A stretch of DNA of 64,000 nt from an uncultured Oscillospiraceae bacterium (GTDB taxonomy: Bacteria > Bacillota > Clostridia > Oscillospirales > Oscillospiraceae): contig CALWXR010000001.1 in assembly GCA_944385535.1 (NCBI GenBank), positions 1-64,000 on the forward strand. Direction: 5' to 3'. The notes beneath the pieces are model-generated. The model did no database searches. It had not been told where the DNA came from and saw only the letters and a list, made by a program, of their open reading frames with translations. The number at the start of each line of letters is the position of its first letter. The first letter of the stretch is position 1. The translations under genes were made by a program, and so were the position numbers. Of this stretch, positions 1 through 64,000 are shown piece by piece.

Positions 1-435
1 GATATAGACGGTAGCCTCCCCCCAATCGATCTGCACGGCCTCTCCCGGAGCGAATCTTAAAGGGACGAAGACCTTGGTTTCCTTCCTGGCTGCCCGCATA
101 TCATGGACCAGGTTCCGGACAGAGGACTCACTACCGGTGAAGCCGCATTCTTCTACCAGACGCTGGTAAATTCGACGGGCAGTATGACGCTGCTTTTTGA
201 CCTGCTCCCGGTCATCCTCATCCAGACAGGACGATATGAATTGAACCACCTCCGGAGTCATGACAGCAGCTTCTCTGCTGTACTCCTTACGGTCCCACGG
301 GACGGCGTTGCCTTCCCAGTACTTCTTAACGGTATTACGGGAAATACCGAGCCGCTTTGCCGCTGCACGCTGGCTTGTAACGCCCTCTAACTGCAGTCGA
401 CGGATTTCTTTGTACACATCCACGGAAGTTACCAC
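1..435 (-). CDS. istA: IS21-family transposase IstA, N-terminal part (runs off window)
   Basis: The reverse strand reads open from a GTG codon at 435 to the window edge (145 codons). AGGAGG lies at 446-451, ten bases upstream, which supports the GTG start. The product begins with a helix-turn-helix (TSQRAAAKRLGISRNTVKKY, about residues 19-38), a Lys/Arg-rich linker, and then FAPGEAVQIDWGEA near residue 130, where the Asp is the first residue of the IstA DDE catalytic triad. IstA carries out cut-and-paste transposition together with the ATPase IstB, which must lie outside the window. The family call is firm; completeness of the gene cannot be judged. Confidence 0.9.
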   Translation of the reverse strand, partial: MVTSVDVYKEIRRLQLEGVTSQRAAAKRLGISRNTVKKYWEGNAVPWDRKEYSREAAVMTPEVVQFISSCLDEDDREQVKKQRHTARRIYQRLVEECGFTGSESSVRNLVHDMRAARKETKVFVPLRFAPGEAVQIDWGEATVYI

Positions 436-536
436 CTTTTCTTTTCCTCCTACAATAGCTCTGAGCCTATTGTAGGGCATCTTGCAAGGTGGCTCAAATA
501 TTCGCTGTCATTTTCCGGGAATGTGGCTCAAGTACA
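436..536. mobile_element. Terminal region of the IS21-type element
   Basis: Between istA and the flanking DNA, TGGCTCAA occurs at 490-497 and again at 524-531. This matches the repeated transposase-binding sites near IS21 termini. The likely element end is at about 536, because the reverse strand then reads TGTACTTGAGCCAC and IS21-family ends typically begin with TG. The exact base is inferred. Confidence 0.6.
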
Positions 537-537
537 T

Positions 538-681
538 ATTAGCATTTACAAAAAGAAAGACCGCAAGCCGCTCCAAATCATGAACCTTGCAGACCGCAAA
601 AGGCATATCAAGCTCGGAACCGAGTTGATGGCGACGGCAATGCATTCAGAAGGCGAACCGGATCATCAGCTGGGATCATGA
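538..681 (+). pseudogene. 3' fragment of an unidentified gene abutting the IS21 end
   Basis: An open frame runs from the IS21 end to a TGA at 679-681 without a start codon or ribosome site of its own. It encodes a Lys/Arg-rich tail (for example KKKDRKPLQIMNLADRKRH) ending in DHQLGS. The composition looks like real protein, so it is probably the surviving C-terminus of a gene cut by the insertion. I do not recognise the family. Confidence 0.35.
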
Positions 682-780
682 TTTCCGTGGAAAGTGGAAG
701 TTTGATTTGATAATAGTCCCGATATGCTGTATAATCGGGTTGTAAAAGTAATGGTTTTCGCATACTATTATTTTACAACA

Positions 781-816
781 AGTCCCGGACTTTTCGAAGC
801 CCGGGACTTTGTTTTT
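781..816 (+). terminator. Rho-independent terminator
   Basis: AGTCCCGG (781-788) pairs perfectly with CCGGGACT (801-808) and is followed by TTTGTTTTT. It would stop rightward transcription leaving the gene fragment at 538-681. Confidence 0.75.
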
Positions 817-835
817 ATATGCTTTTTTTCCAGTC

Positions 836-871
836 AAAAAAGACTGCCGCACTAATTCCTTAGTGCGACAG
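836..871 (-). terminator. Leftward rho-independent terminator
   Basis: GCACTAA (849-855) pairs with TTAGTGC (860-866), and the stem extends with one mismatch to 844-871. On the reverse strand it is followed by TTTTTT (836-841). Whatever leftward gene it served is now separated from it by the IS1595 insertion. Confidence 0.6.
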
Positions 872-956
872 CCTCCATGACTATCCACACTGACCATTTT
901 CATGTGGTTTTTCGCGTCATCTCCTAAGCAGATACTTTTGCGGTTTAATGTTTATG

Positions 957-978
957 TGCTTATCGACTTAACTCAGCA
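957..978 (+). repeat. IS1595 left terminal inverted repeat
   Basis: It is the exact reverse complement of 1920-1941 and the transposase-binding end of the element. Confidence 0.85.
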
Positions 979-1060
979 AGTCACCATATCTTGTAACAGT
1001 CCGAAATATAGGACAGCTTCCATGAGATAATATCGTCACCAGATGAAGGGGGACAATGTT

Positions 1061-1930
1061 ATGGCAGAGGCTACTGCGGTTACTTTTAAGGAATTTCGGG
1101 CTCGTTACAATACAGAGGATGCTTGCCGTCGAGAGTTGTTCCGGCTTCGGTTTCCTGAGGGCTTTGTCTGCCCTGTTTGCGGCTGCCGGGAGTACTATCC
1201 CATCCACGGGCGTAACACCTGCCAATGCCGTGCCTGCAGGCACCAGACCTCCGTGACGGCTGGAACCGTCATGCATCGCACCCGTCTGCCGTTGACCACA
1301 TGGTTCTGGGCGATTTATCTTTTTGCAACGGACAAGCGAGGTGTTTCTGCGGTTCAGCTGAGCCGCACTTTGGAAATTTGCTACGACACAGCCTGGCATT
1401 TGTTGGATAAAATCCGCATTGCAATGGGCCAAAGAGATGAAAACTACCAACTTTCCGGCATCATTGAGATGGACGACGGCTATGTTGGCGGTCCGTCTCA
1501 TAACGGAAAGCGTGGCCGTGGCACAGATAAGCCGAAAATCGTGGTTGCCTTGTCCAAAACCGAAAACGGTGCTGCTCTCTATGCCCGCATGAAGGTGGTA
1601 GAAAATATTCAAGGCCAGACGCTGCAGGAAATTGCGGATAGCTATTTTGCACCCAAAAGCAAGGTTGAGTGTGATGGCTATCGAAGCTATCTGAAGCTGG
1701 ATGGTGTGCAGTTGGATCCGAAAAAATATGAAGCCGGTGATCTGCATTGGCTCCACAAGGCAATCAGCAATTTAAAGGCGTTTCTGATCGGAACCTATCA
1801 CGGCAGATGCACCAAACTGCAGGCCTATCTGGACGAGTACTGCTTCCGCTTCAACCGCCGCATGACCGGCGATCAGATTTTCCTTCGCTTAACCAGAGCC
1901 GTCGCTACATCTTGTGGTGTGCTGAGTTAA
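1061..1930 (+). CDS. IS1595-family transposase (ISXO2-like DDE)
   Basis: Transposase of the enclosing element (289 aa). An N-terminal zinc ribbon shows CPVCG and CRACRHQ, followed by an HTH-like segment (about 80-125) and an ISXO2-like catalytic domain starting at GIIEMDDGYVGG, where the acidic residues begin the DDE/DDN active site. The start at 1061 is chosen because AAGGGGG (1046-1052) lies eight bases upstream; the ATG at 1043 lies in front of that ribosome site. The stop falls inside the right inverted repeat. The gene looks intact. Confidence 0.9.
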   Translation: MAEATAVTFKEFRARYNTEDACRRELFRLRFPEGFVCPVCGCREYYPIHGRNTCQCRACRHQTSVTAGTVMHRTRLPLTTWFWAIYLFATDKRGVSAVQLSRTLEICYDTAWHLLDKIRIAMGQRDENYQLSGIIEMDDGYVGGPSHNGKRGRGTDKPKIVVALSKTENGAALYARMKVVENIQGQTLQEIADSYFAPKSKVECDGYRSYLKLDGVQLDPKKYEAGDLHWLHKAISNLKAFLIGTYHGRCTKLQAYLDEYCFRFNRRMTGDQIFLRLTRAVATSCGVLS

Positions 1931-1941
1931 GTCGATAAGCA
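1920..1941 (-). repeat. IS1595 right terminal inverted repeat
   Basis: It matches the left end at 957-978 base for base in reverse complement and overlaps the last codons of the transposase. Confidence 0.85.
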
Positions 1942-2050
1942 TTAATGTTTATATTCTTACTCCCAAAAATCTAATTTGTCATAATTACTGCTCTACAGTC
2001 AGCAAGGTTAATCTTCCCTGCTGGCTGCCTTTCATTGTCATAATTATATC

Positions 2051-2284
2051 AGAAGCTGCAATAATCTAACCTCGGTCATCGTTTCCAACAGCATGACGAG
2101 CATTGGCCGGGAGGCGTTCTCATGGTGTAAAAGCTTGTCCTCCATCACCATTCCCAAAAGCGTGACGGGTATTGGCGAAAATGCGTTTGAAAACTGCCTT
2201 AACCTTACGGTATACTACACGCCCGGTTCTTACGCATGGAGGTATTGCGAAGATAATAACGTCCGACACGCAGAACAAAGCTGA
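2051..2284 (+). pseudogene. C-terminal remnant of a BspA-like leucine-rich-repeat protein
   Basis: The frame encodes CNNLTSVIVSNSMTSIGREA, then AFSWCKSLSSITIPKSVTGI and GENAFENCLNLTVYYTPGS, ending in DNNVRHAEQS. These are LRR_5-type BspA repeats (AF..C..L..I.IP.SV..IG) with the terminal cap seen in clostridial surface proteins. No start, signal peptide or earlier repeats remain, so this is a relic left next to the IS1595 insertion. Confidence 0.75.
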
Positions 2285-2302
2285 ACCGTATATATACGGT
2301 TC
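2283..2302. repeat. Perfect 20-base palindrome after the LRR remnant
   Basis: GAACCGTATATATACGGTTC is its own reverse complement and begins inside the stop codon region of the LRR fragment. No U-tract follows. It may be a hairpin or a protein site. Confidence 0.5.
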
Positions 2303-2409
2303 TAAGCTCACACCGGCATTACTACAGCGCGGCCAGAGCGGCTTTGCCCGCCCGAGCTGCGGCAGCAGGCACCCAACATCTTCAGCGTGACATCCGGTAT
2401 ATGAAACGT

Positions 2410-3840
2410 TTATTCGTCAACTATAAAGATATTACCGTCCGGGGCCAGACCTATTATATCGCATCGGTCAGCCTGCGCGTATATGATATGCTCGGCAATG
2501 TTGCGTGTGATCAGCTCCCCGGGCGCGAGCAGGGGTATGCCAGGGGTATAACACATAACAAAACCACTGCTGACGCTGTTGACGCTGTCCCGAATTCCTA
2601 CAACCCTGTTTCTCGAATAAAAGGCCTTTTGGGGTAGCATTTTTATTATCGGGGAGAAATACTCGTAATCAAATTCGTACAGGCGGGTATTTTTATATTT
2701 TTCGCTGATTTCCCTCAGCGCAGAAACCAGGCTGCGATAATACTTTTCCTTATCGCCAACTGATCCGATCGCCAGAATGTTCCTGATATCCCCGAACTCG
2801 AGCTGGATTTTGTAGCGTTTGTTGAGGATGATGTAAACATCACTGCCTGTCAGTCCGATCTCAACTGTATTAATGCTAAGTTTAGTCGGATCAAGGTCAT
2901 ATATAGATTTTCCGTTCAGAATGTCCTTATCAAAGGCGTAATAGTTGCCGATCCTGTTTATCTCGTCCCTGGCCCTGCAGGCATACATCATGCTGCGCCC
3001 GACGGCTTCCCTTCCATTGAAATAAAGGTTTTTCCTGGCGATGTCAAGCGAAGCAAGCAGCAGGTAAGAAGCGCTTGTCGTCTGCAGCAGGGATATGATG
3101 CTGCGAATATACGAGGGCGGTATTGTCCCGCTCGACAGGAGAGCGGCGGCCTGCGTCAGAGCCCCTCCCGTCTTGTGCATGCTTACCGCAGAGAGGTCGG
3201 CCCCGCTGTCCATAGCGTTGGCTGGCATATTCTCGTTGAAATAAAAATGCGTGCCGTGCGCCTCGTCTACAATGACATACATTCCGTAGGAATGGGCAAG
3301 CTCTACGATCGTTTTGATATCAGGGCAGATACCGTAATAGGTTGGGTTGATGACAAATACGGCCTTGGCATCCGTATTCCGTTTTATACAGTCCTCGAAG
3401 GACTCGACGCTTGTGCCAAGAGAAATGCCCAGCCTGTCATCTATACCGGGGTCGGCATAAACAGGAATAATCCCCGATATGATCGTTGAGTTAATGCAGC
3501 TTACATGGGCGTTCCTTGGAATTATGAGCTTATCACCCGGCGAGCAAACACTCATAATCATCGCGTGTACGCATGAAGTAGCGCCGCCTACCATGAAAAA
3601 GCTGTCCTTAGCCCTAAAAGCTTCGGCAAACAATGCCTCTGCCTCGCTGATCGCACCCTTTGGCTGGTTGAGGAAGTCAATTCCCGGCCGCGAGTTCTTA
3701 TCAAGGAAAACAGCCCTTTCCCCAAAATAATCCTGAAGCTCTATTATATTGCCTTTATGTCCGGGGACGTCGAAGGGAATGAATTGCTCCTGCGAATTTG
3801 CCGATAAGGCATCAGCAAGAGGGGTTTGTTCCTGATTCAT
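2410..3840 (-). CDS. PLP-dependent Orn/Lys/Arg decarboxylase-family enzyme
   Basis: A fold-type I decarboxylase of 476 aa, similar in length to SpeA/lysine-decarboxylase group proteins. FDVPGHKG (about 23-30) is the family N-terminal signature, VDEAHGTHF carries the cofactor-binding Asp and His, and SMHKTGG holds the Schiff-base lysine. The family removes the alpha-carboxylate of basic amino acids. It is the last gene of the leftward operon and overlaps the CTP-synthase-like gene by 29 bases. Inference: it decarboxylates an amino acid building block or the C-terminal residue of the peptide product, though a plain arginine or lysine decarboxylase cannot be excluded. Confidence 0.85.
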   Translation of the reverse strand: MNQEQTPLADALSANSQEQFIPFDVPGHKGNIIELQDYFGERAVFLDKNSRPGIDFLNQPKGAISEAEALFAEAFRAKDSFFMVGGATSCVHAMIMSVCSPGDKLIIPRNAHVSCINSTIISGIIPVYADPGIDDRLGISLGTSVESFEDCIKRNTDAKAVFVINPTYYGICPDIKTIVELAHSYGMYVIVDEAHGTHFYFNENMPANAMDSGADLSAVSMHKTGGALTQAAALLSSGTIPPSYIRSIISLLQTTSASYLLLASLDIARKNLYFNGREAVGRSMMYACRARDEINRIGNYYAFDKDILNGKSIYDLDPTKLSINTVEIGLTGSDVYIILNKRYKIQLEFGDIRNILAIGSVGDKEKYYRSLVSALREISEKYKNTRLYEFDYEYFSPIIKMLPQKAFYSRNRVVGIRDSVNSVSSGFVMCYTPGIPLLAPGELITRNIAEHIIYAQADRCDIIGLAPDGNIFIVDE

Positions 3841-5365
3841 ATGCGCTGTCCTGTAATTCTTCTTCTATATTCAGGTTTAAAAGATGGGAAAACAGAAGAT
3901 TAGGTGAATAAGGGCGGGAGGTATATTCGGGCTGCGAAACTGCGCCTATACAATACGGGTATTTTACTGGCCTGAACAGATGTATCTCTCTGTGCTGGCT
4001 GTCACAGCCGATGATCTCGATGTCTTTTCCCTCGTTGCCGCATATTGGTATAGTAAAATCGCGCCTGTGCCTGTCCCGCACCGCTCCAGCGGCGGAGTTC
4101 TTCAAATATGTATCGATCCTGCCGGTCACCAGCCTACCCGTCCTTTCGGTCGACATGCCAATGATATCGGCAAGGATACAGGCACCGTAGGAAATGCACA
4201 TCACCGGCTTTCCGTATTCCAGGATCTTTCTGAGCAGCGCGGCTTTATCCACGGGATTCTCGATGCCTTCGGTGACTATAAAGGCCTTATACGAAACGTT
4301 GTTTTCGAGCAGTCCGGCATATTCTCCGACACTCCTAAACCAATCGAAGCATATGTTCCTGCTATACCTTACGCCAAGCGAGACCAGCGCCTCATTCAGG
4401 CTGGTATAGCTTCCCCATGATTCGGAATCACCGATGATGGCGACGCGGTATTGCACTGCGTTAGCCAGCTTTACGATGCTCCTTGAGTAAGCTGCTAAGG
4501 AGGGGCGTGCCTCTACATCTGATTTCAATCCGCAGCGGGTCATGATCAGATCCAGCAACCCCTGTTTCCTGAGCATTTCGGGGACGTCATATATACTATT
4601 CACGTCATAGTCAAAAAAGATATGCTCTTCGCTCAAACAGGTTGCCCTGGATATCCTGCGCTTTATACCGCTGCCGACGGTTTTTTCCGAACGAATCAGC
4701 AGTGCGTCAGGCTTCAGGCAAAAGGAGCACGCCGTGTGGAAGCTCTGCTTAATGGGCTTTAATATAACATCCTGATTTATGACGTCGTTTTCCGCCCCTG
4801 CGCCGCTGCCCATGAGCGCAAGATACGACAGCTGTACTACAAATAAATCCAGCTCCGCCGAAAGGTTGCTGACCATTCTAAGGAAAAACTCGCTTTCAAA
4901 ATCCCCGACTGTGCCGCCAACCTCGAGAACTGCCGCGTCATTATCCGCGATCGCCTCAAACAGCTTTTCCTTGTAAATATCTATCAGGTGCGGGAAAACC
5001 GAAATGACTTCTCCTACCCTCCAGCGCTTACCGTCCTGATACGATATCAGCTCTTTAAGGCACTGGCCGTTCACTATATTATTGGCGGAAGGCAGTTCAA
5101 GCCCGGTAAACCTTTCGTACACCCCGAGGTCGGAATCCACCACGCCTCCGTCGGCCAGTACCGTGACCTCTTCATCGCTCCATCTGACCTCAGGTATGAC
5201 ATGGTATGGGTTCATCTGTTCAAAGCTGTAATTCATGAGGCCGTCATATTTTATGACGGTCGTTTTGATACCGTTCTCTATCAGCAAATTGCCGATTGAC
5301 GCGCAGACGACGCCCTTACCGCCCCCGGAGGTGACGCCTCCCAATACCGCTATAAGGCTTTTCAA
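3812..5365 (-). CDS. CTP-synthase paralogue with a degenerate glutaminase domain
   Basis: 517 aa colinear with PyrG. The amidoligase half keeps the P-loop (GGVTSGGGKG, near residue 9), DLGVYERF and EVGGTVGDFES, the last carrying the Mg-binding Glu. The C-terminal class I glutaminase half has lost its active site. Where PyrG has GICLGMQ there is CISYGAC, placing Ser at the nucleophile; the final HPE reads QPE; and the GGFG oxyanion strand is absent. It should therefore not hydrolyse glutamine. The start is TTG, with GGGGG about ten bases upstream. Family knowledge: PyrG aminates UTP. Inference: this copy uses ammonia or another amine on a UTP-like or product-linked nucleotide in the pathway. 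Confidence 0.85.
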   Translation of the reverse strand: MKSLIAVLGGVTSGGGKGVVCASIGNLLIENGIKTTVIKYDGLMNYSFEQMNPYHVIPEVRWSDEEVTVLADGGVVDSDLGVYERFTGLELPSANNIVNGQCLKELISYQDGKRWRVGEVISVFPHLIDIYKEKLFEAIADNDAAVLEVGGTVGDFESEFFLRMVSNLSAELDLFVVQLSYLALMGSGAGAENDVINQDVILKPIKQSFHTACSFCLKPDALLIRSEKTVGSGIKRRISRATCLSEEHIFFDYDVNSIYDVPEMLRKQGLLDLIMTRCGLKSDVEARPSLAAYSRSIVKLANAVQYRVAIIGDSESWGSYTSLNEALVSLGVRYSRNICFDWFRSVGEYAGLLENNVSYKAFIVTEGIENPVDKAALLRKILEYGKPVMCISYGACILADIIGMSTERTGRLVTGRIDTYLKNSAAGAVRDRHRRDFTIPICGNEGKDIEIIGCDSQHREIHLFRPVKYPYCIGAVSQPEYTSRPYSPNLLFSHLLNLNIEEELQDSAYESGTNPSC

Positions 5366-5430
5366 GAAAAAAATACCCCCATTTCATAAAAGGACTGTCT
5401 CGAAAGCCGCCGGCGCTTTCACCATGCGGC

Positions 5431-6393
5431 TCAGTTTTGTAACGTTTGTGGCCCTGAGGCCTGTATCCTCGAAAAAAGCTCCCGGCAACCGTCCATAATA
5501 TACCCGCGGTCGCCGCAGAGCTCGTATACGTCCGCCGAGCTGACCAGCCCGACAGCAAACAGAAACCGCTCCTTTGCAAAAACACTGTTGTCCATGTTCG
5601 GATATATCAGGCGGTCCGGCAGGTAATAATACCCTATTCCTGCTATATGGAGCGACATAAGGTCTAACAGCTTCCTGAGACCCTGCCCGGTGTTTTTATT
5701 TGTCCTGTTTTCGCAATAAGGCGTTAAAGACACTATCATCCTGACAGCGCTGCTTTCTTTGTAGCGCGGCACCGACATATAATATTTTTTGTTCATGTCA
5801 TCGTACGAGAAGGCTTCGCTGTACCGTTCCCTGCAAAAAAGGGTGTTGTTTCCGGCGAGTATGACCGCCATGTAATTTTCCTCGCCGATTATAACCGAGT
5901 CGTCGCCGATGATGCGGGCGCCGAAGTCCCTGCAGGCTGCCAGCGCGGCAGTGGTCTTTCCCGACCCGCTGTCACCCAGCAAAAGAATACCTGATCCCCC
6001 GATGTCAACGGCAGCGGAATGAATGTAATATAGCCCCCTGCGCTGCATGCAGGCCTGTATGACATATAATACCAGATAGCTCAGATGGCGTATATCCCTG
6101 CAAATATCCTTATAGGACGCGAAAAATTGCCCGTCCTCAAATTTGATCATGGGCCGGCTGCTGCCGTTTGTTATAGTCAGCTCCACGTCCGGGACGCCGT
6201 TGGACATATCTTCCGAGTACGAATATGCCGGCAGCATATGCCTTGAGAACAGGTTGGTCCTGAAATAATCGCGCACGTTTATTTCGTTGGTACAGACCTG
6301 CACCGAGATATTATAAACTGTGATATAGAATAAATATTCCATAATAAAAACGCTTTCGGCCGTCGCTTCAGCAGCACCTCCGGACAACGGCAT
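5431..6393 (-). CDS. HPr kinase-like (HprK-related) protein
   Basis: 320 aa with GDSGSGKTT (Walker A, about residue 138) followed by IGDDSVII, as in the HPr kinase/phosphorylase C-terminal fold. It lacks the HprK N-terminal domain architecture. Such orphan HprK-like proteins recur in RiPP clusters; in some lasso-peptide pathways they phosphorylate the precursor C-terminus. The start ATG overlaps the stop of the upstream nucleotidyltransferase (TGATG), so translation is probably coupled; an internal ATG at 6342 lacks a ribosome site. Inference: it phosphorylates the precursor peptide or an intermediate. Confidence 0.75.
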   Translation of the reverse strand: MPLSGGAAEATAESVFIMEYLFYITVYNISVQVCTNEINVRDYFRTNLFSRHMLPAYSYSEDMSNGVPDVELTITNGSSRPMIKFEDGQFFASYKDICRDIRHLSYLVLYVIQACMQRRGLYYIHSAAVDIGGSGILLLGDSGSGKTTAALAACRDFGARIIGDDSVIIGEENYMAVILAGNNTLFCRERYSEAFSYDDMNKKYYMSVPRYKESSAVRMIVSLTPYCENRTNKNTGQGLRKLLDLMSLHIAGIGYYYLPDRLIYPNMDNSVFAKERFLFAVGLVSSADVYELCGDRGYIMDGCRELFSRIQASGPQTLQN

Positions 6394-7187
6394 CAGGAAA
6401 TGTCGAACATCCGCTGAATGTCACTGTCCATCCTGTCCTTGAAAATGAATAGGTTCAAAATATTGTAATGGCTACTGCGATCCTTACCCGCCCTGCGTTC
6501 AGCCCGCATCCTCGAAATGATATTCTCCTGCAGCTTGTTGAGCGGTGACCGGACGTCGTAATGCTCGGAGCTGTATAACGGGACAGAGGTCAGCAGCTTT
6601 ATTGTCGGGATGCCGTAATAATACTCCGAGGGAGCGTCCTGCGTGTCCCTGTTGATAAAAAACAGCGGCAGCTGGATCCTGTAGCCTGACAAAGCCTTAA
6701 CGGATATTTTTGTTACGGGATTGGTCTTACCCAGAAAGCTTTTGCTGATATAGGTATTGTCCTGCTTGTATCTTCCATATTTCCATGATACTACGCCACG
6801 GCTCGCGCTGGTAAGGTCATAGGTACACATGTACCTGAAAAAGTCCTCCTCTATCAGGTCTATGGAGAACGCCACCCCGTTGATGCTTATCTTAGCCACA
6901 AGGTAATCAGCCAGCTTGTTACCGAGTATATAGCTTACATCCTCTAACGTGAAGCTGTCCTTCATGTATTTTGAGGAAAGCAGCCTGTCCCGGTTTTCAG
7001 CAGGATACACTATTACGAGGTCGATATCAGAATTGGCACCTACCGCGTTGTTCCTGCCCCACGCCAGCGATCCGACCAGAATCTCAGCCCCGATATGATC
7101 CTTTATCGAGGCAAGGAACAGCTCGTTCGTCTCCAGCAGTTTCCGGGCGTATACGTTATCCGTTTTGATTTTACTGAATTCAATCAT
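6393..7187 (-). CDS. Pol-beta-superfamily nucleotidyltransferase (second copy)
   Basis: 264 aa. The motif GSLAWGRNNAVGANSDIDLVIV (given as GSLAWG then SDIDLVIV) near residues 39-60 is the Gly-Ser plus Asp-x-Asp signature. FSIDLIEED around 135 supplies a plausible third metal-binding Asp. The family transfers NMP from an NTP to a hydroxyl or phosphate. It is coupled to the HprK-like gene downstream. It is not a close copy of the gene at 16876-17715, so the two probably act on different substrates. The acceptor is unknown. Confidence 0.7.
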   Translation of the reverse strand: MIEFSKIKTDNVYARKLLETNELFLASIKDHIGAEILVGSLAWGRNNAVGANSDIDLVIVYPAENRDRLLSSKYMKDSFTLEDVSYILGNKLADYLVAKISINGVAFSIDLIEEDFFRYMCTYDLTSASRGVVSWKYGRYKQDNTYISKSFLGKTNPVTKISVKALSGYRIQLPLFFINRDTQDAPSEYYYGIPTIKLLTSVPLYSSEHYDVRSPLNKLQENIISRMRAERRAGKDRSSHYNILNLFIFKDRMDSDIQRMFDIS

Positions 7188-7214
7188 TACTGCTCTTCAT
7201 CTTTCAATATTTTA

Positions 7215-7355
7215 TTAAGACGCGGCAAATTCAGCGGGCGGGGTAGGGGGGGAACCGCTAAGGCTCCCCTCTCTTAATGCTGCCCGTACCGCGTGTTCCG
7301 ACCAAGGCTGCCCAAGCGTCTCGAGGCTGTTATTCCGTCTGCGAGGGAAGGGCAT
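7215..7355 (-). CDS. Possible small protein (46 aa) between biosynthetic genes
   Basis: An ATG at 7353-7355 opens a 46-codon frame that starts MPFPRRRNNSLETLGQPWSE and is Pro/Ser-rich near its end. AAGGAGG precedes it by about 12 bases, slightly long. A hairpin (GGGGAGCC/GGTTCCCC) lies inside the frame. It could be a minor peptide or only a leader for the nucleotidyltransferase mRNA. I do not recognise it. Confidence 0.3.
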   Translation of the reverse strand: MPFPRRRNNSLETLGQPWSEHAVRAALREGSLSGSPPTPPAEFAAS

Positions 7356-7428
7356 TGAACGAAATGTCCTCCTTATACGCCACAGAGGGTGCCGTACCGG
7401 CTTATGTATTCTTAATTAGAAAAAGTGT

Positions 7429-8709
7429 TTAAAGGTTTTCCAGAAGGTCCAGGCAGAAATCGACATCCCTGTCGTATTGCTTCTTCCTTCTCATCCTTTG
7501 GGAATTGGAGAATATGCAAAGGCCGCCGCACTTGGCGTTGTCACAGTCCTCACAGATCTTTACCGCTTTCCTTCTGGTGGTGCACAGTTTTGCCACAATG
7601 TCGCTGTATTTCTCTATAGTCATGTCCTCGAGCCGGCCTATTGAGAACTCCCTCATGAACAGGCACGGCAGGATGCTGCCAGCGATCGATACGGTAAAGC
7701 CCTTCCTTCCCATATCGCAGCCGAAGAAATAGGTGTCCTTGTTGACCTCGACCTTAGGGCGCTTCAGTGAATCCCCGTATACCTTCATGGAGGATTTGCC
7801 TGCCGATTCCGACTCCTTATGCGAATTGTACCGCACCGCTCCTGCCTTGCCGGCCGGCACTACTGCGGCAAGTATAAGCTCAGCTCCGAATTTTTCAGCT
7901 ACGCCTACGATATGGTCTATATACTTCTCGTTTTCGTCGGTGACAGTCATGGAAATAAGGGTTCGTACATTGTTTTTCTGCAGGAATTCCAGCCCTTCGA
8001 TAACCTTGTCATAGATATCGCAGCCTCTTATCATGTTGTGGTAATTCCTGTCGCCGTCAAGGCTGATGGATACGCTTTCAGCGCCGAGGATCACCTGCTT
8101 GTGCCGCGAAAGCACGCTGCCGTTGGTAGCGATGCAGTATTTAAGCTCGTTTTCCTTAATGAAGCTGATTATTTCCTCGATATCGTCGCGCAGCAAGGGC
8201 TCACCGCCCGTGACCTCGATATACTGTATGCCCATGCTCTTCAGCTTGAGGAGCCTTTGCTTGATGGCCTCCAGCGGAGGATCCTTCTCGCAGCGCTCAA
8301 GGCCGTTATAGCAATGCGCGCAGTTTGCGTTGCAGCGCTGGGTGATCTCCAGCGTTGCATAATAAGCGGATATGCAGCTATCATAATAATGTACCTTGGG
8401 CTGATGGGTACCGTCCTCGCCAAGGTCGATGATTTTCTTTTTTATGAGCTGATTTATTTCGCCTGCCTCAAAGTCTTTTTTATTAAAGCAGAAGCCGTCC
8501 TTGAAGTAATTGCTGAAATTGCCTTCCGCGTATAAGGCTTGGTATAGCCCGTTGAAAATAAGCAGCGAATTCTTTGATATCCTGCACACGCACGAGGGCG
8601 ATATCCATAGCCTGTCCGGCAGGGCAGAAATATCCAGAACGCTGTTGTCCCTTATAAACTGTGTCTTGCAGGGCACGCTCAACGTGTACATTTTCTTGAC
8701 ATTTTCCAT
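7429..8709 (-). CDS. Radical SAM/SPASM peptide-modifying enzyme (PqqE/MftC-like)
   Basis: 426 aa. Residues 1-110 form a non-catalytic N-terminal region, perhaps a peptide-recognition fold. CNANCAHC (Cys126/130/133) binds the radical SAM cluster, and VTGGEPLLRDD and ISLDG are further barrel motifs. The C-terminus has a Cys-rich SPASM domain (CDMGRKGFTVSIAGSILPC, then CEDCDNAKCGGLC) for auxiliary iron-sulfur clusters. Enzymes of this build cross-link or decarboxylate residues in RiPP precursors. With a PqqD-like protein and a tiny precursor in the same operon, the 23-aa peptide is the likely substrate. Confidence 0.9.
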   Translation of the reverse strand: MENVKKMYTLSVPCKTQFIRDNSVLDISALPDRLWISPSCVCRISKNSLLIFNGLYQALYAEGNFSNYFKDGFCFNKKDFEAGEINQLIKKKIIDLGEDGTHQPKVHYYDSCISAYYATLEITQRCNANCAHCYNGLERCEKDPPLEAIKQRLLKLKSMGIQYIEVTGGEPLLRDDIEEIISFIKENELKYCIATNGSVLSRHKQVILGAESVSISLDGDRNYHNMIRGCDIYDKVIEGLEFLQKNNVRTLISMTVTDENEKYIDHIVGVAEKFGAELILAAVVPAGKAGAVRYNSHKESESAGKSSMKVYGDSLKRPKVEVNKDTYFFGCDMGRKGFTVSIAGSILPCLFMREFSIGRLEDMTIEKYSDIVAKLCTTRRKAVKICEDCDNAKCGGLCIFSNSQRMRRKKQYDRDVDFCLDLLENL

Positions 8710-8795
8710 AGTCTTATGTGTAATAAAATAAAATTATCTTTGCCCTTTCTTTAAATTAGCTGCCGCCCGGATCCCAGGCGGCGCGGAAAGTTCGG

Positions 8796-9809
8796 TCAGA
8801 ACTGCCCCTTGCAGCATCTCTTGCAGATGGGATTCTCATCCGCGCTCTGCAGTTTTCTGATTAGCCCGATGCTGCGGCTGTTTTCAAGTATCTCCTGAAG
8901 GCTCGATTCGGTCAGATCGCCGATGCTGTAGCATTCGAAGCACGCACAGACGATTCCGTCCGGCTGGATAAGGAACATGTTGCCGACTTCAAGGCACCGT
9001 TTGAGGGTGACCCCCGGCCTGTCCAGATAATACCTGTACAATGCCTGCTTATCGGTGATCCCGGGCTTGATTTTTACCTTGACCTTCCGAGCCTTGGCAT
9101 AATCCTGTATTTCTCTTATCGTGTCATAGAGCATGTCTACGTCGTGGCTGTTTTCGAATACGTTACTGTTGTTGACATAATGTTTGAATTCCTTGATGCC
9201 GAGCACCGCGCGGTCATAAACAGCCTGCGCAGTTTCTTCCTTTTTGGAAAGGAAATTGACATGCTGGAACGTTGCCGCCACGCCGAACGCGGCTGCTGTA
9301 TCAATAATATACCTGTAGCAGCCAAGGTTCTCAGGATGCATAACGCAGTTCAGCTCTATGCTTACGTCGCTTTGCTTAGCTGAAAGATATTTCTCCAGGG
9401 CAGCGAGAGTTTTATCGCATGCCCCCGGGCACTTCCTCAGCGAGTCATGGATCTCCGCCGTACCGTCCAGCGATATGTTAAGGAACATCGGGTGCATAGC
9501 AGCAAACCTTTCTATCTGCTCGCCGCTAATCACAGAGAAATTGCTCATTATACCGTACGGGATATCCAGCTTCTCAAGGTACGCCAATATATTGCAAAAA
9601 TCACTGCGCATGAAAGGCTCGCCGCCGGAAATTTTGACCCTCGGCACCCTGCCGCCGAAATAATCGTAAAGCTTGTCGATTATGCTTATATCCTGTTCAT
9701 AGGATAGCTCCTTATGCAGCTGTGTGTGGTTCTGTTCGCCATACAAATGGCAGACCCTGCAGCGCTGGTTGCAGCGGTGGGTTATTTCCCAGAAAATATA
9801 ATTGATCAT
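8796..9809 (-). CDS. Second radical SAM enzyme with SPASM-type C-terminus
   Basis: About 337 aa from the ATG at 9809; an upstream GTG at 9839 is possible, but AAAGGA lies just ahead of 9809. CNQRCRVC (Cys13/17/20) is the SAM-cluster motif, ISGGEPFMRSD and ISLDG follow, and the C-terminus has CLEVGNMFLIQPDGIVCAC and CKRCC, a shortened SPASM/twitch-type set of Cys. There is no N-terminal extension, unlike its partner at 7429. Between the two genes lies a GCCGCC/GGCGGC hairpin. It probably catalyses a second radical step on the peptide or a released intermediate. Confidence 0.88.
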   Translation of the reverse strand: MINYIFWEITHRCNQRCRVCHLYGEQNHTQLHKELSYEQDISIIDKLYDYFGGRVPRVKISGGEPFMRSDFCNILAYLEKLDIPYGIMSNFSVISGEQIERFAAMHPMFLNISLDGTAEIHDSLRKCPGACDKTLAALEKYLSAKQSDVSIELNCVMHPENLGCYRYIIDTAAAFGVAATFQHVNFLSKKEETAQAVYDRAVLGIKEFKHYVNNSNVFENSHDVDMLYDTIREIQDYAKARKVKVKIKPGITDKQALYRYYLDRPGVTLKRCLEVGNMFLIQPDGIVCACFECYSIGDLTESSLQEILENSRSIGLIRKLQSADENPICKRCCKGQF

Positions 9810-9892
9810 ATTCGGGCATTCCTTTCGGCCGGGCTTCACGGCGCGGGCCGTATATATTCATTGACCCGCCCCAGCAGCGCGTATTGCGCCTG

Positions 9893-10807
9893 TCAATAAA
9901 AGTTCTTTACGATATCTTCTATTTTGGGCTTTGTAATATTGACATCCTCTATGTCGCCGTGCTGGCTGCACCAGCTGATAGCCTTCATAACGTCGGAGAT
10001 GTCTCCCTTGAAGGTAATGATCTTCTTACTGTTGATCTCGACGGTCTCCGCTTCAAAGAGAAAGTCTCCTTTTTCTCCACCGCGAGGGGTATAAACGATC
10101 TCGCAGTTTTTCCCGGAGTTCTTCTCATTTATTTCCCTCGAGGTGTCGTCGTACAGCACCTTGCCGTGGTTGAGCACGATTATCCTGCCGCAGATAGCGT
10201 CGACGTCGGTAAGGTCATGGGTCGTCAGCAGGATGGTCACGTTTTTCTCCCTGTTGAGATAGACCAGGAAATTGCGGATTTTTTCTTTTACCGAAATATC
10301 CAGACCGATGGTCGGTTCGTCAAGGACTATTATCCGAGGCTTGAAGCACAGCGCGGCTATTATCTCGCAGCGCATCCTCTGGCCAAGGCTGAGCAGCCTG
10401 ACCGGCTTGTCTACGATCTCGCGGGCATCCATTTCATCAATGATCTCGTCAAGCCACATGTCGAATTCGTCCTTCTCCACTCCATAGACCCTACGCAGAA
10501 GACGGAAGGTATCCATAGCCGGCAAATCCCACCACAGCTGGCTCCTCTGGCCGAAAACTATGCCTATGTCCTTCATCAGCTGCTTGCGGTTGTCAAATGT
10601 GTTCTTCCCGTCGACTGTGACAAATCCTTCGGTAGGGTACATGACACCCAGTATCATTTTTATCAGCGTAGATTTACCGGCGCCGTTGGGCCCGAGCAGT
10701 CCGACTATGCTGCCTTCCTTTATCTCAAGATCCAGGCTGTCTATAGCCGTTACCGCTTTTTTTGTGTTGTTATTGTATATCTTAGTTAATCCGTTTATTT
10801 TGATCAT
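9893..10807 (-). CDS. ABC exporter ATP-binding subunit
   Basis: 304 aa. LLGPNGAGKSTLIKM is Walker A, LSLGQRMRCEI the signature motif, IIVLDEPTIGLD Walker B, and TTHDL the switch His. A C-terminal extension of about 90 residues is typical of ABC-2 drug and antibiotic export ATPases. Two ABC-2 permease genes precede it with almost no spacing (10810), so the three encode one transporter, which probably exports the pathway product and may give self-protection. Confidence 0.92.
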   Translation of the reverse strand: MIKINGLTKIYNNNTKKAVTAIDSLDLEIKEGSIVGLLGPNGAGKSTLIKMILGVMYPTEGFVTVDGKNTFDNRKQLMKDIGIVFGQRSQLWWDLPAMDTFRLLRRVYGVEKDEFDMWLDEIIDEMDAREIVDKPVRLLSLGQRMRCEIIAALCFKPRIIVLDEPTIGLDISVKEKIRNFLVYLNREKNVTILLTTHDLTDVDAICGRIIVLNHGKVLYDDTSREINEKNSGKNCEIVYTPRGGEKGDFLFEAETVEINSKKIITFKGDISDVMKAISWCSQHGDIEDVNITKPKIEDIVKNFY

Positions 10808-10809
10808 TA

Positions 10810-11607
10810 TTAACCTCCCGCTCCTTCATACTTTTTGATTCCCAGCTTCCATACAAGCTTTGCTATGCCCCACATCAGGGCAGCTACAAGGAATATCACC
10901 AGCTTTATGACAGTGTGGTCGCCCTCTTTATTCAATATAACCATGGCGGGGTAATAGCTGATAAAAGCGACAGGCACTAAGTATGTAAATATTTCCTGCA
11001 GGATCCGGCTGTAGATAGTTATCGGGTAAACTATAGCCCGCAGCGTGCCGTGGGTGAAGATCCCGAGCAGCTCCCGCGAATTAATGATCCAGAAGGATAC
11101 GCTTGCTGTAATGATGAATATCGAGCTGTATATCACTGTACCCGTGACAAGGAATACGACCAGCCATAATATAGAGGTACTGCTGAAATTCTTGACACAC
11201 GAGTAGATTATGATCAGCAGGCCCAGCAGTACCTGCCCCAAACGATCAACGGGTATTTCCTCTATCATCGTACAGAAAAGATCGCTTTCGGGGCGTATCA
11301 GTTTTATGAGGAACTTACCGTTTTTCAGCTGCCTGGGGATGTTGTTGATACCGCACAGCAGCAGCCTGGACATCGCGTAGGCGACGGTAGCCATGCCGTA
11401 GATCAGCATTATCTCATATTTTGACCAGTTGTTGATATCCGATACCTTACTTATCAGGAAAAAAGTTGATATGAATTCGCAGAAGTAAGTAATAAACATC
11501 ACAAAGCACTTCAAAATGAAGGACGATCTGTATTGGAACTGTGATTTAAGGCTCATCGTCAGGCACATGGCCCAAACGCCGATCTTATGTTTAACCTCCC
11601 TGAACAT
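10810..11607 (-). CDS. ABC-2 family permease subunit
   Basis: 265 aa from the ATG at 11607 (starts MFREVKHKIGV), with AAGG close upstream and a 17-base overlap with the preceding permease gene. About six hydrophobic membrane segments are visible, for example FVMFITYFCEFISTFFLIS, plus a Trp/Ile-rich C-terminal helix. It pairs with the permease at 11591-12391 and the ATPase at 9893 in a heterodimeric exporter. The longer frame upstream to 11679 runs into the neighbour and is unlikely. Confidence 0.85.
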   Translation of the reverse strand: MFREVKHKIGVWAMCLTMSLKSQFQYRSSFILKCFVMFITYFCEFISTFFLISKVSDINNWSKYEIMLIYGMATVAYAMSRLLLCGINNIPRQLKNGKFLIKLIRPESDLFCTMIEEIPVDRLGQVLLGLLIIIYSCVKNFSSTSILWLVVFLVTGTVIYSSIFIITASVSFWIINSRELLGIFTHGTLRAIVYPITIYSRILQEIFTYLVPVAFISYYPAMVILNKEGDHTVIKLVIFLVAALMWGIAKLVWKLGIKKYEGAGG

Positions 11608-12391
11608 AGACCTTTTTCCTTTCCTTGTCATAAACGAAATAAGATACCAGCAACAGTGCCAGCGCCCAGAAGGTCTCAAGGAGAAGCAGCTTCGGTATGC
11701 TGCCCTCTGTACCGAGGATGATCGAGATAGGCAGATAAATCTGCGCGGAAAAAGGTAAATAGAGCGATATCCGGTAGAGCCATTCCGGAAAAATGTTCAG
11801 CGGCAGCAGTCCACCCGAGAAGAAAAGCTCAATCGCCATTATCAGGTCTACCACACCCATCGACGTGCTGGTTTTTATTGCCAGCATTACAATAATGAAC
11901 TGGATTTCGTTGGCGATAACAAGTCCGATAATGATCGAATAAACAAAGTAAAGCAGCATCATGGGCGTGACATGAGGATACCATTTCAGCGCAACCATTC
12001 CAATAAGCAGAAGCGGCAGGAAGCGCCAGAGCAGATAATACAGCACGCGCCCGGCCTCCATGCCGATAAGGTAACCGATCAGGCCGATGGGGTTGGTAAG
12101 GTAAAAAATAATATTCCCCGATTTTATCAGGTCATCTATATCTATCCCGCCCAGGCTGCCGCTAAGGCCGGTTATGGTCAGCAGCGCCTCAGTGAGGATG
12201 ACATAGCCGACGCCCTGCTGCACGGTATATGAGCTAATACCGTGTTTGATAAAGGCGACAAGTATGTACATCTGGATGATCAGCCAGAAGGAATTGACAA
12301 TTATGCCGAAGAGGTTAGACTGTTTATAGGTGGCGTTTGTCTTGTAGCTGAGCTTTGCTATATGCAGCAGGCATTTCAGTTTATCCATCAA
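11591..12391 (-). CDS. ABC-2 family permease subunit
   Basis: 266 aa with six predicted membrane helices (for example WLIIQMYILVAFI and LLYFVYSIIIGLVIA) and a Gly-rich GGLLPLNIFPEW loop, as in ABC-2 permeases such as those of antibiotic exporters. It lies seven bases after the shikimate-dehydrogenase-like gene in the transcript and overlaps its partner permease. Confidence 0.85.
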   Translation of the reverse strand: MMDKLKCLLHIAKLSYKTNATYKQSNLFGIIVNSFWLIIQMYILVAFIKHGISSYTVQQGVGYVILTEALLTITGLSGSLGGIDIDDLIKSGNIIFYLTNPIGLIGYLIGMEAGRVLYYLLWRFLPLLLIGMVALKWYPHVTPMMLLYFVYSIIIGLVIANEIQFIIVMLAIKTSTSMGVVDLIMAIELFFSGGLLPLNIFPEWLYRISLYLPFSAQIYLPISIILGTEGSIPKLLLLETFWALALLLVSYFVYDKERKKVYVQGG

Positions 12392-12398
12392 TATCGTG

Positions 12399-13871
12399 CT
12401 ACCTCCTGTTTTTGAAATAGTATTCGAGGACGGCGTCCTTCATCACAGCGGCGTGGGAAGCGTTCAGCTCGATATCAAACGCGTCGGTAAAGCTGAACAT
12501 AGCCTGCGAGACCAGCAGCTCGACCCCGGACACCGTTTTTATGCCGTGGAGCCTGCCTGCCTCAAGTAGCTTCGTTTCATAAGGGTTGTAAATGGATTCC
12601 ACAATTAGATTGCAGTTGACCATTTCGGCCAGCTGGGCTTCGGTAACGGCCATTTCATCCTCCCTGCCGTACATGCCGCATGGGGTGCCGTTGATGATCA
12701 CTTCGACATCTCGGGCGATCTCCGATATTTCGTCCGACGTTATTCTGACCAAAGCCGTCCCGTTATAGCGCGCGGTCTGGTTGTCCCTTGCCACCAGCGT
12801 ATCAGCCTTATCGCCCTCTATGTCATAGATATAGATTTTACCTGCGTGATCCCGGCTGAGCAGGACGGGCAGCGTCTGGATAACGCCTCCGGCACCAAGC
12901 ACAAGAAAGCGCCTGCCTCTGATGTCGTTATTCTGTTTAATTATCCTCAGGAGGCCGATGCCGTCGGTATTGGAGCCGCAGACGGCGCGCTGCCTTTTGA
13001 AGATGGTATTCACAGTCCTGTTCCGTTTGAGCGACGCGCTTGTCCGATCGCATTGCGCGAACGCCCAATTTTTCCACGGCATGGCGACGTTAAAGCCCAT
13101 AGCACCCATTTTGACGATTTCCTCGTCGTACTGCTTCTGCAGGAGGTCTATGTCGTCGGTATGGATGACCTTGTAGATTACCGGCAGCCCAAGATACCTG
13201 AACAGTGAGGTCCACATGACCGGAGCAAAGCTGTACTTATCTATCGAGCTGTTCCCTATGAGGCCCCACTCGAATACCTCATTGTCCTTCAAATTATCAT
13301 ACAGAGAACGGGTATCGTCGTATCTGCCGCACAGGTCAAAGCTTTTATCCGACAGGGCGCGAAGGATAAGGTCGTCAGTCCTGCCGTCACGTTTTTTATT
13401 GCCTGCGTCGCCGTCACGCGGCGCCGCTTTAGCGCAGTCCAGTATATCGGCCTTGAAAAGTGTGCTTAGGGTATACCTGCCGTTGACGAGGCAAATGACC
13501 TTTCCCTCGTTGCCAACGCTTACAGGCTGAGATGAAATGCCGCAGTATTCATAAAAATGTGCGGAAATGTGCTCCTCGAAGATGATGGTATCGATATTAT
13601 CGACCGCCTTTATGCTGAAGGGGCCGTATACTTTCCGGCAGCAGTCATGCTCATAGATGCCTATAAAAAAGGTGTACTGCATTTCCCTGGCGGCAAACAT
13701 TTCGAAGATATTCCCACTGTCAGACGCTTTTTTCCAGCTGAGGATGCTGCCGGTCGTGGAAATATGCAGGGTCAGGCCTTCGCCCCCGCCTGAGAGCGGG
13801 TTTTCGATCAAGAACCGGCGCTTTTCCTCCGAATTGTCATTGAACAATATTGCTATCTTATCGTTTATCAT
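12399..13871 (-). CDS. Shikimate-dehydrogenase-fold protein with an unknown N-terminal half
   Basis: 490 aa. The second half (about 200-490) follows AroE: WGLIGNSS, NVAMPWKNWAF with the catalytic Lys, GSNTDGIGLL with the catalytic Asp, the nucleotide loop GAGGVIQT, and INGTPCGMYG. The first 200 residues match nothing I know. AroE itself is about 280 aa, so this is a fusion or a large extension. The SLS substrate motif is replaced by DKYSF, so shikimate is probably not the substrate. Inference: an NAD(P)H-dependent keto reduction in the pathway. Confidence 0.75.
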   Translation of the reverse strand: MINDKIAILFNDNSEEKRRFLIENPLSGGGEGLTLHISTTGSILSWKKASDSGNIFEMFAAREMQYTFFIGIYEHDCCRKVYGPFSIKAVDNIDTIIFEEHISAHFYEYCGISSQPVSVGNEGKVICLVNGRYTLSTLFKADILDCAKAAPRDGDAGNKKRDGRTDDLILRALSDKSFDLCGRYDDTRSLYDNLKDNEVFEWGLIGNSSIDKYSFAPVMWTSLFRYLGLPVIYKVIHTDDIDLLQKQYDEEIVKMGAMGFNVAMPWKNWAFAQCDRTSASLKRNRTVNTIFKRQRAVCGSNTDGIGLLRIIKQNNDIRGRRFLVLGAGGVIQTLPVLLSRDHAGKIYIYDIEGDKADTLVARDNQTARYNGTALVRITSDEISEIARDVEVIINGTPCGMYGREDEMAVTEAQLAEMVNCNLIVESIYNPYETKLLEAGRLHGIKTVSGVELLVSQAMFSFTDAFDIELNASHAAVMKDAVLEYYFKNRR

Positions 13872-13966
13872 GTATAACCCGTACCTCTGTACGGCTCCTT
13901 ATTCTCATTTATTACGGGCAGGATATGCTGTCAAGGCGGATACGGAAGGTATGATAAAATAGCCGA

Positions 13967-14707
13967 TCAATCAGACAGCTCCGCTATGCTTCCCCTGACG
14001 GCGGCGCATATCCTTTCATGGACGGTGTTTTTGTCAGCCGAGGAATCGATCAGGACGCAGTTCGGCTTTTCCCTGAACAGTTCCATGTATTCCTTCCTGA
14101 TGATCCTCTGGTAGAGGGACCAGTTTTCGATCTTGCTCGCAGACAGCTCAAGGTCGCAGCCGGCCTCCCAGTAGGATACCTGCTCCTCGCTCACAAGGCC
14201 CTTGCGTTTTATGGCCTCCTGTTCGTCGATGTCCATGTATATTATCAGATCCGGTTCCCTCAATGAATCCAACACCTGCAGGAACTGCCCGCTGACATTT
14301 CTTGCCCGCGCCCGAACCAGCAGCGTATAAACATAGCGGTCCATCAGTACGGTCTTCCCGTCCTGCAGCACCGGAATGATATTGCGCGCGAGGGTGTCGG
14401 TTATGCCGGCAAGGAAGAGCAGGGTGCTCGTATAAGGATCGAAATTCTCCCATTTTCCTTTCAATACAGCGTGGTACACTGTGGAGGATTGCTTGTACGA
14501 ATGCTTTTCCGCCCTGATGTTATACCGGTCCATATGCTCCTTCAGCAGCTTTATCTGCGTGGATTTGCCTGCCCCGTCAAGCCCTTCAAAAACGATCATT
14601 TTTCCGGGCAGGTCGTCCAATTCGTGCTCCATCGACCTGCAGGGCTTATTCTTTGGGTAGTTTACGGTATTTTTGGAAAAATCTGGGACATCATCTATCA
14701 AAATCAT
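13967..14707 (-). CDS. Thymidylate-kinase-like P-loop kinase
   Basis: 246 aa. FEGLDGAGKSTQIKLL (Walker A, around residue 42) and MDRYVYTLL match dTMP kinase, and LIIYMDID is the next core strand. An extra N-terminal segment of about 35 residues precedes the fold. The gene overlaps the small gene at 14704 by four bases. A second dTMP kinase in a biosynthetic operon suggests phosphorylation of a nucleotide-like or hydroxylated intermediate. The true substrate is not visible. Confidence 0.75.
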   Translation of the reverse strand: MILIDDVPDFSKNTVNYPKNKPCRSMEHELDDLPGKMIVFEGLDGAGKSTQIKLLKEHMDRYNIRAEKHSYKQSSTVYHAVLKGKWENFDPYTSTLLFLAGITDTLARNIIPVLQDGKTVLMDRYVYTLLVRARARNVSGQFLQVLDSLREPDLIIYMDIDEQEAIKRKGLVSEEQVSYWEAGCDLELSASKIENWSLYQRIIRKEYMELFREKPNCVLIDSSADKNTVHERICAAVRGSIAELSD

Positions 14708-14910
14708 TGCTGCTCGCCGCCCTCCTCAACGGTCATTCCCTGGGCTTCGACGAACCGTTTGATCTCAGCGGCTTTTGAATAGTCTACGAGGCTCATGCCT
14801 TTATCGAAAATGCCACGGCCAAGTATCCATACGTAATCCCTGTTCATATAAGAAATCTGGACGCTGGATTCTCCGTTAGCGGTATCCCCTTCAGCCATTA
14901 TCAGCTTCAT
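14704..14910 (-). CDS. Small unknown protein of the RiPP operon
   Basis: 68 aa, acidic, including ISYMNRDYVWILGRGIFDKG. It has no membrane segment or Cys. It overlaps the SDR gene by 20 bases upstream and the kinase gene by four bases downstream, which supports real translation. An inner ATG at 14898 is an alternative start. I do not recognise the family; it may be a partner subunit of the kinase or of the SDR. Confidence 0.6.
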   Translation of the reverse strand: MKLIMAEGDTANGESSVQISYMNRDYVWILGRGIFDKGMSLVDYSKAAEIKRFVEAQGMTVEEGGEQQ

Positions 14911-15799
14911 CTTCAGTCATCTCCCTTAACATTTCGTCGACCGCCGGATATTTTATGCCTAACAGCCTCTCGGAACACGATACATTCAGCGATACGTTTT
15001 TGGGACGGTAGCTTTTGCCCGTGACGCTCACGATATTCGAAGCGTCGAGCCCAAGGAAGCCGGCTATTCTCAGCCCGAAATCATACCTGCTGATAGCCTC
15101 ACCGCCGCAGCAGTGGAGTATTCCGAGCGACCGTTTCTGTAATACCACGCGCAGCTGCCTGTACAGCGCCCCGACATACGTCGGCGATATTATCTCGTCA
15201 AAGGGCAGCTTAATAGTCTTTCCCGCCGAAAGCCTGGCTGCTACATGGTCGACGAATTCACTCTGGTTGACTACCTCGTCCCGGTCGAAATTGTCGCTCG
15301 AGGGGTTTATCCTGTAGTCGAACACCAGCGCTGTCCTGCATATGGTCACGCCGTCCAGGCCGAGCAGCCGACGTTCGACCTCGGCCTTGTACTTGCCGTA
15401 GTTATTTACCGGCGATGGCGCGGAATCCTCTTTGTAATCGCCCGCCTTCCCGTCAAACACCTGGTCGCTGGACATAAACACAAAATGCGCGCCGTTATTC
15501 CTTGAAAGCTTGTACAATTCAAGCGCTGCAAGCACATTGGTGCGGTATGCACCCGGATCGTTTTCGCATACGACAAGGCTTTTTTCCGCTGCAAGATGCA
15601 GGACGGCGTCTATTTTATACTTTGCGAACAGACCCTGTAAAAAATCCCTGTCCTCAATATTTCCCCGGACAAACTGGGGGCCGCCGCTTACCGGGCGGGG
15701 GAGCTCCTGTCTGTCAGTAGCCAGTATGTCATACTCTTTCGATAAATGCCGCATGCAGTATCCGCCTATAAAACCTGTTGCCCCCGTTATCAGTAACAT
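14891..15799 (-). CDS. Extended SDR, NAD-dependent epimerase / RmlD-like reductase
   Basis: 302 aa from the ATG at 15799, chosen because AGGGGG lies upstream and the Rossmann motif GATGFIGG then sits at the very N-terminus; the frame stays open to 15862. SSDQVFDG and NNYGKYK (catalytic Tyr and Lys) follow, as in dTDP-4-dehydrorhamnose reductases. These enzymes reduce or epimerise sugar nucleotides. With nucleotidyltransferases and a CTP-synthase paralogue in the same operon, a nucleotide-linked substrate is plausible but unproven. Confidence 0.82.
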   Translation of the reverse strand: MLLITGATGFIGGYCMRHLSKEYDILATDRQELPRPVSGGPQFVRGNIEDRDFLQGLFAKYKIDAVLHLAAEKSLVVCENDPGAYRTNVLAALELYKLSRNNGAHFVFMSSDQVFDGKAGDYKEDSAPSPVNNYGKYKAEVERRLLGLDGVTICRTALVFDYRINPSSDNFDRDEVVNQSEFVDHVAARLSAGKTIKLPFDEIISPTYVGALYRQLRVVLQKRSLGILHCCGGEAISRYDFGLRIAGFLGLDASNIVSVTGKSYRPKNVSLNVSCSERLLGIKYPAVDEMLREMTEDEADNG

Positions 15800-15870
15800 A
15801 TTGTTATTTACCCCCTGTTGATTTTGTCCCGCGTCGGAGCGGGCCGGTCCGGAGCCGGGCACGCGCGGCG

Positions 15871-16614
15871 CTACAGGTCAATGTCTATCTCATCTTCGCT
15901 GTCATCACTGTTTTTTACCAGCAGCAGGTTCAGGCACACATATATTTCGCTGGAATTGCAAAGCAGGTGGAAAACGATGCTGGGGATCAGCGACCTTGAA
16001 AGGCTGTAAAGGACAGCCGATACCATGCCCGCGCCAAACTGCTTGGCATAGTCGGCGAACCTGTATTTATCCCCCCACGGCAGGCTCGCATGGTAGAGCA
16101 CGAACATAACGGCGCTGATAAGCATGTATATCCAGTTGAAGTACCTGTCGCCGATAAGATAGTATCTGAAAAAGTACTCCTCGCATATCGCGGCACCTAT
16201 CAGATTGTAGATCATCAGCACGCGGGCATAGTCCTCCTCTTTACTGTCCGCGAACAGCCGTTCCCTGACAATGACCAGCTTGGTCTTGCTGTACTCAGCG
16301 GCAAACACCGCTGCGCCGGCGAGCACAGCGGCGAGCACCGCCCACCACTGGCCGTTCAGGCCATTAAGCACCCTGTTATGGACCAACACCGCCGGCAGCA
16401 GAAAAACCGTAAAATAAATAGTCATCCTAAGAAAATATGTAAGATGACTAGATTTGGGTATTCTCCTTGTATTGCCCAATACAAGGAGAATAAGCACCCA
16501 GAATAAGATTTTTTCTGAATTTCCCCAATACGCCAGTATCATGACCAAGGAAGCTATATATGCCAATGAGCTTTTATAATTGATCACATTGTTAATTATC
16601 GCTTTCTTTTCCAT
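15871..16614 (-). CDS. CPBP-family intramembrane metalloprotease
   Basis: 247 aa with about eight hydrophobic segments. The three CPBP/Abi motifs are present: EEYFFR (near residue 145), FVLYH (near 172) and IVFHLLCN. The family cleaves membrane-proximal peptides and is often found with bacteriocin genes for maturation or immunity. The gene overlaps the PqqD-like gene by 23 bases. Inference: it releases the modified C-terminus from the leader or protects the producer. No other peptidase is visible in the operon. Confidence 0.85.
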   Translation of the reverse strand: MEKKAIINNVINYKSSLAYIASLVMILAYWGNSEKILFWVLILLVLGNTRRIPKSSHLTYFLRMTIYFTVFLLPAVLVHNRVLNGLNGQWWAVLAAVLAGAAVFAAEYSKTKLVIVRERLFADSKEEDYARVLMIYNLIGAAICEEYFFRYYLIGDRYFNWIYMLISAVMFVLYHASLPWGDKYRFADYAKQFGAGMVSAVLYSLSRSLIPSIVFHLLCNSSEIYVCLNLLLVKNSDDSEDEIDIDL

Positions 16615-16876
16615 TACCCACCGCGCCGATAGAAATCAAAAAGCTGATGTAAGAATCGACATCTGTCCTTATCTGGGCGGGTGTCGTATCCTCATACTTC
16701 GTGTTTACCTTTCCGACGAACTCGTCGAGCGTCATATCCTTGCCAACGTACTTCCAGACGATGGCGCCCATATCATTAAGCAGATAGCAAGAACCGCTTC
16801 CGTATAGATAATATTTGCCCTCGATCTCACGGACCTTGAATTTCTTTTTCCTGTATAATTCGCTGAAGCTGTCCAT
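16592..16876 (-). CDS. PqqD-type peptide chaperone (RiPP recognition element)
   Basis: 94 aa. The sequence YYLYGSGSCYLLNDMGAIVW followed by a helical C-terminus fits the PqqD fold, whose winged-helix surface binds RiPP leader peptides and presents them to a radical SAM enzyme. Its start overlaps the stop of the upstream nucleotidyltransferase (TAATG), so the two are co-translated. It is the strongest single sign that this operon modifies a peptide. Confidence 0.85.
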   Translation of the reverse strand: MDSFSELYRKKKFKVREIEGKYYLYGSGSCYLLNDMGAIVWKYVGKDMTLDEFVGKVNTKYEDTTPAQIRTDVDSYISFLISIGAVGNGKESDN

Positions 16877-17715
16877 TATAAATCAATCTCCATTTGCAGA
16901 TCTTCTATTGTATCTTCCATAGCATCCAGGAACGCCTCCGTGGCCTGCCTGCCACCGCTGAACCCGTCAAACAGTATCCTCCGGACGCTGACATATACGT
17001 CCTGATACTTTTTCCGCATATGCACAAGGTTCGAGAATTTCAGCCATATCCACTTATCCCGGTCGCACATTTCGTTTTCCGTATACAGGATATACTTCAT
17101 ATATTCGATGGCGCAGCTCCTCGCCATGAGGAGCGCCGTTTCATATTCTGTATTTGCAAGATTCCCGTATACATCCTGGGTAAGGTCATCAAGTCTTGTT
17201 AATATGTATCTTTTATACACTTGAATGAAGGTATCATATATCTTGCCGCTGATGAGCCGGCGGTAATTCTCCTCCCCGTAAATGCACACGGATGCCCTGT
17301 ATCTGGTGAGAAAGCTGTTTATCGAGGTCATATCCCAGCCCTCCGGCCAGTCGATCATATTTACTACCCTGCAATCCTGCGATATATTTGCGTTTTCGAT
17401 CGAACCCAAGAGCTTATCGATCTCGTCCCTGTTGTAGATAATAACATCGAACGAGAAATCCTTCGAATCAATAAAGAACGTCTTTTTTATGGATTCCTTG
17501 TACTCGCTTTCGGAATCCCTGAAATCCGATCCGCCCTTTATAATAAAAACATCCACATCAGAGGATTCGTTGCCCATTCCCCCGCTGAGTGGATTGACCG
17601 AGCCATCGACCAGCGACCCCCCGATATATACTATATCGTCCGCGCCGGCGTTAAGGCGCGGCAGTATCGTTTCTGTATCAAGGCTCCTTTTTATCTGTTT
17701 GAACTGTATAATCAT
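16876..17715 (-). CDS. Pol-beta-superfamily nucleotidyltransferase (first copy)
   Basis: 279 aa. GGSLVDG followed by ESSDVDVFII (residues about 32-58) is the Gly-Ser/Asp-x-Asp active site, and FSFDVIIY near 95 gives the third Asp. The C-terminal half is helical, like kanamycin-nucleotidyltransferase-type proteins. It is the first enzyme gene after the precursor, from which it is separated by a strong hairpin. The nucleotide acceptor is unknown; the peptide or a derived small molecule are the obvious candidates. Confidence 0.7.
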   Translation of the reverse strand: MIIQFKQIKRSLDTETILPRLNAGADDIVYIGGSLVDGSVNPLSGGMGNESSDVDVFIIKGGSDFRDSESEYKESIKKTFFIDSKDFSFDVIIYNRDEIDKLLGSIENANISQDCRVVNMIDWPEGWDMTSINSFLTRYRASVCIYGEENYRRLISGKIYDTFIQVYKRYILTRLDDLTQDVYGNLANTEYETALLMARSCAIEYMKYILYTENEMCDRDKWIWLKFSNLVHMRKKYQDVYVSVRRILFDGFSGGRQATEAFLDAMEDTIEDLQMEIDL

Positions 17716-17762
17716 TGCTTATCTCTCGTACCTTATGTTATAGTATTCTAATCAGCACCGTA

Positions 17763-17799
17763 GAACCTGCATAGCTTATGGAATAAGCTATGCAGGTTC
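17763..17799 (-). terminator. Strong hairpin between precursor gene and enzyme genes
   Basis: A perfect 16-base stem (17763-17778 with 17784-17799) has a five-base loop and no U-tract on either side. Its place directly after the precursor suggests partial read-through or mRNA end protection, which would give more precursor than enzyme. A second small stem (GATAATC/GATTATC) directly follows the precursor stop. Confidence 0.6.
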
Positions 17800-17846
17800 C
17801 ACATGGATAATTTCTGTGCAATCAGTGATAATCCTGAATGATTATC

Positions 17847-17918
17847 TTAATAGCACTCAGCGGCAAGTGCCTTCGGGAATTCGACCTGTACTGCAATCGG
17901 AGCCTCATACTTCTTCAC
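17847..17918 (-). CDS. RiPP precursor peptide (23 aa)
   Basis: A GTG at 17918 follows AAAGGAGG (17926-17933) at the ideal seven-base spacing and opens a 23-codon frame with a TAA at 17847-17849. The N-terminal part reads KKYEAPIAVQVEF, like the leader of many short clostridial RiPP precursors; the C-terminal part is PKALAAECY. An in-frame ATG at 17936 would add six residues but includes the ribosome site. It is the first gene of the operon that encodes the PqqD-like protein and two radical SAM enzymes. The terminal Tyr, preceded by Glu and Cys, recalls PQQ (Glu/Tyr) and mycofactocin (Val-Tyr), where a small molecule is excised from the peptide. Function is inferred. Confidence 0.8.
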   Translation of the reverse strand: MKKYEAPIAVQVEFPKALAAECY

Positions 17919-17962
17919 TGTAATTCCTCCTTTCATGATTAAGTGATAAATATGAAAATGGT

Positions 17963-17995
17963 TACAAAAGTATGCATATATTAGCTGCTTTTGTA
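17963..17995. promoter_or_regulatory. Inverted repeat upstream of the precursor gene
   Basis: TACAAAAG (17963-17970) and CTTTTGTA (17988-17995) are exact inverted copies 17 bases apart, 45 bases upstream of the precursor start. This region must hold the operon promoter (weak candidates include TACAAA-17-TACTTT on the reverse strand). A dimeric regulator site is plausible. Confidence 0.45.
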
Positions 17996-18181
17996 CCCCC
18001 ACTACATATTTTCTTACATTATACAGTATTCGCGGTGCAAGGCCATTTTCACGCCAGGTGTCGGAAATGCAAATGGGAAAAGCCCATTAACCTCGCCTAT
18101 TTCCGAAGTCAGAAAGGCATCTGGCATCTGAAGGTAAAATACTACGGCGAGGATTACTTTGAAAAACTGAATAACTGTTAA
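17972..18181 (+). pseudogene. Possible gene fragment between the RiPP operon and agr
   Basis: An open frame, whose 3' part reads FHARCRKCKWEKPINLAYF and ends YFEKLNNC, looks protein-like and slightly resembles the Cys-rich KTR proteins of mobile elements. It has no ribosome site and its 5' part overlaps the operator region. Probably a relic. Confidence 0.2.
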
Positions 18182-18196
18182 TTGACTTTGAATCGC

Positions 18197-18353
18197 GCAA
18201 GCGGAGGAAATCGAAAGATTAGACTGCCAAGCACCGTATGAAGCCAGAATTAAAAGGGATATCCATATCCTTTTGAGGTTCTGATTTCGGCGGCGCTTTT
18301 TTGGCGCTTTTCACTTCATACGGTGATGAGAGTCCTTTCCCGAATCCGCTTGC
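18197..18353. repeat. Long imperfect palindrome I (157 bases)
   Basis: GCAAGCGGA (18197-18205) pairs with TCCGCTTGC (18345-18353), and CACCGTATGAAG (18232-18243) pairs with CTTCATACGGTG (18314-18325). Inside, CAGAA...TTCTG and AAAAGG...CCTTTT form a nested stem-loop (18245-18283). It could be a MITE or a structured RNA. No open frame is visible in it. Confidence 0.6.
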
Positions 18354-18497
18354 TTGCTGCATTATAGTATGGAGAAAGCTTGACTTGTCCAGGTATGCCT
18401 AGAGTTTTGTGCTTCTGCTATGGCTGAATAGAATGTTTTTTTTGATTGCTACTTGCAGTAGCCTTTGCCTTAATCATTATTTTTATTGAGGAATTAC

Positions 18498-18666
18498 TTA
18501 AGGCAGTACCGCATAATTTGGCAAGCACATTCGGCCAAAGATTTTGTCTCAGACGAAAGTTATAAAAGAGTGGGAATACTGTATGTATTTCCCTCTTTTA
18601 TAACTGCGCGGATGGGGCAAAAGATTGGGCGAAGGGCGCAGACATAATTGTGCGGTGCTGCCTTAA
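18498..18666. mobile_element. Long imperfect palindrome II, MITE-like (169 bases)
   Basis: The ends are inverted copies: the left starts TTAAGGCAGTACCGCATAAT and the right, read backwards, starts TTAAGGCAGCACCGCACAAT. Further in, GTTATAAAAGAG (about 18558-18569) pairs with CTCTTTTATAAC. It is non-coding and spans the agrB stop codon. Size, TTAA-type ends and symmetry fit a miniature inverted-repeat element; it may also act as the agrB terminator. Confidence 0.55.
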
Positions 18667-19265
18667 AATAGATAACAATTTTTTCCTTTTGTTATTAAAC
18701 TATTTATGATACCGAAAAGTTGAAGACCTGTCACAAGTAATATTCCAACCCCAAATGCAGCAGAATACTGAACACGTACTGTTTCGTACAGGACAAAGTA
18801 TACTAATAATGATGCCACTGAAAAAATGCAAGTCAATTTGTGAAATAGCCAGCTCTCTTTTTCAGTTAGCTTTCTGGCGCTATTCTCCACTGGACTGAAT
18901 GAACAAAGGCACATTACTGATAAAGAGACTAACACTGTCAGAAATTTTATGTACCCTTCCTGGACGATTAGCTTTATCAATCCCATTGTTAACGCAAGCA
19001 ATGCGGTTGAAAGGGTAACACAAAGTTTTGAGGAATTCAGATGATACCCACCACTGAATTTCCGAATCAGCATAAAGGGCGTAATCATCAGCAAGCCTTC
19101 CCGCAACATCCCGAACGCAAAGCCCAGCAGCGTAACAATAAATATTGGAAGGAGGCCGAACAGGAGGCTGTATATCGCATAGGAAAACAATTCTTTGTCT
19201 TCTTGGGAAATAACCCCCTCCTGTTCCATCCACTTCGCGACCCTAGATGACAGTGCCCGGATCAT
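18663..19265 (-). CDS. agrB: AgrB-type peptide-processing membrane protease
   Basis: 200 aa with about five to six membrane helices. FSGGYHLNSSKLC (about 70-82) carries the catalytic His and Cys of AgrB, which cleaves and cyclises AgrD into a thiolactone or lactone autoinducer. The start ATG overlaps the agrD stop (ATGA), so the two are translationally coupled. The stop codon lies inside palindrome II, so the last residues may have been set by that insertion. Confidence 0.92.
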   Translation of the reverse strand: MIRALSSRVAKWMEQEGVISQEDKELFSYAIYSLLFGLLPIFIVTLLGFAFGMLREGLLMITPFMLIRKFSGGYHLNSSKLCVTLSTALLALTMGLIKLIVQEGYIKFLTVLVSLSVMCLCSFSPVENSARKLTEKESWLFHKLTCIFSVASLLVYFVLYETVRVQYSAAFGVGILLVTGLQLFGIINSLITKGKNCYLF

Positions 19266-19426
19266 CTGAGCTTACTGAACCGTTCCAACTCCGCGGGTGC
19301 TTGGGGCTGATGAACCATGCAGCAGGAGTTGGTGTTAGCACAGATAAACAGGACTGCACAGAGTGCGGATACAGCAAGCTTTGCAAGCTTGTGCGTGAGC
19401 ATCGGAAGGGCGTTCATTTGTTTCAT
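19262..19426 (-). CDS. agrD: AgrD autoinducer precursor peptide (54 aa)
   Basis: An ATG at 19426 with GGAGG eight bases upstream opens a 54-codon frame ending at 19262. The architecture is classical: an amphipathic N-terminal helix (MLTHKLAKLAVSALCAVLFI), a core region TNSCCMVHQP, and an acidic tail starting APAELERF. AgrB should cut after the core, and one of the two adjacent Cys should form the ring. The Cys-then-four-residues-then-Pro arrangement matches clostridial cyclic lactone autoinducers. The neighbours agrB, the XRE regulator, the response regulator and the kinase complete the circuit. Confidence 0.88.
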   Translation of the reverse strand: MKQMNALPMLTHKLAKLAVSALCAVLFICANTNSCCMVHQPQAPAELERFSKLR

Positions 19427-19453
19427 ATTGGGTGCCTCCATTCTTAAATCTGT

Positions 19454-19471
19454 TGTGCAATATTTTGCACA
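19454..19471. promoter_or_regulatory. Dyad upstream of agrD
   Basis: TGTGCAA (19454-19460) and TTGCACA (19465-19471) form an 18-base dyad 28 bases from the agrD start. It is a candidate binding site for the XRE protein or the response regulator. Confidence 0.4.
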
Positions 19472-19676
19472 GCCTCATTTTATTTCATATCCGATCTAAT
19501 ATCAATAGCTCCTGCACGAAACGCATGATTTCGCGCATAAATGGTAATAATGCATGAGAAAGCAGTATGTTATCTATCTGTTTCGGAATTCTAATGGTTA
19601 TGGATAGAAAAATATTTTCTATTTTATATCCGTTACAGAATTAATCTGAAGTAGATTGTTGATGCAATGTCGGAAA

Positions 19677-19694
19677 CTTGATAAACTTATCAAG
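19677..19694. promoter_or_regulatory. Dyad overlapping the XRE leader
   Basis: CTTGATAA-AC-TTATCAAG is an 18-base perfect dyad ending 11 bases before the GTG of the XRE gene, so it overlaps or touches its ribosome site. Autoregulation is a natural guess. Confidence 0.4.
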
Positions 19695-19704
19695 GTGATG
19701 AAGG

Positions 19705-20055
19705 GTGGAACTAAACTATACAGGAATCGGACGACGGATTGCCAAAAGGCGTCTCCAAATGGGCTTAAAGCAGAATATATTGGCTGAAAGATTGGATATT
19801 TCAAACAACTATCTTTCCAGTATCGAGCGTGGAAAAGAAAAGCCAAGTTTGGAAGTAATTGTAAATATATGCAATGCGCTTCAGGTGACACCGGATTATT
19901 TATTGATGGGCAATATGTATTCCAATAATGTGCCTCAAAACATTGCAGATGGATTGCGGCTTTGTACAAAAGAGGATTTGTCTCTTTTGTCTGTTATCAT
20001 GCAACATATGATAGAGCGGCAAGGTCAAAAATGGAATAATGACAATTTCGCATAA
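19705..20055 (+). CDS. XRE-family regulator of the agr locus
   Basis: 116 aa starting at a GTG, with GAAGG just upstream. Residues 8-63 are a Cro/C1 helix-turn-helix (MGLKQNILAERLDISNNYLS, then SIERGKEKPS). The C-terminal 50 residues are helical. Its divergent position between agrDB and the response regulator/kinase pair suggests it regulates one or both sides. The dyads at 19454 and 19677 are candidate operators. Confidence 0.85.
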   Translation: MELNYTGIGRRIAKRRLQMGLKQNILAERLDISNNYLSSIERGKEKPSLEVIVNICNALQVTPDYLLMGNMYSNNVPQNIADGLRLCTKEDLSLLSVIMQHMIERQGQKWNNDNFA

Positions 20056-20093
20056 GTGTGCTATAATCTTCCAAAAAGAAGGGAGGGCCACTT

Positions 20094-20807
20094 ATGCGAA
20101 TTGTTTTTTGTGATGACGATTCAGTTATTCTGCGGCAGCTTCTGTCCCTCGTAAAGGAATTTTTCGCCAACTTGGGCGGAGCAGAGCCGGAATATTCGGT
20201 CTACTGCTCGGGGGATGAACTGATCCGCCAGAGAGAGCAATTTGATATCGCATTTCTCGATGTAGAGATGCCTGGAGCCAGCGGAATACACGCTGGAGCA
20301 AAATTGAAAGAGAAGAACCCAAGAATCAAAATATTTATTGTGACAGCCTATCCGGATTATCTGGATGAAGCCATGCGCTTTCAGGTTTTCCGCTATTTGT
20401 CCAAACCAATTGACAAGACCAGATTATTTCGCAATCTGAAAGACGCAGTCCATTCCTATAATATGGAAACCTGCGAGTTTCCAATCGAAACAAACACTGG
20501 CGTTTTTGTGCGGAGGTCGGAGGAAATCATTTGCGTGGAGACCACCAATCGGAAAACGATTGTCCATACAACAGATGGGGATCTGATCAGCATTAAAAAT
20601 ATGGAATACTGGCGTGAGGCTCTTTCTTTACCTTGCTTTTATTCGACACATCGCAGCTACATAATCAATATGCGCTTTATTTACAGCATTAGCAATGACA
20701 GCGTGATCCTAAAGAATGGGGAACAGCAAATGGATGCATTTTTGTCCAGAAGGAAATTTACCCATTTCAAAAATGCATATTTGGTGTATATGGAGAGTAC
20801 AAAATGA
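20094..20807 (+). CDS. agrA: AgrA-type LytTR response regulator
   Basis: 237 aa. The receiver domain has CDDDS at the N-terminus and FLDVEMPG with the phospho-acceptor Asp near residue 58, VTAYPDY and YLSKPI. The C-terminal LytTR DNA-binding domain (about 135-237) includes FYSTHRSYIINMRFI, the family signature. It probably activates agrDB when the cognate kinase senses the cyclic peptide. The stop overlaps the kinase start by four bases. Confidence 0.9.
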   Translation: MRIVFCDDDSVILRQLLSLVKEFFANLGGAEPEYSVYCSGDELIRQREQFDIAFLDVEMPGASGIHAGAKLKEKNPRIKIFIVTAYPDYLDEAMRFQVFRYLSKPIDKTRLFRNLKDAVHSYNMETCEFPIETNTGVFVRRSEEIICVETTNRKTIVHTTDGDLISIKNMEYWREALSLPCFYSTHRSYIINMRFIYSISNDSVILKNGEQQMDAFLSRRKFTHFKNAYLVYMESTK

Positions 20808-22114
20808 TGGGAGAGAAAATATGCTTTGCTGCATTGTATGTCATAGAAGCACTGATTGCATGGCTGTATCTTGAATATTTGTTCAGTAAGAGAAAAACTG
20901 TTTCTTTCCAACTTCTTTCATTTTTTATTGGATATACGGTCCTGTTTGTTTTTTCGTTTCTGAATAATACCACAATTAACGCTATTTCTTTCAGTATTAT
21001 CAATTTCTTCTTAATTAAGCAAAATTATCAGTGCAATACAAAAACAGCCCTTCTACATACTGCGTTTTTGTGTTTTGTTATGGTTGGTTCCGAAATAATA
21101 GTTGCATTATGGCTTAGTTTATATGGTTATGAATTTTCTGCATATACATATAATTTTCAAGTAATGGTTCTTCTCATTATCCTTAGCAAACTTTTGTACC
21201 TTTTATTTTCCACCATAGGTTCCCGCATATTCGCGCCACACAAACGTTTATTTGAAGAACCAAAGCAGATAATTTTATTTTGCGGTCTACCGCTATTATC
21301 TTCAATTTTAGCAATCGTTATTGTTTACATCGGAATGAACGCAGGAATCTCCGGAACAATTGGAATTATGACAATCATAATTGTTGTAACGCTCTTGGTC
21401 GTTAATTTGATGTTTCTTGCTTTATACAATGCTCTGCAAAAGGCCAATGAAGAATATCTTGCGCTACAATTAAGTATGCAAAAAGAGCAGGCTGACATAG
21501 CCTACTATAGTGCGCTACAAGAACAGTTTGAAAATCAGCGGATCCTAATTCATGATATCAAAAAACACCTGGGAACCATTGACGCCCTGGCAAAGCAGAA
21601 TGGCTCAGCTGAGATTGAAACATATATTTCCGGACTGGAAGAAAGTTTTGCACTTTCTAATCAAGCAAAGCTATGTACTGACCCCATTTTGAATTTACTT
21701 TTGCTGCGATTTCGAGACAACTGCAAAGCAAGGAATATTCAGTTCCACTGCGACGTTCGGGAAAATAGTTCTTCTTTTCTCAATGCCTCCAGCATCACGA
21801 CCCTATATGGTAATCTACTTTCCAATGCGCTGGAAGCTGCCGAATCTTCTTTAGAAAAGCAAATTGAATTATCTGTAATAAGGAACACTGCACAATCGGT
21901 AATTGTTATTTCAGTCATTAACTCCTGCGACAATCCGCCAATGCCGGATGGGAATGGGGGCTTTCGGACCAGGAAAGCAGATCGACTTCTGCACGGTGTT
22001 GGTCTGCGAAGTATTGAAAGAACTGTATCCAAATATCATGGGGTTGCGACCATGTACTATGATCCTGACAATAAGCAATTTCACCATGTGATCCAATTCC
22101 CAGAGCCGACCTAA
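20804..22114 (+). CDS. agrC: AgrC-type GHKL sensor histidine kinase
   Basis: 436 aa. Residues 1-215 form six or seven membrane helices that would bind the extracellular autoinducer. ILIHDIKKHLGTI (about 250) has the phospho-acceptor His of the AgrC/HPK10 group, and NLLSNALEAA is the N-box of the GHKL ATPase, followed by a glycine-containing GVGLRSIERTV lid. It is coupled to the response regulator upstream. No strong terminator was seen before the next gene. Confidence 0.88.
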   Translation: MMGEKICFAALYVIEALIAWLYLEYLFSKRKTVSFQLLSFFIGYTVLFVFSFLNNTTINAISFSIINFFLIKQNYQCNTKTALLHTAFLCFVMVGSEIIVALWLSLYGYEFSAYTYNFQVMVLLIILSKLLYLLFSTIGSRIFAPHKRLFEEPKQIILFCGLPLLSSILAIVIVYIGMNAGISGTIGIMTIIIVVTLLVVNLMFLALYNALQKANEEYLALQLSMQKEQADIAYYSALQEQFENQRILIHDIKKHLGTIDALAKQNGSAEIETYISGLEESFALSNQAKLCTDPILNLLLLRFRDNCKARNIQFHCDVRENSSSFLNASSITTLYGNLLSNALEAAESSLEKQIELSVIRNTAQSVIVISVINSCDNPPMPDGNGGFRTRKADRLLHGVGLRSIERTVSKYHGVATMYYDPDNKQFHHVIQFPEPT

Positions 22115-22252
22115 TGGAATATAACTTATTGTTCAACTAGCCCTTGTCAATGTATCTATTACAAAGTAATTCTGAAATAGCGTTAAAATCTCATGGAAAT
22201 TGGGTGATTTTGTCAACTCATACACAAAAAAGCACGTTCCATTCCATGTCTC

Positions 22253-22281
22253 TTGAAATAATGATAGATTAAGTATACAAT
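22253..22281 (+). promoter_or_regulatory. Promoter for the KTR gene
   Basis: TTGAAA (22253-22258), a 17-base spacer and TACAAT (22276-22281) lie 48 bases before the KTR start codon. This is a good match to a housekeeping sigma-factor promoter. Confidence 0.6.
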
Positions 22282-22328
22282 CTGATCATTACATCAAAAT
22301 GCAATACTGAATTTCAGGAGAAGAAAAT

Positions 22329-22502
22329 ATGGAGAACGTGCAGTCTAATTCTCTATGGATTCCTTGCCCAATCTGCGGCAACAAAACCCGGACAAAGGTA
22401 TATGAGGATACCGTGCTGATCAAGTTCCCGCTGTTCTGTCCCAAATGCAGGAAAGAAACCTGCATTGACGTAGTAAAACTGAAAATGGTCATAAGCAAAT
22501 GA
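22329..22502 (+). CDS. Cysteine-rich KTR-domain protein (57 aa)
   Basis: An ATG at 22329 with AGGAGAAG about eight bases upstream opens a 57-codon frame. Two Cys pairs (CPICGNKT and CPKCRKETC) form a zinc ribbon, and the KTR triplet follows the first pair. Small proteins of this type are typical cargo of Tn916-like and other firmicute mobile elements. A terminator directly follows. Function is unknown; nucleic-acid binding is likely. Confidence 0.85.
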   Translation: MENVQSNSLWIPCPICGNKTRTKVYEDTVLIKFPLFCPKCRKETCIDVVKLKMVISK

Positions 22503-22518
22503 GCCAGACGTAAACGCA

Positions 22519-22559
22519 GAGCCTGCTTCCCCTGATTCAAGGGAGGCAGGCTCTTTTTT
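22519..22559 (+). terminator. Rho-independent terminator after the KTR gene
   Basis: GAGCCTGC (22519-22526) pairs with GCAGGCTC (22546-22553), with inner CCC/GGG pairs, and is followed by six T. It overlaps the 3' end of the leftward XRE gene. Confidence 0.85.
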
Positions 22560-22908
22560 CTTTGATTAGGATTCCATCGCTGGTTCTTAAGGCGGATATA
22601 ACCGCTTGACATACCGGGATGAGGGCGGCGGCTTCTTCCTCGTTGCAATCGTTAATTAGCAGCTGGAGCTGGTAATGGGCTGGAGATTCTTTGCCCATTT
22701 CAGGACAGAAGATATCCCTGGGATCGATCCGCAACGTGCGAATAAGCGGATATAAAACTTCCATCGTCGTATTTGCTTTGTAGTTTTCGATGTTCATAAT
22801 GGTTCGCTCGTCCGAATCGGTCATAATGGCAACCTGGTTTTGCGTCAACCCCATCGTTTTTCTGGCTTTTTTCACCGTATCCCCCAAAGGGCGCGAATAC
22901 TCTGACAT
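22537..22908 (-). CDS. XRE-family transcriptional regulator
   Basis: 123 aa. Residues 8-65 are a helix-turn-helix (MGLTQNQVAIMTDSDERTI, then MNIENYKANTTMEVLYPLIR). The remaining part is helical and ends close to the KTR terminator. It is transcribed against the rest of the element, as element repressors often are. Its stop lies within the terminator stem. Confidence 0.85.
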   Translation of the reverse strand: MSEYSRPLGDTVKKARKTMGLTQNQVAIMTDSDERTIMNIENYKANTTMEVLYPLIRTLRIDPRDIFCPEMGKESPAHYQLQLLINDCNEEEAAALIPVCQAVISALRTSDGILIKEKRACLP

Positions 22909-23113
22909 TATACTTCACCTCAAAAGTATTCTACATTACGGATTACGTCAATTGAATACGACAAATTATCGTTTTTACTGAAACTTATTTTAGTTCCATA
23001 GAGAAATTGTGCATGACCATTTTACTCATCACTTACAGCCGACCAAACATACAGAGATTTCCCCAAACAAAGCAGGATACCGTCCTTCCCTAACTGAAAT
23101 ATGGTTCACCATC

Positions 23114-23148
23114 GACGCACTTGATTGCCGGATTGGCACAAGTGCGTC
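23114..23148. terminator. Perfect ten-base-stem hairpin
   Basis: GACGCACTTG (23114-23123) pairs with CAAGTGCGTC (23139-23148), followed by ATTTTGTG. It lies in the 325-base gap before the sigma-like gene. It could insulate the region or be part of that gene's leader. The rest of the gap before 23114 shows nothing else. Confidence 0.5.
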
Positions 23149-23179
23149 ATTTTGTGTCTATTTCCCCCGTTGCCGTTCC

Positions 23180-23227
23180 CCTCCATTTTGCGATTTGGAA
23201 CCAACAAGTACCAAATCGAAATGGAGG
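23180..23227 (+). promoter_or_regulatory. Hairpin that sequesters a ribosome binding site
   Basis: The 3' arm (23211-23227, ending AAATGGAGG) pairs over 17 bases with the 5' arm (23180-23198, starting CCTCCATTT), with a two-base bulge. The arm contains GGAGG (23223-23227), the only ribosome site for the gene at 23235. Translation should be blocked unless the stem opens. Confidence 0.7.
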
Positions 23228-23234
23228 AAACAAA

Positions 23235-23714
23235 ATGTTTCAGTATAAAACTGACTATGCCCTGAACAAAAAAGAACCGTGTGCCATCGTCTATCAGGAT
23301 GCCTATGGCAATATCATCCGACTCACGGAAACGGATTTTGAAAGCAAGGAAGAATTTCAACGATGGAAAACATGGCTGGATGATAACAGCCATGCACAGG
23401 AAAAAGCGGATCATATTTATCGGAATCACACCATCAGCTCAACCGGGTTCGAAGAATACTTAGAAACGATTCCGTCACCGGATGGGCTGGAATTGGAGCA
23501 AGACACTGTTCTTGCACAGATAAAAGTGGTTCTCACACAAACGCAGTTTCGCAGACTCTGGATGTATGCGGTTAATGGTCAAACTTTGGCGTATATTGCA
23601 AAACATGAAGAAGCGTCGATTCCCAGTGTCTATGAAAGCATTAAAGGCGCAAAGAAAAAAGTTTTGAGTTTTTTTGCAAAGCACCCTAAAAAATCGTCCC
23701 CAAATCTGCGATAG
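23235..23714 (+). CDS. Sigma-70-like regulator of the mobile element
   Basis: 159 aa from the ATG at 23235. The C-terminal part (VVLTQTQFRRLWMYAVNG, then TLAYIAKHEEASIPSVYESI) is a region-4 helix-turn-helix like that of Tn916-type transposon sigma factors. The N-terminal part is acidic and not recognised. The ribosome site lies eight bases upstream and is buried in the hairpin at 23180-23227. It probably controls transfer or recombinase genes of this element. Confidence 0.75.
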   Translation: MFQYKTDYALNKKEPCAIVYQDAYGNIIRLTETDFESKEEFQRWKTWLDDNSHAQEKADHIYRNHTISSTGFEEYLETIPSPDGLELEQDTVLAQIKVVLTQTQFRRLWMYAVNGQTLAYIAKHEEASIPSVYESIKGAKKKVLSFFAKHPKKSSPNLR

Positions 23715-23742
23715 GTGAAGGGACTTCTTCACAGGCCCTTCT

Positions 23743-24080
23743 CTGAATCTTGAAAACTGAATACAAGATGATACAAGTACACACACCGGTGTGGTGGTGG
23801 ACAGTACGACGCCATGACATTGGCTTGCGGATATTACCGCAGAGCCAATCGAGCGCCACCGTGCTGTCGAGCCTGGGCAGGCAACCTGGGCATACACCCC
23901 ACACCGCGTGAAATGGAACTTGCTCACGCTCTCCCAAGGACTAGGGGGAAGCCCTGCGATATACGCCAGCTCTACAGTCAGCGGTATCGCAGAGTTATGA
24001 CAGCCTCGCCAAAGGCGGCTTGTATCATACCCACCGTCAGGGGTGCGTGGCAAATGTGACGGACATTTACTCAATCGGTA
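23743..24080 (+). ncRNA. Long structured leader with a boxA-like start
   Basis: It begins CTGAATCTTGAAAACTGAA, which resembles the boxA/spacer sequence of firmicute rRNA operons. Then come ATTGGCT..AGCCAAT with an inner GCGG/CCGC stem (about 23818-23850), an outer GGTGTGG..CCACACC pairing, GCGTGA..TCACGC, and CTGCGATA..TATCGCAG (about 23955-23992). I see no open frame with a ribosome site. It may be an antitermination leader or another ncRNA for the recombinase operon. Confidence 0.5.
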
Positions 24081-24232
24081 CTGAAAATGGTTGCCGTTCC
24101 GCAAGTGGTTTGTTTACAGCTATCCAAATAGCCGGAGCAGCACCCGCAAAGTCAGATACCATGCGCTGGGAGCTTTCATACTGCCAGCGCATTCATGTGA
24201 CTTTGATGCCTTATACGAAAGGAGCCTTTGGA

Positions 24233-24451
24233 ATGAATCAGAACATAACACAATCCACCCAGGTCGGCGATCTAGTAGACATCAGAACCGTCACCGTGGA
24301 TAAGAGTCTTCCCAAAGAGGAACGCATTGCGGACTTTGTTCGCCAGATTAAGAATCCCTACCGTTTCCGCTGCGGCGATTTTGTTGTGAACGCCTCCTTC
24401 GCCAGAAACGGTGCAACGCTGGAGGATTGCCTGCGGGGTATTCTCAGGTAG
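24233..24451 (+). CDS. DUF6870-like small protein
   Basis: 72 aa from the ATG at 24233; AAAGGAG lies upstream. The sequence DIRTVTVDKSLPKEERIADF and GDFVVNASFARNGATLEDCL matches small proteins I recall as DUF6870 in clostridial mobile elements. They sit ahead of recombinase or conjugation genes. Function unknown. A 120-base gap with an inverted repeat separates it from the first recombinase. Confidence 0.7.
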   Translation: MNQNITQSTQVGDLVDIRTVTVDKSLPKEERIADFVRQIKNPYRFRCGDFVVNASFARNGATLEDCLRGILR

Positions 24452-24474
24452 GCGACAAACTCGCTTTTTCCACT

Positions 24475-24534
24475 AAGAGTGATACAATGAACTTGGAAAA
24501 GAACGAAACTTAGGCCATCTCAGAAATCACTCTT
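24475..24534. promoter_or_regulatory. Inverted repeat ahead of the recombinase genes
   Basis: AAGAGTGAT (24475-24483) and ATCACTCTT (24526-24534) are exact inverted copies 42 bases apart, just before the first recombinase gene. This could be a recombinase or regulator binding site. Confidence 0.4.
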
Positions 24535-24571
24535 TTCAAAATCTTTCCCGGAGCGAAAGGAGTGTAATTTC

Positions 24572-26221
24572 ATGCCCAAGTACAAAGCAACTGCCTATAT
24601 CCGCCTGTCTTACACCGATGATCGCTCCAGTGAGAGCGACAGCGTAGCCAACCAGCGCAAGCTCATTGAGAATTTTGTTGAGCGCAACCCAGACATTGAG
24701 GTTGTATCCTACAAAGTTGACGATGGCTACAGCGGCATCATCTTTGACCGTCCTGCCTTCAAGGAGATGATGCAGGATGTCACCAACGGGGAAATCAACT
24801 GCGTCATTGTCAAAGACCTCTCCCGGCTGGGGCGTGAGTACATCGAAACCGGGCGCTACCTTCGCCGGGTATTCCCGGCCTACGGTGTGCGGTTCATTGC
24901 CATCACCGACAACATCGACACAGCCCAGGAAAGCAGCGGCGATGATCTGACGGTTTCGGTAAAGAACATTATGAATGAAGCCTACTGCCGGGATATTTCC
25001 GTCAAGACCCGTACCTCTCTGGATGTGAAGCGCCGGAACGGGGATTTCGTGGGAGCCTTTACGGTGTACGGCTACATGAAGTCCGAGGACAACAAAAATC
25101 TGCTGGTCCCTGATCCTTATGCTTCTCGTGTTGTTCAGAATATCTTCCAAATGCGGCTGGAAGGTTCCAGCGCTCTGCGGATCGCAAACGAGCTGAACCG
25201 CCTTGGGATTCTCTCTCCGCTGGCCTATAAGAAAAACCACGGACTGCCCTACGCCAAGAAGGGCTATGCCGACAGAGAGGATTGCAAATGGTCTGCTACC
25301 ACCATCATCTGTATTTTGCAGGATGAAACCTATACCGGGACATTGGTGCAGGGAAAACAAGGCACCTCCAACTACAAAATCAAGCAGATGGAGCAGAAGC
25401 CGGAATCCGAATGGATTCGCATTCCAGACGCCCACGAGCCTCTGATTACCAAACAGGACTTTGATCTGGTTCAGAGAATCCGGGGCCTGGACACCCGTAC
25501 CTCTCCGAAGCAGGACACGGTATATCTTTTCTCAGGGGTTCTGATCTGCGGCTGCTGCGGCAGTCGCATGACCCGCAAGACCAACCGGGTGAATGGCAAG
25601 GAGTACCACTATTATTACTGCCCCACAGGTAAGAAACACGGCTGTGCCAACCCGGTGATGCTGAAAGAAAGCAAACTGATCGACTGTGTTCAGGAAAGCC
25701 TGAAAGCCTATATCCAAAATGTAGCTTCTCTGGAAACCCTCCTGAACAGTATCGACCAGTCCAGTATCAACCAGGCTCTCGCAAAGGAATACACCGCTCA
25801 CATCTCAGAAAATGAGCGGCGATTGGAGCAGGCGCAGGCTTACAAGTCCCGGCTGTATGAAAATCTGGTGGAGGGCATGATTACCAAAGAGGAATATGCC
25901 AGCTACAAGGTGAAATACACCCGGCAGGCAGAGGAAATCAAGGCATCCATCGCCGCTCTGAAAGAAAAGCTCACGGATGTTCTGGAAAACCGAAGCGAGC
26001 GGAACCGTTGGATTACGCACTTTACCCAGTTTGAATCTATGGAAACCCTTGACCGCAAAGCGCTGATTCACATGGTACAGAGCATCCGGGTTCAGGGTAA
26101 AAACGAACTGGATATCTGTTTCAACTACAAAGATGAATATGAAAAAGCCCTTCGACTGATTGCGCTGGCAGCGCAGGAAGCAGAACTGACCATTCCCGAA
26201 TTGTTAAGAAAGGCAGGTTAA
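24572..26221 (+). CDS. Large serine recombinase 1
   Basis: 549 aa. The resolvase domain starts at AYIRLSYTDD, where the Ser after RL is the nucleophile, and continues with DDGYSGIIFDRPAFKEMM and DLSRLGREY (catalytic Arg). The recombinase domain follows (about 170-290), then a zinc ribbon (CGCCGSRMTR, YYCPTGKKHGC) and a coiled coil with a DUF4368-like tail. GAAAGGAG precedes the ATG. It is the first of three tandem recombinases that together probably excise and integrate the element. Confidence 0.93.
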   Translation: MPKYKATAYIRLSYTDDRSSESDSVANQRKLIENFVERNPDIEVVSYKVDDGYSGIIFDRPAFKEMMQDVTNGEINCVIVKDLSRLGREYIETGRYLRRVFPAYGVRFIAITDNIDTAQESSGDDLTVSVKNIMNEAYCRDISVKTRTSLDVKRRNGDFVGAFTVYGYMKSEDNKNLLVPDPYASRVVQNIFQMRLEGSSALRIANELNRLGILSPLAYKKNHGLPYAKKGYADREDCKWSATTIICILQDETYTGTLVQGKQGTSNYKIKQMEQKPESEWIRIPDAHEPLITKQDFDLVQRIRGLDTRTSPKQDTVYLFSGVLICGCCGSRMTRKTNRVNGKEYHYYYCPTGKKHGCANPVMLKESKLIDCVQESLKAYIQNVASLETLLNSIDQSSINQALAKEYTAHISENERRLEQAQAYKSRLYENLVEGMITKEEYASYKVKYTRQAEEIKASIAALKEKLTDVLENRSERNRWITHFTQFESMETLDRKALIHMVQSIRVQGKNELDICFNYKDEYEKALRLIALAAQEAELTIPELLRKAG

Positions 26222-26224
26222 GCT

Positions 26225-27871
26225 ATGGCACGAAAAAGCAGAAAAGAAAGCGCACAGGTGATGGTGCAGGAAACCGTAAGCACCTGCCGGGCCGCAATTT
26301 ATGTCCGCCTGTCCGTTGAGGACAGCCACACCCACAGCGCCTCCATCGAAACCCAGCAAATGATTATTGCTCAGTTTCTGGAGTGCAATCCTGACATCCA
26401 GGTATATGACACCTATATTGACAATGGCACCAGCGGAACCACCTTTCACCGCCCCGCCTTCCAGAAGATGCTCTCCGATATTGAATCAGGACTTGTGAAC
26501 TGCGTGATTGTGAAAGACCTCTCCCGGCTGGGCCGGAATACCATCGACACGGGCTACTACATCGAACAGTATTTCCGTATGCGGAATATCCGCTTCATTG
26601 CCGTCAACGAGAGCTTCGATACTTTCGCGCCGGAGGATGCCCACGCCGGAATCATCATCCCCCTGCGGAACATGATTAACGAAGCCTATGCCCTGGACAT
26701 CGGGCGGAAAATCAAGGCACAGCAGCGGCAGGCCATGAAGGATGGAAAGTTTATCGGGAGCCGCACCCCCTACGGATATCTGAAAGCCCCGGATGACTGC
26801 CATCAGTTAATCATCGACCCGGTTGCCGCTCCTGTGGTTCAGAAAATCTTTCAATGGGCCTCTGAGGGGGCTGGGCTGAACACCATTACTGTACGCCTGA
26901 ATGATGCAGGGTATCTTCCACCCAGCCACTACAAGAACACCCAGGGCATTATTACTCACGAAAACCTGATGGGCAATGGTAACTGGAACACCCGCACAGT
27001 TGCAAGAATCCTTCACGCGCAGGTTTACACGGGTGATCTGGTTCAAGGCCGCACAAAAATTGTAGACCACCAGCAGGTCGAAGCCAGCGAAATGGAGTGG
27101 ACGGTTGTCCACGGCACACATGAAGCTATTATCAGCCACGAACTGTTTGAAACCGTCCAGAGAATTTTGGAGAAGGCTGCACAACAGAGCAAGGAGCGGG
27201 AAATCCGAGAGTACACCCCCAACATCCTTAAGGGGAAAGTATTCTGTGCCCACTGCGGCGGAAGTCTCCACCGCCAGCGTAACATCCGCAAAAAAACCGA
27301 AGGCGTGTATTTCTACGATTGTCTGACCAAGAGCCGGGTTAGCAAGGAGAAGTGCCCCGGCGTGTATATCCGGGAAGATATGCTTTTGGATGCCCTTGCA
27401 GATATGATTCAGAACACTTTGGAAACAGCGCTGGGCAGTTACTCTCTTTCTCTTGTGGAACTGCCCCAGCAGGCAACGGAACGCACCGACCTGAAGAAGA
27501 AGATCAGCAGCCGGAGGCAGGAAATTCAGCGACTGAACGGTTTGATTCGCAGCCTCTACGAGAATCTGATTCAAGGGATTCTCTTGAAGGAGGAATACAT
27601 CACCTATAAAGGGAAGTATGAATCCAGAATCGAGCAGCTTACTGGGGAGGTCGCGGATTTAGAAAAAGGCCTGAAGGCACTGGACAAGCAGATTGCGCAA
27701 TACCGTGCTTTGAAGCGGGATTCCGATGACCTCCGGGAGAATCGGGAATTGACCGCCGCTCTGATTGACCGCATCGAGATCGCCAAGGACAAGCAGATCA
27801 CCGTCCACTGTCGCTTTGAAAACGAATTTGATTCCTGCGAGGAGGTGCTGAACCGATGCAAAAATATGTAA
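26225..27871 (+). CDS. Large serine recombinase 2
   Basis: 548 aa, three bases after the first recombinase. AAIYVRLSVED holds the nucleophile Ser, NGTSGTTFHRPAFQKML and DLSRLGRNTIDTGYY complete the catalytic domain, and FCAHCGGSLHR with a downstream KCPG forms the zinc ribbon. A long coiled coil ends the protein. All visible catalytic residues are retained, so it is not an obvious inactive paralogue. Confidence 0.93.
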   Translation: MARKSRKESAQVMVQETVSTCRAAIYVRLSVEDSHTHSASIETQQMIIAQFLECNPDIQVYDTYIDNGTSGTTFHRPAFQKMLSDIESGLVNCVIVKDLSRLGRNTIDTGYYIEQYFRMRNIRFIAVNESFDTFAPEDAHAGIIIPLRNMINEAYALDIGRKIKAQQRQAMKDGKFIGSRTPYGYLKAPDDCHQLIIDPVAAPVVQKIFQWASEGAGLNTITVRLNDAGYLPPSHYKNTQGIITHENLMGNGNWNTRTVARILHAQVYTGDLVQGRTKIVDHQQVEASEMEWTVVHGTHEAIISHELFETVQRILEKAAQQSKEREIREYTPNILKGKVFCAHCGGSLHRQRNIRKKTEGVYFYDCLTKSRVSKEKCPGVYIREDMLLDALADMIQNTLETALGSYSLSLVELPQQATERTDLKKKISSRRQEIQRLNGLIRSLYENLIQGILLKEEYITYKGKYESRIEQLTGEVADLEKGLKALDKQIAQYRALKRDSDDLRENRELTAALIDRIEIAKDKQITVHCRFENEFDSCEEVLNRCKNM

Positions 27872-29382
27872 TCGCCCTTTACATCCGGCTGTCCATTGAG
27901 GACTACAAGTATGACAGCATGAGTATCGAGAACCAGCGCCTTGTGCTGAACGAGTATGCGGCAGCAATGCCGGAGGCACTCAATTCGGAAGTGATGGAGT
28001 TCGTTGACAACGGCTACAGCGGCACCAACTTTGAGCGTCCCCAGGTACAGAAGCTGATTGAGATGGTTCGGGAGAACAGAATTGACTGCATCATAGTCAA
28101 GGACTTTTCCCGGTTCGGGCGCAACAGCATTGAAACCGGCTATTTCCTTGAGCGGGTTTTCCCGTTGTTTCACACCCGCTTCATCTCCGTAAGCGATGAC
28201 TATGACAGCGATAACTACAAGGGCGATACGGGCGGCATGGATGTGGCATTCAAGTACCTTATCAGCGAGTATTACAGTCGGGATATGTCCATCAAAACCA
28301 AGAGTGCCAAATATGCCAAGATGCAGAGGGGAGAATATCAGAGTACAATCTGTCCCTATGGCTACCGCAAGAGTGCCGATGGGAGAATGGAGCCTGATCC
28401 CGAAGCTTCTGCTGTAGTTCAGTTAATCTTCCAGCTCGCCGCCGAAGGAAAGAATGCCCCCAGCATTGCCAAGGAGCTATACAAACGGGGCATCCCTACC
28501 CCCGCTGAATACAAGATCACAAGGGGTCAGAAAACCCACGATATTTCCCGTACTCATGGCATCTGGTGCGATTCCACTATCGTGCGGTATTTAGCGGATG
28601 AACGCTATACCGGCACCTACATCATAGGGAAACGTGCAGTTCTTGAGGTCGGCGGAAACAACAGCCGTATGAAGGATAGGTCGAAGTGGTACATCATCCC
28701 TGACCACCATCCGGCAATCGTAGACAAGGCTTTGTTCGATAAGGTACAGGAAACCGTGCGCCGCTTTTCCCAGCCGCATAAGAAGCAGAGGGATTATCTT
28801 CTGAAGGGCATCGTGTTCTGCGGCTGCTGTGACCATGCGCTTTCCTATGTCGCAAACAAGCAGCCCTATTTCCATTGCCGCCGCTCACAGGCGTATGAAA
28901 CCGGTCCATGCCACGATTTGAAAATCGATGCCGAGGAACTGGAACAGGTCATTTTCCAAACCGTAAAAGCACAGTTGGAAGCCATCCTTTCCATCGGTGC
29001 GGACGGTAGTATCTGTCTGGACGCGGTTGCTGCGGAACCCACGGAATACGAGAAAAAGATCGAGGCTCTGGAGGATAGCAAGCAATCCCTGTTTGAGCAG
29101 TATGTCATGGGCGAAATTGATGCGGAAACCTACAAGTCCGAAAAAGCAGCGTGTGACGCAGCCATTCTCAAAGCAAAAAACGCCTATGCCGCCATTTCGG
29201 CACAAGCGAAGAAGAAGCAGGAGGAACAGGCACGGCAGTCCAGCCGCACGGAGATTGCCAAGGCAATTACCGATGCGGAAAGACTGACCCCGGAACTGGT
29301 CAATCTCCTGATTGAGAAGGTCTATGTATTCCCGGACAAGCGCATTGAGATTGCGTACAAAGTCCAAGACCTGTTTGAATGA
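27856..29382 (+). CDS. Large serine recombinase 3
   Basis: 508 aa; it overlaps recombinase 2 by 16 bases. IALYIRLSIED has the nucleophile Ser, VDNGYSGTNFERPQVQKL and DFSRFGRNSIETGY follow, and the zinc-ribbon Cys are in FCGCCDHALSY and GPCHDL. It ends about 140 bases before the broken tyrosine integrase, which places the right end of the element in 29383-29522. Confidence 0.93.
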   Translation: MQKYVIALYIRLSIEDYKYDSMSIENQRLVLNEYAAAMPEALNSEVMEFVDNGYSGTNFERPQVQKLIEMVRENRIDCIIVKDFSRFGRNSIETGYFLERVFPLFHTRFISVSDDYDSDNYKGDTGGMDVAFKYLISEYYSRDMSIKTKSAKYAKMQRGEYQSTICPYGYRKSADGRMEPDPEASAVVQLIFQLAAEGKNAPSIAKELYKRGIPTPAEYKITRGQKTHDISRTHGIWCDSTIVRYLADERYTGTYIIGKRAVLEVGGNNSRMKDRSKWYIIPDHHPAIVDKALFDKVQETVRRFSQPHKKQRDYLLKGIVFCGCCDHALSYVANKQPYFHCRRSQAYETGPCHDLKIDAEELEQVIFQTVKAQLEAILSIGADGSICLDAVAAEPTEYEKKIEALEDSKQSLFEQYVMGEIDAETYKSEKAACDAAILKAKNAYAAISAQAKKKQEEQARQSSRTEIAKAITDAERLTPELVNLLIEKVYVFPDKRIEIAYKVQDLFE

Positions 29383-30839
29383 GAATCGTAGCCACAATGC
29401 TCTTTTCTCCCATTGTTGCTGATAAGCTCCGCGAGTATGTCGTTGAGTATCAGATATGCCTGCGCTTGAAAAAACTTCAAGCGCAAGCAAAAATTTTTTG
29501 TCGCGTGCTTGACATACGGGTGTCGAAGATCATGAAAGCGTATCCTCGGCATATTGTTGGCTTTCAGCACTGACGTAAAATGTGAGGTAAGGAAACCAGG
29601 CTTAATAATCTCGCCAATCTCATTCACATAGATATAGCCGATATAATCTTGGCAATAGCAATTACCACACAGCCTTTTGTTCTCTTCTTGCTCCATTTTC
29701 ATTTTAAGAAGCATTTCTTCAAAGGGAGCCACAAGTGGAAGTGTCCGAAAACTGGATTTCGTTTTTGTGGTATCTGCCATGACCAATGTGCATTTCCCAT
29801 CAACTCGCGCTTCGTTCACTGTATGCTTAATTGTGATGGTTTTGCTTTCAAAATCGATGGCATCCCATCTCAAACCAAGAACTTCGCTGCGACGCAAGCC
29901 GTAGAATGAGGCCGCAATAACACCAAACTCAGCGGGGTCTCCCTCAAAAATCTTAAACAGCTTTTCAATTTGTGTCGCATTGTAGAAGTGCCCAACATAT
30001 TTATCTATCGTGGGCAGTTCCACTTTATCTGCTGGATTTGATGGAATCAGGTCTGTCTTATATGCGTAAGAAAGAGCCTTGTGGATATTCGCATGTCGAT
30101 GCTTCACAGTATTTGCAGAAACCTTGTTGACATTCATTTCATAGGAATAGTAGTCCTGAATGTGTTTTGCAGTAACTGCATCCAAACGCAGGTTGGGGTG
30201 ATGCTCTTTGAAATAAGGAATAACTCTGGACTTGACAGCCTTTTCATAACCAGTATAGGTTGTAGACTTAACTTTGAGTTTGATAACGCTAAGCCAGTCA
30301 AGCAGGAAATCGGTGAAGTATGGGGTGGTGCTCATCAGGCACGGATTGATGTCGTGTGCCGGATTGTCAGATCTCCAGCCGATGGTCACAGCGTAGTCCA
30401 GCGCCGTGCAGATTGTACGATTGATTGACAGCAGGGCTTTGTTGCCGGTACCGTTCTGCAAGCGTTCGGTCTCGAAGTATGCAATCAGCTCCTGATCGGT
30501 GATTTCCGTGACCTTTGCATTGTGTGCAGAAAAGTAGGGCGAGATATTCGATTTTACATAGTAAGCAAAGCTGGAATACTCCTCTGCGGGAATATCCGTA
30601 ACCTTGTCATTGAGCCATTTCCCGAGAAAATCCGTGAAAAGCATTCCTTTGTTGACGGCGAGATTGTCCGGGTTAAACTCGGAACGGGCTTTCATGAGCA
30701 TTTTCTCTGCCCGCTTTTTGTTTCCCTTTACGGTAAGTCCTGTACTGATGGACTTGCTCCGCCGCTTTCCAGAGGCATCTTTCCATGTCAGAATCATCTG
30801 GAAATAGCCGTTCTGCTCTCTTAAATGACCTGTAACCAT
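29322..30839 (-). pseudogene. Tyrosine integrase truncated by the recombinase element
   Basis: 505 codons, but only about 440 are original. The N-terminal arm-binding domain, core-binding domains and first catalytic motifs are present: YGLRRSEVLGLRW (Arg), TKTKSSFRTLPL (Lys) and FHDLRH (residues 435-440, His-x-x-Arg). After FHDLRH the sequence becomes unrelated; the LGH motif and Tyr nucleophile are missing. The junction falls at about 29520, and the last codons overlap recombinase 3. The start has AGGAGG upstream. The enzyme should be dead, so the second island is probably fixed. Confidence 0.88.
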
Positions 30840-30919
30840 ATGCGTTCCTCCTGTTCATTAGTATGGTGGCCTTTTGCGTGGCTATATGGTATCATCGGCA
30901 GTGGATTCCGGCAAGTTTG

Positions 30920-31132
30920 TCAACCCCTGCTCTCACTCTCCATGAAGGCAAACACATTCACCTTCGGGATACGATAAGCCCTGCCAACCTTGAAGTGCTT
31001 TATCTGGTTGGTCACCAAGAGACGATATACTGTGCGCTCACTGACACCGAGCATTTCACATAATTGCAGGGTGGAAACGACATCGGGGTAGTTTTGAAAG
31101 AGCTGAGTATATGTAGTTGTGATTTCTTCCAT
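30920..31132 (-). CDS. xis: Excisionase-type DNA-binding protein
   Basis: 70 aa from the ATG at 31132, with AAGGAGG eight bases upstream. The core VSTLQLCEMLGVSERTVYRL followed by HFKVGRAYRIPK is the MerR/excisionase helix-turn-helix with wing. It sits directly upstream of the integrase gene, the usual place for an excisionase that directs integrase towards excision. Confidence 0.85.
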   Translation of the reverse strand: MEEITTTYTQLFQNYPDVVSTLQLCEMLGVSERTVYRLLVTNQIKHFKVGRAYRIPKVNVFAFMESESRG

Positions 31133-31197
31133 TGGGAAAACCTCCTTAAAAAATCTATGTATAAAGCTGGGCAGGTAGCATCTGCCCAGCTGGTTTT

Positions 31198-31560
31198 TCA
31201 TAATTCAAGACTGCATTTCAGTGCGGTGTTGACCTGTTTCATTTGGGATTCGGAGAGCGAGCCGATATAGCCCAATAAGCGAGATTTGTCAAGTGTGAGA
31301 ATCTGCTCCAGCAGGACGAGGGATGGGATTCTGGCGTACATTCCGGGGATGTGGTCTAAGAACACATGGGTGGGCAGCTTCGCTTTGGTGGCCGTCCTGC
31401 TCGTCAGGGCCGACACAATGATCGTTTTGGAGTGCTTATTGCCAACATCGTTCTGAACCACCAGAACAGGGCGAATGCCGCCCTGTTCACAGCCCAGATG
31501 CGGTTCGAGGTTTGCGTAATAAATATCACCACGGTGATACTTCTGAGGCGTGGTATCCAT
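31198..31560 (-). CDS. MazF/PemK-like endoribonuclease toxin
   Basis: 120 aa. RGDIYYANLEPHLGCEQGGI then RPVLVVQND at the N-terminus, and TIIVSALTS with HVFLD, are MazF-fold signatures. MazF toxins cleave mRNA at short motifs. No MazE-like antitoxin is visible beside it: the upstream neighbour is a 328-aa element protein 12 bases away and the downstream one is the excisionase gene. In mobile islands such solitary MazF-like genes are common. Confidence 0.85.
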   Translation of the reverse strand: MDTTPQKYHRGDIYYANLEPHLGCEQGGIRPVLVVQNDVGNKHSKTIIVSALTSRTATKAKLPTHVFLDHIPGMYARIPSLVLLEQILTLDKSRLLGYIGSLSESQMKQVNTALKCSLEL

Positions 31561-31572
31561 TTTGCTTCCTTT

Positions 31573-32559
31573 CTATCGTTCCGCAGCGTGAGAACGCCGT
31601 AGGTTTTTGATTGGCTGACCGAGGGCATCGTAATTCTTGGGGTTTGCGGCAGTAGTTTCCCAGCCAAACATGGAGCCAGCTACCATTGCCGCTTCCTGCG
31701 CTTTGGTCACACCATTGGCAGCATTCAGAGCAGCTGCACCTTCTTTGGGGGAAGTGTTCTGCGGGAATACATCTGTGGGCGAGTAACCATTCTCACCTTT
31801 GGTGATGACAATCAGCTCCCCGGTGGTCCCCAGCGTGCTGAAACAGCGCTCCGGGAGCGACTGCCGCAGCGGAATAATGCCGTGACAGCCTTGATTTTGA
31901 TACTGTTCTGCAAATTCGCAGATGTGGTACAGGTTCTTCCCCCGATCGCTTGTTGCCTCAAAATGATAGTCGTCAATGTAGCGGCAAATCAAATGTCGGG
32001 GCTCTCCGCTGTTTGTGAAGTACCGAATTTTGTCACCATCTTCTATCCGAAACAGTTCCTTGTAGTTCGGATCAATAAAGCGAATTCCCTTCTCCGCGTT
32101 ATTCAGGTGCCGGTCAAACCAGTCCTTGCGATAGCAGTAGCAGTACAGATTATAATCGCCTTTTTTAGGATTGAGGCGGAGAATGTAAGCGTGTTTCTGC
32201 GTATCGGCTCTGAGAGTCAGCTCCCTGCCGTAGAAACCTGGTCTCTTACTGTCCGGGTGCCGATAGCAGTACGATGTGAGCACTGCTCTGTCTCTAAGGA
32301 TTGCCTCGTGTTGGGTCTGTGAAGCATCGGGAGCTTCCAAACCACGCAGCGTATTGATCAGATGATCGAATTCATCCTTGAACGCCTGATCCTTCAGGCT
32401 TGCGTTGTGGTCGGCCCAGGAGGAATAAAAGCTGTTTCCATCCGAACCGAAGTCAGCACGAAGATGACCGATACAGCCGGTTTGACCTTCTATCTGGCTG
32501 CTTTGGCTGTAGGAATACATCCGCTCTGCCGGGGTTGCAGTTCTGATTGAGAAATCCAT
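31573..32559 (-). CDS. Unrecognised mobile-element protein (328 aa)
   Basis: The start at 32559 (MDFSIRTATPAERMYSYS) has AAAGGAGG 12 bases upstream and overlaps the upstream stop (TAATG). The protein is rich in aromatic residues and soluble, including YHFEATSDRGKNLYHICEFA, a stretch I associate with conserved proteins of clostridial conjugative elements. I cannot name the family. Its place between the pilus genes and MazF is shared with accessory genes of such islands. Confidence 0.7.
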   Translation of the reverse strand: MDFSIRTATPAERMYSYSQSSQIEGQTGCIGHLRADFGSDGNSFYSSWADHNASLKDQAFKDEFDHLINTLRGLEAPDASQTQHEAILRDRAVLTSYCYRHPDSKRPGFYGRELTLRADTQKHAYILRLNPKKGDYNLYCYCYRKDWFDRHLNNAEKGIRFIDPNYKELFRIEDGDKIRYFTNSGEPRHLICRYIDDYHFEATSDRGKNLYHICEFAEQYQNQGCHGIIPLRQSLPERCFSTLGTTGELIVITKGENGYSPTDVFPQNTSPKEGAAALNAANGVTKAQEAAMVAGSMFGWETTAANPKNYDALGQPIKNLRRSHAAER

Positions 32560-33185
32560 TATCGTGCTGCCTCCTTTGATCTGTCTTTCTTTTGCTGGGA
32601 TTGAAGTGCCTCGCAGAGCTCTTTCTGTGCCCACTTGGGTACTGCATCATTTTCAAGGGTGGCCAGAATGTCGCTGCGTTCAAAACGGCTGTGCTTCCCG
32701 GAAAATAGGTTGGTGCAGAAGCAGGCAGAGCCTCTGCTGTTCGGGGAAGCGCCAAACCCGCCGGTACACAGATAGATCTGCCGGGTAGCCAGCTGGTATT
32801 CTGGTTTCAAAACCTCTGGCTTAATGATAACCACCTTCTGGTGAAGGTCGTCAGCATGAGATACCAGGCTGCATTGGTCTGTGCTCAGGCATTTCTGCTG
32901 GTTATAGGGTCTGTTGTCCACCGCTGCTGTGTTTTCAGCGGATAGCTGGCGTTCCAGCTCCTTTAGGGCATCTGCCATACGCTCAGAGAAAATGCTCAGA
33001 ATGTGGGGATAGCTGTCGTCAGCAATGCAGTGCTGGTATGCAGTAAACAATTCGTTTTGGGTGCAGAATGCGGTCATGTAAGGAAGGGCTTCATTCTCAG
33101 GAGAATAACCCAGAACAATCTCCGTAGGGCCGACGGAAATTGCCTGAACGATCTCATACTCTCCTGCCATTCTTTTCTCAGTCAT
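32559..33185 (-). CDS. Unrecognised mobile-element protein (208 aa)
   Basis: From the ATG at 33185 (MTEKRMAGEYEIVQAISVGP), which overlaps the end of the preceding gene. Contains a Cys-bearing segment YLCTGGFGASPNSRGSACFC that resembles part of element-borne proteins co-transcribed with LPD-type genes. It continues with KWAQKELCEALQSQ near the end. The open frame extends to 33296, but that part lies over the neighbour. Function unknown. Confidence 0.65.
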   Translation of the reverse strand: MTEKRMAGEYEIVQAISVGPTEIVLGYSPENEALPYMTAFCTQNELFTAYQHCIADDSYPHILSIFSERMADALKELERQLSAENTAAVDNRPYNQQKCLSTDQCSLVSHADDLHQKVVIIKPEVLKPEYQLATRQIYLCTGGFGASPNSRGSACFCTNLFSGKHSRFERSDILATLENDAVPKWAQKELCEALQSQQKKDRSKEAAR

Positions 33186-33525
33186 GGGAACCTCCATTGC
33201 GATTGCTGCGGGGATTTCTGGGGACAACACGGTAGTCGAATCCGGCACCGGTCTGGCAGAATGTGCAGTCATCTTTTTCAACCTGATAAGGGTCAACCCG
33301 GGTGATATGGAACTTCTTGGCGTTGAAGAACATAGCCCGGCACCGGGGACACAGGCAATACACTGAGGCTTTGTTCTTTTCTTTGTTGGTCAAATTGGTG
33401 GTCTCCTTCTGTTTCTGGGGCACAGAGGGAACGGCTTCCTCAATGTTTACAATCAGCACGGGAAAGCCCATGGTACGAACATTTTCATCGCAACCGCCTC
33501 CGGCGAAGTAATAGTTGTTGATCAT
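33178..33525 (-). CDS. Small zinc-ribbon-like protein
   Basis: 115 aa; its ATG overlaps the sortase stop (ATGA). CLCPRCRAMFFN and CTFCQTGAGFDYRV give a four-Cys metal site around residues 57-95. The N-terminal 35 residues (YYFAGGGCDENVRTMGFPV) are compact and hydrophobic. It is probably part of the same transcript as the sortases. Function not known. Confidence 0.65.
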   Translation of the reverse strand: MINNYYFAGGGCDENVRTMGFPVLIVNIEEAVPSVPQKQKETTNLTNKEKNKASVYCLCPRCRAMFFNAKKFHITRVDPYQVEKDDCTFCQTGAGFDYRVVPRNPRSNRNGGSHD

Positions 33526-34286
33526 TTTGAATCATCCTTTCTGATTTCGTTATTGATTCTTTCGCAAAACACAAGATACCGCTGCCGCCCTCCGGATGCA
33601 TAGGGATGGCAGGTAAAAAGCGTAATCATATCTTTTTCAGGTTGGATTTTGATTGCATCCACATCATCCGGCGAGATAATCCTTGTTCCGACGACCGTGT
33701 ATTCCAGGGTTTCCCATAGGTTGGTTATCGTGATGCGGTCTCCCGGCACCAGCTCGGTAATGTACCGAAAATAGTCCGCGCCATTCCATCCTCGATGACC
33801 CGCGATAACCGTGTTTGTGTTCTTCCCTCCCACTGGAACACTGGTCTGCCCCAGCTGGGCAGCTCCCAGCGCCATATTCTGGCTGGATGCACCAAGGTAC
33901 ACTGGCATCTCCAGATCGAGAGCCGGTATCGAAAGAACGCCAAACACTTCGCTGGTGATACCGTAGTCTGAAAGTCGAAAGCAGGCTTCTTCTAGGCTCT
34001 CAAGACCCTTTATTCCTTCCTGCCGGGTCTGAAACAGCCGTCTGTTGTATTGCTGAATATCTTTCCATAGCTCCTGATGGATGGCAGGCGTGTATTCTGT
34101 GGCTTCTGCATCACCAGATGGCAGAATGATCACAGGCGGCTGATGTTCTGTATTGGACTGAAACTCAGACACGGTGGTTTTCATCTTTTCACGGTACAGC
34201 AGCTCATTGATTACGGGAAATAGGGATATCAGGCACCCGGTAAGAAATATGAGTAAGAGGAAAAACAATGCTATTCGTTTACGCAT
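33522..34286 (-). CDS. Class C (pilin) sortase
   Basis: 254 aa with an N-terminal membrane anchor (ALFFLLLIFLTGCLISLFPV). The catalytic residues are His in VIAGHRGW, Cys in TLFTCHPY and Arg in GGRQRYLVF. No long C-terminal membrane helix is present, unlike its neighbour. Pilin sortases join LPXTG subunits into a covalent pilus on the cell surface. The start overlaps the upstream sortase gene by eight bases. Confidence 0.92.
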   Translation of the reverse strand: MRKRIALFFLLLIFLTGCLISLFPVINELLYREKMKTTVSEFQSNTEHQPPVIILPSGDAEATEYTPAIHQELWKDIQQYNRRLFQTRQEGIKGLESLEEACFRLSDYGITSEVFGVLSIPALDLEMPVYLGASSQNMALGAAQLGQTSVPVGGKNTNTVIAGHRGWNGADYFRYITELVPGDRITITNLWETLEYTVVGTRIISPDDVDAIKIQPEKDMITLFTCHPYASGGRQRYLVFCERINNEIRKDDSK

Positions 34287-35133
34287 CTTTGTTTCTCCCC
34301 AGTAGTGCCACCACGATGCAGATAAGAAAGAGAATCAGGACAATCGCGATGGCGATATACAGCCCCCGCAGGTATTCCTGTTCCCAAGCGGATTCAACTT
34401 CGGTATCCTCCTGCTGTGCTTCTTCCACGATTTCCCTTGCATCTTCAAAGGGAATCCGGTGACCGGTAACCAGCAGCCTGTGGGAATTGACCGCAATCGG
34501 CGTGCAGGTGATAAGCGTACATAGATCAGAACCGTCTGTGATGCCCAGAAGACTGGTATCATGGGGAAGCACAGTGTTTAAGCTGTCTACTTCGTATGCA
34601 AGGGTTTCCCCCAGCACATGGAGATAGAAGATGTCTCCGGTTTTCATCTGAAGCAGGTCGGTAAACATCTTCTGTCCTGCCATGCCGGAGTGCCCGGATA
34701 ATACTGCATGGGTGCCGGAACCGCCAACAGGAAGTGAACTACCCAACAAATGCCCCACGCCCCGTTCCAATGTCTCGGTATCAGTGCCATGGTAAATCGG
34801 CAGATTAACCTGAATACAGGGGATTTCGATGTAACCCATAATGCCGTTCCCACCCAGGTTCAAGAGGGAATCGTAGTTTTGGCTGGCCTCCGAGATACCT
34901 TCCTTGTCATAGGAGGATACCGGTGCCAGTGCTTGGTTGTAAGACTGCGCAAGACTGCGGGCTTCCTGTAGTTCTGTTTCGTCAACATTTTGAATCATCT
35001 CCTCATACTTGGTGTAGATGGTCGAAGCATACTTTTGGTTTACATAATTACTAATGAGCGGGTACAGCGTTATCCCCAAAGCGAGAAAAAAGATAAGGAT
35101 TGCGGCTACAATGATGGTTGTTTTGTGTTTCAC
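34279..35133 (-). CDS. Class C (pilin) sortase with C-terminal membrane helix
   Basis: 284 aa. An N-terminal helix (TIIVAAILIFFLALGITLYP) and a C-terminal helix (YIAIAIVLILFLICIVVALL) flank the sortase domain. Catalytic residues: His in VLSGHSGM, Cys in TLITCTPI, Arg in NSHRLLVTGHR. It is the first sortase after the pilin genes and is separated from them by a partial terminator. Two class C sortases with two LPXTG proteins make a complete small pilus operon. Confidence 0.92.
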   Translation of the reverse strand: MKHKTTIIVAAILIFFLALGITLYPLISNYVNQKYASTIYTKYEEMIQNVDETELQEARSLAQSYNQALAPVSSYDKEGISEASQNYDSLLNLGGNGIMGYIEIPCIQVNLPIYHGTDTETLERGVGHLLGSSLPVGGSGTHAVLSGHSGMAGQKMFTDLLQMKTGDIFYLHVLGETLAYEVDSLNTVLPHDTSLLGITDGSDLCTLITCTPIAVNSHRLLVTGHRIPFEDAREIVEEAQQEDTEVESAWEQEYLRGLYIAIAIVLILFLICIVVALLGRNKDA

Positions 35134-35156
35134 AGGGTATGTACCTCCAGAAAAGG

Positions 35157-35180
35157 GTCCCGGAGGTTTCCCTCCGGGAC
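35157..35180 (-). terminator. Attenuator between pilin and sortase genes
   Basis: GTCCCGGAGG pairs with CCTCCGGGAC over ten bases with a four-base loop; CCTTTTC follows on the reverse strand. It probably lowers sortase expression relative to pilin. Confidence 0.7.
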
Positions 35181-35192
35181 TGATGGAAAAGG

Positions 35193-37247
35193 TTAGTTGA
35201 CGGAACCCTTCTTGCGAAGAGCAAAGAACATGGCGCTTGCAGCAACAGCCATCAGAAGAACGCCTCCGATGCTGTACATCCAGGTGCCGTGATCACCAGT
35301 CTTGGGCAGGTCAAAGCCGCGAGTGTTCACCACAGTCAGGGGCGCTTCGGCATTCACGCTGCCGTTATCCTCCACCATATTGACCTTCTTACCGTCCACG
35401 GTAGCGGAAGCGGTCAGCAGCTTATGCTCCAGATGCTTCTGCTGAACAGCATTAATAGCTTTAGGACCCAGACCCTGATACCGGGGATCATTCTGGATCA
35501 AACCCAGCACATCCGTGCCATAGATGCCGCAGGAATCGGCGGTGTCCTTCCGGGAAATCACCACATCGATGCCCTTCTTCAGCATCACATAGCCATTGTC
35601 GGTGCGAACCTCGGTCAGGGTGTAGGTGTCATCCTCCATACCCTTTACAATGATTCTGCCCTGGGCATCGGCGGTCTTGATGGGAACGAAATGGGTGGCG
35701 TCTGCCTTGTCGGTCACATGGTCAACCACATAGTAAACGCCCTCGTCCTCGTTCAGCTCCGCTTTCACAAAGTAGTTGTCTGTCTTGTTCTGAATCAGGA
35801 ACTCCACCTTGGAGAAATCGCCCTTGCCGTCGCTGAACAGTTTGGTCAGGTCAATGCCGTAGGTGAACACATGGCAGTCATCCACCAGGGTGTCGTAGTA
35901 GTTCTGGCTGCTGCGCTTCCAGGTCAGGACAACCTTGTTGTCGTTGCCGTTGTCGCCGAATACCAAATCCTTGCTGCTGTCCATTTTGGCGGCGTAGGTG
36001 ATGCGCAGGGTGCAGTCGGAGTAGCCGGAGTTGACCATGGAAGCGCCGGAATATACAGCCTTGGAGGTGTTGATCTCGGACAGACCGGCAGCGGTCATTT
36101 CAATGGTCAAAACGGATTCTCCGTCATCCGTGGTGTTGTAGGCAACGGTAAATTTGCCGTCAGCCTCCGTCCACTTTGCAACGGAATCGGTGCAGGCGGC
36201 GTCGGTGAAGATCTCCAGAACCACATCGCCCTTGTTGTAGGTCAGGCCCTTGGACAGGGTATCCACAAAGGTGTAGCAGGACAGGTAGGTGCTTTCAGAG
36301 GTGATGGAAGGCAGGGTGGAAATGATCTGGTAGTCGATGGTATCGCCAGCGGAAGCGGTGCCGGTGTGAGCATAGGCATCGGTTTTGCCGGTGTCGTTCA
36401 GATTCTCCCGCAGGGTCTTTTCCAGAGAGGGAATACCGGTCAGGTTCTTGGGGTACAGGGTAATGTCATAAATCCAGCGGGTGCCGCCGTCAGTGGCGTT
36501 TGTGCCATTCACGGAGGTCATGGGGACAGATACCAGGAAGGGATCGGTGGTGGACACGACCATTTCGGGAACCTTGGTTTCCACAACCAGATACAGACCC
36601 AGCGCCAGATCAGTAGCCTGTGTCTTGCCATAGGCATCGGTCAGGGGCATGGCGGTGCCGCCGTTTGCAGAGATGTAGGCTTCCAGAGCATTTTTTACTA
36701 CGGTGGAATTGGATTCCAGAGCCGCAGCCAGAGCGTCAATCAACACATCGGACTGGTAGAAATACTTGGTTTCATCCAGAGCGTCCGCATTGGTGTAGCG
36801 CTGTGCGCCGTCCGCCAGATTCAGGGCTTTCAGGAAGTCAGCACCCTTGGTCTTGTCGATGGCGTACAGCACTTCCACATGGCTGTTGGTTCGGCTGTCA
36901 TTTTCGGACTCGGAGAAGGTCACAATGTCCGCGACCTTGAGATAGCTGAACTCAACGCCCTTGATGGCATAGCCGTAGCCGGTTTCGCCGTTGCCCAGCG
37001 CGGAGCTGCCACCGCCCAGCACATCGTTGACGCCGGTCTGGTCAAACACGCCGGTGGACACATAGGAGGAATCCCATACGCCGTCCTTTTCCGCATTGGT
37101 CAGGTCGTACTTATAAATGGTCAGGGAGCCGGTCCGAGATTCATCAATGGGAGCATCCTCCAGCTCAGCGGCAGACACGGAAAAAGGAATAGAAAGAGCC
37201 ATCATGACAGCAAGGCCCATTGCGAAAAGCTTTTTGATAGATTTCAT
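35193..37247 (-). CDS. Major pilin backbone protein, LPKTG-anchored
   Basis: 684 aa. A signal peptide (cut near VSA-AE, about residue 27) is followed by SpaA/FctA-like domains with isopeptide-forming features. YTLTEVRTDNGYV is the E-box. The end has LPKTGDHG, a hydrophobic helix and KKGSVN, the sorting signal. The subunit would be polymerised by the class C sortases downstream. It is one gene below the large adhesin in the operon. Confidence 0.92.
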   Translation of the reverse strand: MKSIKKLFAMGLAVMMALSIPFSVSAAELEDAPIDESRTGSLTIYKYDLTNAEKDGVWDSSYVSTGVFDQTGVNDVLGGGSSALGNGETGYGYAIKGVEFSYLKVADIVTFSESENDSRTNSHVEVLYAIDKTKGADFLKALNLADGAQRYTNADALDETKYFYQSDVLIDALAAALESNSTVVKNALEAYISANGGTAMPLTDAYGKTQATDLALGLYLVVETKVPEMVVSTTDPFLVSVPMTSVNGTNATDGGTRWIYDITLYPKNLTGIPSLEKTLRENLNDTGKTDAYAHTGTASAGDTIDYQIISTLPSITSESTYLSCYTFVDTLSKGLTYNKGDVVLEIFTDAACTDSVAKWTEADGKFTVAYNTTDDGESVLTIEMTAAGLSEINTSKAVYSGASMVNSGYSDCTLRITYAAKMDSSKDLVFGDNGNDNKVVLTWKRSSQNYYDTLVDDCHVFTYGIDLTKLFSDGKGDFSKVEFLIQNKTDNYFVKAELNEDEGVYYVVDHVTDKADATHFVPIKTADAQGRIIVKGMEDDTYTLTEVRTDNGYVMLKKGIDVVISRKDTADSCGIYGTDVLGLIQNDPRYQGLGPKAINAVQQKHLEHKLLTASATVDGKKVNMVEDNGSVNAEAPLTVVNTRGFDLPKTGDHGTWMYSIGGVLLMAVAASAMFFALRKKGSVN

Positions 37248-37299
37248 AGTATTTATCCTCTCTTGAAGTCATTTTGTTTTTGTTTTCGGCATGAAAATA

Positions 37300-37319
37300 G
37301 CCAGAGGATGATCTCTGGC
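37300..37319 (-). terminator. Short hairpin between the adhesin and pilin genes
   Basis: GCCAGAG (37300-37306) pairs with CTCTGGC (37313-37319); on the reverse strand TATTTTC follows. A weak terminator or processing site. Confidence 0.45.
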
Positions 37320-37340
37320 AAAGATGTGGGAGGGATTCAT

Positions 37341-40300
37341 TTACGATCTCCTTTTTCGAAGAATGGAAAGAACAAGTCCAGAAGAACAGACAAAAGCCGG
37401 AATCAGTGCAAAAACCGGGAAAAGCCGAAGCCCAGTAGAACCGGTCTTGGGAAGCGTATAGGTCCTGGTATTTACTACTCGCAGGCTGACATTCATATTA
37501 TCAGCGGCAAGTTCTCCCTCAAAGGCAGTTCCATCCAGAAGATTGTAGCCATCCGGGGCTATGGTTTCCATCAGACGGTACTGCAAGCCGGGATAGAGGT
37601 TGCCCCATTCCAAAAGTCCATCTGCGCCAGTGGTCAGGCTCCCGTCCGTTACATCGGGATTGGAACAGCCGCCCCGGACAATGGTTTCGGAGTAGGTCAC
37701 GGGATACCACAGAGAACCCTCCGCACTCCATTCCAGCCGGAAGGTGGCTCCCGCCAGAGGGCTGCCGGTAATGTCGATCTTCTCCACAGTAACCTTGCCG
37801 GTTCGCAGCGCATTGACAAAGGTTACCTCGGCAACTTCACCCTGTTTTACGGTGACGATCTGGGGGTTATCCCCCTTGCACTCATACAGGCTGTCCTCCG
37901 GGAGCAGTTCTTCTACCGTGTACTGTCCGGGCAGCAGATTCCCGGTCAGAATGATGCCGTCCTCGTCGGTGGTAAAGGGGGAGCCGTCCAGAACCTTTCC
38001 TTCTGCATCCGTGATCTTGAACTGCCAGCCCTCTACAGAGCCGCCGCCCTCCACGGTCTTGGTGATTTTCAGCCTGCCGTACTGGACATTCGTAAAGGTG
38101 ATGGACACATCTTCATGGGGCTTGATTTCAAACTTGTGGATAGTTTCATCTACCATCCAGTATTCGTCCTCAAACCGACCATGTTCATCACCGGTTTCCT
38201 TCGCCCAATAGATGCCGGGATCAAGGTAATACCCAGCCCGACCATCCTCGTTGGTGATGAGGGTGCCTACCTTCTGAGTGCAGGCTTCATCCGAATAGAC
38301 AGTGATGTGCCAACCCTCCACAGACTCACCGGTGTTGGTCTTTTTATAGAACCAAGCCAGGCCCTGCTCCTTATTGAGCCAGGTATCCACAGTGGTTTCA
38401 CCGGCTTTTACGGTCACATCATGGAAGCCCAGCTCTGTCAGCCAGTAATTGTCCTCCGTGGGAAGCTCCACCACGGTGTACCGCCCTAACGGAAGATTCT
38501 GGGTGCAGGCATAGCCATTGTCATCGGTGGTGAAGTCTCCGTAGGAGTTGCCCTCAGAATCTCTCACCCGGAATGTCCAGCCGCCAAGCTGATTTCCGGT
38601 GTTAGTGGTCTTGCGGATTTCGATGCGTCCGTAATGGGTGTTGGTGAATGTGACTTCTGCGGTCTTGCCAACGGCAACTGTGACAGACTTCACAGCGGTG
38701 TCAAATTCCCAATAGGGATCGTCTGTGGGAATCTCTTTGGCGTAATAGGTTCCCTTCTGTAAGCCCGCAGCCGTTACCGTGCCATCTGCCCCAGTGGTGA
38801 AGGGAGAACCAGCCACAGCGTTGGAACAAGCGGCATCCGTATAAAGCCCAATCTGCCAGCCACTCAGGTTAGCTCCTGTGTTTGTGGTCTTGACTATTTT
38901 CACGCTGCCGGTGTTCAGCTTGTTCGTGAAGCTGACCGTTGCTGTGGCACCTGCTGTCACAGTCACCGACTGCGGGTTGGTGCTGGAGCAGTAGTAAAGG
39001 GCATTGATTGCGCTATCCGTGTGCCCGATTTCCTTGACATAGTAGGTGCCGGGGGTAAGCCCGGTGACGGAAATCATACCGCTGGTGTTGGTGCTGTGCG
39101 GCCCTGAAACCAGCGTGGTGCAGGCAGAATTGGAGTAAATTCCAAACTGCCAGCCGGACAGGTTCTTGCCGTCCTCGGTAGTTTTCGTCAGGCTGATGCC
39201 GCCTGTATTCAATTTGTTTGTGAAACTGACTGTGGTTGTGGAACCGGCAGTCACGGTCACTTTTCGCGGATTGGTGCTGGAACAATAGTACATTGCATTG
39301 ATGGTACTGTCCGTATGCCCCAGTTCCTTCACATAGTAAGTGCCAGCGGTCAGCCCGGTAATGGAAATCTTTCCGTTGGCGTTGGTGCTGTAAGGCCCCG
39401 CCGCAAGGCTGGTGCAGGAAGAATTGGTATACACGCCAAACCGCCAGCCGGAGAGATTCTGTCCGTCCTCTGTGGCCTTGGTCAGACTGATGGTTCCAGG
39501 ATCAGGAGCTTTCAGTTTGAAATAGGCATTGAGATTGCCGCTGGAAGCGCTGGCAAGGGATACCGTTGTCTGGTAGCTGGAACCCGACATATACCACACA
39601 TTGTAGGTGGAATTTGCGGCGGAGGGCAGATACCGGGTCGCCTTGAACACAGTAGAGGAAGAAATCGTTCCGGTCTGGGTGATATACAGGGTGCTGCCGC
39701 TTTTGTAGAACTCCGCACCATTTCCGTCCGTAAAAGAAAAATTGGAAAGAACACCGTTACTGTCGTAAACGCTGGTTTCTTCCCCAGTCAGGCTGATGGT
39801 AGGAGCGCTACTGCTGGATGTGGAGGTAAAACTGGGGATCTTCTTCGCTGCCTGAATGTTGGACACCAAGGTGTTGTAATTGCTGGCGAAGTTTGTGACC
39901 GATGCCACACCAGCATTGTAGAAGATATTGCCAGCCGTTCCGCACTCGTTAGTGGAGTTCAGCGTGAATGTGTTTGGATCACGCAAACCGCACACAATTT
40001 CATAGATTAGGAACTGGGTAGCAATCCGCAGGGGCACATTGGGATTGTTGGCTTTGGATGTGGTAGTAACGCTGATGGAGTGGTTCCACATCTGATTACT
40101 GTAGAGCAAGATCAGGCCAATGGCTTCGCGCCGTGCGGCAGGCAGAGCATACCACACATTGCTGCCGGAGGTGCTGCCGCTGCCGTCCAGGGTCACATCC
40201 CGGTCAACGGAGTTACCGGAGGTACTGGCTGCGTAGCTGCGCCACGGCTCAATGCAGTACAGCGGATCATCCGCATAGGCAACACCGCCATACCGGGCAA

Positions 40301-40790
40301 AGTGCCAGCCCAAATTCTTGATGTACGCCGTCCGGGTGGTGCCGGTGCCATTGGGTTTGTAGGCGCAGGCTACCTGAGAATTAAGGACGGTGGTGTAGTT
40401 GCCGTTATCGGCAAAGTCGAACAGCATAATACTGTTCTGGGTACTGCCGATAGCCCAGGTCGAACTATCACCGGGGGATACCCCCATAATGCCGGGGCCA
40501 TCCTGGGGAACATCTTCTGCGGATGGTTCAGAGCTTTCTGTTTCCGGTGCAGATTCTGTTTCCGGGATAGTATCTTCCGGAACCGAATCAGGGTCAGGCT
40601 CTGAGTTGGTGATTGTTGGTTCTGTGAGGGAAGTCTCATCTTCAGGCAAGGATTCTTCGGTGGGAGGATCTACACCAGATTCAAATTGCGAAGAAGGCAT
40701 TTCAGCCGCATAGCCGAAGGGCACCATACTGAAGAACATCAGAAATACAAGCACCAACGCCAGCGGCTTACGAAGTTTGGTAATCAGCAT
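37341..40790 (-). CDS. Large pilus-tip adhesin with thioester and Cna-B domains, LPKTG-anchored
   Basis: 1149 aa. Signal peptide to about residue 29, then an acidic Pro/Ser/Glu linker (30-100). Residues about 105-330 fit a thioester adhesin domain: LYCIEPW (Cys179) and ATQFLIYEI (Gln259) match the Cys/Gln pair that forms a surface-reactive thioester. Seven Cna-B-like repeats follow (from about 433, 531, 629, 722, 811, 905 and 997); the first two are nearly identical. LPKTGSTG (about 1113) anchors the protein. Family knowledge: such tip proteins bind host ligands covalently. The repeats probably arose by recent duplication. Confidence 0.9.
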   Translation of the reverse strand: MLITKLRKPLALVLVFLMFFSMVPFGYAAEMPSSQFESGVDPPTEESLPEDETSLTEPTITNSEPDPDSVPEDTIPETESAPETESSEPSAEDVPQDGPGIMGVSPGDSSTWAIGSTQNSIMLFDFADNGNYTTVLNSQVACAYKPNGTGTTRTAYIKNLGWHFARYGGVAYADDPLYCIEPWRSYAASTSGNSVDRDVTLDGSGSTSGSNVWYALPAARREAIGLILLYSNQMWNHSISVTTTSKANNPNVPLRIATQFLIYEIVCGLRDPNTFTLNSTNECGTAGNIFYNAGVASVTNFASNYNTLVSNIQAAKKIPSFTSTSSSSAPTISLTGEETSVYDSNGVLSNFSFTDGNGAEFYKSGSTLYITQTGTISSSTVFKATRYLPSAANSTYNVWYMSGSSYQTTVSLASASSGNLNAYFKLKAPDPGTISLTKATEDGQNLSGWRFGVYTNSSCTSLAAGPYSTNANGKISITGLTAGTYYVKELGHTDSTINAMYYCSSTNPRKVTVTAGSTTTVSFTNKLNTGGISLTKTTEDGKNLSGWQFGIYSNSACTTLVSGPHSTNTSGMISVTGLTPGTYYVKEIGHTDSAINALYYCSSTNPQSVTVTAGATATVSFTNKLNTGSVKIVKTTNTGANLSGWQIGLYTDAACSNAVAGSPFTTGADGTVTAAGLQKGTYYAKEIPTDDPYWEFDTAVKSVTVAVGKTAEVTFTNTHYGRIEIRKTTNTGNQLGGWTFRVRDSEGNSYGDFTTDDNGYACTQNLPLGRYTVVELPTEDNYWLTELGFHDVTVKAGETTVDTWLNKEQGLAWFYKKTNTGESVEGWHITVYSDEACTQKVGTLITNEDGRAGYYLDPGIYWAKETGDEHGRFEDEYWMVDETIHKFEIKPHEDVSITFTNVQYGRLKITKTVEGGGSVEGWQFKITDAEGKVLDGSPFTTDEDGIILTGNLLPGQYTVEELLPEDSLYECKGDNPQIVTVKQGEVAEVTFVNALRTGKVTVEKIDITGSPLAGATFRLEWSAEGSLWYPVTYSETIVRGGCSNPDVTDGSLTTGADGLLEWGNLYPGLQYRLMETIAPDGYNLLDGTAFEGELAADNMNVSLRVVNTRTYTLPKTGSTGLRLFPVFALIPAFVCSSGLVLSILRKRRS

Positions 40791-40813
40791 TGTAGTGTGA
40801 TCCTTTCTTGACT

Positions 40814-40999
40814 TTATGAATTTGTGAACCGGGGAAGGGTTAAAACAATCATAGGCATCGCCTCCTGTATTGAAATTCCATCCATTTGGATGACATATGG
40901 ATCATATGTAAGAGACTGCCACAGCGAAGCCATGGCAGCTCGTAATTCATAAAGCGTATTCTCATATTTGTCCTCGACGCCCTGAGAGGGGGAAGTCAC
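40814..40999 (-). CDS. Possible 61-aa leader ORF ahead of the pilus operon
   Basis: It reads MTSPSQGVEDKYENTLYELR and continues to PMIVLTLPRFTNS, with protein-like composition. It lies 23 bases before the adhesin gene in the leader that starts with the boxA-like motif. I see no strong ribosome site at its ATG. It might be a leader peptide or only part of the RNA. Confidence 0.3.
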   Translation of the reverse strand: MTSPSQGVEDKYENTLYELRAAMASLWQSLTYDPYVIQMDGISIQEAMPMIVLTLPRFTNS

Positions 41000-41240
41000 C
41001 AGACGGCAGCTTGCTGTGCTGCTCCATAGGAATCTAACCTCCCCGCCTTCCTTATGGCCGGGCCGCGAGTTACGGAAGTATCATTATCCCTGTGCAGGAT
41101 TGTCGCTGTGTCGGTTGCAATCCGGCATTTTGGGGCTGGCATGAATCGCTGTTCCTTTTCGGGAAGTCTCGGCGTGCCGCCCACATAGCTCCTTGCACGG
41201 TAATGTATCTGGTGAATGATATTCAGTTTTCAAGATTCAG
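41000..41240 (-). ncRNA. Untranslated leader with the same boxA-like start, ahead of the pilus operon
   Basis: The reverse strand begins CTGAATCTTGAAAACTGAA (within 41220-41240), identical over 21 bases to the start of the leader at 23743. About 400 bases lie between it and the adhesin start, GC-rich with short stems such as GGCGGCACGCCG and AGGAAGGCGGGGAGG-containing segments. A second copy of an antitermination-type leader is the best explanation. Confidence 0.4.
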
Positions 41241-41333
41241 GTTTTGGGTTTTGCTTACATGCGTATTGTACCGATTCCAAAGGGCTTCCAACACGGACGG
41301 GTTGTGCTACTTTGCTAGCACAAATAGTGCTAG

Positions 41334-41621
41334 TTAGAAACTGTCTGCCAATTTCTGAAGCAATCGGGAAGATTCCATAAGTGCTTTCTTCATTTCATCA
41401 GTGTTACTCCATTTCCCGGTGAGCAGATAGTCCGTTGACACATGGAGATGTTCTGCAATGCACACAAGGATATCCAGTGAGCATGTTCTTACGCCTCGTT
41501 CCAGCTTTTGGTAATAGCTGGCACTGACATCGATCTCCTCAGCGAATTCCTCTTGCGTGATTCCGCGGCTCATTCGTGCTTCTTGGATTCGCTGTCCAAA
41601 CATTTTCTGATTAAACTCCAT
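41334..41621 (-). CDS. XRE-family transcriptional regulator
   Basis: 95 aa. Residues 8-65 form a Cro/C1 helix-turn-helix (MSRGITQEEFAEEIDVSASY, then YQKLERGVRTCSLDILVCIA). The short tail is helical. It stands alone upstream of the pilus leader and probably controls the pilus operon. In the 380-base gap upstream (to 42004) are a strong terminator and a small gene. Confidence 0.85.
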   Translation of the reverse strand: MEFNQKMFGQRIQEARMSRGITQEEFAEEIDVSASYYQKLERGVRTCSLDILVCIAEHLHVSTDYLLTGKWSNTDEMKKALMESSRLLQKLADSF

Positions 41622-41808
41622 TTTCCTGTTCCTTTCTGCTGGGTGCAGAGCAGTGAGGATACAGGAGCGTCAGGGCGCAATTACTGCATTTGGGCGCAGC
41701 AAATGAAGGGTACTGAATCTGCATTTTCTATTTTGAAAATGCTCTCCCGTATCCTCTGCCCTGATGATCACTCAGGCTTTAGATTTTTGATTGTGATGAA
41801 AAATAAAA

Positions 41809-41865
41809 AGCCACCGGCAAGAACACACAATAGCTATAGCTACTGCGTTGTTCCTGCCGGTGGCT
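41809..41865 (-). terminator. Strong terminator hairpin
   Basis: AGCCACCGGCA (41809-41819) pairs with TGCCGGTGGCT (41855-41865), with further pairing inside; on the reverse strand TTTTTATTTTTC follows. It ends the leftward polymerase operon. Confidence 0.85.
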
Positions 41866-41886
41866 TCAACATGTAATATTTCTGGA

Positions 41887-42015
41887 TTACCTACCGGTTG
41901 TCAACAGATACGACCGCGAGATGGATTTACTGAGGAACGCTACCCCGACCATCACTTCTTTATCTGGTATTGAATTGTAATACTGGGCTGCCTGTATTAG
42001 AGCATTATCTCCCAT
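41887..42015 (-). CDS. Possible small protein (42 aa) at the end of the umuC operon
   Basis: An ATG at 42015 with GAGG about seven bases upstream opens 42 codons (MGDNALIQAAQYYNSIPDKE, then VMVGVAFLSKSISRSYLL). It overlaps the zinc-ribbon gene by 11 bases, the tight coupling typical of this operon, and ends just before the terminator. Family unknown. Confidence 0.45.
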   Translation of the reverse strand: MGDNALIQAAQYYNSIPDKEVMVGVAFLSKSISRSYLLTTGR

Positions 42016-42220
42016 AAGCGCACCTCACAGGTACTGTGCCCTTTGGCGGAAATAATTCAATGATATCCCGTCTTCTGCTTTTTAGCTTTCTGACCATCAC
42101 CAGCTGGCAATGTCTGCATGTTACCTTGATAGCCCCCGATTCATCCTTCAAACCGGTGACAATTTTGCCACAGTTCGGGCAGTGCCATGAAAACGGCACC
42201 CATTCATGATCCTCCATCAT
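42005..42220 (-). CDS. Small zinc-ribbon protein
   Basis: 71 aa from the ATG at 42220, chosen because AAAGGAG lies six bases upstream; the frame extends to 42262. CPNCGKIVTGL and CRHCQLVMV form a four-Cys zinc ribbon, followed by a basic segment (RKLKSRRRDI). It is probably nucleic-acid binding. It belongs to the same leftward operon as the polymerase gene. Confidence 0.65.
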   Translation of the reverse strand: MMEDHEWVPFSWHCPNCGKIVTGLKDESGAIKVTCRHCQLVMVRKLKSRRRDIIELFPPKGTVPVRCAYGR

Positions 42221-42313
42221 CGCTGCTCCTTTAATCATCGTAATCGCGTGTGGATACCCCACACATGTCTGTCTCCCTATGGATCATGACATATTCAGTT
42301 GCAATTTGCGAAA

Positions 42314-42574
42314 TCAGACGGCGTAGTTTTTTGCCTCCACAAACCATTTCCCTTCATCTTCAAACAGATAGGTTTCACGGTTTTGGATGACGACAGTATA
42401 TCGGATGCCGGTTCCGCCGACTTTGGTTGCCGCAGCCCGCTTTCTCTCTTTGAGCCGGTCGATTGTATAAGTCTTGCCGTTCTCGAAAGTGATGGTCAGA
42501 GGCCGGACATTCCCTTCCGGGGAAACCTTAAGCGTAACACCAACATCCACGCGCCGGTATGTCTGTTCCTGCAT
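42314..42574 (-). CDS. Conserved small protein of the umuC operon
   Basis: 86 aa, beta-rich: VDVGVTLKVSPEGNVRPLTI, then FENGKTYTIDRLKERKRAAA and FEDEGKWFVEAKNYAV. It has no Cys or membrane segment. It sits a few bases after the next gene upstream, so it is co-transcribed with the Y-family polymerase. Such small genes accompany element-borne UmuC genes in Firmicutes; the role is unknown. Confidence 0.7.
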   Translation of the reverse strand: MQEQTYRRVDVGVTLKVSPEGNVRPLTITFENGKTYTIDRLKERKRAAATKVGGTGIRYTVVIQNRETYLFEDEGKWFVEAKNYAV

Positions 42575-42579
42575 GTGTG

Positions 42580-42861
42580 TTACCTCCCGTTCTGCTGAAC
42601 CGCTGCAATCAGTCCGCCAGAGTAGATAAACCCTTCTGGCTTGTACCGGTTGAGAACCAACTCTTTGGTGTCAGGATTCAGAAAGCAGGATAGCCTTCCT
42701 GTGCGGAAAGGCTTTGCGGCATCAAACACGAATGATATGCCTTTCTGCAGATCACTGCTGTTGCAAATGTCCGAAGCCGAAACCACAAACAGGCTTCCAC
42801 AGCGATTGCTTATCTGTGCCGGGGCTTGTGCCCTGGACCGAAATCTCCATGCAGATACCAT
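42580..42861 (-). CDS. Conserved small protein downstream of umuC
   Basis: 93 aa. It starts MVSAWRFRSRAQAPAQISNR, includes FVFDAAKPFRTGRLSCFLNP and ends SGGLIAAVQQNGR. It begins 12 bases after the polymerase stop and ends five bases before the next gene. Probably part of the same damage-response operon. I do not recognise the family. Confidence 0.65.
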   Translation of the reverse strand: MVSAWRFRSRAQAPAQISNRCGSLFVVSASDICNSSDLQKGISFVFDAAKPFRTGRLSCFLNPDTKELVLNRYKPEGFIYSGGLIAAVQQNGR

Positions 42862-42872
42862 GTAGTAACCTC

Positions 42873-44108
42873 CTAACTCAACATGCCAGTGGGCATTCTG
42901 ATTTCTACTTCCCGATCCGTAGGCAGCTTCGGAAGGCTCCGACTGATTGTTGCAGGCAGGATCGAGTTTTTGCCGAAGCGTCTGTGAATCTCCTGCACAA
43001 CAGATTCCAAACGCTCTTTTTTATCAACAACGGATACATTGCCAAACATATCTAATTGCTCCGGGGCGGAAGCAGCATACAGATCGATGGCTCTGACCGT
43101 TACTGAACGAATTGGATAGTCCCAAGAGTAGGACCGCTCAAAAAGTGTGTATGCTGCCTTTGCGATAATTGCAGCACTGTTTGTATGGGGGCTGAGCTTG
43201 CACTGCCATTGTTTTGTTTTGAGCTGGTTGTTTCGGATATCAATTTGGACTCCGCCAGCTCGTTTATCGTATTTTCGCAGTTTATGCCCAATGTCCTGAC
43301 TGAGCGCAAGCATCAACGCCCACACTTCAGCAGAGTTTTCCAGGTCTGCTTTGGTGGTCAGACCGTGACCCACGGACTTCACCGGGGATTCGTAATCGTA
43401 CTCCATCACGCGGGAGTTATCTAACCCTTGTGCAAAGCGAATACAGGCGACCCCACATTTTCCGAGCTTTCTTCGGATCAGTTCTTCAGATGCGTTGGCA
43501 AGGGCACCTATAGTACGGATTCCATAATTGGCAAGCATCTCTTCGGTAGCCCTTCCTACGCCTAACAGATCAGATGCAGGCAAATCCCAGACAATCTCCC
43601 GAAAGGTCTCTTTGGGAATCAGGGTCAGGGCATCCGGCTTCTTCATATCGCTGCCCAGCTTAGCGAAGACCTTATTGAATGAAACGCCGACAGAAATTGT
43701 GAGCCCCAGCTCGTCCTTCATGCGCTGCCGGATTTCGTTGCCAATTTGCTCGCCGGATCCTCGAATGCTCCCGGAAACATCGAGCCAGCACTCATCCATA
43801 CCATACGGCTCCACCTGATTTGTGTAATCCAGGTATATCTCGTGAGCCAATCGAGAGTATTTCATGTACTGCTCATAGTGGGGAGGGACGATAATCAGAT
43901 TGTGGCATTTATTCCGGGCCTGCCAGAGTGCTTCGCCGGTTTGAATGCCAAACTTCTTCGCCTCATAATTCTTTGCCAGGATGATTCCATGACGGTTCTC
44001 CGGGTCTCCGCCTACGGCAACAGGGTGGCCACGCAAAGACTGATCCAGCATACACTCAACAGAAGCATAAAAGTTGTTCATGTCACAATGTAGAATTGTC
44101 CGCTGCAT
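42873..44108 (-). CDS. Y-family (UmuC/DinB-like) DNA polymerase
   Basis: 411 aa from the ATG at 44108, with GAGGGG six bases upstream; a longer frame to 44150 runs over the promoter. LHCDMNNFYASVE holds the first metal-binding Asp, YGMDECWLDVSG the Asp-Glu pair, and VSFNKVFAKLGSDMKKPDAL the finger/palm joint. The C-terminal little-finger domain is present. The family copies damaged DNA. It is encoded by a mobile island and controlled by the ImmR-like protein and possibly LexA. Confidence 0.92.
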   Translation of the reverse strand: MQRTILHCDMNNFYASVECMLDQSLRGHPVAVGGDPENRHGIILAKNYEAKKFGIQTGEALWQARNKCHNLIIVPPHYEQYMKYSRLAHEIYLDYTNQVEPYGMDECWLDVSGSIRGSGEQIGNEIRQRMKDELGLTISVGVSFNKVFAKLGSDMKKPDALTLIPKETFREIVWDLPASDLLGVGRATEEMLANYGIRTIGALANASEELIRRKLGKCGVACIRFAQGLDNSRVMEYDYESPVKSVGHGLTTKADLENSAEVWALMLALSQDIGHKLRKYDKRAGGVQIDIRNNQLKTKQWQCKLSPHTNSAAIIAKAAYTLFERSYSWDYPIRSVTVRAIDLYAASAPEQLDMFGNVSVVDKKERLESVVQEIHRRFGKNSILPATISRSLPKLPTDREVEIRMPTGMLS

Positions 44109-44143
44109 ATGCGCCCCTCGCTTTCCGTACACAAAACCTGCTA

Positions 44144-44172
44144 TTGACAAATGAGAACTATAGTGATATGTT
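44144..44172 (+). promoter_or_regulatory. Rightward promoter of the regulator genes
   Basis: TTGACA (44144-44149), a 17-base spacer and TATGTT (44167-44172). Transcription would start near 44179 and run through the leftward promoter towards the gene at 44281. Confidence 0.7.
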
Positions 44173-44190
44173 TAATGGGAACTTTAGTTC
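44155..44190. promoter_or_regulatory. Operator pair GAACT(A/T)TAGT
   Basis: GAACTATAGT (44155-44164) lies in the spacer of the rightward promoter. The perfect palindrome GAACTTTAGTTC-like site at 44179-44190 (GAACT-TT-AGTTC) lies between the two start points. Likely sites for the XRE protein encoded at 44281. Confidence 0.6.
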
Positions 44191-44204
44191 TCAATTCGTG
44201 TCGA

Positions 44205-44234
44205 ATTATAGCACGAGCAGAACTCGATGTCAAT
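44205..44234 (-). promoter_or_regulatory. Leftward promoter of the umuC operon
   Basis: On the reverse strand TTGACA (44229-44234), a spacer of 18 bases and TATAAT (44205-44210) give a consensus promoter pointing at the polymerase gene. Confidence 0.75.
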
Positions 44235-44242
44235 ACTAATTT

Positions 44243-44256
44243 CAAACGAATGTTTG
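44243..44256. promoter_or_regulatory. SOS-box-like site
   Basis: CAAACGAATGTTTG fits the Gram-positive LexA box CGAACRNRYGTTYG at all defined positions but one. It lies just upstream of the leftward -35 element. Confidence 0.5.
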
Positions 44257-44280
44257 ACTAAATGAAAAAGGAGCGTTATA

Positions 44281-44634
44281 ATGGATTTTGCAGAAAGGCT
44301 GATTCAGTACAGAGAGTCACACAATCTTACCCAGGAAGCTCTTGCGGAACGGTTGGGCATTTCAAGGAGAATGCTTTACAAGTATGAAGCGGGAATCAGT
44401 GTTCCACGAGCATCTACGCTGAAAAGAATCTGCGATGAACTGCGTATCTCCAGCGATGCGATGTTAGGGGAAGAAACCCAGCAGTTGGACCCACAGCAGG
44501 AAATTGATAAGGTAGTTCATGATGTATCGGCGCTTTTTGCCGGAGGTGTTCTTCCCGAAGAAGATAAGGATGCACTGATGCACGCAATTCTGGACGCATA
44601 CGCGAAGTCCAAAGAAATGAACAGCAGGAAATGA
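44281..44634 (+). CDS. ImmR-like XRE repressor
   Basis: 117 aa. Residues 6-62 are a helix-turn-helix (HNLTQEALAERLGISRRMLY, then KYEAGISVPRASTLKRI). The rest is acidic and helical. AAAGGAGC lies upstream. With the metalloprotease at 44751 it makes an ImmR/ImmA-type pair: in ICEBs1 the repressor is cleaved by ImmA after DNA damage. It probably represses both promoters at 44144-44234. Confidence 0.85.
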   Translation: MDFAERLIQYRESHNLTQEALAERLGISRRMLYKYEAGISVPRASTLKRICDELRISSDAMLGEETQQLDPQQEIDKVVHDVSALFAGGVLPEEDKDALMHAILDAYAKSKEMNSRK

Positions 44635-44750
44635 TTTCTTTCGTTGCCTGTAATGTTAAATGCCCGGTTTATTACCCTTATTGCGTGCTATACTGTGGAA
44701 ATACCGAGGAAATACCGCAAGGGAAAACGGTTCATTAAGGGGGGCTTACC

Positions 44751-45260
44751 TTGACATTGCAGAAGATTTATCGTTTAGGAGAGGAACTGGTGGCAGATGC
44801 CAACTCCAGAGACCCATTCCAAATAGCAGACGAAATAGGATTGCAAATCCAAATGGTAAAGGATTTTACTGTTCTGAAAGGCGTTTACATGATACTTCAC
44901 GAAGTGCCGTGGGCTTTCATAAACGACAACTTGGACGAACAGTTGAAACGAATTGTATGTGCCCATGAAATCGGCCATCATGTGCTTCATCAAGACCTTG
45001 TACGGCAGACTATGCTTCAGGAATTTAGTTTATTTGATCGCAAGAACAGACCGGAGTATGAAGCCAATGTGATCGCTGCGGAAATATTGCTGCCAGATGT
45101 AGAGGTTCTTGATATGATCTATCATTGCGGATACGACGCCTTTCAGATAGCACGATGCACGGGGTCAGATGTGAACCTTGTGGCGCTCAAGTGTGATATT
45201 CTGGTCGAAAAGGGGTATGATTTGCACCGAATTGACCATCAATCTGATTTTTTAAGGTGA
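44751..45260 (+). CDS. ImmA/IrrE-family metallopeptidase
   Basis: 169 aa from a TTG with AAGGGGGG upstream. AHEIGHHVLH (about 75-84) is the HExxH zinc site, and EYEANVIAAEILLP follows with the third ligand region. Family members cleave the cognate XRE repressor to switch on mobile-element genes after stress. The preceding gene is the matching repressor. Confidence 0.88.
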   Translation: MTLQKIYRLGEELVADANSRDPFQIADEIGLQIQMVKDFTVLKGVYMILHEVPWAFINDNLDEQLKRIVCAHEIGHHVLHQDLVRQTMLQEFSLFDRKNRPEYEANVIAAEILLPDVEVLDMIYHCGYDAFQIARCTGSDVNLVALKCDILVEKGYDLHRIDHQSDFLR

Positions 45261-45286
45261 GAAACAACTGCAACCAGAAAAACGTG

Positions 45287-45320
45287 CCCTCTCATTTCTT
45301 CGATAGTGGAAATGAGAGGG
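45287..45320. terminator. Hairpin between convergent genes
   Basis: CCCTCTCATTTC (45287-45298) pairs with GAAATGAGAGGG (45309-45320) over 12 bases. It lies between the metallopeptidase stop and the end of the leftward gene at 45329 and can serve both. Confidence 0.7.
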
Positions 45321-45328
45321 GCTGCTTA

Positions 45329-45994
45329 TTATGCGAGATTCCTTTCTTTGCCGCGTTCAATCCCTTCATAGCTCTTAATGAAGCCCAAACGGTGCTCCAT
45401 CATGAGCAGGTTCCTTTCCATTGCCAGAGCGGGCCAGTTCTGAGGTTCAACCGTTTCCAGAATGACAATAGCCGCGCGGTAGCCGAGATAGAAGCCGTCA
45501 ATTGAAGCACTATAGGCACGCTGCCCCCAAGCGCTCTCTATGGATACAACATGATATCTGATCGTGTCATCCGTTTCTTCCTCCATGGCGCATGCCAGCC
45601 TGTTCCGGCGTATGACATCATCAAAATATTCCTTATGGCGCTTCATTCTCGGCATCCTGCCGATCTCGTCGTTCACATACTTCAGAAAACCGCCATCATC
45701 CTCAACCTCTGGCGTAAAATACTGCTTGAATCCACAGTACAGTCCTGCCAGAAATCCGTATCGTGCAGAATAGTCACGAATACTGGAACAGGTGTGTTCA
45801 TATTCTGCAAGCCGCTCTGTTTGTCCGGGTGAAAACACGGTCTTCAGTTCATCAACACCTGTTGTATACTCGCTTTCAACCGTTTCAAACACGCCATCTT
45901 CAACAGCATGCTGGTACATGACCTTTATCGCGTCCAAATAAGAAGATCCCAAAGCTCCGTGAGCAATTTCCAAGATTGTTGTTTCTGCTGTCAT
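45329..45994 (-). CDS. Unrecognised helical protein (221 aa)
   Basis: Predicted helical, with AVEDGVFETVESEYTTGVDE and EYEHTCSSIRDYSARYGFLA; a Trp-containing C-terminal part follows (VEPQNWPALAMERNLL). No membrane segment or known motif. AAGGAGGAG precedes the ATG. Similar proteins occur on clostridial islands as far as I recall, but no function can be stated. Confidence 0.65.
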   Translation of the reverse strand: MTAETTILEIAHGALGSSYLDAIKVMYQHAVEDGVFETVESEYTTGVDELKTVFSPGQTERLAEYEHTCSSIRDYSARYGFLAGLYCGFKQYFTPEVEDDGGFLKYVNDEIGRMPRMKRHKEYFDDVIRRNRLACAMEEETDDTIRYHVVSIESAWGQRAYSASIDGFYLGYRAAIVILETVEPQNWPALAMERNLLMMEHRLGFIKSYEGIERGKERNLA

Positions 45995-46108
45995 AAGTAA
46001 CTCCTCCTTGTCTGAAAGTATTTAATTGATACTTGATAGTATCTATCTAATACATATATAACACGAGGATGACAAAAAAGCTGTCGAAATATGTCTGAAG
46101 GGCACCAA

Positions 46109-46140
46109 AAAAGCCGCTACTCGAAAAAGTAGCGGCTTTT
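46109..46140. terminator. Bidirectional terminator
   Basis: AAAAGCCGCTAC (46109-46120) pairs with GTAGCGGCTTTT (46129-46140), giving A/T tracts on both sides. It ends the XRE gene at 46147 on the reverse strand. Confidence 0.85.
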
Positions 46141-46146
46141 GCCTCA

Positions 46147-46479
46147 TCAGAGATACTCGGTAATAACCGGGATGATGCTCTTGACCATATCCTGTACCAT
46201 TCGTTCCTGCTGCTCGCTCAAGCCATAGTCTTTGCTGTAGCTGCCGGAAATGGCAGATGACAGATTGGGAGTTCTACCTGTGATATAGTCCAGAGACACA
46301 TCCAGTTCCGTCGCAATCCTGAAGAGCGTTTGCAGACTGGGTTTGCTGGAAGCATTCTCGATGTGGCGCAGAGATTCTGTTGCCAGACCGACTTTTTCAG
46401 CAAGAACATCCGCTGTCCAGCCCCTACACTGCCTTGCCTCGCGTATTCTCTGCCCAGTGAGTGTGAAATCGATATCCAT
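46147..46479 (-). CDS. XRE-family transcriptional regulator
   Basis: 110 aa. Residues 8-63 are a helix-turn-helix (CRGWTADVLAEKVGLATESL, then RHIENASSKPSLQTLF). The tail contains SEQQERMVQDMVKSIIPVI. It follows the restriction operon and is separated from hsdR by 115 bases. It could be the regulator of that operon or the edge of the integrase island. Confidence 0.85.
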   Translation of the reverse strand: MDIDFTLTGQRIREARQCRGWTADVLAEKVGLATESLRHIENASSKPSLQTLFRIATELDVSLDYITGRTPNLSSAISGSYSKDYGLSEQQERMVQDMVKSIIPVITEYL

Positions 46480-46593
46480 TGAATACAGCCCCCGATCTAT
46501 CTGATACTATGTAACAGAGTATAGAGGGACTTTGCATTGAATAAAATGAGGAGACAGATACTTTCTAGTATTAAATGGATACGGTCTTTTGTG

Positions 46594-49500
46594 TTATTCA
46601 GATTTCCTCAAAGCTTTGTAAAGTTCCTGTGCCATTGCCTCCTGTACTTTCTGATAGAAGTCGGGATCGTTGAACAGCTTCGCGAAGGAGTCATTATTAT
46701 CCAGGAAGCACTGGGTCACGATATCGCGGAATTTATCAGGGAACAAGGACCGAACAAACATTTCTGTGCTGTTATCCTTGGCGTACTTTTTGAACTTCTT
46801 GACCTCGGAATCCTTCATAAACATCTGGTAGATTCCCTCAATGATGACCCGGTCGGAATCCGTGAAGTTGCCGCTGAAACGCTCGTTTACCTTGTCGATG
46901 ATGCTCTGAAGGGTATCCTTCTTCTTGTTCGGAACCTTTGGCGTGGTGGTGCCTCCGGGAACAAATACGGGAGGCTTTTCATCCAGAACAATGGCACCTT
47001 TGAAGGTTTCTGTGAGGGAAGCATATTCCAGCTTAATCTTGTCCTCAATATCAACAAATTCTCCGCCACCGTCTTTGGGCAGCAGCCGGATCAGATGCAA
47101 GGTGTATTGATACTCGTTGAACAAATCACGGTCGTGCAGGCGAACCAGTTGCGTAACAAAAGCATATGCCCGATTGAACTTGCGCACATAGTCCCGGACG
47201 GTATAGCGGTCATCCTCACCTAAATCCAGATATCGGGAAATGACAGGACGGAACATACCAGAAAGTCTGCCCAGGGCAGCGGCATCCTGTTCTTTTCCAG
47301 CCTGGGATGCCATGAAGTGATTGAAGGTTTCCACATCGTCGAAATTATACAGCATGAAATCCCGAATCTTATTGCGGAGATCATAGACCCGGTTCACATC
47401 TGTGCTGCCTTCGAGGGTGGTGGTCTCATAGTACGGCAGGAATGCAGCCTTGATATCCTCCTCGGTGTTTTCAAAATCCAGAACAAAGGTGCTGTTCTTG
47501 CCAGGATATGTGCGGTTCAAACGGGACAGGGTTTGTACTGATGTTACATCCCGGAGCTTCTTATCCACATACATGGTGTGAAGCAGCGGTTCATCAAAGC
47601 CGGTCTGATACTTATTCGCCACCACCAGAATGTTGTACTGGCTGCTGTGAAAGGCTTTCCGAAACTTTTTGTCGGTGGTGATGTACTTGCCGTTCTCATC
47701 CAGATTCATGGTGGCTTCCGTGAAGGGCTTCTCGCTGGGATAGTCTTCCAGTGTCACCTCGCCGGAGAAGGCGACCATTACATCCGTACCGGTGCATTCC
47801 TGCGCATGATCTGCGATATAGCGCTTGATGGCGAGATAGTATCGTACAGCATTGGCGCGACTGTCGGCTACCACCATTGCCTTGCCCTTGCCGCCAATCT
47901 GATAGCGGCAGTTATCCAGGAAGTTGGTCATGATCATCTCAGTTTTCTGGGCGATGGTGTAGCCGTGCTGCTTATAATATCGGAACAGCGCCCGGGAGGC
48001 CTGACCTTCGATCAGTTCCGGGTTGTCCTCGGAAACACGGATCAGCTTGAACGCCTCTTTGACTGTGGTATAGTTTGCCAGCACATCCAGAATATACCCT
48101 TCCTCAATGGCCTGGCGCATGGAGTACACATGGAAGGGTGCCTTGATGGGTTCACCTTCTGGAGTTGTGCCAATCACGGTGCCGAAGGACTCCAGCGTTT
48201 GTCCCTTGGGGGTAGCGGTGAAGGCAAAGAAGGACTGGTTGTCGTGTCTGCCCTGGCCAATGACCGCATTGATATACTCGTCGGTCAGATCCACCTCTTC
48301 CTCTTCGATTCCGGCTTCCTCGGCATATTCCTTGATGGCAATGCCAATGTCGATCAGGCTGCGGCGGAGGGATTTTGCGCTTTCACCATTCTGCCCCTGA
48401 TGGGCTTCGTCAATAATGATGGCAAACTTCCTTCCCCGGAACTTCTCCATATCCTTCTTGGCAAAGAGGAACTTCTGAATGGTGCAGATGATGATCCGCT
48501 TTTTGTCGTTGATGGCTTCCGCAAGGCTGCGGGAGTTCTTTTTATCGTCGATGGCCTCCACCAGCCCCACCTGATGCTCAAAGCTGTTGATGGTATCCTG
48601 CAATTGGCTGTCTAGCACTACGCGGTTGGTGACCACAATAACGGAATCAAACAGGCCATTGTTCTCTGTGTCGTGAACAGAGGCCAGCCGATAGGCAATC
48701 CAGGCAATGGAGTTGGACTTGCCGGAACCGGCGGAGTGCTGAATCAGGTAATTGGTGCCTACACCGTTCTGGCGTACATCTTCAATGAGCTTGCGTACCA
48801 CATCGTACTGGTGGTAGCGGGGGAAGATCATCTTTTCCTTGGTGACGGTTTTGGTCACACCGTTCTTGACCACTTCCTCCTTTTCCTTCACGAAGGAAAT
48901 GAAACGGTGAATGAGGTCCAGCAGGCTGTCACGCTGCAGCACTTCTTCCCAGAGGTAGCTGGTGGCGTAGCCCTTGGGATTCTGGGGATTGCCTGCACCA
49001 CCGGTTACACCGGCACCGTTGGAACCCTGATTGAAGGGCAGAAAGCGGGTAGATCCATCTGCCAGCTGGGTAGTCATCCACGCTTCATACAGGTCAACGG
49101 CAAAGTAGACCAGGAAACGGTGGTTCAGACGGAAAGCAAATTCTTTGGAACTGCGGTCGTGCTTGTACTGATTGATGGCGCATACATAGTCCTGCCCAGT
49201 AAGCTGGTTTTTCAGTTCCAGCGCCACCACGGGGATGCCATTGACAGACAGCACCATGTCGATGGTGTTGGAGTTGGCTGTGGAGTAACGGAACTGCCGG
49301 GTGCAGCCGAGGATATTCGCCTCATAGCGTTCCACAGCAAGGGGATTCAGATCAGATTCCGGCTTAAAGAAGCAGACCTTTAGCTTGCAGCCCATATCCT
49401 CGATGCCGTTGCGCAGAACATACAGAAGGCCCTGATTGGAAATGGTGGTTTCCAACCGATGGTACAGCTTGTCCGCAGCGCTGGCACCGTAATATTTGGT

Positions 49501-49704
49501 GTACTTTGCCCAATCCTTTGGCTGGGTCTTGGCGATGAATTCGCAGAGGACATCCATGTAGATGCACTTTGCGATATCGTGCTGACGGGTATGTACCCAG
49601 TTGCCGTCCGCATCCTGACCACAGAATTGGGTATAGCCACCCTCCGGGGAAATCAGGAAGGACTCGATATCCCGCTCAAAGCGCTTTTCACTTTTGTCCA
49701 TCAT
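46594..49704 (-). CDS. hsdR: Type I restriction endonuclease subunit R
   Basis: 1036 aa, the normal length of HsdR. The N-terminal nuclease domain shows the PD-(D/E)xK pattern (IDMVLSVNGIPVVALELKNQ; Asp and the Glu-Leu-Lys triad). The motor has HSAGSGKSNSIAWIAY (Walker A, near 325), IIIDEAHQGQ (motif II) and FAFTATPKGQT (motif III). It cleaves unmodified DNA after translocation by the complex with HsdM and HsdS. Its start overlaps the DUF262 gene by four bases. Confidence 0.95.
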   Translation of the reverse strand: MMDKSEKRFERDIESFLISPEGGYTQFCGQDADGNWVHTRQHDIAKCIYMDVLCEFIAKTQPKDWAKYTKYYGASAADKLYHRLETTISNQGLLYVLRNGIEDMGCKLKVCFFKPESDLNPLAVERYEANILGCTRQFRYSTANSNTIDMVLSVNGIPVVALELKNQLTGQDYVCAINQYKHDRSSKEFAFRLNHRFLVYFAVDLYEAWMTTQLADGSTRFLPFNQGSNGAGVTGGAGNPQNPKGYATSYLWEEVLQRDSLLDLIHRFISFVKEKEEVVKNGVTKTVTKEKMIFPRYHQYDVVRKLIEDVRQNGVGTNYLIQHSAGSGKSNSIAWIAYRLASVHDTENNGLFDSVIVVTNRVVLDSQLQDTINSFEHQVGLVEAIDDKKNSRSLAEAINDKKRIIICTIQKFLFAKKDMEKFRGRKFAIIIDEAHQGQNGESAKSLRRSLIDIGIAIKEYAEEAGIEEEEVDLTDEYINAVIGQGRHDNQSFFAFTATPKGQTLESFGTVIGTTPEGEPIKAPFHVYSMRQAIEEGYILDVLANYTTVKEAFKLIRVSEDNPELIEGQASRALFRYYKQHGYTIAQKTEMIMTNFLDNCRYQIGGKGKAMVVADSRANAVRYYLAIKRYIADHAQECTGTDVMVAFSGEVTLEDYPSEKPFTEATMNLDENGKYITTDKKFRKAFHSSQYNILVVANKYQTGFDEPLLHTMYVDKKLRDVTSVQTLSRLNRTYPGKNSTFVLDFENTEEDIKAAFLPYYETTTLEGSTDVNRVYDLRNKIRDFMLYNFDDVETFNHFMASQAGKEQDAAALGRLSGMFRPVISRYLDLGEDDRYTVRDYVRKFNRAYAFVTQLVRLHDRDLFNEYQYTLHLIRLLPKDGGGEFVDIEDKIKLEYASLTETFKGAIVLDEKPPVFVPGGTTTPKVPNKKKDTLQSIIDKVNERFSGNFTDSDRVIIEGIYQMFMKDSEVKKFKKYAKDNSTEMFVRSLFPDKFRDIVTQCFLDNNDSFAKLFNDPDFYQKVQEAMAQELYKALRKSE

Positions 49705-51821
49705 GAGTCCTCCTGCTTATCGTCATTCTGTTTTGTCGGTCTTGCGCTGTAGGCAAAATCTTCTTCAATATCAAGATTGTATTTTTTCAGTAAGGCTCTG
49801 ATAAAGCAAATACAATCGTATGCGGAGTATCCCGTGCTGATATAGATTCCAGAATCTCTTTTCAGTTCGACAGGGTTTTTTACACCGTCTGCCTCAAATG
49901 AGAATACAGGATTTTGCCATGTAGGGAAGCTCTCATGGTTCCTTGCCATGGTCTCAATGACGCTGGCATCATAGTCGTACAACTTTGCAGCCACAGAGCG
50001 TACCATGAAGGCAAAACTGTCCACATTCACACGCTCGCCCAGCAATTCGTAGTAATTTACATGCTTATATGTCGCATTAGTGGGGTCAGCAACCGTGTAG
50101 ATGGCATATCGAGGATCTTTGAACTCGATTTTGTGAACAGGCTGCTCGATTGGGAACAAACGCAGAAGCTGACCTGCCAGATTTTGAGCGCGTTCTTCAA
50201 TGGCATCGGCATCCCAAGCCGTTTTGTTTTTTACATCATCATACAACACGGTAATATGGGTGACGGCTGCTTTCAACAGTTCCTGTTTTTCTGCAAAGGG
50301 TTTATCGCCCAATTCGCTGTTATATCCTGTCAGCGTCAGATTGCCCAAAGTATGTAAATACCGATCCCGTACTGTTTCCCAGTTGTCCCCAAGCATCTTC
50401 TGCCATGCTGTTGATAGATTCTTGTTTTGCGGCATGATGTGCTCAATGGTCAGATTATCTGTAACAATTCTCTCTTTGCCCTGATTCTCAATAGCCGCCA
50501 GAAGGTATTTGCAAAGCGCATTTTTGCGGTACAGGTTACGCTCCTTGAGTGCCAATACAAAGTCTGCATCACTGGGGATAGCATCCTTCGAAGTCATCTG
50601 GGACATGAAAGAAACAATTGCATCATAGTAATGGGATTTGTTTTCTTCTCGGGAGAAAATACGGCCGTAAAGGGTCTTATATAGTCCGCGAAGAGAGTTA
50701 GAGCCGACTTCACAGATCAAACGCCGGATGCTGTAATTGAGAAGCAGTTTCAGAATTTTTCCCAGCTCCTGCTTATCAATGACTCTGGCCTCGTAATCAT
50801 CAAAGATATGGAACAGGAACAGGTATACTGTCGTTTGATTCAATCTGCGCAGGCCATCCAACGCTCTGTTAATTTCTGAGCCAAGGTTATCATCGCCATT
50901 AAGGAATATATGATATTGCTTGGCATAGTGCAGGAGTTCTGCGAGCATGGATTCATTGGTATACTGACCATTGAGATAAATCTGTTTGAAATCCCGGTAT
51001 GCTTCGCTTTCCTTGGTGAAGCCATCCATCTTCATGTTCAGGTAATCCAGGAAAAAGCTTTCCATGCGATCTTTGGAAAGCAGTTCCTGCATGACCAGCC
51101 AGTATTCCTCATACAGTCGCTCTTGATCGTCATCCGTCATCAGCACATAGTTGCGGATCAGGTCAGGCAGACCCAGCTTAATGCCGGTGGAGTTGATACG
51201 CTCAAAGATTTCCTGGGCATCGTCATCATGATCCAGCTTGATATCCGCGCAAATCAAATTATCAATTCCGTCATGGATCATCATAATGGAATTTGCCGAA
51301 TCTTCCGCAAGAAATGCAGCGATCAGGTCTTTGAACAGCATATAGTTATGGTAAATAATGCCGTCCTTGCTCTTATTCATCTTATCCAGCTCACCTGTCA
51401 TCAGCAGCTGAAGCTGATCATTGTCTGTCTTAACCGGCTTGAGCTTTAACTTGCTCTTGTCGTCAAATCCGTAACGGTTGAACTTGTCCTCATTGTAGAG
51501 ATATTTCTCAATTGCAGCCTTTTCGGCCTCATCAGTTGCGGAGTCGGCAAGTGCTTTAATGAGAATATACAGAGTTGTGAAACGCTGCTGACCATCAATG
51601 ATAATATAGCGGTCAATGTGCTTTTTTGTGGGAAGCGGTGCATAAACGAAGGAGCCACAAAAATGCAGCCGATCTTTTTTGAATGCCAGAACAATATCCT
51701 CAAACAGTTTCTCGCATTGCTCCGTTGTCCATGCGTAGTCCCGCTGGAACACCGGTATGCAATACTGCTTCTTGTTTGGCTGAATATAGTCGTTCAGCAT
51801 TCTTCCACTTTCTATTCTCAT
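49701..51821 (-). CDS. DUF262/DUF1524 (GmrSD-like) protein
   Basis: 706 aa. The N-terminal DUF262 shows VFQRDYAWTTEQCEKLFEDI and IIIDGQQRFTTLYIL, the DGQQR nucleotide-binding signature. The DUF1524 domain (about 400-560) has TIEHIMPQN, an HNH-type nuclease motif. Fusions of this kind (GmrSD, BrxU) restrict phage DNA with modified bases. A C-terminal extension of about 150 residues is unassigned. The gene lies inside the type I operon. Confidence 0.88.
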   Translation of the reverse strand: MRIESGRMLNDYIQPNKKQYCIPVFQRDYAWTTEQCEKLFEDIVLAFKKDRLHFCGSFVYAPLPTKKHIDRYIIIDGQQRFTTLYILIKALADSATDEAEKAAIEKYLYNEDKFNRYGFDDKSKLKLKPVKTDNDQLQLLMTGELDKMNKSKDGIIYHNYMLFKDLIAAFLAEDSANSIMMIHDGIDNLICADIKLDHDDDAQEIFERINSTGIKLGLPDLIRNYVLMTDDDQERLYEEYWLVMQELLSKDRMESFFLDYLNMKMDGFTKESEAYRDFKQIYLNGQYTNESMLAELLHYAKQYHIFLNGDDNLGSEINRALDGLRRLNQTTVYLFLFHIFDDYEARVIDKQELGKILKLLLNYSIRRLICEVGSNSLRGLYKTLYGRIFSREENKSHYYDAIVSFMSQMTSKDAIPSDADFVLALKERNLYRKNALCKYLLAAIENQGKERIVTDNLTIEHIMPQNKNLSTAWQKMLGDNWETVRDRYLHTLGNLTLTGYNSELGDKPFAEKQELLKAAVTHITVLYDDVKNKTAWDADAIEERAQNLAGQLLRLFPIEQPVHKIEFKDPRYAIYTVADPTNATYKHVNYYELLGERVNVDSFAFMVRSVAAKLYDYDASVIETMARNHESFPTWQNPVFSFEADGVKNPVELKRDSGIYISTGYSAYDCICFIRALLKKYNLDIEEDFAYSARPTKQNDDKQEDS

Positions 51822-51969
51822 AAGCGTTTACTCCATTCTGTATTTCATAATCACGCTTCAAAGCATTCTAACCACGGTCTTTCAGACTATAGGGTGTGCT
51901 TATCCAACATACTTAAAGTATAGCTTGTCCTTCTTGTAAAAGGATCGCCTGACGGGGGACTTTATTTCT

Positions 51970-52290
51970 TTAGAACAACGAAATGATATAGGGTATCAGA
52001 CCAATAGCTGCACCGATAATTGCACAGACTATTCCAATGGCCCATTCTCGTCTGGTTACTCGTTTTTCGTCCTTGATTTCTTCGTTAAGCCAATCTTCAA
52101 AGCCATCAAAATCTTCCATCTTGCGATACAGATTTGCGCCGTCTACTTGGAAGTCGTGAAGGTATCCTCGTTGTTCCAGAAGATACAGAATATCCTGATA
52201 CCGCAGGGCATCAGCGTCGGAAAGTTGGAGATCCCTTCCGTCACCCAACAGCTTCTTAATTGCTTTCAGTTGTTTTTTCAAATCTGCCAT
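51970..52290 (-). CDS. Small C-terminally membrane-anchored protein
   Basis: 106 aa. A helical N-terminus (MADLKKQLKAIKKLLGDGRD) and an acidic middle precede one C-terminal membrane helix with a Gly motif (AIGIVCAIIGAAIGLIPYII). It stands between the DUF4238 gene and the DUF262 gene; 148 bases without a gene follow it. Co-transcription suggests a role in the defence operon, perhaps as an effector or anchor. Unrecognised. Confidence 0.65.
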   Translation of the reverse strand: MADLKKQLKAIKKLLGDGRDLQLSDADALRYQDILYLLEQRGYLHDFQVDGANLYRKMEDFDGFEDWLNEEIKDEKRVTRREWAIGIVCAIIGAAIGLIPYIISLF

Positions 52291-52322
52291 AGGTGTATCT
52301 CCAATCTTTTGTTCGAGGCATC

Positions 52323-53246
52323 TTATACGGAGCCGTTTTTCACCGCGTCATAAAGAGGCTGGGGAATAAACGAATGGCGATGTGCCTGAGCCATGATATT
52401 TACATTCCTGCTCATGATGTATTTCTCCTCATTGAGCAGAATTTTTCTTCCGTCATATTCATCCGCCACCAAACCCAGAATTCCTTGCCGGGAGTAAATG
52501 GCAACCGCAATTCCTGGACTCAGCGGATAAAAGATGCAGGTTGCAGGATTTGCAAGTCCGTTGCGGAACATTCCGGTATCCTTGCTTCCAACGCCCTCAA
52601 TAAGAACCGGATTGTCACTTGTCAGGAATGGCATAGTGTCCCGATGCATATTGACATATACTACCCAGATACCGTTCTGCAGCACATCGCAATAGCGGTC
52701 AAAGTTCACCGGTTCAAAAGAATGATTAAACATCAGTTCTTTTTGGTCCTGTTCGGAAAGCTCCGTGCTTATGATCTGTTCCATGTGCTTCTCAACGAAA
52801 GCAGGGGGTAATGCGGAAATCAGATTATCCTTGACCTGTGCAGAAACTCTTGGATAAAGAACATTTTTCACATAGTCAATACTTTCGGGAATACGCATCA
52901 GCTGTGCGACAATTACTTTTGACAGCATTGCCTTATCCTGGTCGGAAAGAACAGTAGCGTTCTTCTGGGTCAATGTCACTTTTGCAATGATATTCTCCAT
53001 TGCCTGTCCGCAAAGGGTATCAATCTCTCTTGCAAAATAATGCTCCCAATACTTCGGATCATTTTTGTCCGTCACATCATAGTAATTTTTTATGTAGCCG
53101 ACGTTTGCAGTGGAATCCTCAAAGAACCTCGCGCTACCTTTGCTGACAATACGGGTTCCGATGATGGTTCGTTTACCGTCTTTCTTCCCGAATCTGTCCA
53201 GATACCGCTTGGGAACAATATGCTGATTGGTATAGTCCTTTGCCAT
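52323..53246 (-). CDS. DUF4238 protein
   Basis: 307 aa. NQHIVPKRYLDRFG at the N-terminus and MPFLTSDNPVLIEG, FYPLSPGIAVAIYSR further on are DUF4238 signatures. The HIVPKRY pattern resembles an HNH-type centre, so nuclease activity has been suggested for the family. It starts directly at the hsdS stop (TAATG). Embedding in a type I locus points to defence. Confidence 0.8.
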   Translation of the reverse strand: MAKDYTNQHIVPKRYLDRFGKKDGKRTIIGTRIVSKGSARFFEDSTANVGYIKNYYDVTDKNDPKYWEHYFAREIDTLCGQAMENIIAKVTLTQKNATVLSDQDKAMLSKVIVAQLMRIPESIDYVKNVLYPRVSAQVKDNLISALPPAFVEKHMEQIISTELSEQDQKELMFNHSFEPVNFDRYCDVLQNGIWVVYVNMHRDTMPFLTSDNPVLIEGVGSKDTGMFRNGLANPATCIFYPLSPGIAVAIYSRQGILGLVADEYDGRKILLNEEKYIMSRNVNIMAQAHRHSFIPQPLYDAVKNGSV

Positions 53247-54481
53247 TACACCACTTCCCGTTTGCCAGTGACATACTCATAAATGAGGGATTTCTTATAT
53301 TCGTTCAGCTTGTCAATCTTTTTCTGTTTGATAGCGATAAGCAGATCAACTTTTTCGCACCGTCTCTCAAGCTCTGTGACCATTGCTTCCTGCTCAGCAT
53401 AAGGCGGCACAGGGAATCGTATGTTCAGGAACTGTTGCGGATACAATCTCAAACGAGAAGCACGAATGCCCGTCGATTGGGACTCATAACACTGAACCAA
53501 AGGTGGAATTCGCAGTAAATAATCCAAGTATTTGGAGCAGTACGCATTTCCTGTTTGGTGATAAACATTGTAAGAAGGGCTTATGACACCATAATATTGG
53601 GAAACGCCTATTGCGCCAGCCCACATCCACATCGTATTTGCCGCAATATCGCCAACTCCACAGATTTTGTAACCTTCGAGAGAAAGTGCCTCAAACATAT
53701 TAACGTTTTTTTGTGATCTGGGTGTAATACCGGTGTACTGTGAAACTGTAAGCAATTCCTCACTACCATCTACAGACCGCAAGTCAGACTCTACAAACAG
53801 GTGCTTGCCGCGTTCAACACTCCAATGCGCCGGAATTTCCCCAATCCATTTAACTCCGCTATCCTTCATTGGCACGGAGGGATTAAGACCTTTGGTGACA
53901 ATCTCAGTGATCAGGTTCTGCTTGTAGGCTTTCAGCTTTTCAATCTGTACCTGAACATTGGAAATTAGGGTGTCAGCTTGAGAACATTTTTCATCAATAA
54001 TATCGGCGATTTTAATCTGTTCATCGTAGGTTGGCCAGGCAAGTTCCTGTTTGTTCCACAACGAGGCCGACCAAGTTGAAATGCTGACCGTTTCTACAAC
54101 TACAGATGCTATACTGCATTGTAAACAGTATTGTACAAACTTTTTGTAAACACCTGGCTTCATTGATGCTCGAATAATGTGATCTGTGTAGCAGGCGCCA
54201 ACCTTTGGAAAATATACATAAGGAGTTCCATTTCGTGCAAGAAGCAGATCATCAGCAGTTGTATATTTCCATAACGGAAAATCTGTATAATCTGTTCTTA
54301 TCGGCACCAAACCTGCGGTATAGAAAAGTCGGCTGTCCTCGTCATCTGACCAATATTCTTTATCAATTGCTTCACCTGTATTAAGTCCATTGTGAAGGTA
54401 TTTGAATCGAATAATACCCCAGGCTTTAGGCATTTCCCCAATCCACTGAACACCGCTATCTTTCATCTCACGCATTTCCAA
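53246..54481 (-). CDS. hsdS: Type I restriction specificity subunit S
   Basis: 411 aa with the usual two-fold layout: target recognition domain 1 after SGVQWIGEMPKAWG, a central helix near 160-200 (DTLISNVQVQIEKLKAYKQN), domain 2 after SGVKWIGEIPAHWSV, and a terminal helix near 370-400. It sets the two half-sites of the DNA target. It overlaps hsdM by 14 bases. Confidence 0.93.
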   Translation of the reverse strand: MEMREMKDSGVQWIGEMPKAWGIIRFKYLHNGLNTGEAIDKEYWSDDEDSRLFYTAGLVPIRTDYTDFPLWKYTTADDLLLARNGTPYVYFPKVGACYTDHIIRASMKPGVYKKFVQYCLQCSIASVVVETVSISTWSASLWNKQELAWPTYDEQIKIADIIDEKCSQADTLISNVQVQIEKLKAYKQNLITEIVTKGLNPSVPMKDSGVKWIGEIPAHWSVERGKHLFVESDLRSVDGSEELLTVSQYTGITPRSQKNVNMFEALSLEGYKICGVGDIAANTMWMWAGAIGVSQYYGVISPSYNVYHQTGNAYCSKYLDYLLRIPPLVQCYESQSTGIRASRLRLYPQQFLNIRFPVPPYAEQEAMVTELERRCEKVDLLIAIKQKKIDKLNEYKKSLIYEYVTGKREVV

Positions 54482-56606
54482 ACAACTCCTTCATGAGAAT
54501 TGTTTCCTCTGCCTCCAACGCCTTGATCTCATTAAAAATCTCAGCGGAGGGCTTGGGGGCTTCGAACTTGTAGAACAGCCGGGTGAATGGAACCTCATAA
54601 CCAATTTTATCTTTTGCTCTGTCCAAAAAAGCATCAGGTGCATAGGGTAGCACATTCTTCGCCATATATGCGTCAATATCGTCTTGCAATGGAATGATTT
54701 CCGTATCGCTCAACGCCTTATCTGCAATGGGTTTTCCTTTCTTATCCAAAACCGGTTCTGCATCGGGGGAAATGGTCACAAGCCAAGGAGTCAGGTCAAA
54801 AAGTTTCTTAACCTTAGCCCAAGTGATCTTCTTGTCAGTGATTGTATGGTTGAAAGCTCGAGCAAACTCGTCAGCACTCATGTAAGGGATGCCCTCCATC
54901 TGCTCCAATGCAACATAGGCTTTGGCCAGCGCAATAACGGTTTCGGCAGGTGCCTTGTCCCCAGGAACCTGAAGGGTGTGGGCATTCTGCAAGTCATTGA
55001 TTAAGATGTCACGGATACTTGCATCCACGGGCAACTTATAGAACTTATTGATCACTTGCAAAAGGTTGCTTAAAGTCCGGCTCGTAACCTCATACTTGTG
55101 TCGAAGGGGGCGTTCAACAGTCACCTTAGTGAAGCCGAAGAAACCCTTGTCAAACACCTTGGATTCCACAATCAGCCCGTTCTCTTCATAAGTTTCATTT
55201 TCAAAGCTGGTGTACGCCCGGAGAATCAGGGAAATGCAGCTGTCATCCAGATCGACTCGCTTGGAGCCGATGTTCTTGCGCCGCTTCACAAAGCACTTGC
55301 TGGCATCGATGAGCTGCACCTTGCCGCTGCGGTGCATAGACCTGCCCTTGGTGATGACCCAAATGTAGGTGGAGATGCCTGTATTATAGAACAGATCGGT
55401 GGGCAACTGGATGATGGCATCCACCAAGTCTCCCGCGATGACATACTTGCGAATCTCGGACGCACCAGAGCCTGCGTCGCCGGTGAACAGAGAAGAACCG
55501 TTCTGGATGATGGCCATTCTGCCAGAGCCTTCCTTCAGTTTCTTCACGCCGTTCAGCATAAACAGCATCTGACCATCGGAAATGGCAGGAAGACCCGGTC
55601 CAAAGCGGCCATCAAAGCCCCGTTTTGCTTCTGCTTCAACAGAAAGCTTTTCACGTTTCCAGTCAATACCGAAAGGAGGGTTAGAGATAATATAGTCAAA
55701 CTCATAACCTTCAAATTGATCTCCGGGAGTTTTTGCGTCAAAATCTTTTTGCAAGAGGGTGTCACCGAACTTCATGCCAGAGGAGTTGCCTCCCTTGATA
55801 AGCATATCTGCTTTTGCAATGGCGTAGGTTTCCGGGTTGAACTCCTGTCCGAAGCAGGTCAGGGTGGCATCCGGGTGAATTTCGTGCAGCCGCTCGGTCA
55901 GGCAGCCCAGCATCTGAGAGGTGCCCATTGCCATGTCGTAGGCAGTTTTGGTGCAACCCTCCGCCATGATCTCTTCCTTTTCGGGAGCCACCAACAGCTC
56001 GGTCATCAGGTAGATAATATCCCGGCTGGTGAAGTGAGCACCAGCCTGCTCATCATAGGACTCGGAGAATTTCCGAATCAGCTCTTCAAAGATATAGCCC
56101 ATGTCTGCGGAAGTGATCTTCTCAGGGGACATATCGGCCTTGGCAGAGTTGAACTCCTGCAAGGTGACAAACAGAACGCCGCCCTTGACCATCAGCTTAA
56201 CTGTGTTGGTAAAGTCAAAGTTGTCGATGATGTCTTTGATATTGGCAGAGAAGCCCTGTAAGTAGGCTTCAAAATTGAGTTCAACGCCATCGGGGTCAGC
56301 GATCAGTTTCGCAAAATCGTAATTGCTGGTGTTGTAGAAATCAAAACCGGAGGTGCGACATAGAATGCCGTCACGGGCAGCACCTTCAATGTGCTGTGCA
56401 TCCAGTTTCTTTGCCATTTCAATCACCGCTGTCTTGGTAGGCTTCAGCGCATCATCAAAGCGCTTCAATACTGTCATGGGCAGAATTACCTTGCCATACT
56501 CGTGTGGCTTGAACAGTCCCACAAGATGAGTGGCAATTTCCCAGATCAGATTGGCTTTCGCCTGAATATTGGCATTTGTCTGCTTTTGCAGTTCTGTCAT
56601 GGACAT
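54468..56606 (-). CDS. hsdM: Type I modification methyltransferase subunit M
   Basis: 712 aa. The N-terminal HsdM_N domain (about 10-170) precedes the methyltransferase core with motif I as AYDMAMGTSQML (unusual; the family has DPAxGTGGF) and motif IV as SNPPFGIDW, the adenine-N6 signature. The C-terminal 200 residues are longer than in short HsdM proteins. It is the first gene of the operon and has a good promoter at 56672-56699. Confidence 0.93.
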   Translation of the reverse strand: MSMTELQKQTNANIQAKANLIWEIATHLVGLFKPHEYGKVILPMTVLKRFDDALKPTKTAVIEMAKKLDAQHIEGAARDGILCRTSGFDFYNTSNYDFAKLIADPDGVELNFEAYLQGFSANIKDIIDNFDFTNTVKLMVKGGVLFVTLQEFNSAKADMSPEKITSADMGYIFEELIRKFSESYDEQAGAHFTSRDIIYLMTELLVAPEKEEIMAEGCTKTAYDMAMGTSQMLGCLTERLHEIHPDATLTCFGQEFNPETYAIAKADMLIKGGNSSGMKFGDTLLQKDFDAKTPGDQFEGYEFDYIISNPPFGIDWKREKLSVEAEAKRGFDGRFGPGLPAISDGQMLFMLNGVKKLKEGSGRMAIIQNGSSLFTGDAGSGASEIRKYVIAGDLVDAIIQLPTDLFYNTGISTYIWVITKGRSMHRSGKVQLIDASKCFVKRRKNIGSKRVDLDDSCISLILRAYTSFENETYEENGLIVESKVFDKGFFGFTKVTVERPLRHKYEVTSRTLSNLLQVINKFYKLPVDASIRDILINDLQNAHTLQVPGDKAPAETVIALAKAYVALEQMEGIPYMSADEFARAFNHTITDKKITWAKVKKLFDLTPWLVTISPDAEPVLDKKGKPIADKALSDTEIIPLQDDIDAYMAKNVLPYAPDAFLDRAKDKIGYEVPFTRLFYKFEAPKPSAEIFNEIKALEAEETILMKELFGNA

Positions 56607-56671
56607 GGAAGTAACCTCCAGATGGTTGGAAATTCAAAAAGGCAACAGATTTATCTACCGTTTGTGATTTA

Positions 56672-56699
56672 ATTATATCATCTTGTTTCAAAAAGCCAA
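56672..56699 (-). promoter_or_regulatory. Promoter of the restriction operon
   Basis: On the reverse strand TTGGCT (56694-56699), 16 bases, then TATAAT (56672-56677), about 66 bases before the hsdM start. No repressor site was spotted. Confidence 0.6.
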
Positions 56700-56875
56700 C
56701 AACTATATTTTCAAATTCATTATTTCAGAAGAACAATAGTCGCAAGCAGTGGCTGGGTGCTACCCAGCCGGATTTTGCTTGTTGGGGCGAATCCCCCAAT
56801 CCCCGAAGATCATCCCTGCGTTGCGGGATGGCTGCGCATTCTGAAAGAATGCTTGAAGCGGAAAGCAGAAAAAGG

Positions 56876-56911
56876 GCGCAGGAGACAGCACTTGAAATGC
56901 TGCTCCTGCGC
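56876..56911 (-). terminator. Terminator of the lipoprotein gene
   Basis: GCGCAGGA (56876-56883) pairs with TCCTGCGC (56904-56911), with inner CAGCA/TGCTG pairs; on the reverse strand CCCTTTTTC follows. The remaining gap between hsdM and the lipoprotein gene (56700-56875) shows no gene. Confidence 0.85.
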
Positions 56912-56934
56912 CTGGTTTGCTTCAGACCTTGTTC

Positions 56935-57567
56935 TTAATCGCCCATGTCGCGGGAGTTGGCGCTGTTAATGATCTGCCCGGTTGCTTCGTTGATGAAGTC
57001 AACAGCAATGTTCTCCACCTCGGTGCCATTGAAAATATTGTACATTCCACCGTACATGTAGAATGCCAGCACAGAGAAAGACTCTGCCAGATTTAGTTCA
57101 GAAGAAGTCGTGGTAACTGCGAACTTGGTAAAGTCGGCATTCGGCTCGATCTTCGTGAAGGAATAATCTTCGGAAGCAATCATTTCATCCAGAGCTTCCT
57201 CGATGGACTCCTTGATGCCTTCCATTACTTCCTTGTGCTGTCCCTTGGTCATCTTGTAGGTAACACTGCCATCATCGTTGAGCTTTGCGGAGAGGAATTT
57301 CCCGGCACTGACATTGGCATCCAAATCAGCCTGGGTTGTTTCACCTACCAAGTCGGCAGGGACGGTGATTTCAACACTGAGCAGTTTCTGCTCAACTTCC
57401 ACCTTGCCGATATCCGCAATGGCCGATTCTTCCCCTTCCTGCGTGGCGGGTGGTGCAGCATCTGCAATGGCAGGCGTGGTGGTAGATTCTGTTTTTCCGC
57501 TGCTGCCGCAGGCGCACATTGAAAAGACCAGGGCGAAAACGAGAAGAAGTGCAATCAATTTGTTCAT
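56935..57567 (-). CDS. Putative lipoprotein (210 aa)
   Basis: The signal peptide ALLLVFALVFSMCACGSSG carries a lipobox with the probable lipid Cys at residue 20. After a Thr/Pro/Ala-rich linker comes a domain with KMTKGQHKEVMEGIKESIEE and LNLAESFSVLAFYMYG. It is exported and anchored to the outer face of the membrane. The gene follows the zinc-ribbon membrane protein by 26 bases. Function unknown. Confidence 0.8.
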   Translation of the reverse strand: MNKLIALLLVFALVFSMCACGSSGKTESTTTPAIADAAPPATQEGEESAIADIGKVEVEQKLLSVEITVPADLVGETTQADLDANVSAGKFLSAKLNDDGSVTYKMTKGQHKEVMEGIKESIEEALDEMIASEDYSFTKIEPNADFTKFAVTTTSSELNLAESFSVLAFYMYGGMYNIFNGTEVENIAVDFINEATGQIINSANSRDMGD

Positions 57568-57593
57568 GGTGTTCCTCCTATGAAAGGATTGGA

Positions 57594-58610
57594 TTATTTG
57601 TTGAACTCCAGCCGGATGACATCGGAGGTGGCAATATTCTGATAAGTATCGCTGTCAAACATACGCAGGTTGAATTCAATGTCGTGGATATCGTCGATGG
57701 AATCCAGTTCCGTGTTCAGAAGGTACATGCCGTCCACCATCCGGGTGTTGGGGCGCAGATCGCTGTACATACCCACATCCACCATGTAGCCGTTCACGGA
57801 CACATTCTCTGCGTAAATGGATACCGCCTTGCCGCTGTTGTTCTCCAAATAGAATACCACAGTTCCATCCCAAATGGAATCCTTTTTCAGACCCTTGCAG
57901 ATGACCCGGAGATTATTGCCGCTGTACACTTCATCGCCGCTGTCATCTACTTCCTGGGTGAAGGTACCGGCAGCGGAGGTCTGAATGGTAATCAAGTCGG
58001 TGGTGTCGATGGTATTGTAGGTGTCGGAGCTGGAGATGTTCAGATAGAACGCAATCTCCCCAATGGTGGAAATGCCGGACTCCCGAAGTTCGGAAGACAT
58101 CAGGTTGATTTGCGCATTGTCCTTCTTTTCGGCAGCTACATCACTGTACAGCCCGGAGGTGGACAGCATGAAATCGTTTACCGACAGGCTGCGAGTGGAA
58201 ACCACAATGTTCTGCGTTGAGTTATTCTCAACAGTCACAGAAATTTCCGGACCGAACATACCATCCTGCATCTTTTTCGCAGTGACCACGATGCCGTTCT
58301 TGTTGTAAAGTTCCTGTTCGGAAATCGAAACAGTCTGAGTAGCAGGAGCCTTCTCTGCCTTGGTAGTGGAATCTTTGGAAGACGCCGCCTGAGAAGAATT
58401 GTTCCCGCTGGTGGTGCTGGAAGGCTGCTTCACATCCTCCCCGCCGCCTGCGATGCAGGACACCAGCAGAATCAGCACCACCACGATGACAACGGGCAGA
58501 ACCCATTTTTTCTTCTTTTTCTGGGGCTGTTCAGGGGCGGGGGTGGAGCAGATGGGGCAGAAGTTGCCGTTGTACTTTGCTCCGCAGTTTTCACATTTGA
58601 TTTTTGCCAT
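57594..58610 (-). CDS. Zinc-ribbon membrane protein
   Basis: 338 aa from the ATG at 58610 (MAKIKCENCG), with GGAGAG upstream. An N-terminal cytoplasmic zinc ribbon (CENCGAKYNGNFCPIC) is followed by a Lys tract and one membrane helix (WVLPVVIVVVLILLVSCI), then a large external part with two similar beta domains (VTVENNSTQNIVVSTRSLSV and FYLENNSGKAVSIYAENVSV). It is probably a membrane sensor or envelope protein acting with the lipoprotein downstream and the kinase. Confidence 0.8.
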   Translation of the reverse strand: MAKIKCENCGAKYNGNFCPICSTPAPEQPQKKKKKWVLPVVIVVVLILLVSCIAGGGEDVKQPSSTTSGNNSSQAASSKDSTTKAEKAPATQTVSISEQELYNKNGIVVTAKKMQDGMFGPEISVTVENNSTQNIVVSTRSLSVNDFMLSTSGLYSDVAAEKKDNAQINLMSSELRESGISTIGEIAFYLNISSSDTYNTIDTTDLITIQTSAAGTFTQEVDDSGDEVYSGNNLRVICKGLKKDSIWDGTVVFYLENNSGKAVSIYAENVSVNGYMVDVGMYSDLRPNTRMVDGMYLLNTELDSIDDIHDIEFNLRMFDSDTYQNIATSDVIRLEFNK

Positions 58611-58643
58611 GATACATCTCTCCTTCAAGTAGGTTATGTTGAA

Positions 58644-59105
58644 TCATTCCAGACTGCCGCTGGTTTTTAAGGTCGGCAGCTTATGGCTGGCGAGCATCGC
58701 GTTGACTTCCAGAATGGAGCCGCTGCGCTTATTGAATGCGATCATCAGAACGGCATCCCTCGGAATCCGGGGGTAAAGGGGGGCCATGCCGTATAAAGTG
58801 AGTGCCCGCTGGGTTTCCTCCAGCGTCATTTTCGCGGCATAGCAGATTCTTAGAATGTAATCTCGCTGCTTTGTCCGCTTTTCTTCTGAAAGAAGTTTAT
58901 ACCCAAAGCGTTCCGGGAAGTCCGCCTGAATGAACACCTCCTGCTGGGTCAGACCATTGCGGCTGATGATCTGGTGCAGGTACTTTGCAAAGGGTTTCTC
59001 CTCCACGATCATGTTGCCGGAGTGCTCCTGAAGAAAGGCTTCGATACTGTCCGGGCTGGTATTGCCCAGGATGTTTTCCAATTCTTCTGTAGATTTCTTT
59101 TCCAA
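58644..59105 (-). CDS. Small helical regulator beside the Ser/Thr kinase
   Basis: 153 aa. The middle (SRNGLTQQEVFIQADFPERF, then GYKLLSEEKRTKQRDYIL) resembles a Cro/C1-type helix-turn-helix, and the C-terminal part has LTLYGMAPLYPRIPRDAVLM. It is divergent from the kinase gene and first in the run with the two envelope proteins. Proteins of this build accompany bacterial Ser/Thr kinases, which may phosphorylate them. DNA binding is inferred. Confidence 0.65.
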   Translation of the reverse strand: MEKKSTEELENILGNTSPDSIEAFLQEHSGNMIVEEKPFAKYLHQIISRNGLTQQEVFIQADFPERFGYKLLSEEKRTKQRDYILRICYAAKMTLEETQRALTLYGMAPLYPRIPRDAVLMIAFNKRSGSILEVNAMLASHKLPTLKTSGSLE

Positions 59106-59169
59106 GGTATTTCCCCCTTCGCGGAAAATGTGATATAGTATGGGAAGACAAGCAAAAGTGGGTGATGGG

Positions 59170-60252
59170 ATGACATTGGAGCAGGAACTGGAACTGTCTT
59201 ATTATAAGGACGCCGCGCCGATCAACGAAAGCCACGGTATCTGGCTGGTGCAGGATCAGAGAAGCGGCAAGTTCTATGTGCGCAAAACCCTGACGGTGTT
59301 TAACAAGGACATATACCGGTATTTGAAGAATAACCCCATTCATCATACACCAAAAATCCATCATGTGGTAGAGAATGGGAACACTTTGGTGGTGATTGAG
59401 GACTACATTCCCGGAGATACGCTGGAGGAAATCCTTGCCCGGGAAGGGAATCTGCCGGAAGCGCAGGTGTTGGACATTGCCATTCAGCTTTGCAAAATAC
59501 TGCAGGCGTTCCACCACGCAGTGCCGCCCATTGTGAACCGGGACATCAAGCCCTCCAATATCAAGCTGACGGAGGACGGAATTGTCAAGCTGCTGGACAT
59601 GAACGCCGCGAAATACTGCGATTGTTTGGCTGTAAAGGACACGGTTCTCCTGGGAACCCAAGGCTATGCCGCGCCGGAGCAATACGGCTTTGGAGCCTCC
59701 AATGTTCAGACAGATATCTATGCGGTGGGTGTCCGGATGAATGTTTTACTCACCGGGAAGCTGCCTGCCGAGCAGAAAGCCACAGGAAAACTCAGAGGAA
59801 TCATTGCGAAATGCACCCGACTGGAAGCGGAGCATCGTTACTCCAACATCGACAGCTTATCGGCGGCGCTGTCCGCATTGAAGCCGGTCAGCGTAACGGA
59901 TACACCAAAGGAATCCGGTTGGCGGAAATTCCTTCCGCCGGGATTCCGTTCCGGCAGTTTGCTACTATCTGCGCTGTCCCTTGTGGGATACGCCTTCCTG
60001 CTGTTTCTGTGTCTGAACATTCAGGTGACAGATGCCACGCCGCTGCGCCTGATCGTGAATCGGATTGGCGCGACAATCGCGTTCTTCTCCTGCGTCCTGT
60101 TCACGGGGAACTATCTGAATGTACAGTCAAAGTTTTTCCTGACCAGAAGTAAAAACCTGATTTTTCGGATTTTGGGAATTGTGATCGCGGATATTGTTTT
60201 GTTCTTTTGCGTGGTCGCCGTGGTATCCATGCTGGAATCCTTTGTGCTGTAG
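59170..60252 (+). CDS. Membrane-bound Ser/Thr protein kinase
   Basis: 360 aa from the ATG at 59170 (MTLEQELELS); an earlier in-frame ATG at 59140 is possible. The kinase domain (about 15-250) has VIEDYIPGDTLEEIL, VNRDIKPSNIKL (HRD His replaced by Asn), LLDMNAAKY (DFG replaced by DMN, Asp kept) and GTQGYAAPEQYGF. Three or so membrane helices follow (from about 270), with no PASTA domains. The key Lys and both Asp remain, so activity is likely. Confidence 0.88.
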   Translation: MTLEQELELSYYKDAAPINESHGIWLVQDQRSGKFYVRKTLTVFNKDIYRYLKNNPIHHTPKIHHVVENGNTLVVIEDYIPGDTLEEILAREGNLPEAQVLDIAIQLCKILQAFHHAVPPIVNRDIKPSNIKLTEDGIVKLLDMNAAKYCDCLAVKDTVLLGTQGYAAPEQYGFGASNVQTDIYAVGVRMNVLLTGKLPAEQKATGKLRGIIAKCTRLEAEHRYSNIDSLSAALSALKPVSVTDTPKESGWRKFLPPGFRSGSLLLSALSLVGYAFLLFLCLNIQVTDATPLRLIVNRIGATIAFFSCVLFTGNYLNVQSKFFLTRSKNLIFRILGIVIADIVLFFCVVAVVSMLESFVL

Positions 60253-60257
60253 GGTTG

Positions 60258-60281
60258 CCGCCAGAGTGTTTGCTCTGGCGG
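60258..60281. terminator. Terminator after the kinase gene
   Basis: CCGCCAGAG (60258-60266) pairs with CTCTGGCGG (60273-60281), followed by TTTCTCATTT. It also lies at the 3' end of the leftward small membrane gene at 60286. Confidence 0.8.
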
Positions 60282-60285
60282 TTTC

Positions 60286-60462
60286 TCATTTCTGCTTCCA
60301 GAGATTCTGAATCTGCTTATTCACACTCAGAAAACCAGCGCCTGCGAGAACGGATGCAACGGAAGCCCAGATGCAGGCAATGCCGATATCTCCGAACATT
60401 TGCAGTCCAAAGAGAATGCCGATACAGCCCCAGACGATCAGGCTGATGCCAATTCCTTTCAT
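60286..60462 (-). CDS. Small membrane protein (58 aa)
   Basis: From the ATG at 60462 with AAGGAGG nine bases upstream. Two hydrophobic helices: ISLIVWGCIGILFGLQMF and CIWASVASVLAGAGFLSV, ending in a short polar tail. The open frame extends to 60558, but only the inner start has a ribosome site. Function unknown. Confidence 0.7.
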   Translation of the reverse strand: MKGIGISLIVWGCIGILFGLQMFGDIGIACIWASVASVLAGAGFLSVNKQIQNLWKQK

Positions 60463-60562
60463 GAAAACACCTCCTTCTTTCGACAGAAGTATAGCATAAA
60501 TGGAAAGGGTTCGTTGCCCCCAATTTGGGGGAATATGAAAAATCCTTTTTGTAATCAACTGC

Positions 60563-60793
60563 TTTACCTCTATTATCCTGTCGCTTCTCTATGAAGCTTA
60601 TGGCGATGCAAACCGCATAGACGATGACCAGGTCAAAGCGGATTTCGCTGAGTTGTATCGTTTGCTGAACGGAATGCCCCTGCGAGAAATGGACTGGATT
60701 ATCAACCCTGTCTGTGCGCTCTGCCGAGATCATGAACGGAATGGATTTGTGCATGGCGTGCAGGTGGGCATACGGTTGGCACAGGAAATATAG
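60563..60793 (+). pseudogene. 3' fragment of a small helical protein gene
   Basis: An open frame without its own start ends at TAG (60791-60793). It reads LYEAYGDANRIDDDQVKADF, then LNGMPLREMDWIINPVCALC and GFVHGVQVGIRLAQEI. The GF..G...G.RL..E ending recalls DUF6809-like small proteins, though I am not sure. It overlaps the promoter side of the small membrane gene and is probably a relic. Confidence 0.4.
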
Positions 60794-60819
60794 AATGTAG
60801 AATAATCAATATACGCAAT

Positions 60820-60848
60820 GCCTCAACCCCGGAAAACGGAGCTGAGGC
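60820..60848 (+). terminator. Terminator-like hairpin
   Basis: GCCTCA (60820-60825) pairs with TGAGGC (60843-60848), with inner CCG/CGG pairs and TTTTGC after. The rest of 60849-61009 shows no gene. Confidence 0.6.
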
Positions 60849-61009
60849 TTTTGCTATTATCGGAGCGAAGGCTTTTTGCTACGGGGCACCATCGCAATCG
60901 AATGGGATTTGTTGCAGTCATATTGCGCAAAAAGTGTTTTTTTAAATTGTACGGACTGCAAGTAATTGTGATAAACACAGCAAATACAAAGCTTTTAATG
61001 TTAATCCGA

Positions 61010-61038
61010 TTGACAAATTTATAGAAGAATGGTACAGT
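61010..61038 (+). promoter_or_regulatory. Promoter of the sugar operon
   Basis: TTGACA (61010-61015), a 17-base spacer and TACAGT (61033-61038) lie 86 bases before the isomerase start. The ROK protein encoded at 62923 is the obvious candidate regulator. Confidence 0.65.
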
Positions 61039-61123
61039 GATACCGAAGGTTTACGCAAGGAATCTGTGCAATATTTTGTCCTATGCAAAGATGTTGCTCA
61101 TCTTATATAAAGGAGAGATACGA

Positions 61124-61813
61124 ATGAAGCGTTCCGAAGTTAACAAGGCTCTTCGTGAGCTGGAAGCCATGTGCAAAAAATACCACTGCTACCTGCCGCC
61201 TTTCTGCCACTTTACCCCGGAGGAATGGGAAGCCAAGGGTCACGAGTATGACGAGGTCCGGGACTGCTGCCTGGGCTGGGACATCACCGACTACGGCAAG
61301 GGCGACTTTGACAAGATGGGCTTCTCCCTCATTACCATCCGCAATGGCAGCCAGACTATGAAGGACAAGTATCCCAAGGTTTACGCCGAGAAGCTACTGT
61401 ACCTGAAGGAGGGCCAGTATTCCCCCAACCATTTCCACTGGTATAAAACTGAGGATATCATCAACCGAGGCGGCGGAAACGTGCTGATTCGGGTGTATAA
61501 CTCCCATCCCGACGAGTCCATTGACTATGAAAGCGACGTGACAGTACATACCGACGGCAGAACCTACACCGTTCCCGCCGGAACCCAGATCCGCCTGACC
61601 CCCGGTGAAAGCATTTATATCCAGCAGTACCTCTACCACGACTTCGAGGTGGAGCCGGGCACCGGCGATGTGCTGCTGGGCGAGGTCAGCCAGTGCAATG
61701 ACGACAGTAACGATAACCGCTTCAATCCTCCCATGGGCCGGTTCCCTGCCATCGAAGAGGACGAAGCGCCTTACCGCCTGCTGTGCACGGAATATCCCGA
61801 GGCGAAGGACTGA
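61124..61813 (+). CDS. D-lyxose isomerase-family protein
   Basis: 229 aa from the ATG at 61124; AAAGGAGA lies about nine bases upstream. Cupin fold: SPNHFHWYKTEDIINRGGGN supplies two His and a Glu for metal binding, and QQYLYHDFEVEPG gives the last His. The family interconverts D-lyxose and D-xylulose, and sometimes mannose and fructose. It is followed by a PfkB kinase gene, which fits isomerisation then phosphorylation of a sugar. Confidence 0.88.
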   Translation: MKRSEVNKALRELEAMCKKYHCYLPPFCHFTPEEWEAKGHEYDEVRDCCLGWDITDYGKGDFDKMGFSLITIRNGSQTMKDKYPKVYAEKLLYLKEGQYSPNHFHWYKTEDIINRGGGNVLIRVYNSHPDESIDYESDVTVHTDGRTYTVPAGTQIRLTPGESIYIQQYLYHDFEVEPGTGDVLLGEVSQCNDDSNDNRFNPPMGRFPAIEEDEAPYRLLCTEYPEAKD

Positions 61814-61828
61814 AAAGGAGGACGAACG

Positions 61829-62776
61829 ATGATTGACGTAGTGGCATTGGGTGAACTGCTTATTGATTTTGCGGCCAAATCCACGGATACCAGCGGCTAT
61901 CCCACCATGGCTGCAAACCCCGGCGGCGCTCCCGGCAATTTTCTGGCAGCGCTGAACGCCTACGGTAAGAAAACCGCTTTTCTGGGAAAAGTAGGCAACG
62001 ATGCCTTCGGCCATCTGTTGCTGGGCACCCTGAAGGCTGCGGGCATCGAGACAAAGAGCGTTGTGGTGGACGATTCTGTGTTCACCACCTTAGCCTTCGT
62101 GACCTTTGATGAAAACGGCGACCGCTCCTTTTCCTTCGCCCGGAAACCCGGCGCGGACACGCAGCTTACCTGGGAGGAGATTGACAAATCTCTCATTGAT
62201 GACGCCAGAGTGTTCCATTTCGGCACCCTGAGCCTGACAGACGAACCCGTCCGCACAGCAACCCAAAGGGCCGTTGCCTATGCCAAGGAAAAGGGAAAGC
62301 TCATCACCTGTGACCCGAACCTGCGCAAGCCTCTGTGGCCCAGCGAGGACGCGGCACGGGAGCAAATGTTGTGGAGCCTCCGACAGGCGGATGTGGTGAA
62401 AATCAGCGATAACGAGGTGGAATTCCTGTGGAACTGCACCCCGGAGGAGGGCGCGGATAAGCTGCTGAAGGAATTCGGTGTGTCTCTTGCTTTGGTAACC
62501 CTGGGCCCCGAGGGCTGTCTGCTGAAGACGGAAAACGCATCCTTCCGGGCTGTCTGTCCCAAGGTTCATCCCATCGACACCACCGGCGCGGGAGACATCT
62601 TTGGCGGCAGCGCGCTATCCCGGCTGCTGGAACTGGAGAAACCTATTGATGCCCTGAAAGAAGAAGATCTTGCCTACATTGGCAGCTTTGCTGCCGCCGC
62701 TGCCAGCCTGTCCACGGAAGCCTCCGGCGGCATCCCCAGCATCCCGGAAAAGGGTGCGGTTTTGAAGGCTATGTAA
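61829..62776 (+). CDS. PfkB-family sugar kinase (fructokinase-like)
   Basis: 315 aa. GELLIDFA and NPGGAPGNFLAALNAYGKKT are the N-terminal PfkB features; TTGAGDIFGG near residue 250 is the second PfkB signature with the catalytic Asp. Substrate by neighbourhood: fructose or xylulose produced by the isomerase 15 bases upstream. AAAGGAGGACG precedes the ATG. Confidence 0.92.
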   Translation: MIDVVALGELLIDFAAKSTDTSGYPTMAANPGGAPGNFLAALNAYGKKTAFLGKVGNDAFGHLLLGTLKAAGIETKSVVVDDSVFTTLAFVTFDENGDRSFSFARKPGADTQLTWEEIDKSLIDDARVFHFGTLSLTDEPVRTATQRAVAYAKEKGKLITCDPNLRKPLWPSEDAAREQMLWSLRQADVVKISDNEVEFLWNCTPEEGADKLLKEFGVSLALVTLGPEGCLLKTENASFRAVCPKVHPIDTTGAGDIFGGSALSRLLELEKPIDALKEEDLAYIGSFAAAAASLSTEASGGIPSIPEKGAVLKAM

Positions 62777-62780
62777 GGAA

Positions 62781-62812
62781 AAACCCGGAGATTCCTCAGA
62801 ATTTCCGGGTTT
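62781..62812 (+). terminator. Terminator after the kinase gene
   Basis: AAACCCGGA (62781-62789) pairs with TCCGGGTTT (62804-62812), followed by CTTC. It separates the isomerase-kinase pair from the ROK gene. Confidence 0.75.
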
Positions 62813-62922
62813 CTTCACGCCTTGTGGCGCTGGGATGCGGGGCATCAGGCGAATTGACAAAAGAATCGAGAAACCGTATAATGAGGACAAAAGGGCAGAA
62901 CAAAGGAAGGTGAGCTTTGGAT

Positions 62923-64000
62923 ATGGCGCAGAAACCACGCAACGCAGACTACACAAAAGAATATAACCGCAAAGCGGTCCTGCGCATCCTGCGGCATAAC
63001 GCCGTGAGCCGGGCAGAGCTGGCCCGGGCCACGGGTCTGACCCGGGCGGCCACCTCCCTGATTGTGGAGGACCTGCGGAATCTGGGAATTGTGACAGAGC
63101 TTGCCCCTCAGTCCGTGGGCCGGGGCCGCAGCGCCACACCCCTTGCTCTGCGCCCCGACTGCTATTACGCATTGGCAGTGGATTTGGCCAGAAAGGGCTG
63201 CAGTGTGGGCCTGTGTGATATGGCCGGGAATCTGCTTCAGTGCCGAAAGATTCCGGAGCAGGACAATCTGGCCATCATCGCGGAGCTGAAAGCCATACTG
63301 GAAACCGTGGAACGGGACAAGGTTCTGGGTATCGGTATCAGCTCCCCTGGCCCGCTGGACTGCGAAAATGGCCGGATTTTGAACCCGCCCCGGTTTGAAC
63401 GCTGGCACGGGGTGGAAATCAGCCAGCTTCTGTCCGAAGCGCTGGATATGCCTGCCTATCTGGAACACGATGTCTGCGCTTTGGCGCTGCACCAGCTGGA
63501 AACGGGGCAAAGCCAGAATTTTATGCTGGTGTTCGTCGACATCGGTATCGGCGCAGCCATTATGTCCGGCGGAAAGAGAAATTCCAAATACTTCACAGGG
63601 GAACTGGGCCACACCACCATCCGCTTCGATGGACGGCTCTGCGAGTGCGGGAACCGGGGCTGCCTGGAAACCTACGCCTCCATCCCAGCGCTGCTGGAAG
63701 GCTCGGAGTTTTCCAGTTGGGAGAACCTGATTGACAATGTGGATAAAAACCCAGAGGCCAAAAGGCTTCTGGATCAGGAGGCGGTCTATCTTTCTGCCGG
63801 TCTGATTAACCTGATAAACCTGATCCCCGTGGATACCATCTATCTGGCTGGAAATATCTGCTACCGTTATGAGCTGCTGGCGCAGCGATTACAGCGGGAG
63901 ATCAGTGCCAAGGCACTGCATCGGAGCAAGGGTAATATCAAAATCTACCCCTCCAGCCAGGATCCAAACGTGGGCGTTCTCGCGGCGGCGGATGTGGTTT
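62923..64000 (+). CDS. ROK-family transcriptional repressor (runs off window)
   Basis: 359 codons are visible from the ATG at 62923; AAAGGAAGG lies upstream. The N-terminus is a winged helix-turn-helix (SRAELARATGLTRAATSLIV), and the ROK sugar-binding domain follows with GIGISSPGPLD and the zinc motif CECGNRGCLETYAS. NagC/XylR-type ROK repressors bind operators until a sugar is present. It probably controls the neighbouring isomerase and sugar kinase. The 3' end lies outside the window. Confidence 0.92.
   Translation, partial: MAQKPRNADYTKEYNRKAVLRILRHNAVSRAELARATGLTRAATSLIVEDLRNLGIVTELAPQSVGRGRSATPLALRPDCYYALAVDLARKGCSVGLCDMAGNLLQCRKIPEQDNLAIIAELKAILETVERDKVLGIGISSPGPLDCENGRILNPPRFERWHGVEISQLLSEALDMPAYLEHDVCALALHQLETGQSQNFMLVFVDIGIGAAIMSGGKRNSKYFTGELGHTTIRFDGRLCECGNRGCLETYASIPALLEGSEFSSWENLIDNVDKNPEAKRLLDQEAVYLSAGLINLINLIPVDTIYLAGNICYRYELLAQRLQREISAKALHRSKGNIKIYPSSQDPNVGVLAAADVV

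Follow-up and report, generated by a model that had tools for sequence, protein, structure and literature searches.

The gene block and its neighbors

The window analyzed here is a 64,000-nucleotide stretch from the genome of an uncultured Oscillospiraceae bacterium (G000). Within it, sixteen genes follow one another head to tail on the minus strand, running from position 17918 to 2410 with intergenic gaps of -89 to +241 bp, and because of this spacing we infer that they form one transcript. An earlier sequence-only reading had proposed the set and order of these genes, and all sixteen were confirmed as open reading frames (ORFs). The features of the block and its upstream flank are as follows:

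17850..17918, minus strand: predicted 23-aa precursor peptide VKKYEAPIAVQVEFPKALAAECY (ORF with GTG start and Shine-Dalgarno site)
17759..17803, minus strand: strong RNA hairpin, situated between the peptide gene and the genes that follow it
16876..17715, minus strand: g1, nucleotidyltransferase with an ANT/kanamycin-nucleotidyltransferase-like predicted fold (AF2 and Foldseek)
16592..16876, minus strand: PqqD-like discrete RRE (PF05402, 32.5 bits; cut-off 23.4)
15871..16614, minus strand: CPBP intramembrane protease (PF02517, 3e-15)
14891..15862, minus strand: RmlD/MAT2B-like SDR (PF04321, 1.2e-37)
13967..14707, minus strand: dTMP-kinase-like kinase (PF02223; NCBIfam TIGR00041)
12399..13871, minus strand: AroE-fold oxidoreductase with an N-terminal extension of ~200 aa (profile matches)
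11591..12391, minus strand: ABC-2 type permease 1 (PF06182)
10810..11679, minus strand: ABC-2 type permease 2 (PF06182)
9893..10807, minus strand: ABC transporter ATPase, DrrA-like (PF00005; TIGR01188 below cut-off)
8796..9839, minus strand: radical SAM/SPASM enzyme 1, rSAM1 (PF04055; SPASM PF13186 above cut-off)
7429..8709, minus strand: radical SAM enzyme 2, rSAM2, with an extra N-terminal domain (PF04055; SPASM 19.3 against 21.5)
6393..7187, minus strand: second nucleotidyltransferase (PF01909 weak, 17 bits against 21; GS...DxD)
5431..6393, minus strand: HprK-like kinase (PF07475, 29 bits, under the cut-off of 33.3)
3812..5365, minus strand: CTP-synthase-like ligase in which Ser occupies the position of the glutaminase nucleophile (profiles, alignment)
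2410..3840, minus strand: OKR-type PLP decarboxylase (PF01276, 1.3e-62; ORF overlaps the CTP-synthase-like gene by 29 bp)
18663..19265, minus strand: AgrB (PF04647, 1.9e-32)
19262..19441, minus strand: AgrD-like autoinducer peptide gene (TIGR04223, 16.4-16.8 bits; cut-off 19)
20094..20807, plus strand: LytTR response regulator, AgrA-like (PF00072, PF04397)
20804..22114, plus strand: GHKL histidine kinase, AgrC-like (PF14501)

The two PF06182 permeases and the single ATPase make up an ABC exporter. The dTMP-kinase-like protein passes the NCBIfam equivalog cut-off for dTMP kinase (86.4 against 83.25), with dTMP as its putative substrate, and we take the GS...DxD sequence of the second nucleotidyltransferase to be a nucleotidyltransferase-type motif. 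Just upstream of the block, on the same strand, lie the AgrD-like ORF and agrB, with the LytTR/GHKL pair divergent; these agr-like neighbors were absent from the earlier list of genes. The AgrB match is clear and a regulator and kinase are present, while the AgrD-like ORF stays below its cut-off (16.8 against 19) and has no Pfam match. Screening positions 1-24000 against Rfam gave no matches at the gathering threshold.

The peptide cassette and the core enzymes

The predicted 23-aa peptide is preceded directly by AAAGGAGGAATTACA (AGGAGG), carries the YxxP leader motif YEAPIA, ends in ECY and contains neither Ser nor Thr. The leader consensus in the available part of PMC13381572 is [Y/W]xxPx[LVIAFY]. 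The motif by itself was rejected as strong evidence; it is weak evidence because shuffling the peptide reproduced it in 8% of cases (16,001 of 200,000). Of the window's 783 small ORFs (each taken from its longest start), 23 carry it as well, the frame of the peptide itself probably among them, and two other ORFs combine it with a Shine-Dalgarno-like site. The region 17716-17860 folds with an MFE of -50.3 (z -5.7), and the hairpin arms are perfect over 16 bases each (17764-17779 and 17783-17798). The PqqD-like protein, with its PF05402 match above cut-off, provides a peptide-guiding RRE of the kind expected in a RiPP system. Analysis of g1 revealed no Pfam or NCBIfam match; its AF2 model, built from four sequences (mean pLDDT 69.7), is closest to aminoglycoside/kanamycin nucleotidyltransferases (Foldseek ANT E 4.7e-5). 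At the level of sequence, the discrete PqqD domain and the leader motif together fit a RiPP cassette.

The CTP-synthase-like protein did not reach either equivalog cut-off for CTP synthase (213 against 308; 193.6 against 462.75). Like CTP synthase (PyrG), its family retains the kinase/ligase half, with the EVGGTVGD motif and the P-loop. Unlike PyrG, it has lost the Cys/His/Glu triad of glutamine amidotransferases: the nucleophile Cys is replaced by Ser in 12/12 rows of the family alignment (by Gly in an archaeal relative, L004) and the catalytic His by Gln in 7/12 rows. The family also has an 8-residue insertion in common and an altered KTKPTQHS motif. A canonical CTP synthase is encoded elsewhere in G000, and therefore the gene in the operon is a paralogue. 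Judged from these sequence features, the ligase is a distinct family and the hallmark of the twelve genes that run from the SDR to the decarboxylase. It likely joins an amine to a pyrimidine-type nucleotide, and this amine is perhaps produced by the decarboxylase encoded by the overlapping gene. A ligase family without its own ammonia supply poses an enzymatic question, namely which amine is used and onto what it is joined.

The rSAM2 predicted fold is nearest SkfB, SuiB and BlsE. Its best NCBIfam match was MftC (87.6 bits, below the cut-off of 265; rSAM1 scored 62.8), and PqqE was absent from the best 25 of the 68 families that it matched. For rSAM1, comparison with PqqE gave 49.5 bits against a cut-off of 381.35. 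We did not accept that the N-terminal domain of rSAM2 is proven to be an RRE: compared as profiles, it and PqqD matched with an E value of 0.58, and the model consists of strands and one helix, compared with the strand/three-helix order described for SkfB.

A second copy without the cassette

A second copy of the block was found in G300, a metagenome-assembled genome from water-buffalo rumen apparently belonging to another genus, which also encodes a canonical CTP synthase elsewhere. Twelve genes, SDR to decarboxylase, are present at 79-91% protein identity, with dN/dS values of 0.07-0.19 (purifying selection). The 12,840 bp contain no stops and a single gap block; 47-65 stops would be expected from substitutions placed at random at 0.10-0.15 per site, and ~380 indels from decay like that of the adjacent CPBP gene. 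The CPBP gene is a frameshifted remnant in G300 (76% nucleotide identity, 11 indels in 372 bp). No matches to g1 were detected, and none to the 23-aa peptide, for which so short a query makes a weak test; no stand-alone PqqD was identified, the sole match being part of a radical SAM protein of 482 aa that is encoded on a different contig. An assembly edge was rejected as the cause, as the contig is 183,656 bp long and homology ends inside the CPBP gene in mid-contig. The twelve-gene core therefore persists in G300 without the cassette. With its broken front, this copy serves as a natural experiment in telling core genes from accessory ones: the core is separable and, in this second genome, has stayed open and under constraint. 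The core has apparently moved horizontally, because dS between the PyrG proteins of G000 and G300 (79% amino acid identity) is saturated and not computable, compared with 0.48-0.77 for the core, and because the GC content of the G300 operon (40.6%) exceeds that of its flank (33.0%).

Relatives of these genes are rare. We detected g1 in 1/300 genomes sampled from the family (E up to 1e-8), namely its own. The CTP-synthase-like family (E up to 1e-60 or 1e-70) occurred in 1/136 genomes of the window's genus (40 of them with a completeness of 90% or more and a contamination of 5% or less), 1/61 genomes of the genus of G300 (G300 itself), 1/394 sampled genomes of the order and 1/391 of the class, again each time its own genome; at most three first-look candidates per genome were scored in the order and class samples. 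A collection of 84,980 species yielded 184 stretches that fit the search pattern, five of which encode CTP-synthase-like relatives. The operon accompanies only one (L003, which is G300). Two others have canonical-looking glutaminase motifs (L005, L006) and one, of the canonical CTP synthase type, has a glutaminase motif that is changed (L007); the family counts exclude these three. The fifth, L004, lies on an Aenigmatarchaeota contig on which HprK-like and CTP-synthase-like genes are one gene apart (E 3e-8 and 2e-45 to those of the window). An HprK-like query of this phylum matched 2/156 genomes, L004's own and one with a partial match containing stops, and therefore the archaeal pair is not widespread. 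Relatives of the CTP-synthase-like protein and of rSAM2 had longest contigs of 16858, 20910 and 183656 common to both. Among viral contigs, no relative was found in 69 (CTP-synthase-like) and 368 (g1) pattern matches. Searches of annotated records, with the best 6-10 matches of each examined, gave 52 plasmid matches for the CTP-synthase-like protein, 141 for rSAM2 and 33 phage matches for the AroE-like protein, all at <60% identity.

Proposed product and comparison with known systems

Our preferred reading, held tentatively at somewhat under an even chance, is that the block makes an exported natural product comprising an unusual pyrimidine-type nucleotide from the twelve-gene core and an optional peptide part from the four-gene cassette. 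The CTP-synthase-like enzyme would use ATP to activate a ring carbonyl and accept an amine, supplied through the overlapping decarboxylase gene, in place of ammonia released from glutamine. Intermediates may be phosphorylated by the dTMP-kinase-like and HprK-like kinases, the two radical SAM enzymes, the SDR and the AroE-fold enzyme may remodel the ring, sugar or side chain, and the nucleotide could be formed or passed on by the second nucleotidyltransferase. Where the cassette is present, YEAPIA would be the part of the peptide that PqqD grips, g1 would either link a nucleotide to the peptide or protect the producer, and the CPBP protease would contribute to freeing the peptide. Export of the product would fall to the ABC transporter, and expression may be timed by the agr genes. 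The predicted peptide core lacks Ser and Thr, leaving the C-terminal Tyr as its sole hydroxyl. A more specific version, which we regard as highly unlikely, is a new peptide-nucleotide class in which an N4-substituted cytidine-type nucleotide, made by the dead-glutaminase ligase with a decarboxylase-derived amine, would be placed on the C-terminal tyrosine of the PqqD-held 23-residue peptide by the ANT-like nucleotidyltransferase under agr control. Should the product prove to be a peptide-nucleotide or a modified nucleotide, anaerobes would have yielded a new chemistry of antibiotics or signals.

The sequence-only reading had suggested a RiPP-type pathway yielding a peptide-derived molecule linked to, or built on, a nucleotide. 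Its nucleotide half is strengthened by our analysis, and its RiPP half retains the PqqD domain and leader motif; a single obligate RiPP pathway is not supported. Such a pathway, in which the peptide is the sole substrate, PqqD guides both radical SAM enzymes, and a small Glu-Cys-Tyr-derived unit is cut out and decorated with a nucleotide, is unlikely, though a real contender. The discrete PqqD domain, the YxxP motif, the Shine-Dalgarno site and the hairpin after the peptide gene are all consistent with it, as is the resemblance of rSAM2 to SkfB and SuiB (tied with BlsE) and, below cut-off, to MftC. The copy in G300 would then be on its way to being lost, or would rely on a different peptide; however, the G300 core is open and constrained where CPBP has decayed and where neither a peptide nor g1 nor a stand-alone PqqD was found, and the N-terminal domain of rSAM2 is not detectably PqqD-like. 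The earlier reading had itself named a homologous operon lacking the precursor or PqqD as contrary to a single pathway, and the one readable homologue, G300, is of this kind. We consider quite unlikely a nucleotide-derived small molecule without any peptide, the 23-aa ORF being a chance or leader/regulatory frame and PqqD and g1 unrelated or serving self-protection. The failure to find the peptide cassette in G300, the frequency of the motif in shuffles and small ORFs, and the resemblance of the g1 fold to antibiotic-inactivating nucleotidyltransferases agree with this, but it is otherwise hard to explain why a PqqD domain sits between g1 and CPBP in this operon, a short way downstream of an ORF that has a good ribosome-binding site and begins like a leader. 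An intracellular redox cofactor like PQQ or mycofactocin, for which the C-terminal residues would be the source and a nucleotide the last addition, is very unlikely. The precursor length and C-terminal Tyr resemble those of PqqA/MftA, and MftC is the best match of rSAM2, but neither radical SAM enzyme reaches the relevant cut-off, and the dedicated exporter, the agr-like neighbors and the restriction to own genomes in the order and class samples favor a secreted product.

The earlier statement that no described RiPP class has this set of genes held up, with no published match in the open-licence literature; there we found no described pathway in which an RRE-guided peptide cassette is joined to nucleotide-handling enzymes. 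The cassette (YxxP leader, PqqD, ANT-like nucleotidyltransferase and CPBP) resembles lasso and LPP systems and falls outside both definitions. As far as the available part of PMC13381572 describes LPP and paeninodin-type lasso clusters, the block shares with them a predicted YxxP-type leader, a discrete RRE, an HprK-like kinase and the combination of a nucleotidyltransferase with an ABC exporter. Unlike lasso systems, the 15 operon proteins scanned against Pfam include no macrolactam-synthetase (Asn-synthase-like) or B2-type peptidase match; unlike LPP, they include no signal-peptidase-type (SpI-like) match, with a CPBP protease instead, and the peptide, having no Ser or Thr, offers no phosphorylated-Ser core. 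Neither nucleotidyltransferase matches PF14907, and the two radical SAM, CTP-synthase-like, dTMP-kinase-like, AroE-like, SDR and decarboxylase genes go beyond both sets. The PqqD-like protein, short predicted precursor and radical SAM/SPASM enzymes recall mycofactocin and PQQ, which differ in that the operon has an exporter and nucleotide-type enzymes and, by Pfam, no MftD- or MftF-like domain. Compared with blasticidin-type cytosine nucleoside pathways, the BlsE match is limited to the radical SAM part of rSAM2. No ThiF/MccB-type match was detected by Pfam among the 15 proteins and the enzymes are unrelated to those of microcin C; the proposed outcome is nevertheless like that outlined in the available part of PMC6495379, a short ribosomal peptide bearing a nucleotide at its C-terminal end.

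The operon and its counterpart in a second genome

The minus strand of 17918-2410 carries sixteen head-to-tail genes with the content given in the sequence-only reading, and domain searches backed each of its labels. The dTMP-kinase-like protein scored above the NCBI dTMP kinase cut-off (86.4 versus 83.25); two proteins fell under their Pfam cut-offs, the HprK-like kinase with 29 bits against 33.3 and nucleotidyltransferase 2 with 17 bits against 21. A Pfam scan gave no match for the first nucleotidyltransferase (g1), and its predicted model, built on four sequences with a mean pLDDT of 69.7, most resembled ANT(4'')/kanamycin nucleotidyltransferases in a Foldseek comparison (4.7e-5), with a weaker match to LinB (1.7e-3).

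A scan of 84,980 species, with one genome per species, revealed one close homologous operon (locus L003), carried by G300, a Eubacterium MAG recovered from the rumen of a water buffalo. DNA homology of 84-87% extended from window position 2377 to about 16,220, ending inside the CPBP protease gene (cpbp), apart from one short segment at 73% and from segments without alignment between the genes for the second radical SAM enzyme (rsam2) and second nucleotidyltransferase (ntp2). The twelve core proteins, from the SDR to the decarboxylase, were 79-91% identical (dS 0.48-0.77, dN/dS 0.07-0.19), and gene lengths agreed within 3 residues except for the permease gene abcM2 and the kinase gene hprk, whose start positions were set 16 and 20 residues apart. 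Across 12,840 bp the core contained zero stop codons and one gap block; about 47-65 stops would be expected under random substitution at 0.10-0.15 per site, and about 380 indels if the core had decayed at the rate of cpbp, which in G300 is a remnant with 76% nucleotide identity and 11 indels over 372 bp. The other members of the upstream cassette were not found in G300: g1 had no match, and the only PqqD match lay inside a 482-residue radical SAM protein elsewhere in the genome rather than in a stand-alone protein. The 23-aa peptide gave no match at E up to 10, a weak test since it had no first-look candidate.

Since the core is open, cpbp has decayed and the cassette was not found, its loss in G300 was probably not recent, and the G300 core has stayed open without it. 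This persistence weighs against a single obligate RiPP pathway, and that part of the earlier proposal of one RiPP pathway with a nucleotide is weakened, its nucleotide part strengthened; the gene set behind it stands. Alternatively, the G300 core may act with a peptide of another sequence supplied in trans. Persistence of the core without its cassette is in line with the sparse distribution of g1, which had four database matches in all at E up to 1e-6, including one at 99% identity, and thus may be a rarer part of the system. The region upstream of the truncated G300 operon (L013, 1-8856) encodes ABC transporters, recognized by similarity to the window ATPase, together with a BtrH_N protein, a nucleotidyltransferase of the NTP_transf_5 type and a 189-aa protein resembling, by eye, phosphopantetheinyl transferases; this is perhaps another natural-product cluster.

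The CTP-synthase-like ligase

In CTP synthase, the KTKPTQHS segment binds the UTP phosphates and a glutaminase triad makes ammonia. Canonical CTP synthase (PyrG) is present elsewhere in both genomes. A search with the operon paralogue, limited to scoring the 7,996 candidates with most words in common, revealed thirteen database proteins that stood out (P0001-P0013, 33-100% identity). P0006, P0008 and P0009 were left out as partial or rearranged, and P0014 and P0015 (28%) were brought in as distant members, giving twelve aligned rows (P0001-P0005, P0007, P0010-P0015). All twelve carried Ser in place of the glutaminase nucleophile Cys, together with an 8-residue insertion and an altered KTKPTQHS segment; the glutaminase His was replaced by Gln in seven and kept in five. 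P-loop and EVGGTVGD-type motifs were retained in the family. With the nucleophile lost, this enzyme very likely does not draw its nitrogen from glutamine and would use another amine or free ammonia. In an alignment with 10 other family rows, the window P-loop (gene 5365-3812) reads GGVTSGGGKG where all of them have V or I as the seventh residue; the change is either natural variation or incipient decay.

The kinase and ligase genes also recur together. In the window hprk precedes the ligase gene, and at an archaeal locus (L004, genome G431, Aenigmatarchaeota) an HprK-like kinase (E 3e-8 to that of the window) precedes a CTP-synthase-like gene with a HAD gene between them; by domains, P0014 is a fusion of CTP-synthase-like and HAD parts. 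The archaeal copy has Gly at the nucleophile position and Asn in place of His. The recurring pair suggests a shared step, and is not widespread in the archaeal phylum (2/156 genomes including its own). The archaeal genome, at 0.7 Mb possibly incomplete, had this single CTP_synth_N match only. A Bacteroidales locus from yak rumen (L007, 9857-11416) encodes a CTP synthase whose glutaminase motif is altered (PILCIGTSMQ) and whose KTKPTQHS is intact, perhaps another with an impaired glutaminase.

Relatives of the ligase and of the second radical SAM enzyme provided indirect evidence that their genes co-travel in more distant relatives: P0010 (44%), similar to the ligase, and P0091 (56%), similar to the radical SAM enzyme, share a source and a longest contig of 16,858 bp, and the longest contigs were likewise equal for P0002 and P0082 (20,910 bp) and for P0005 and P0085 (183,656 bp).

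The peptide, a proposed pathway and known systems

An AGGAGG site in AAAGGAGGAATTACA stands ahead of the GTG start of the 23-residue ORF, which is followed on its 3' side by a stable hairpin with perfect 16-base arms (z -5.7). Its YEAPIA segment matches [Y/W]xxPx[L/V/I/A/F/Y], which, according to PMC13381572, is bound by most discrete lasso RREs (peptide-guiding PqqD-type domains) and is partly common to LPP (linear polyphosphorylated peptide) and PQQ leaders. Because this motif arose in 16,001 of 200,000 shuffles of the peptide and in 23/783 small ORFs of the window, two elsewhere also with a Shine-Dalgarno-like site, it lends the leader role no more than moderate support.

Our proposal starts from two observations, the kept core and the ligase without a glutaminase nucleophile; we infer the later steps from enzyme families. 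The decarboxylase would supply an amine to the ligase, as their adjacency and 29-bp ORF overlap suggest. The peptide, in which Ser and Thr are absent, would offer Tyr as acceptor, and by analogy with membrane peptidases of other RiPP systems the CPBP protease would be the releasing enzyme.

The window has in common with LPP clusters a leader motif, an RRE, an HprK-like kinase, a nucleotidyltransferase and an exporter, and with paeninodin clusters the kinase and nucleotidyltransferase (PMC13381572), but its operon is without the defining features of LPP and of paeninodin-type lasso clusters. A survey of ruminal lasso clusters (PMC7533575) reported HprK in about 58% of the genomes, PqqD in about 46% and a nucleotidyltransferase in about 30%. 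In an open-licence library, which mostly leaves out subscription journals, no paper joined CTP synthase to radical SAM, PqqD and nucleotidyltransferase, and none joined it to nucleoside antibiotic and biosynthetic gene cluster.

Apparent mobility and genomic neighbours

The operon is real, rare and biosynthetic, and apparently mobile. PyrG of the two genomes shares 79% protein and 70% DNA identity, with dS saturated and not computable, and is thus more diverged than the operon. GC content of the operon was 40.6% versus 33.0% for its flank in G300, and 49.4% versus 49.1% in the window. The ligase family occurred in 1/136 genomes of the window's genus and 1/61 of that of G300. On the PyrG divergence, the G300 GC contrast and this rarity, the operon likely moved horizontally. 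The neighbours in the window were as follows.

1043-1930: IS1595-family transposase, directly past the decarboxylase and near the contig start, which is also the window start
Upstream of the operon, same strand: agrB (PF04647)
Upstream of the operon, same strand: AgrD-like ORF (TIGR04223, 16.8 bits versus a cut-off of 19; no Pfam match)
19705-20055, plus strand: small ORF between the AgrD-like gene and the regulator pair, by eye like a helix-turn-helix (XRE-type) regulator
Opposite strand to the operon: LytTR regulator and GHKL kinase
24572-30839: three consecutive large serine recombinases, then a phage-type integrase, about 2.5 kb past the agr-like sensor kinase; likely a mobile-element edge
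33522-40790: genes for sortase and SpaA-type pilin
46594-51821: Type I restriction R-like gene adjoining a GmrSD-type gene

We infer that the operon may be under agr control. The LytTR/GHKL-type pair of G300 lies downstream of its operon and is only 21% and 28% identical to the window pair. On the decarboxylase side G300 also has three genes that were not found in the window: a third one for a radical SAM/SPASM protein, one with a metallo-beta-lactamase fold and one with a CYTH domain.
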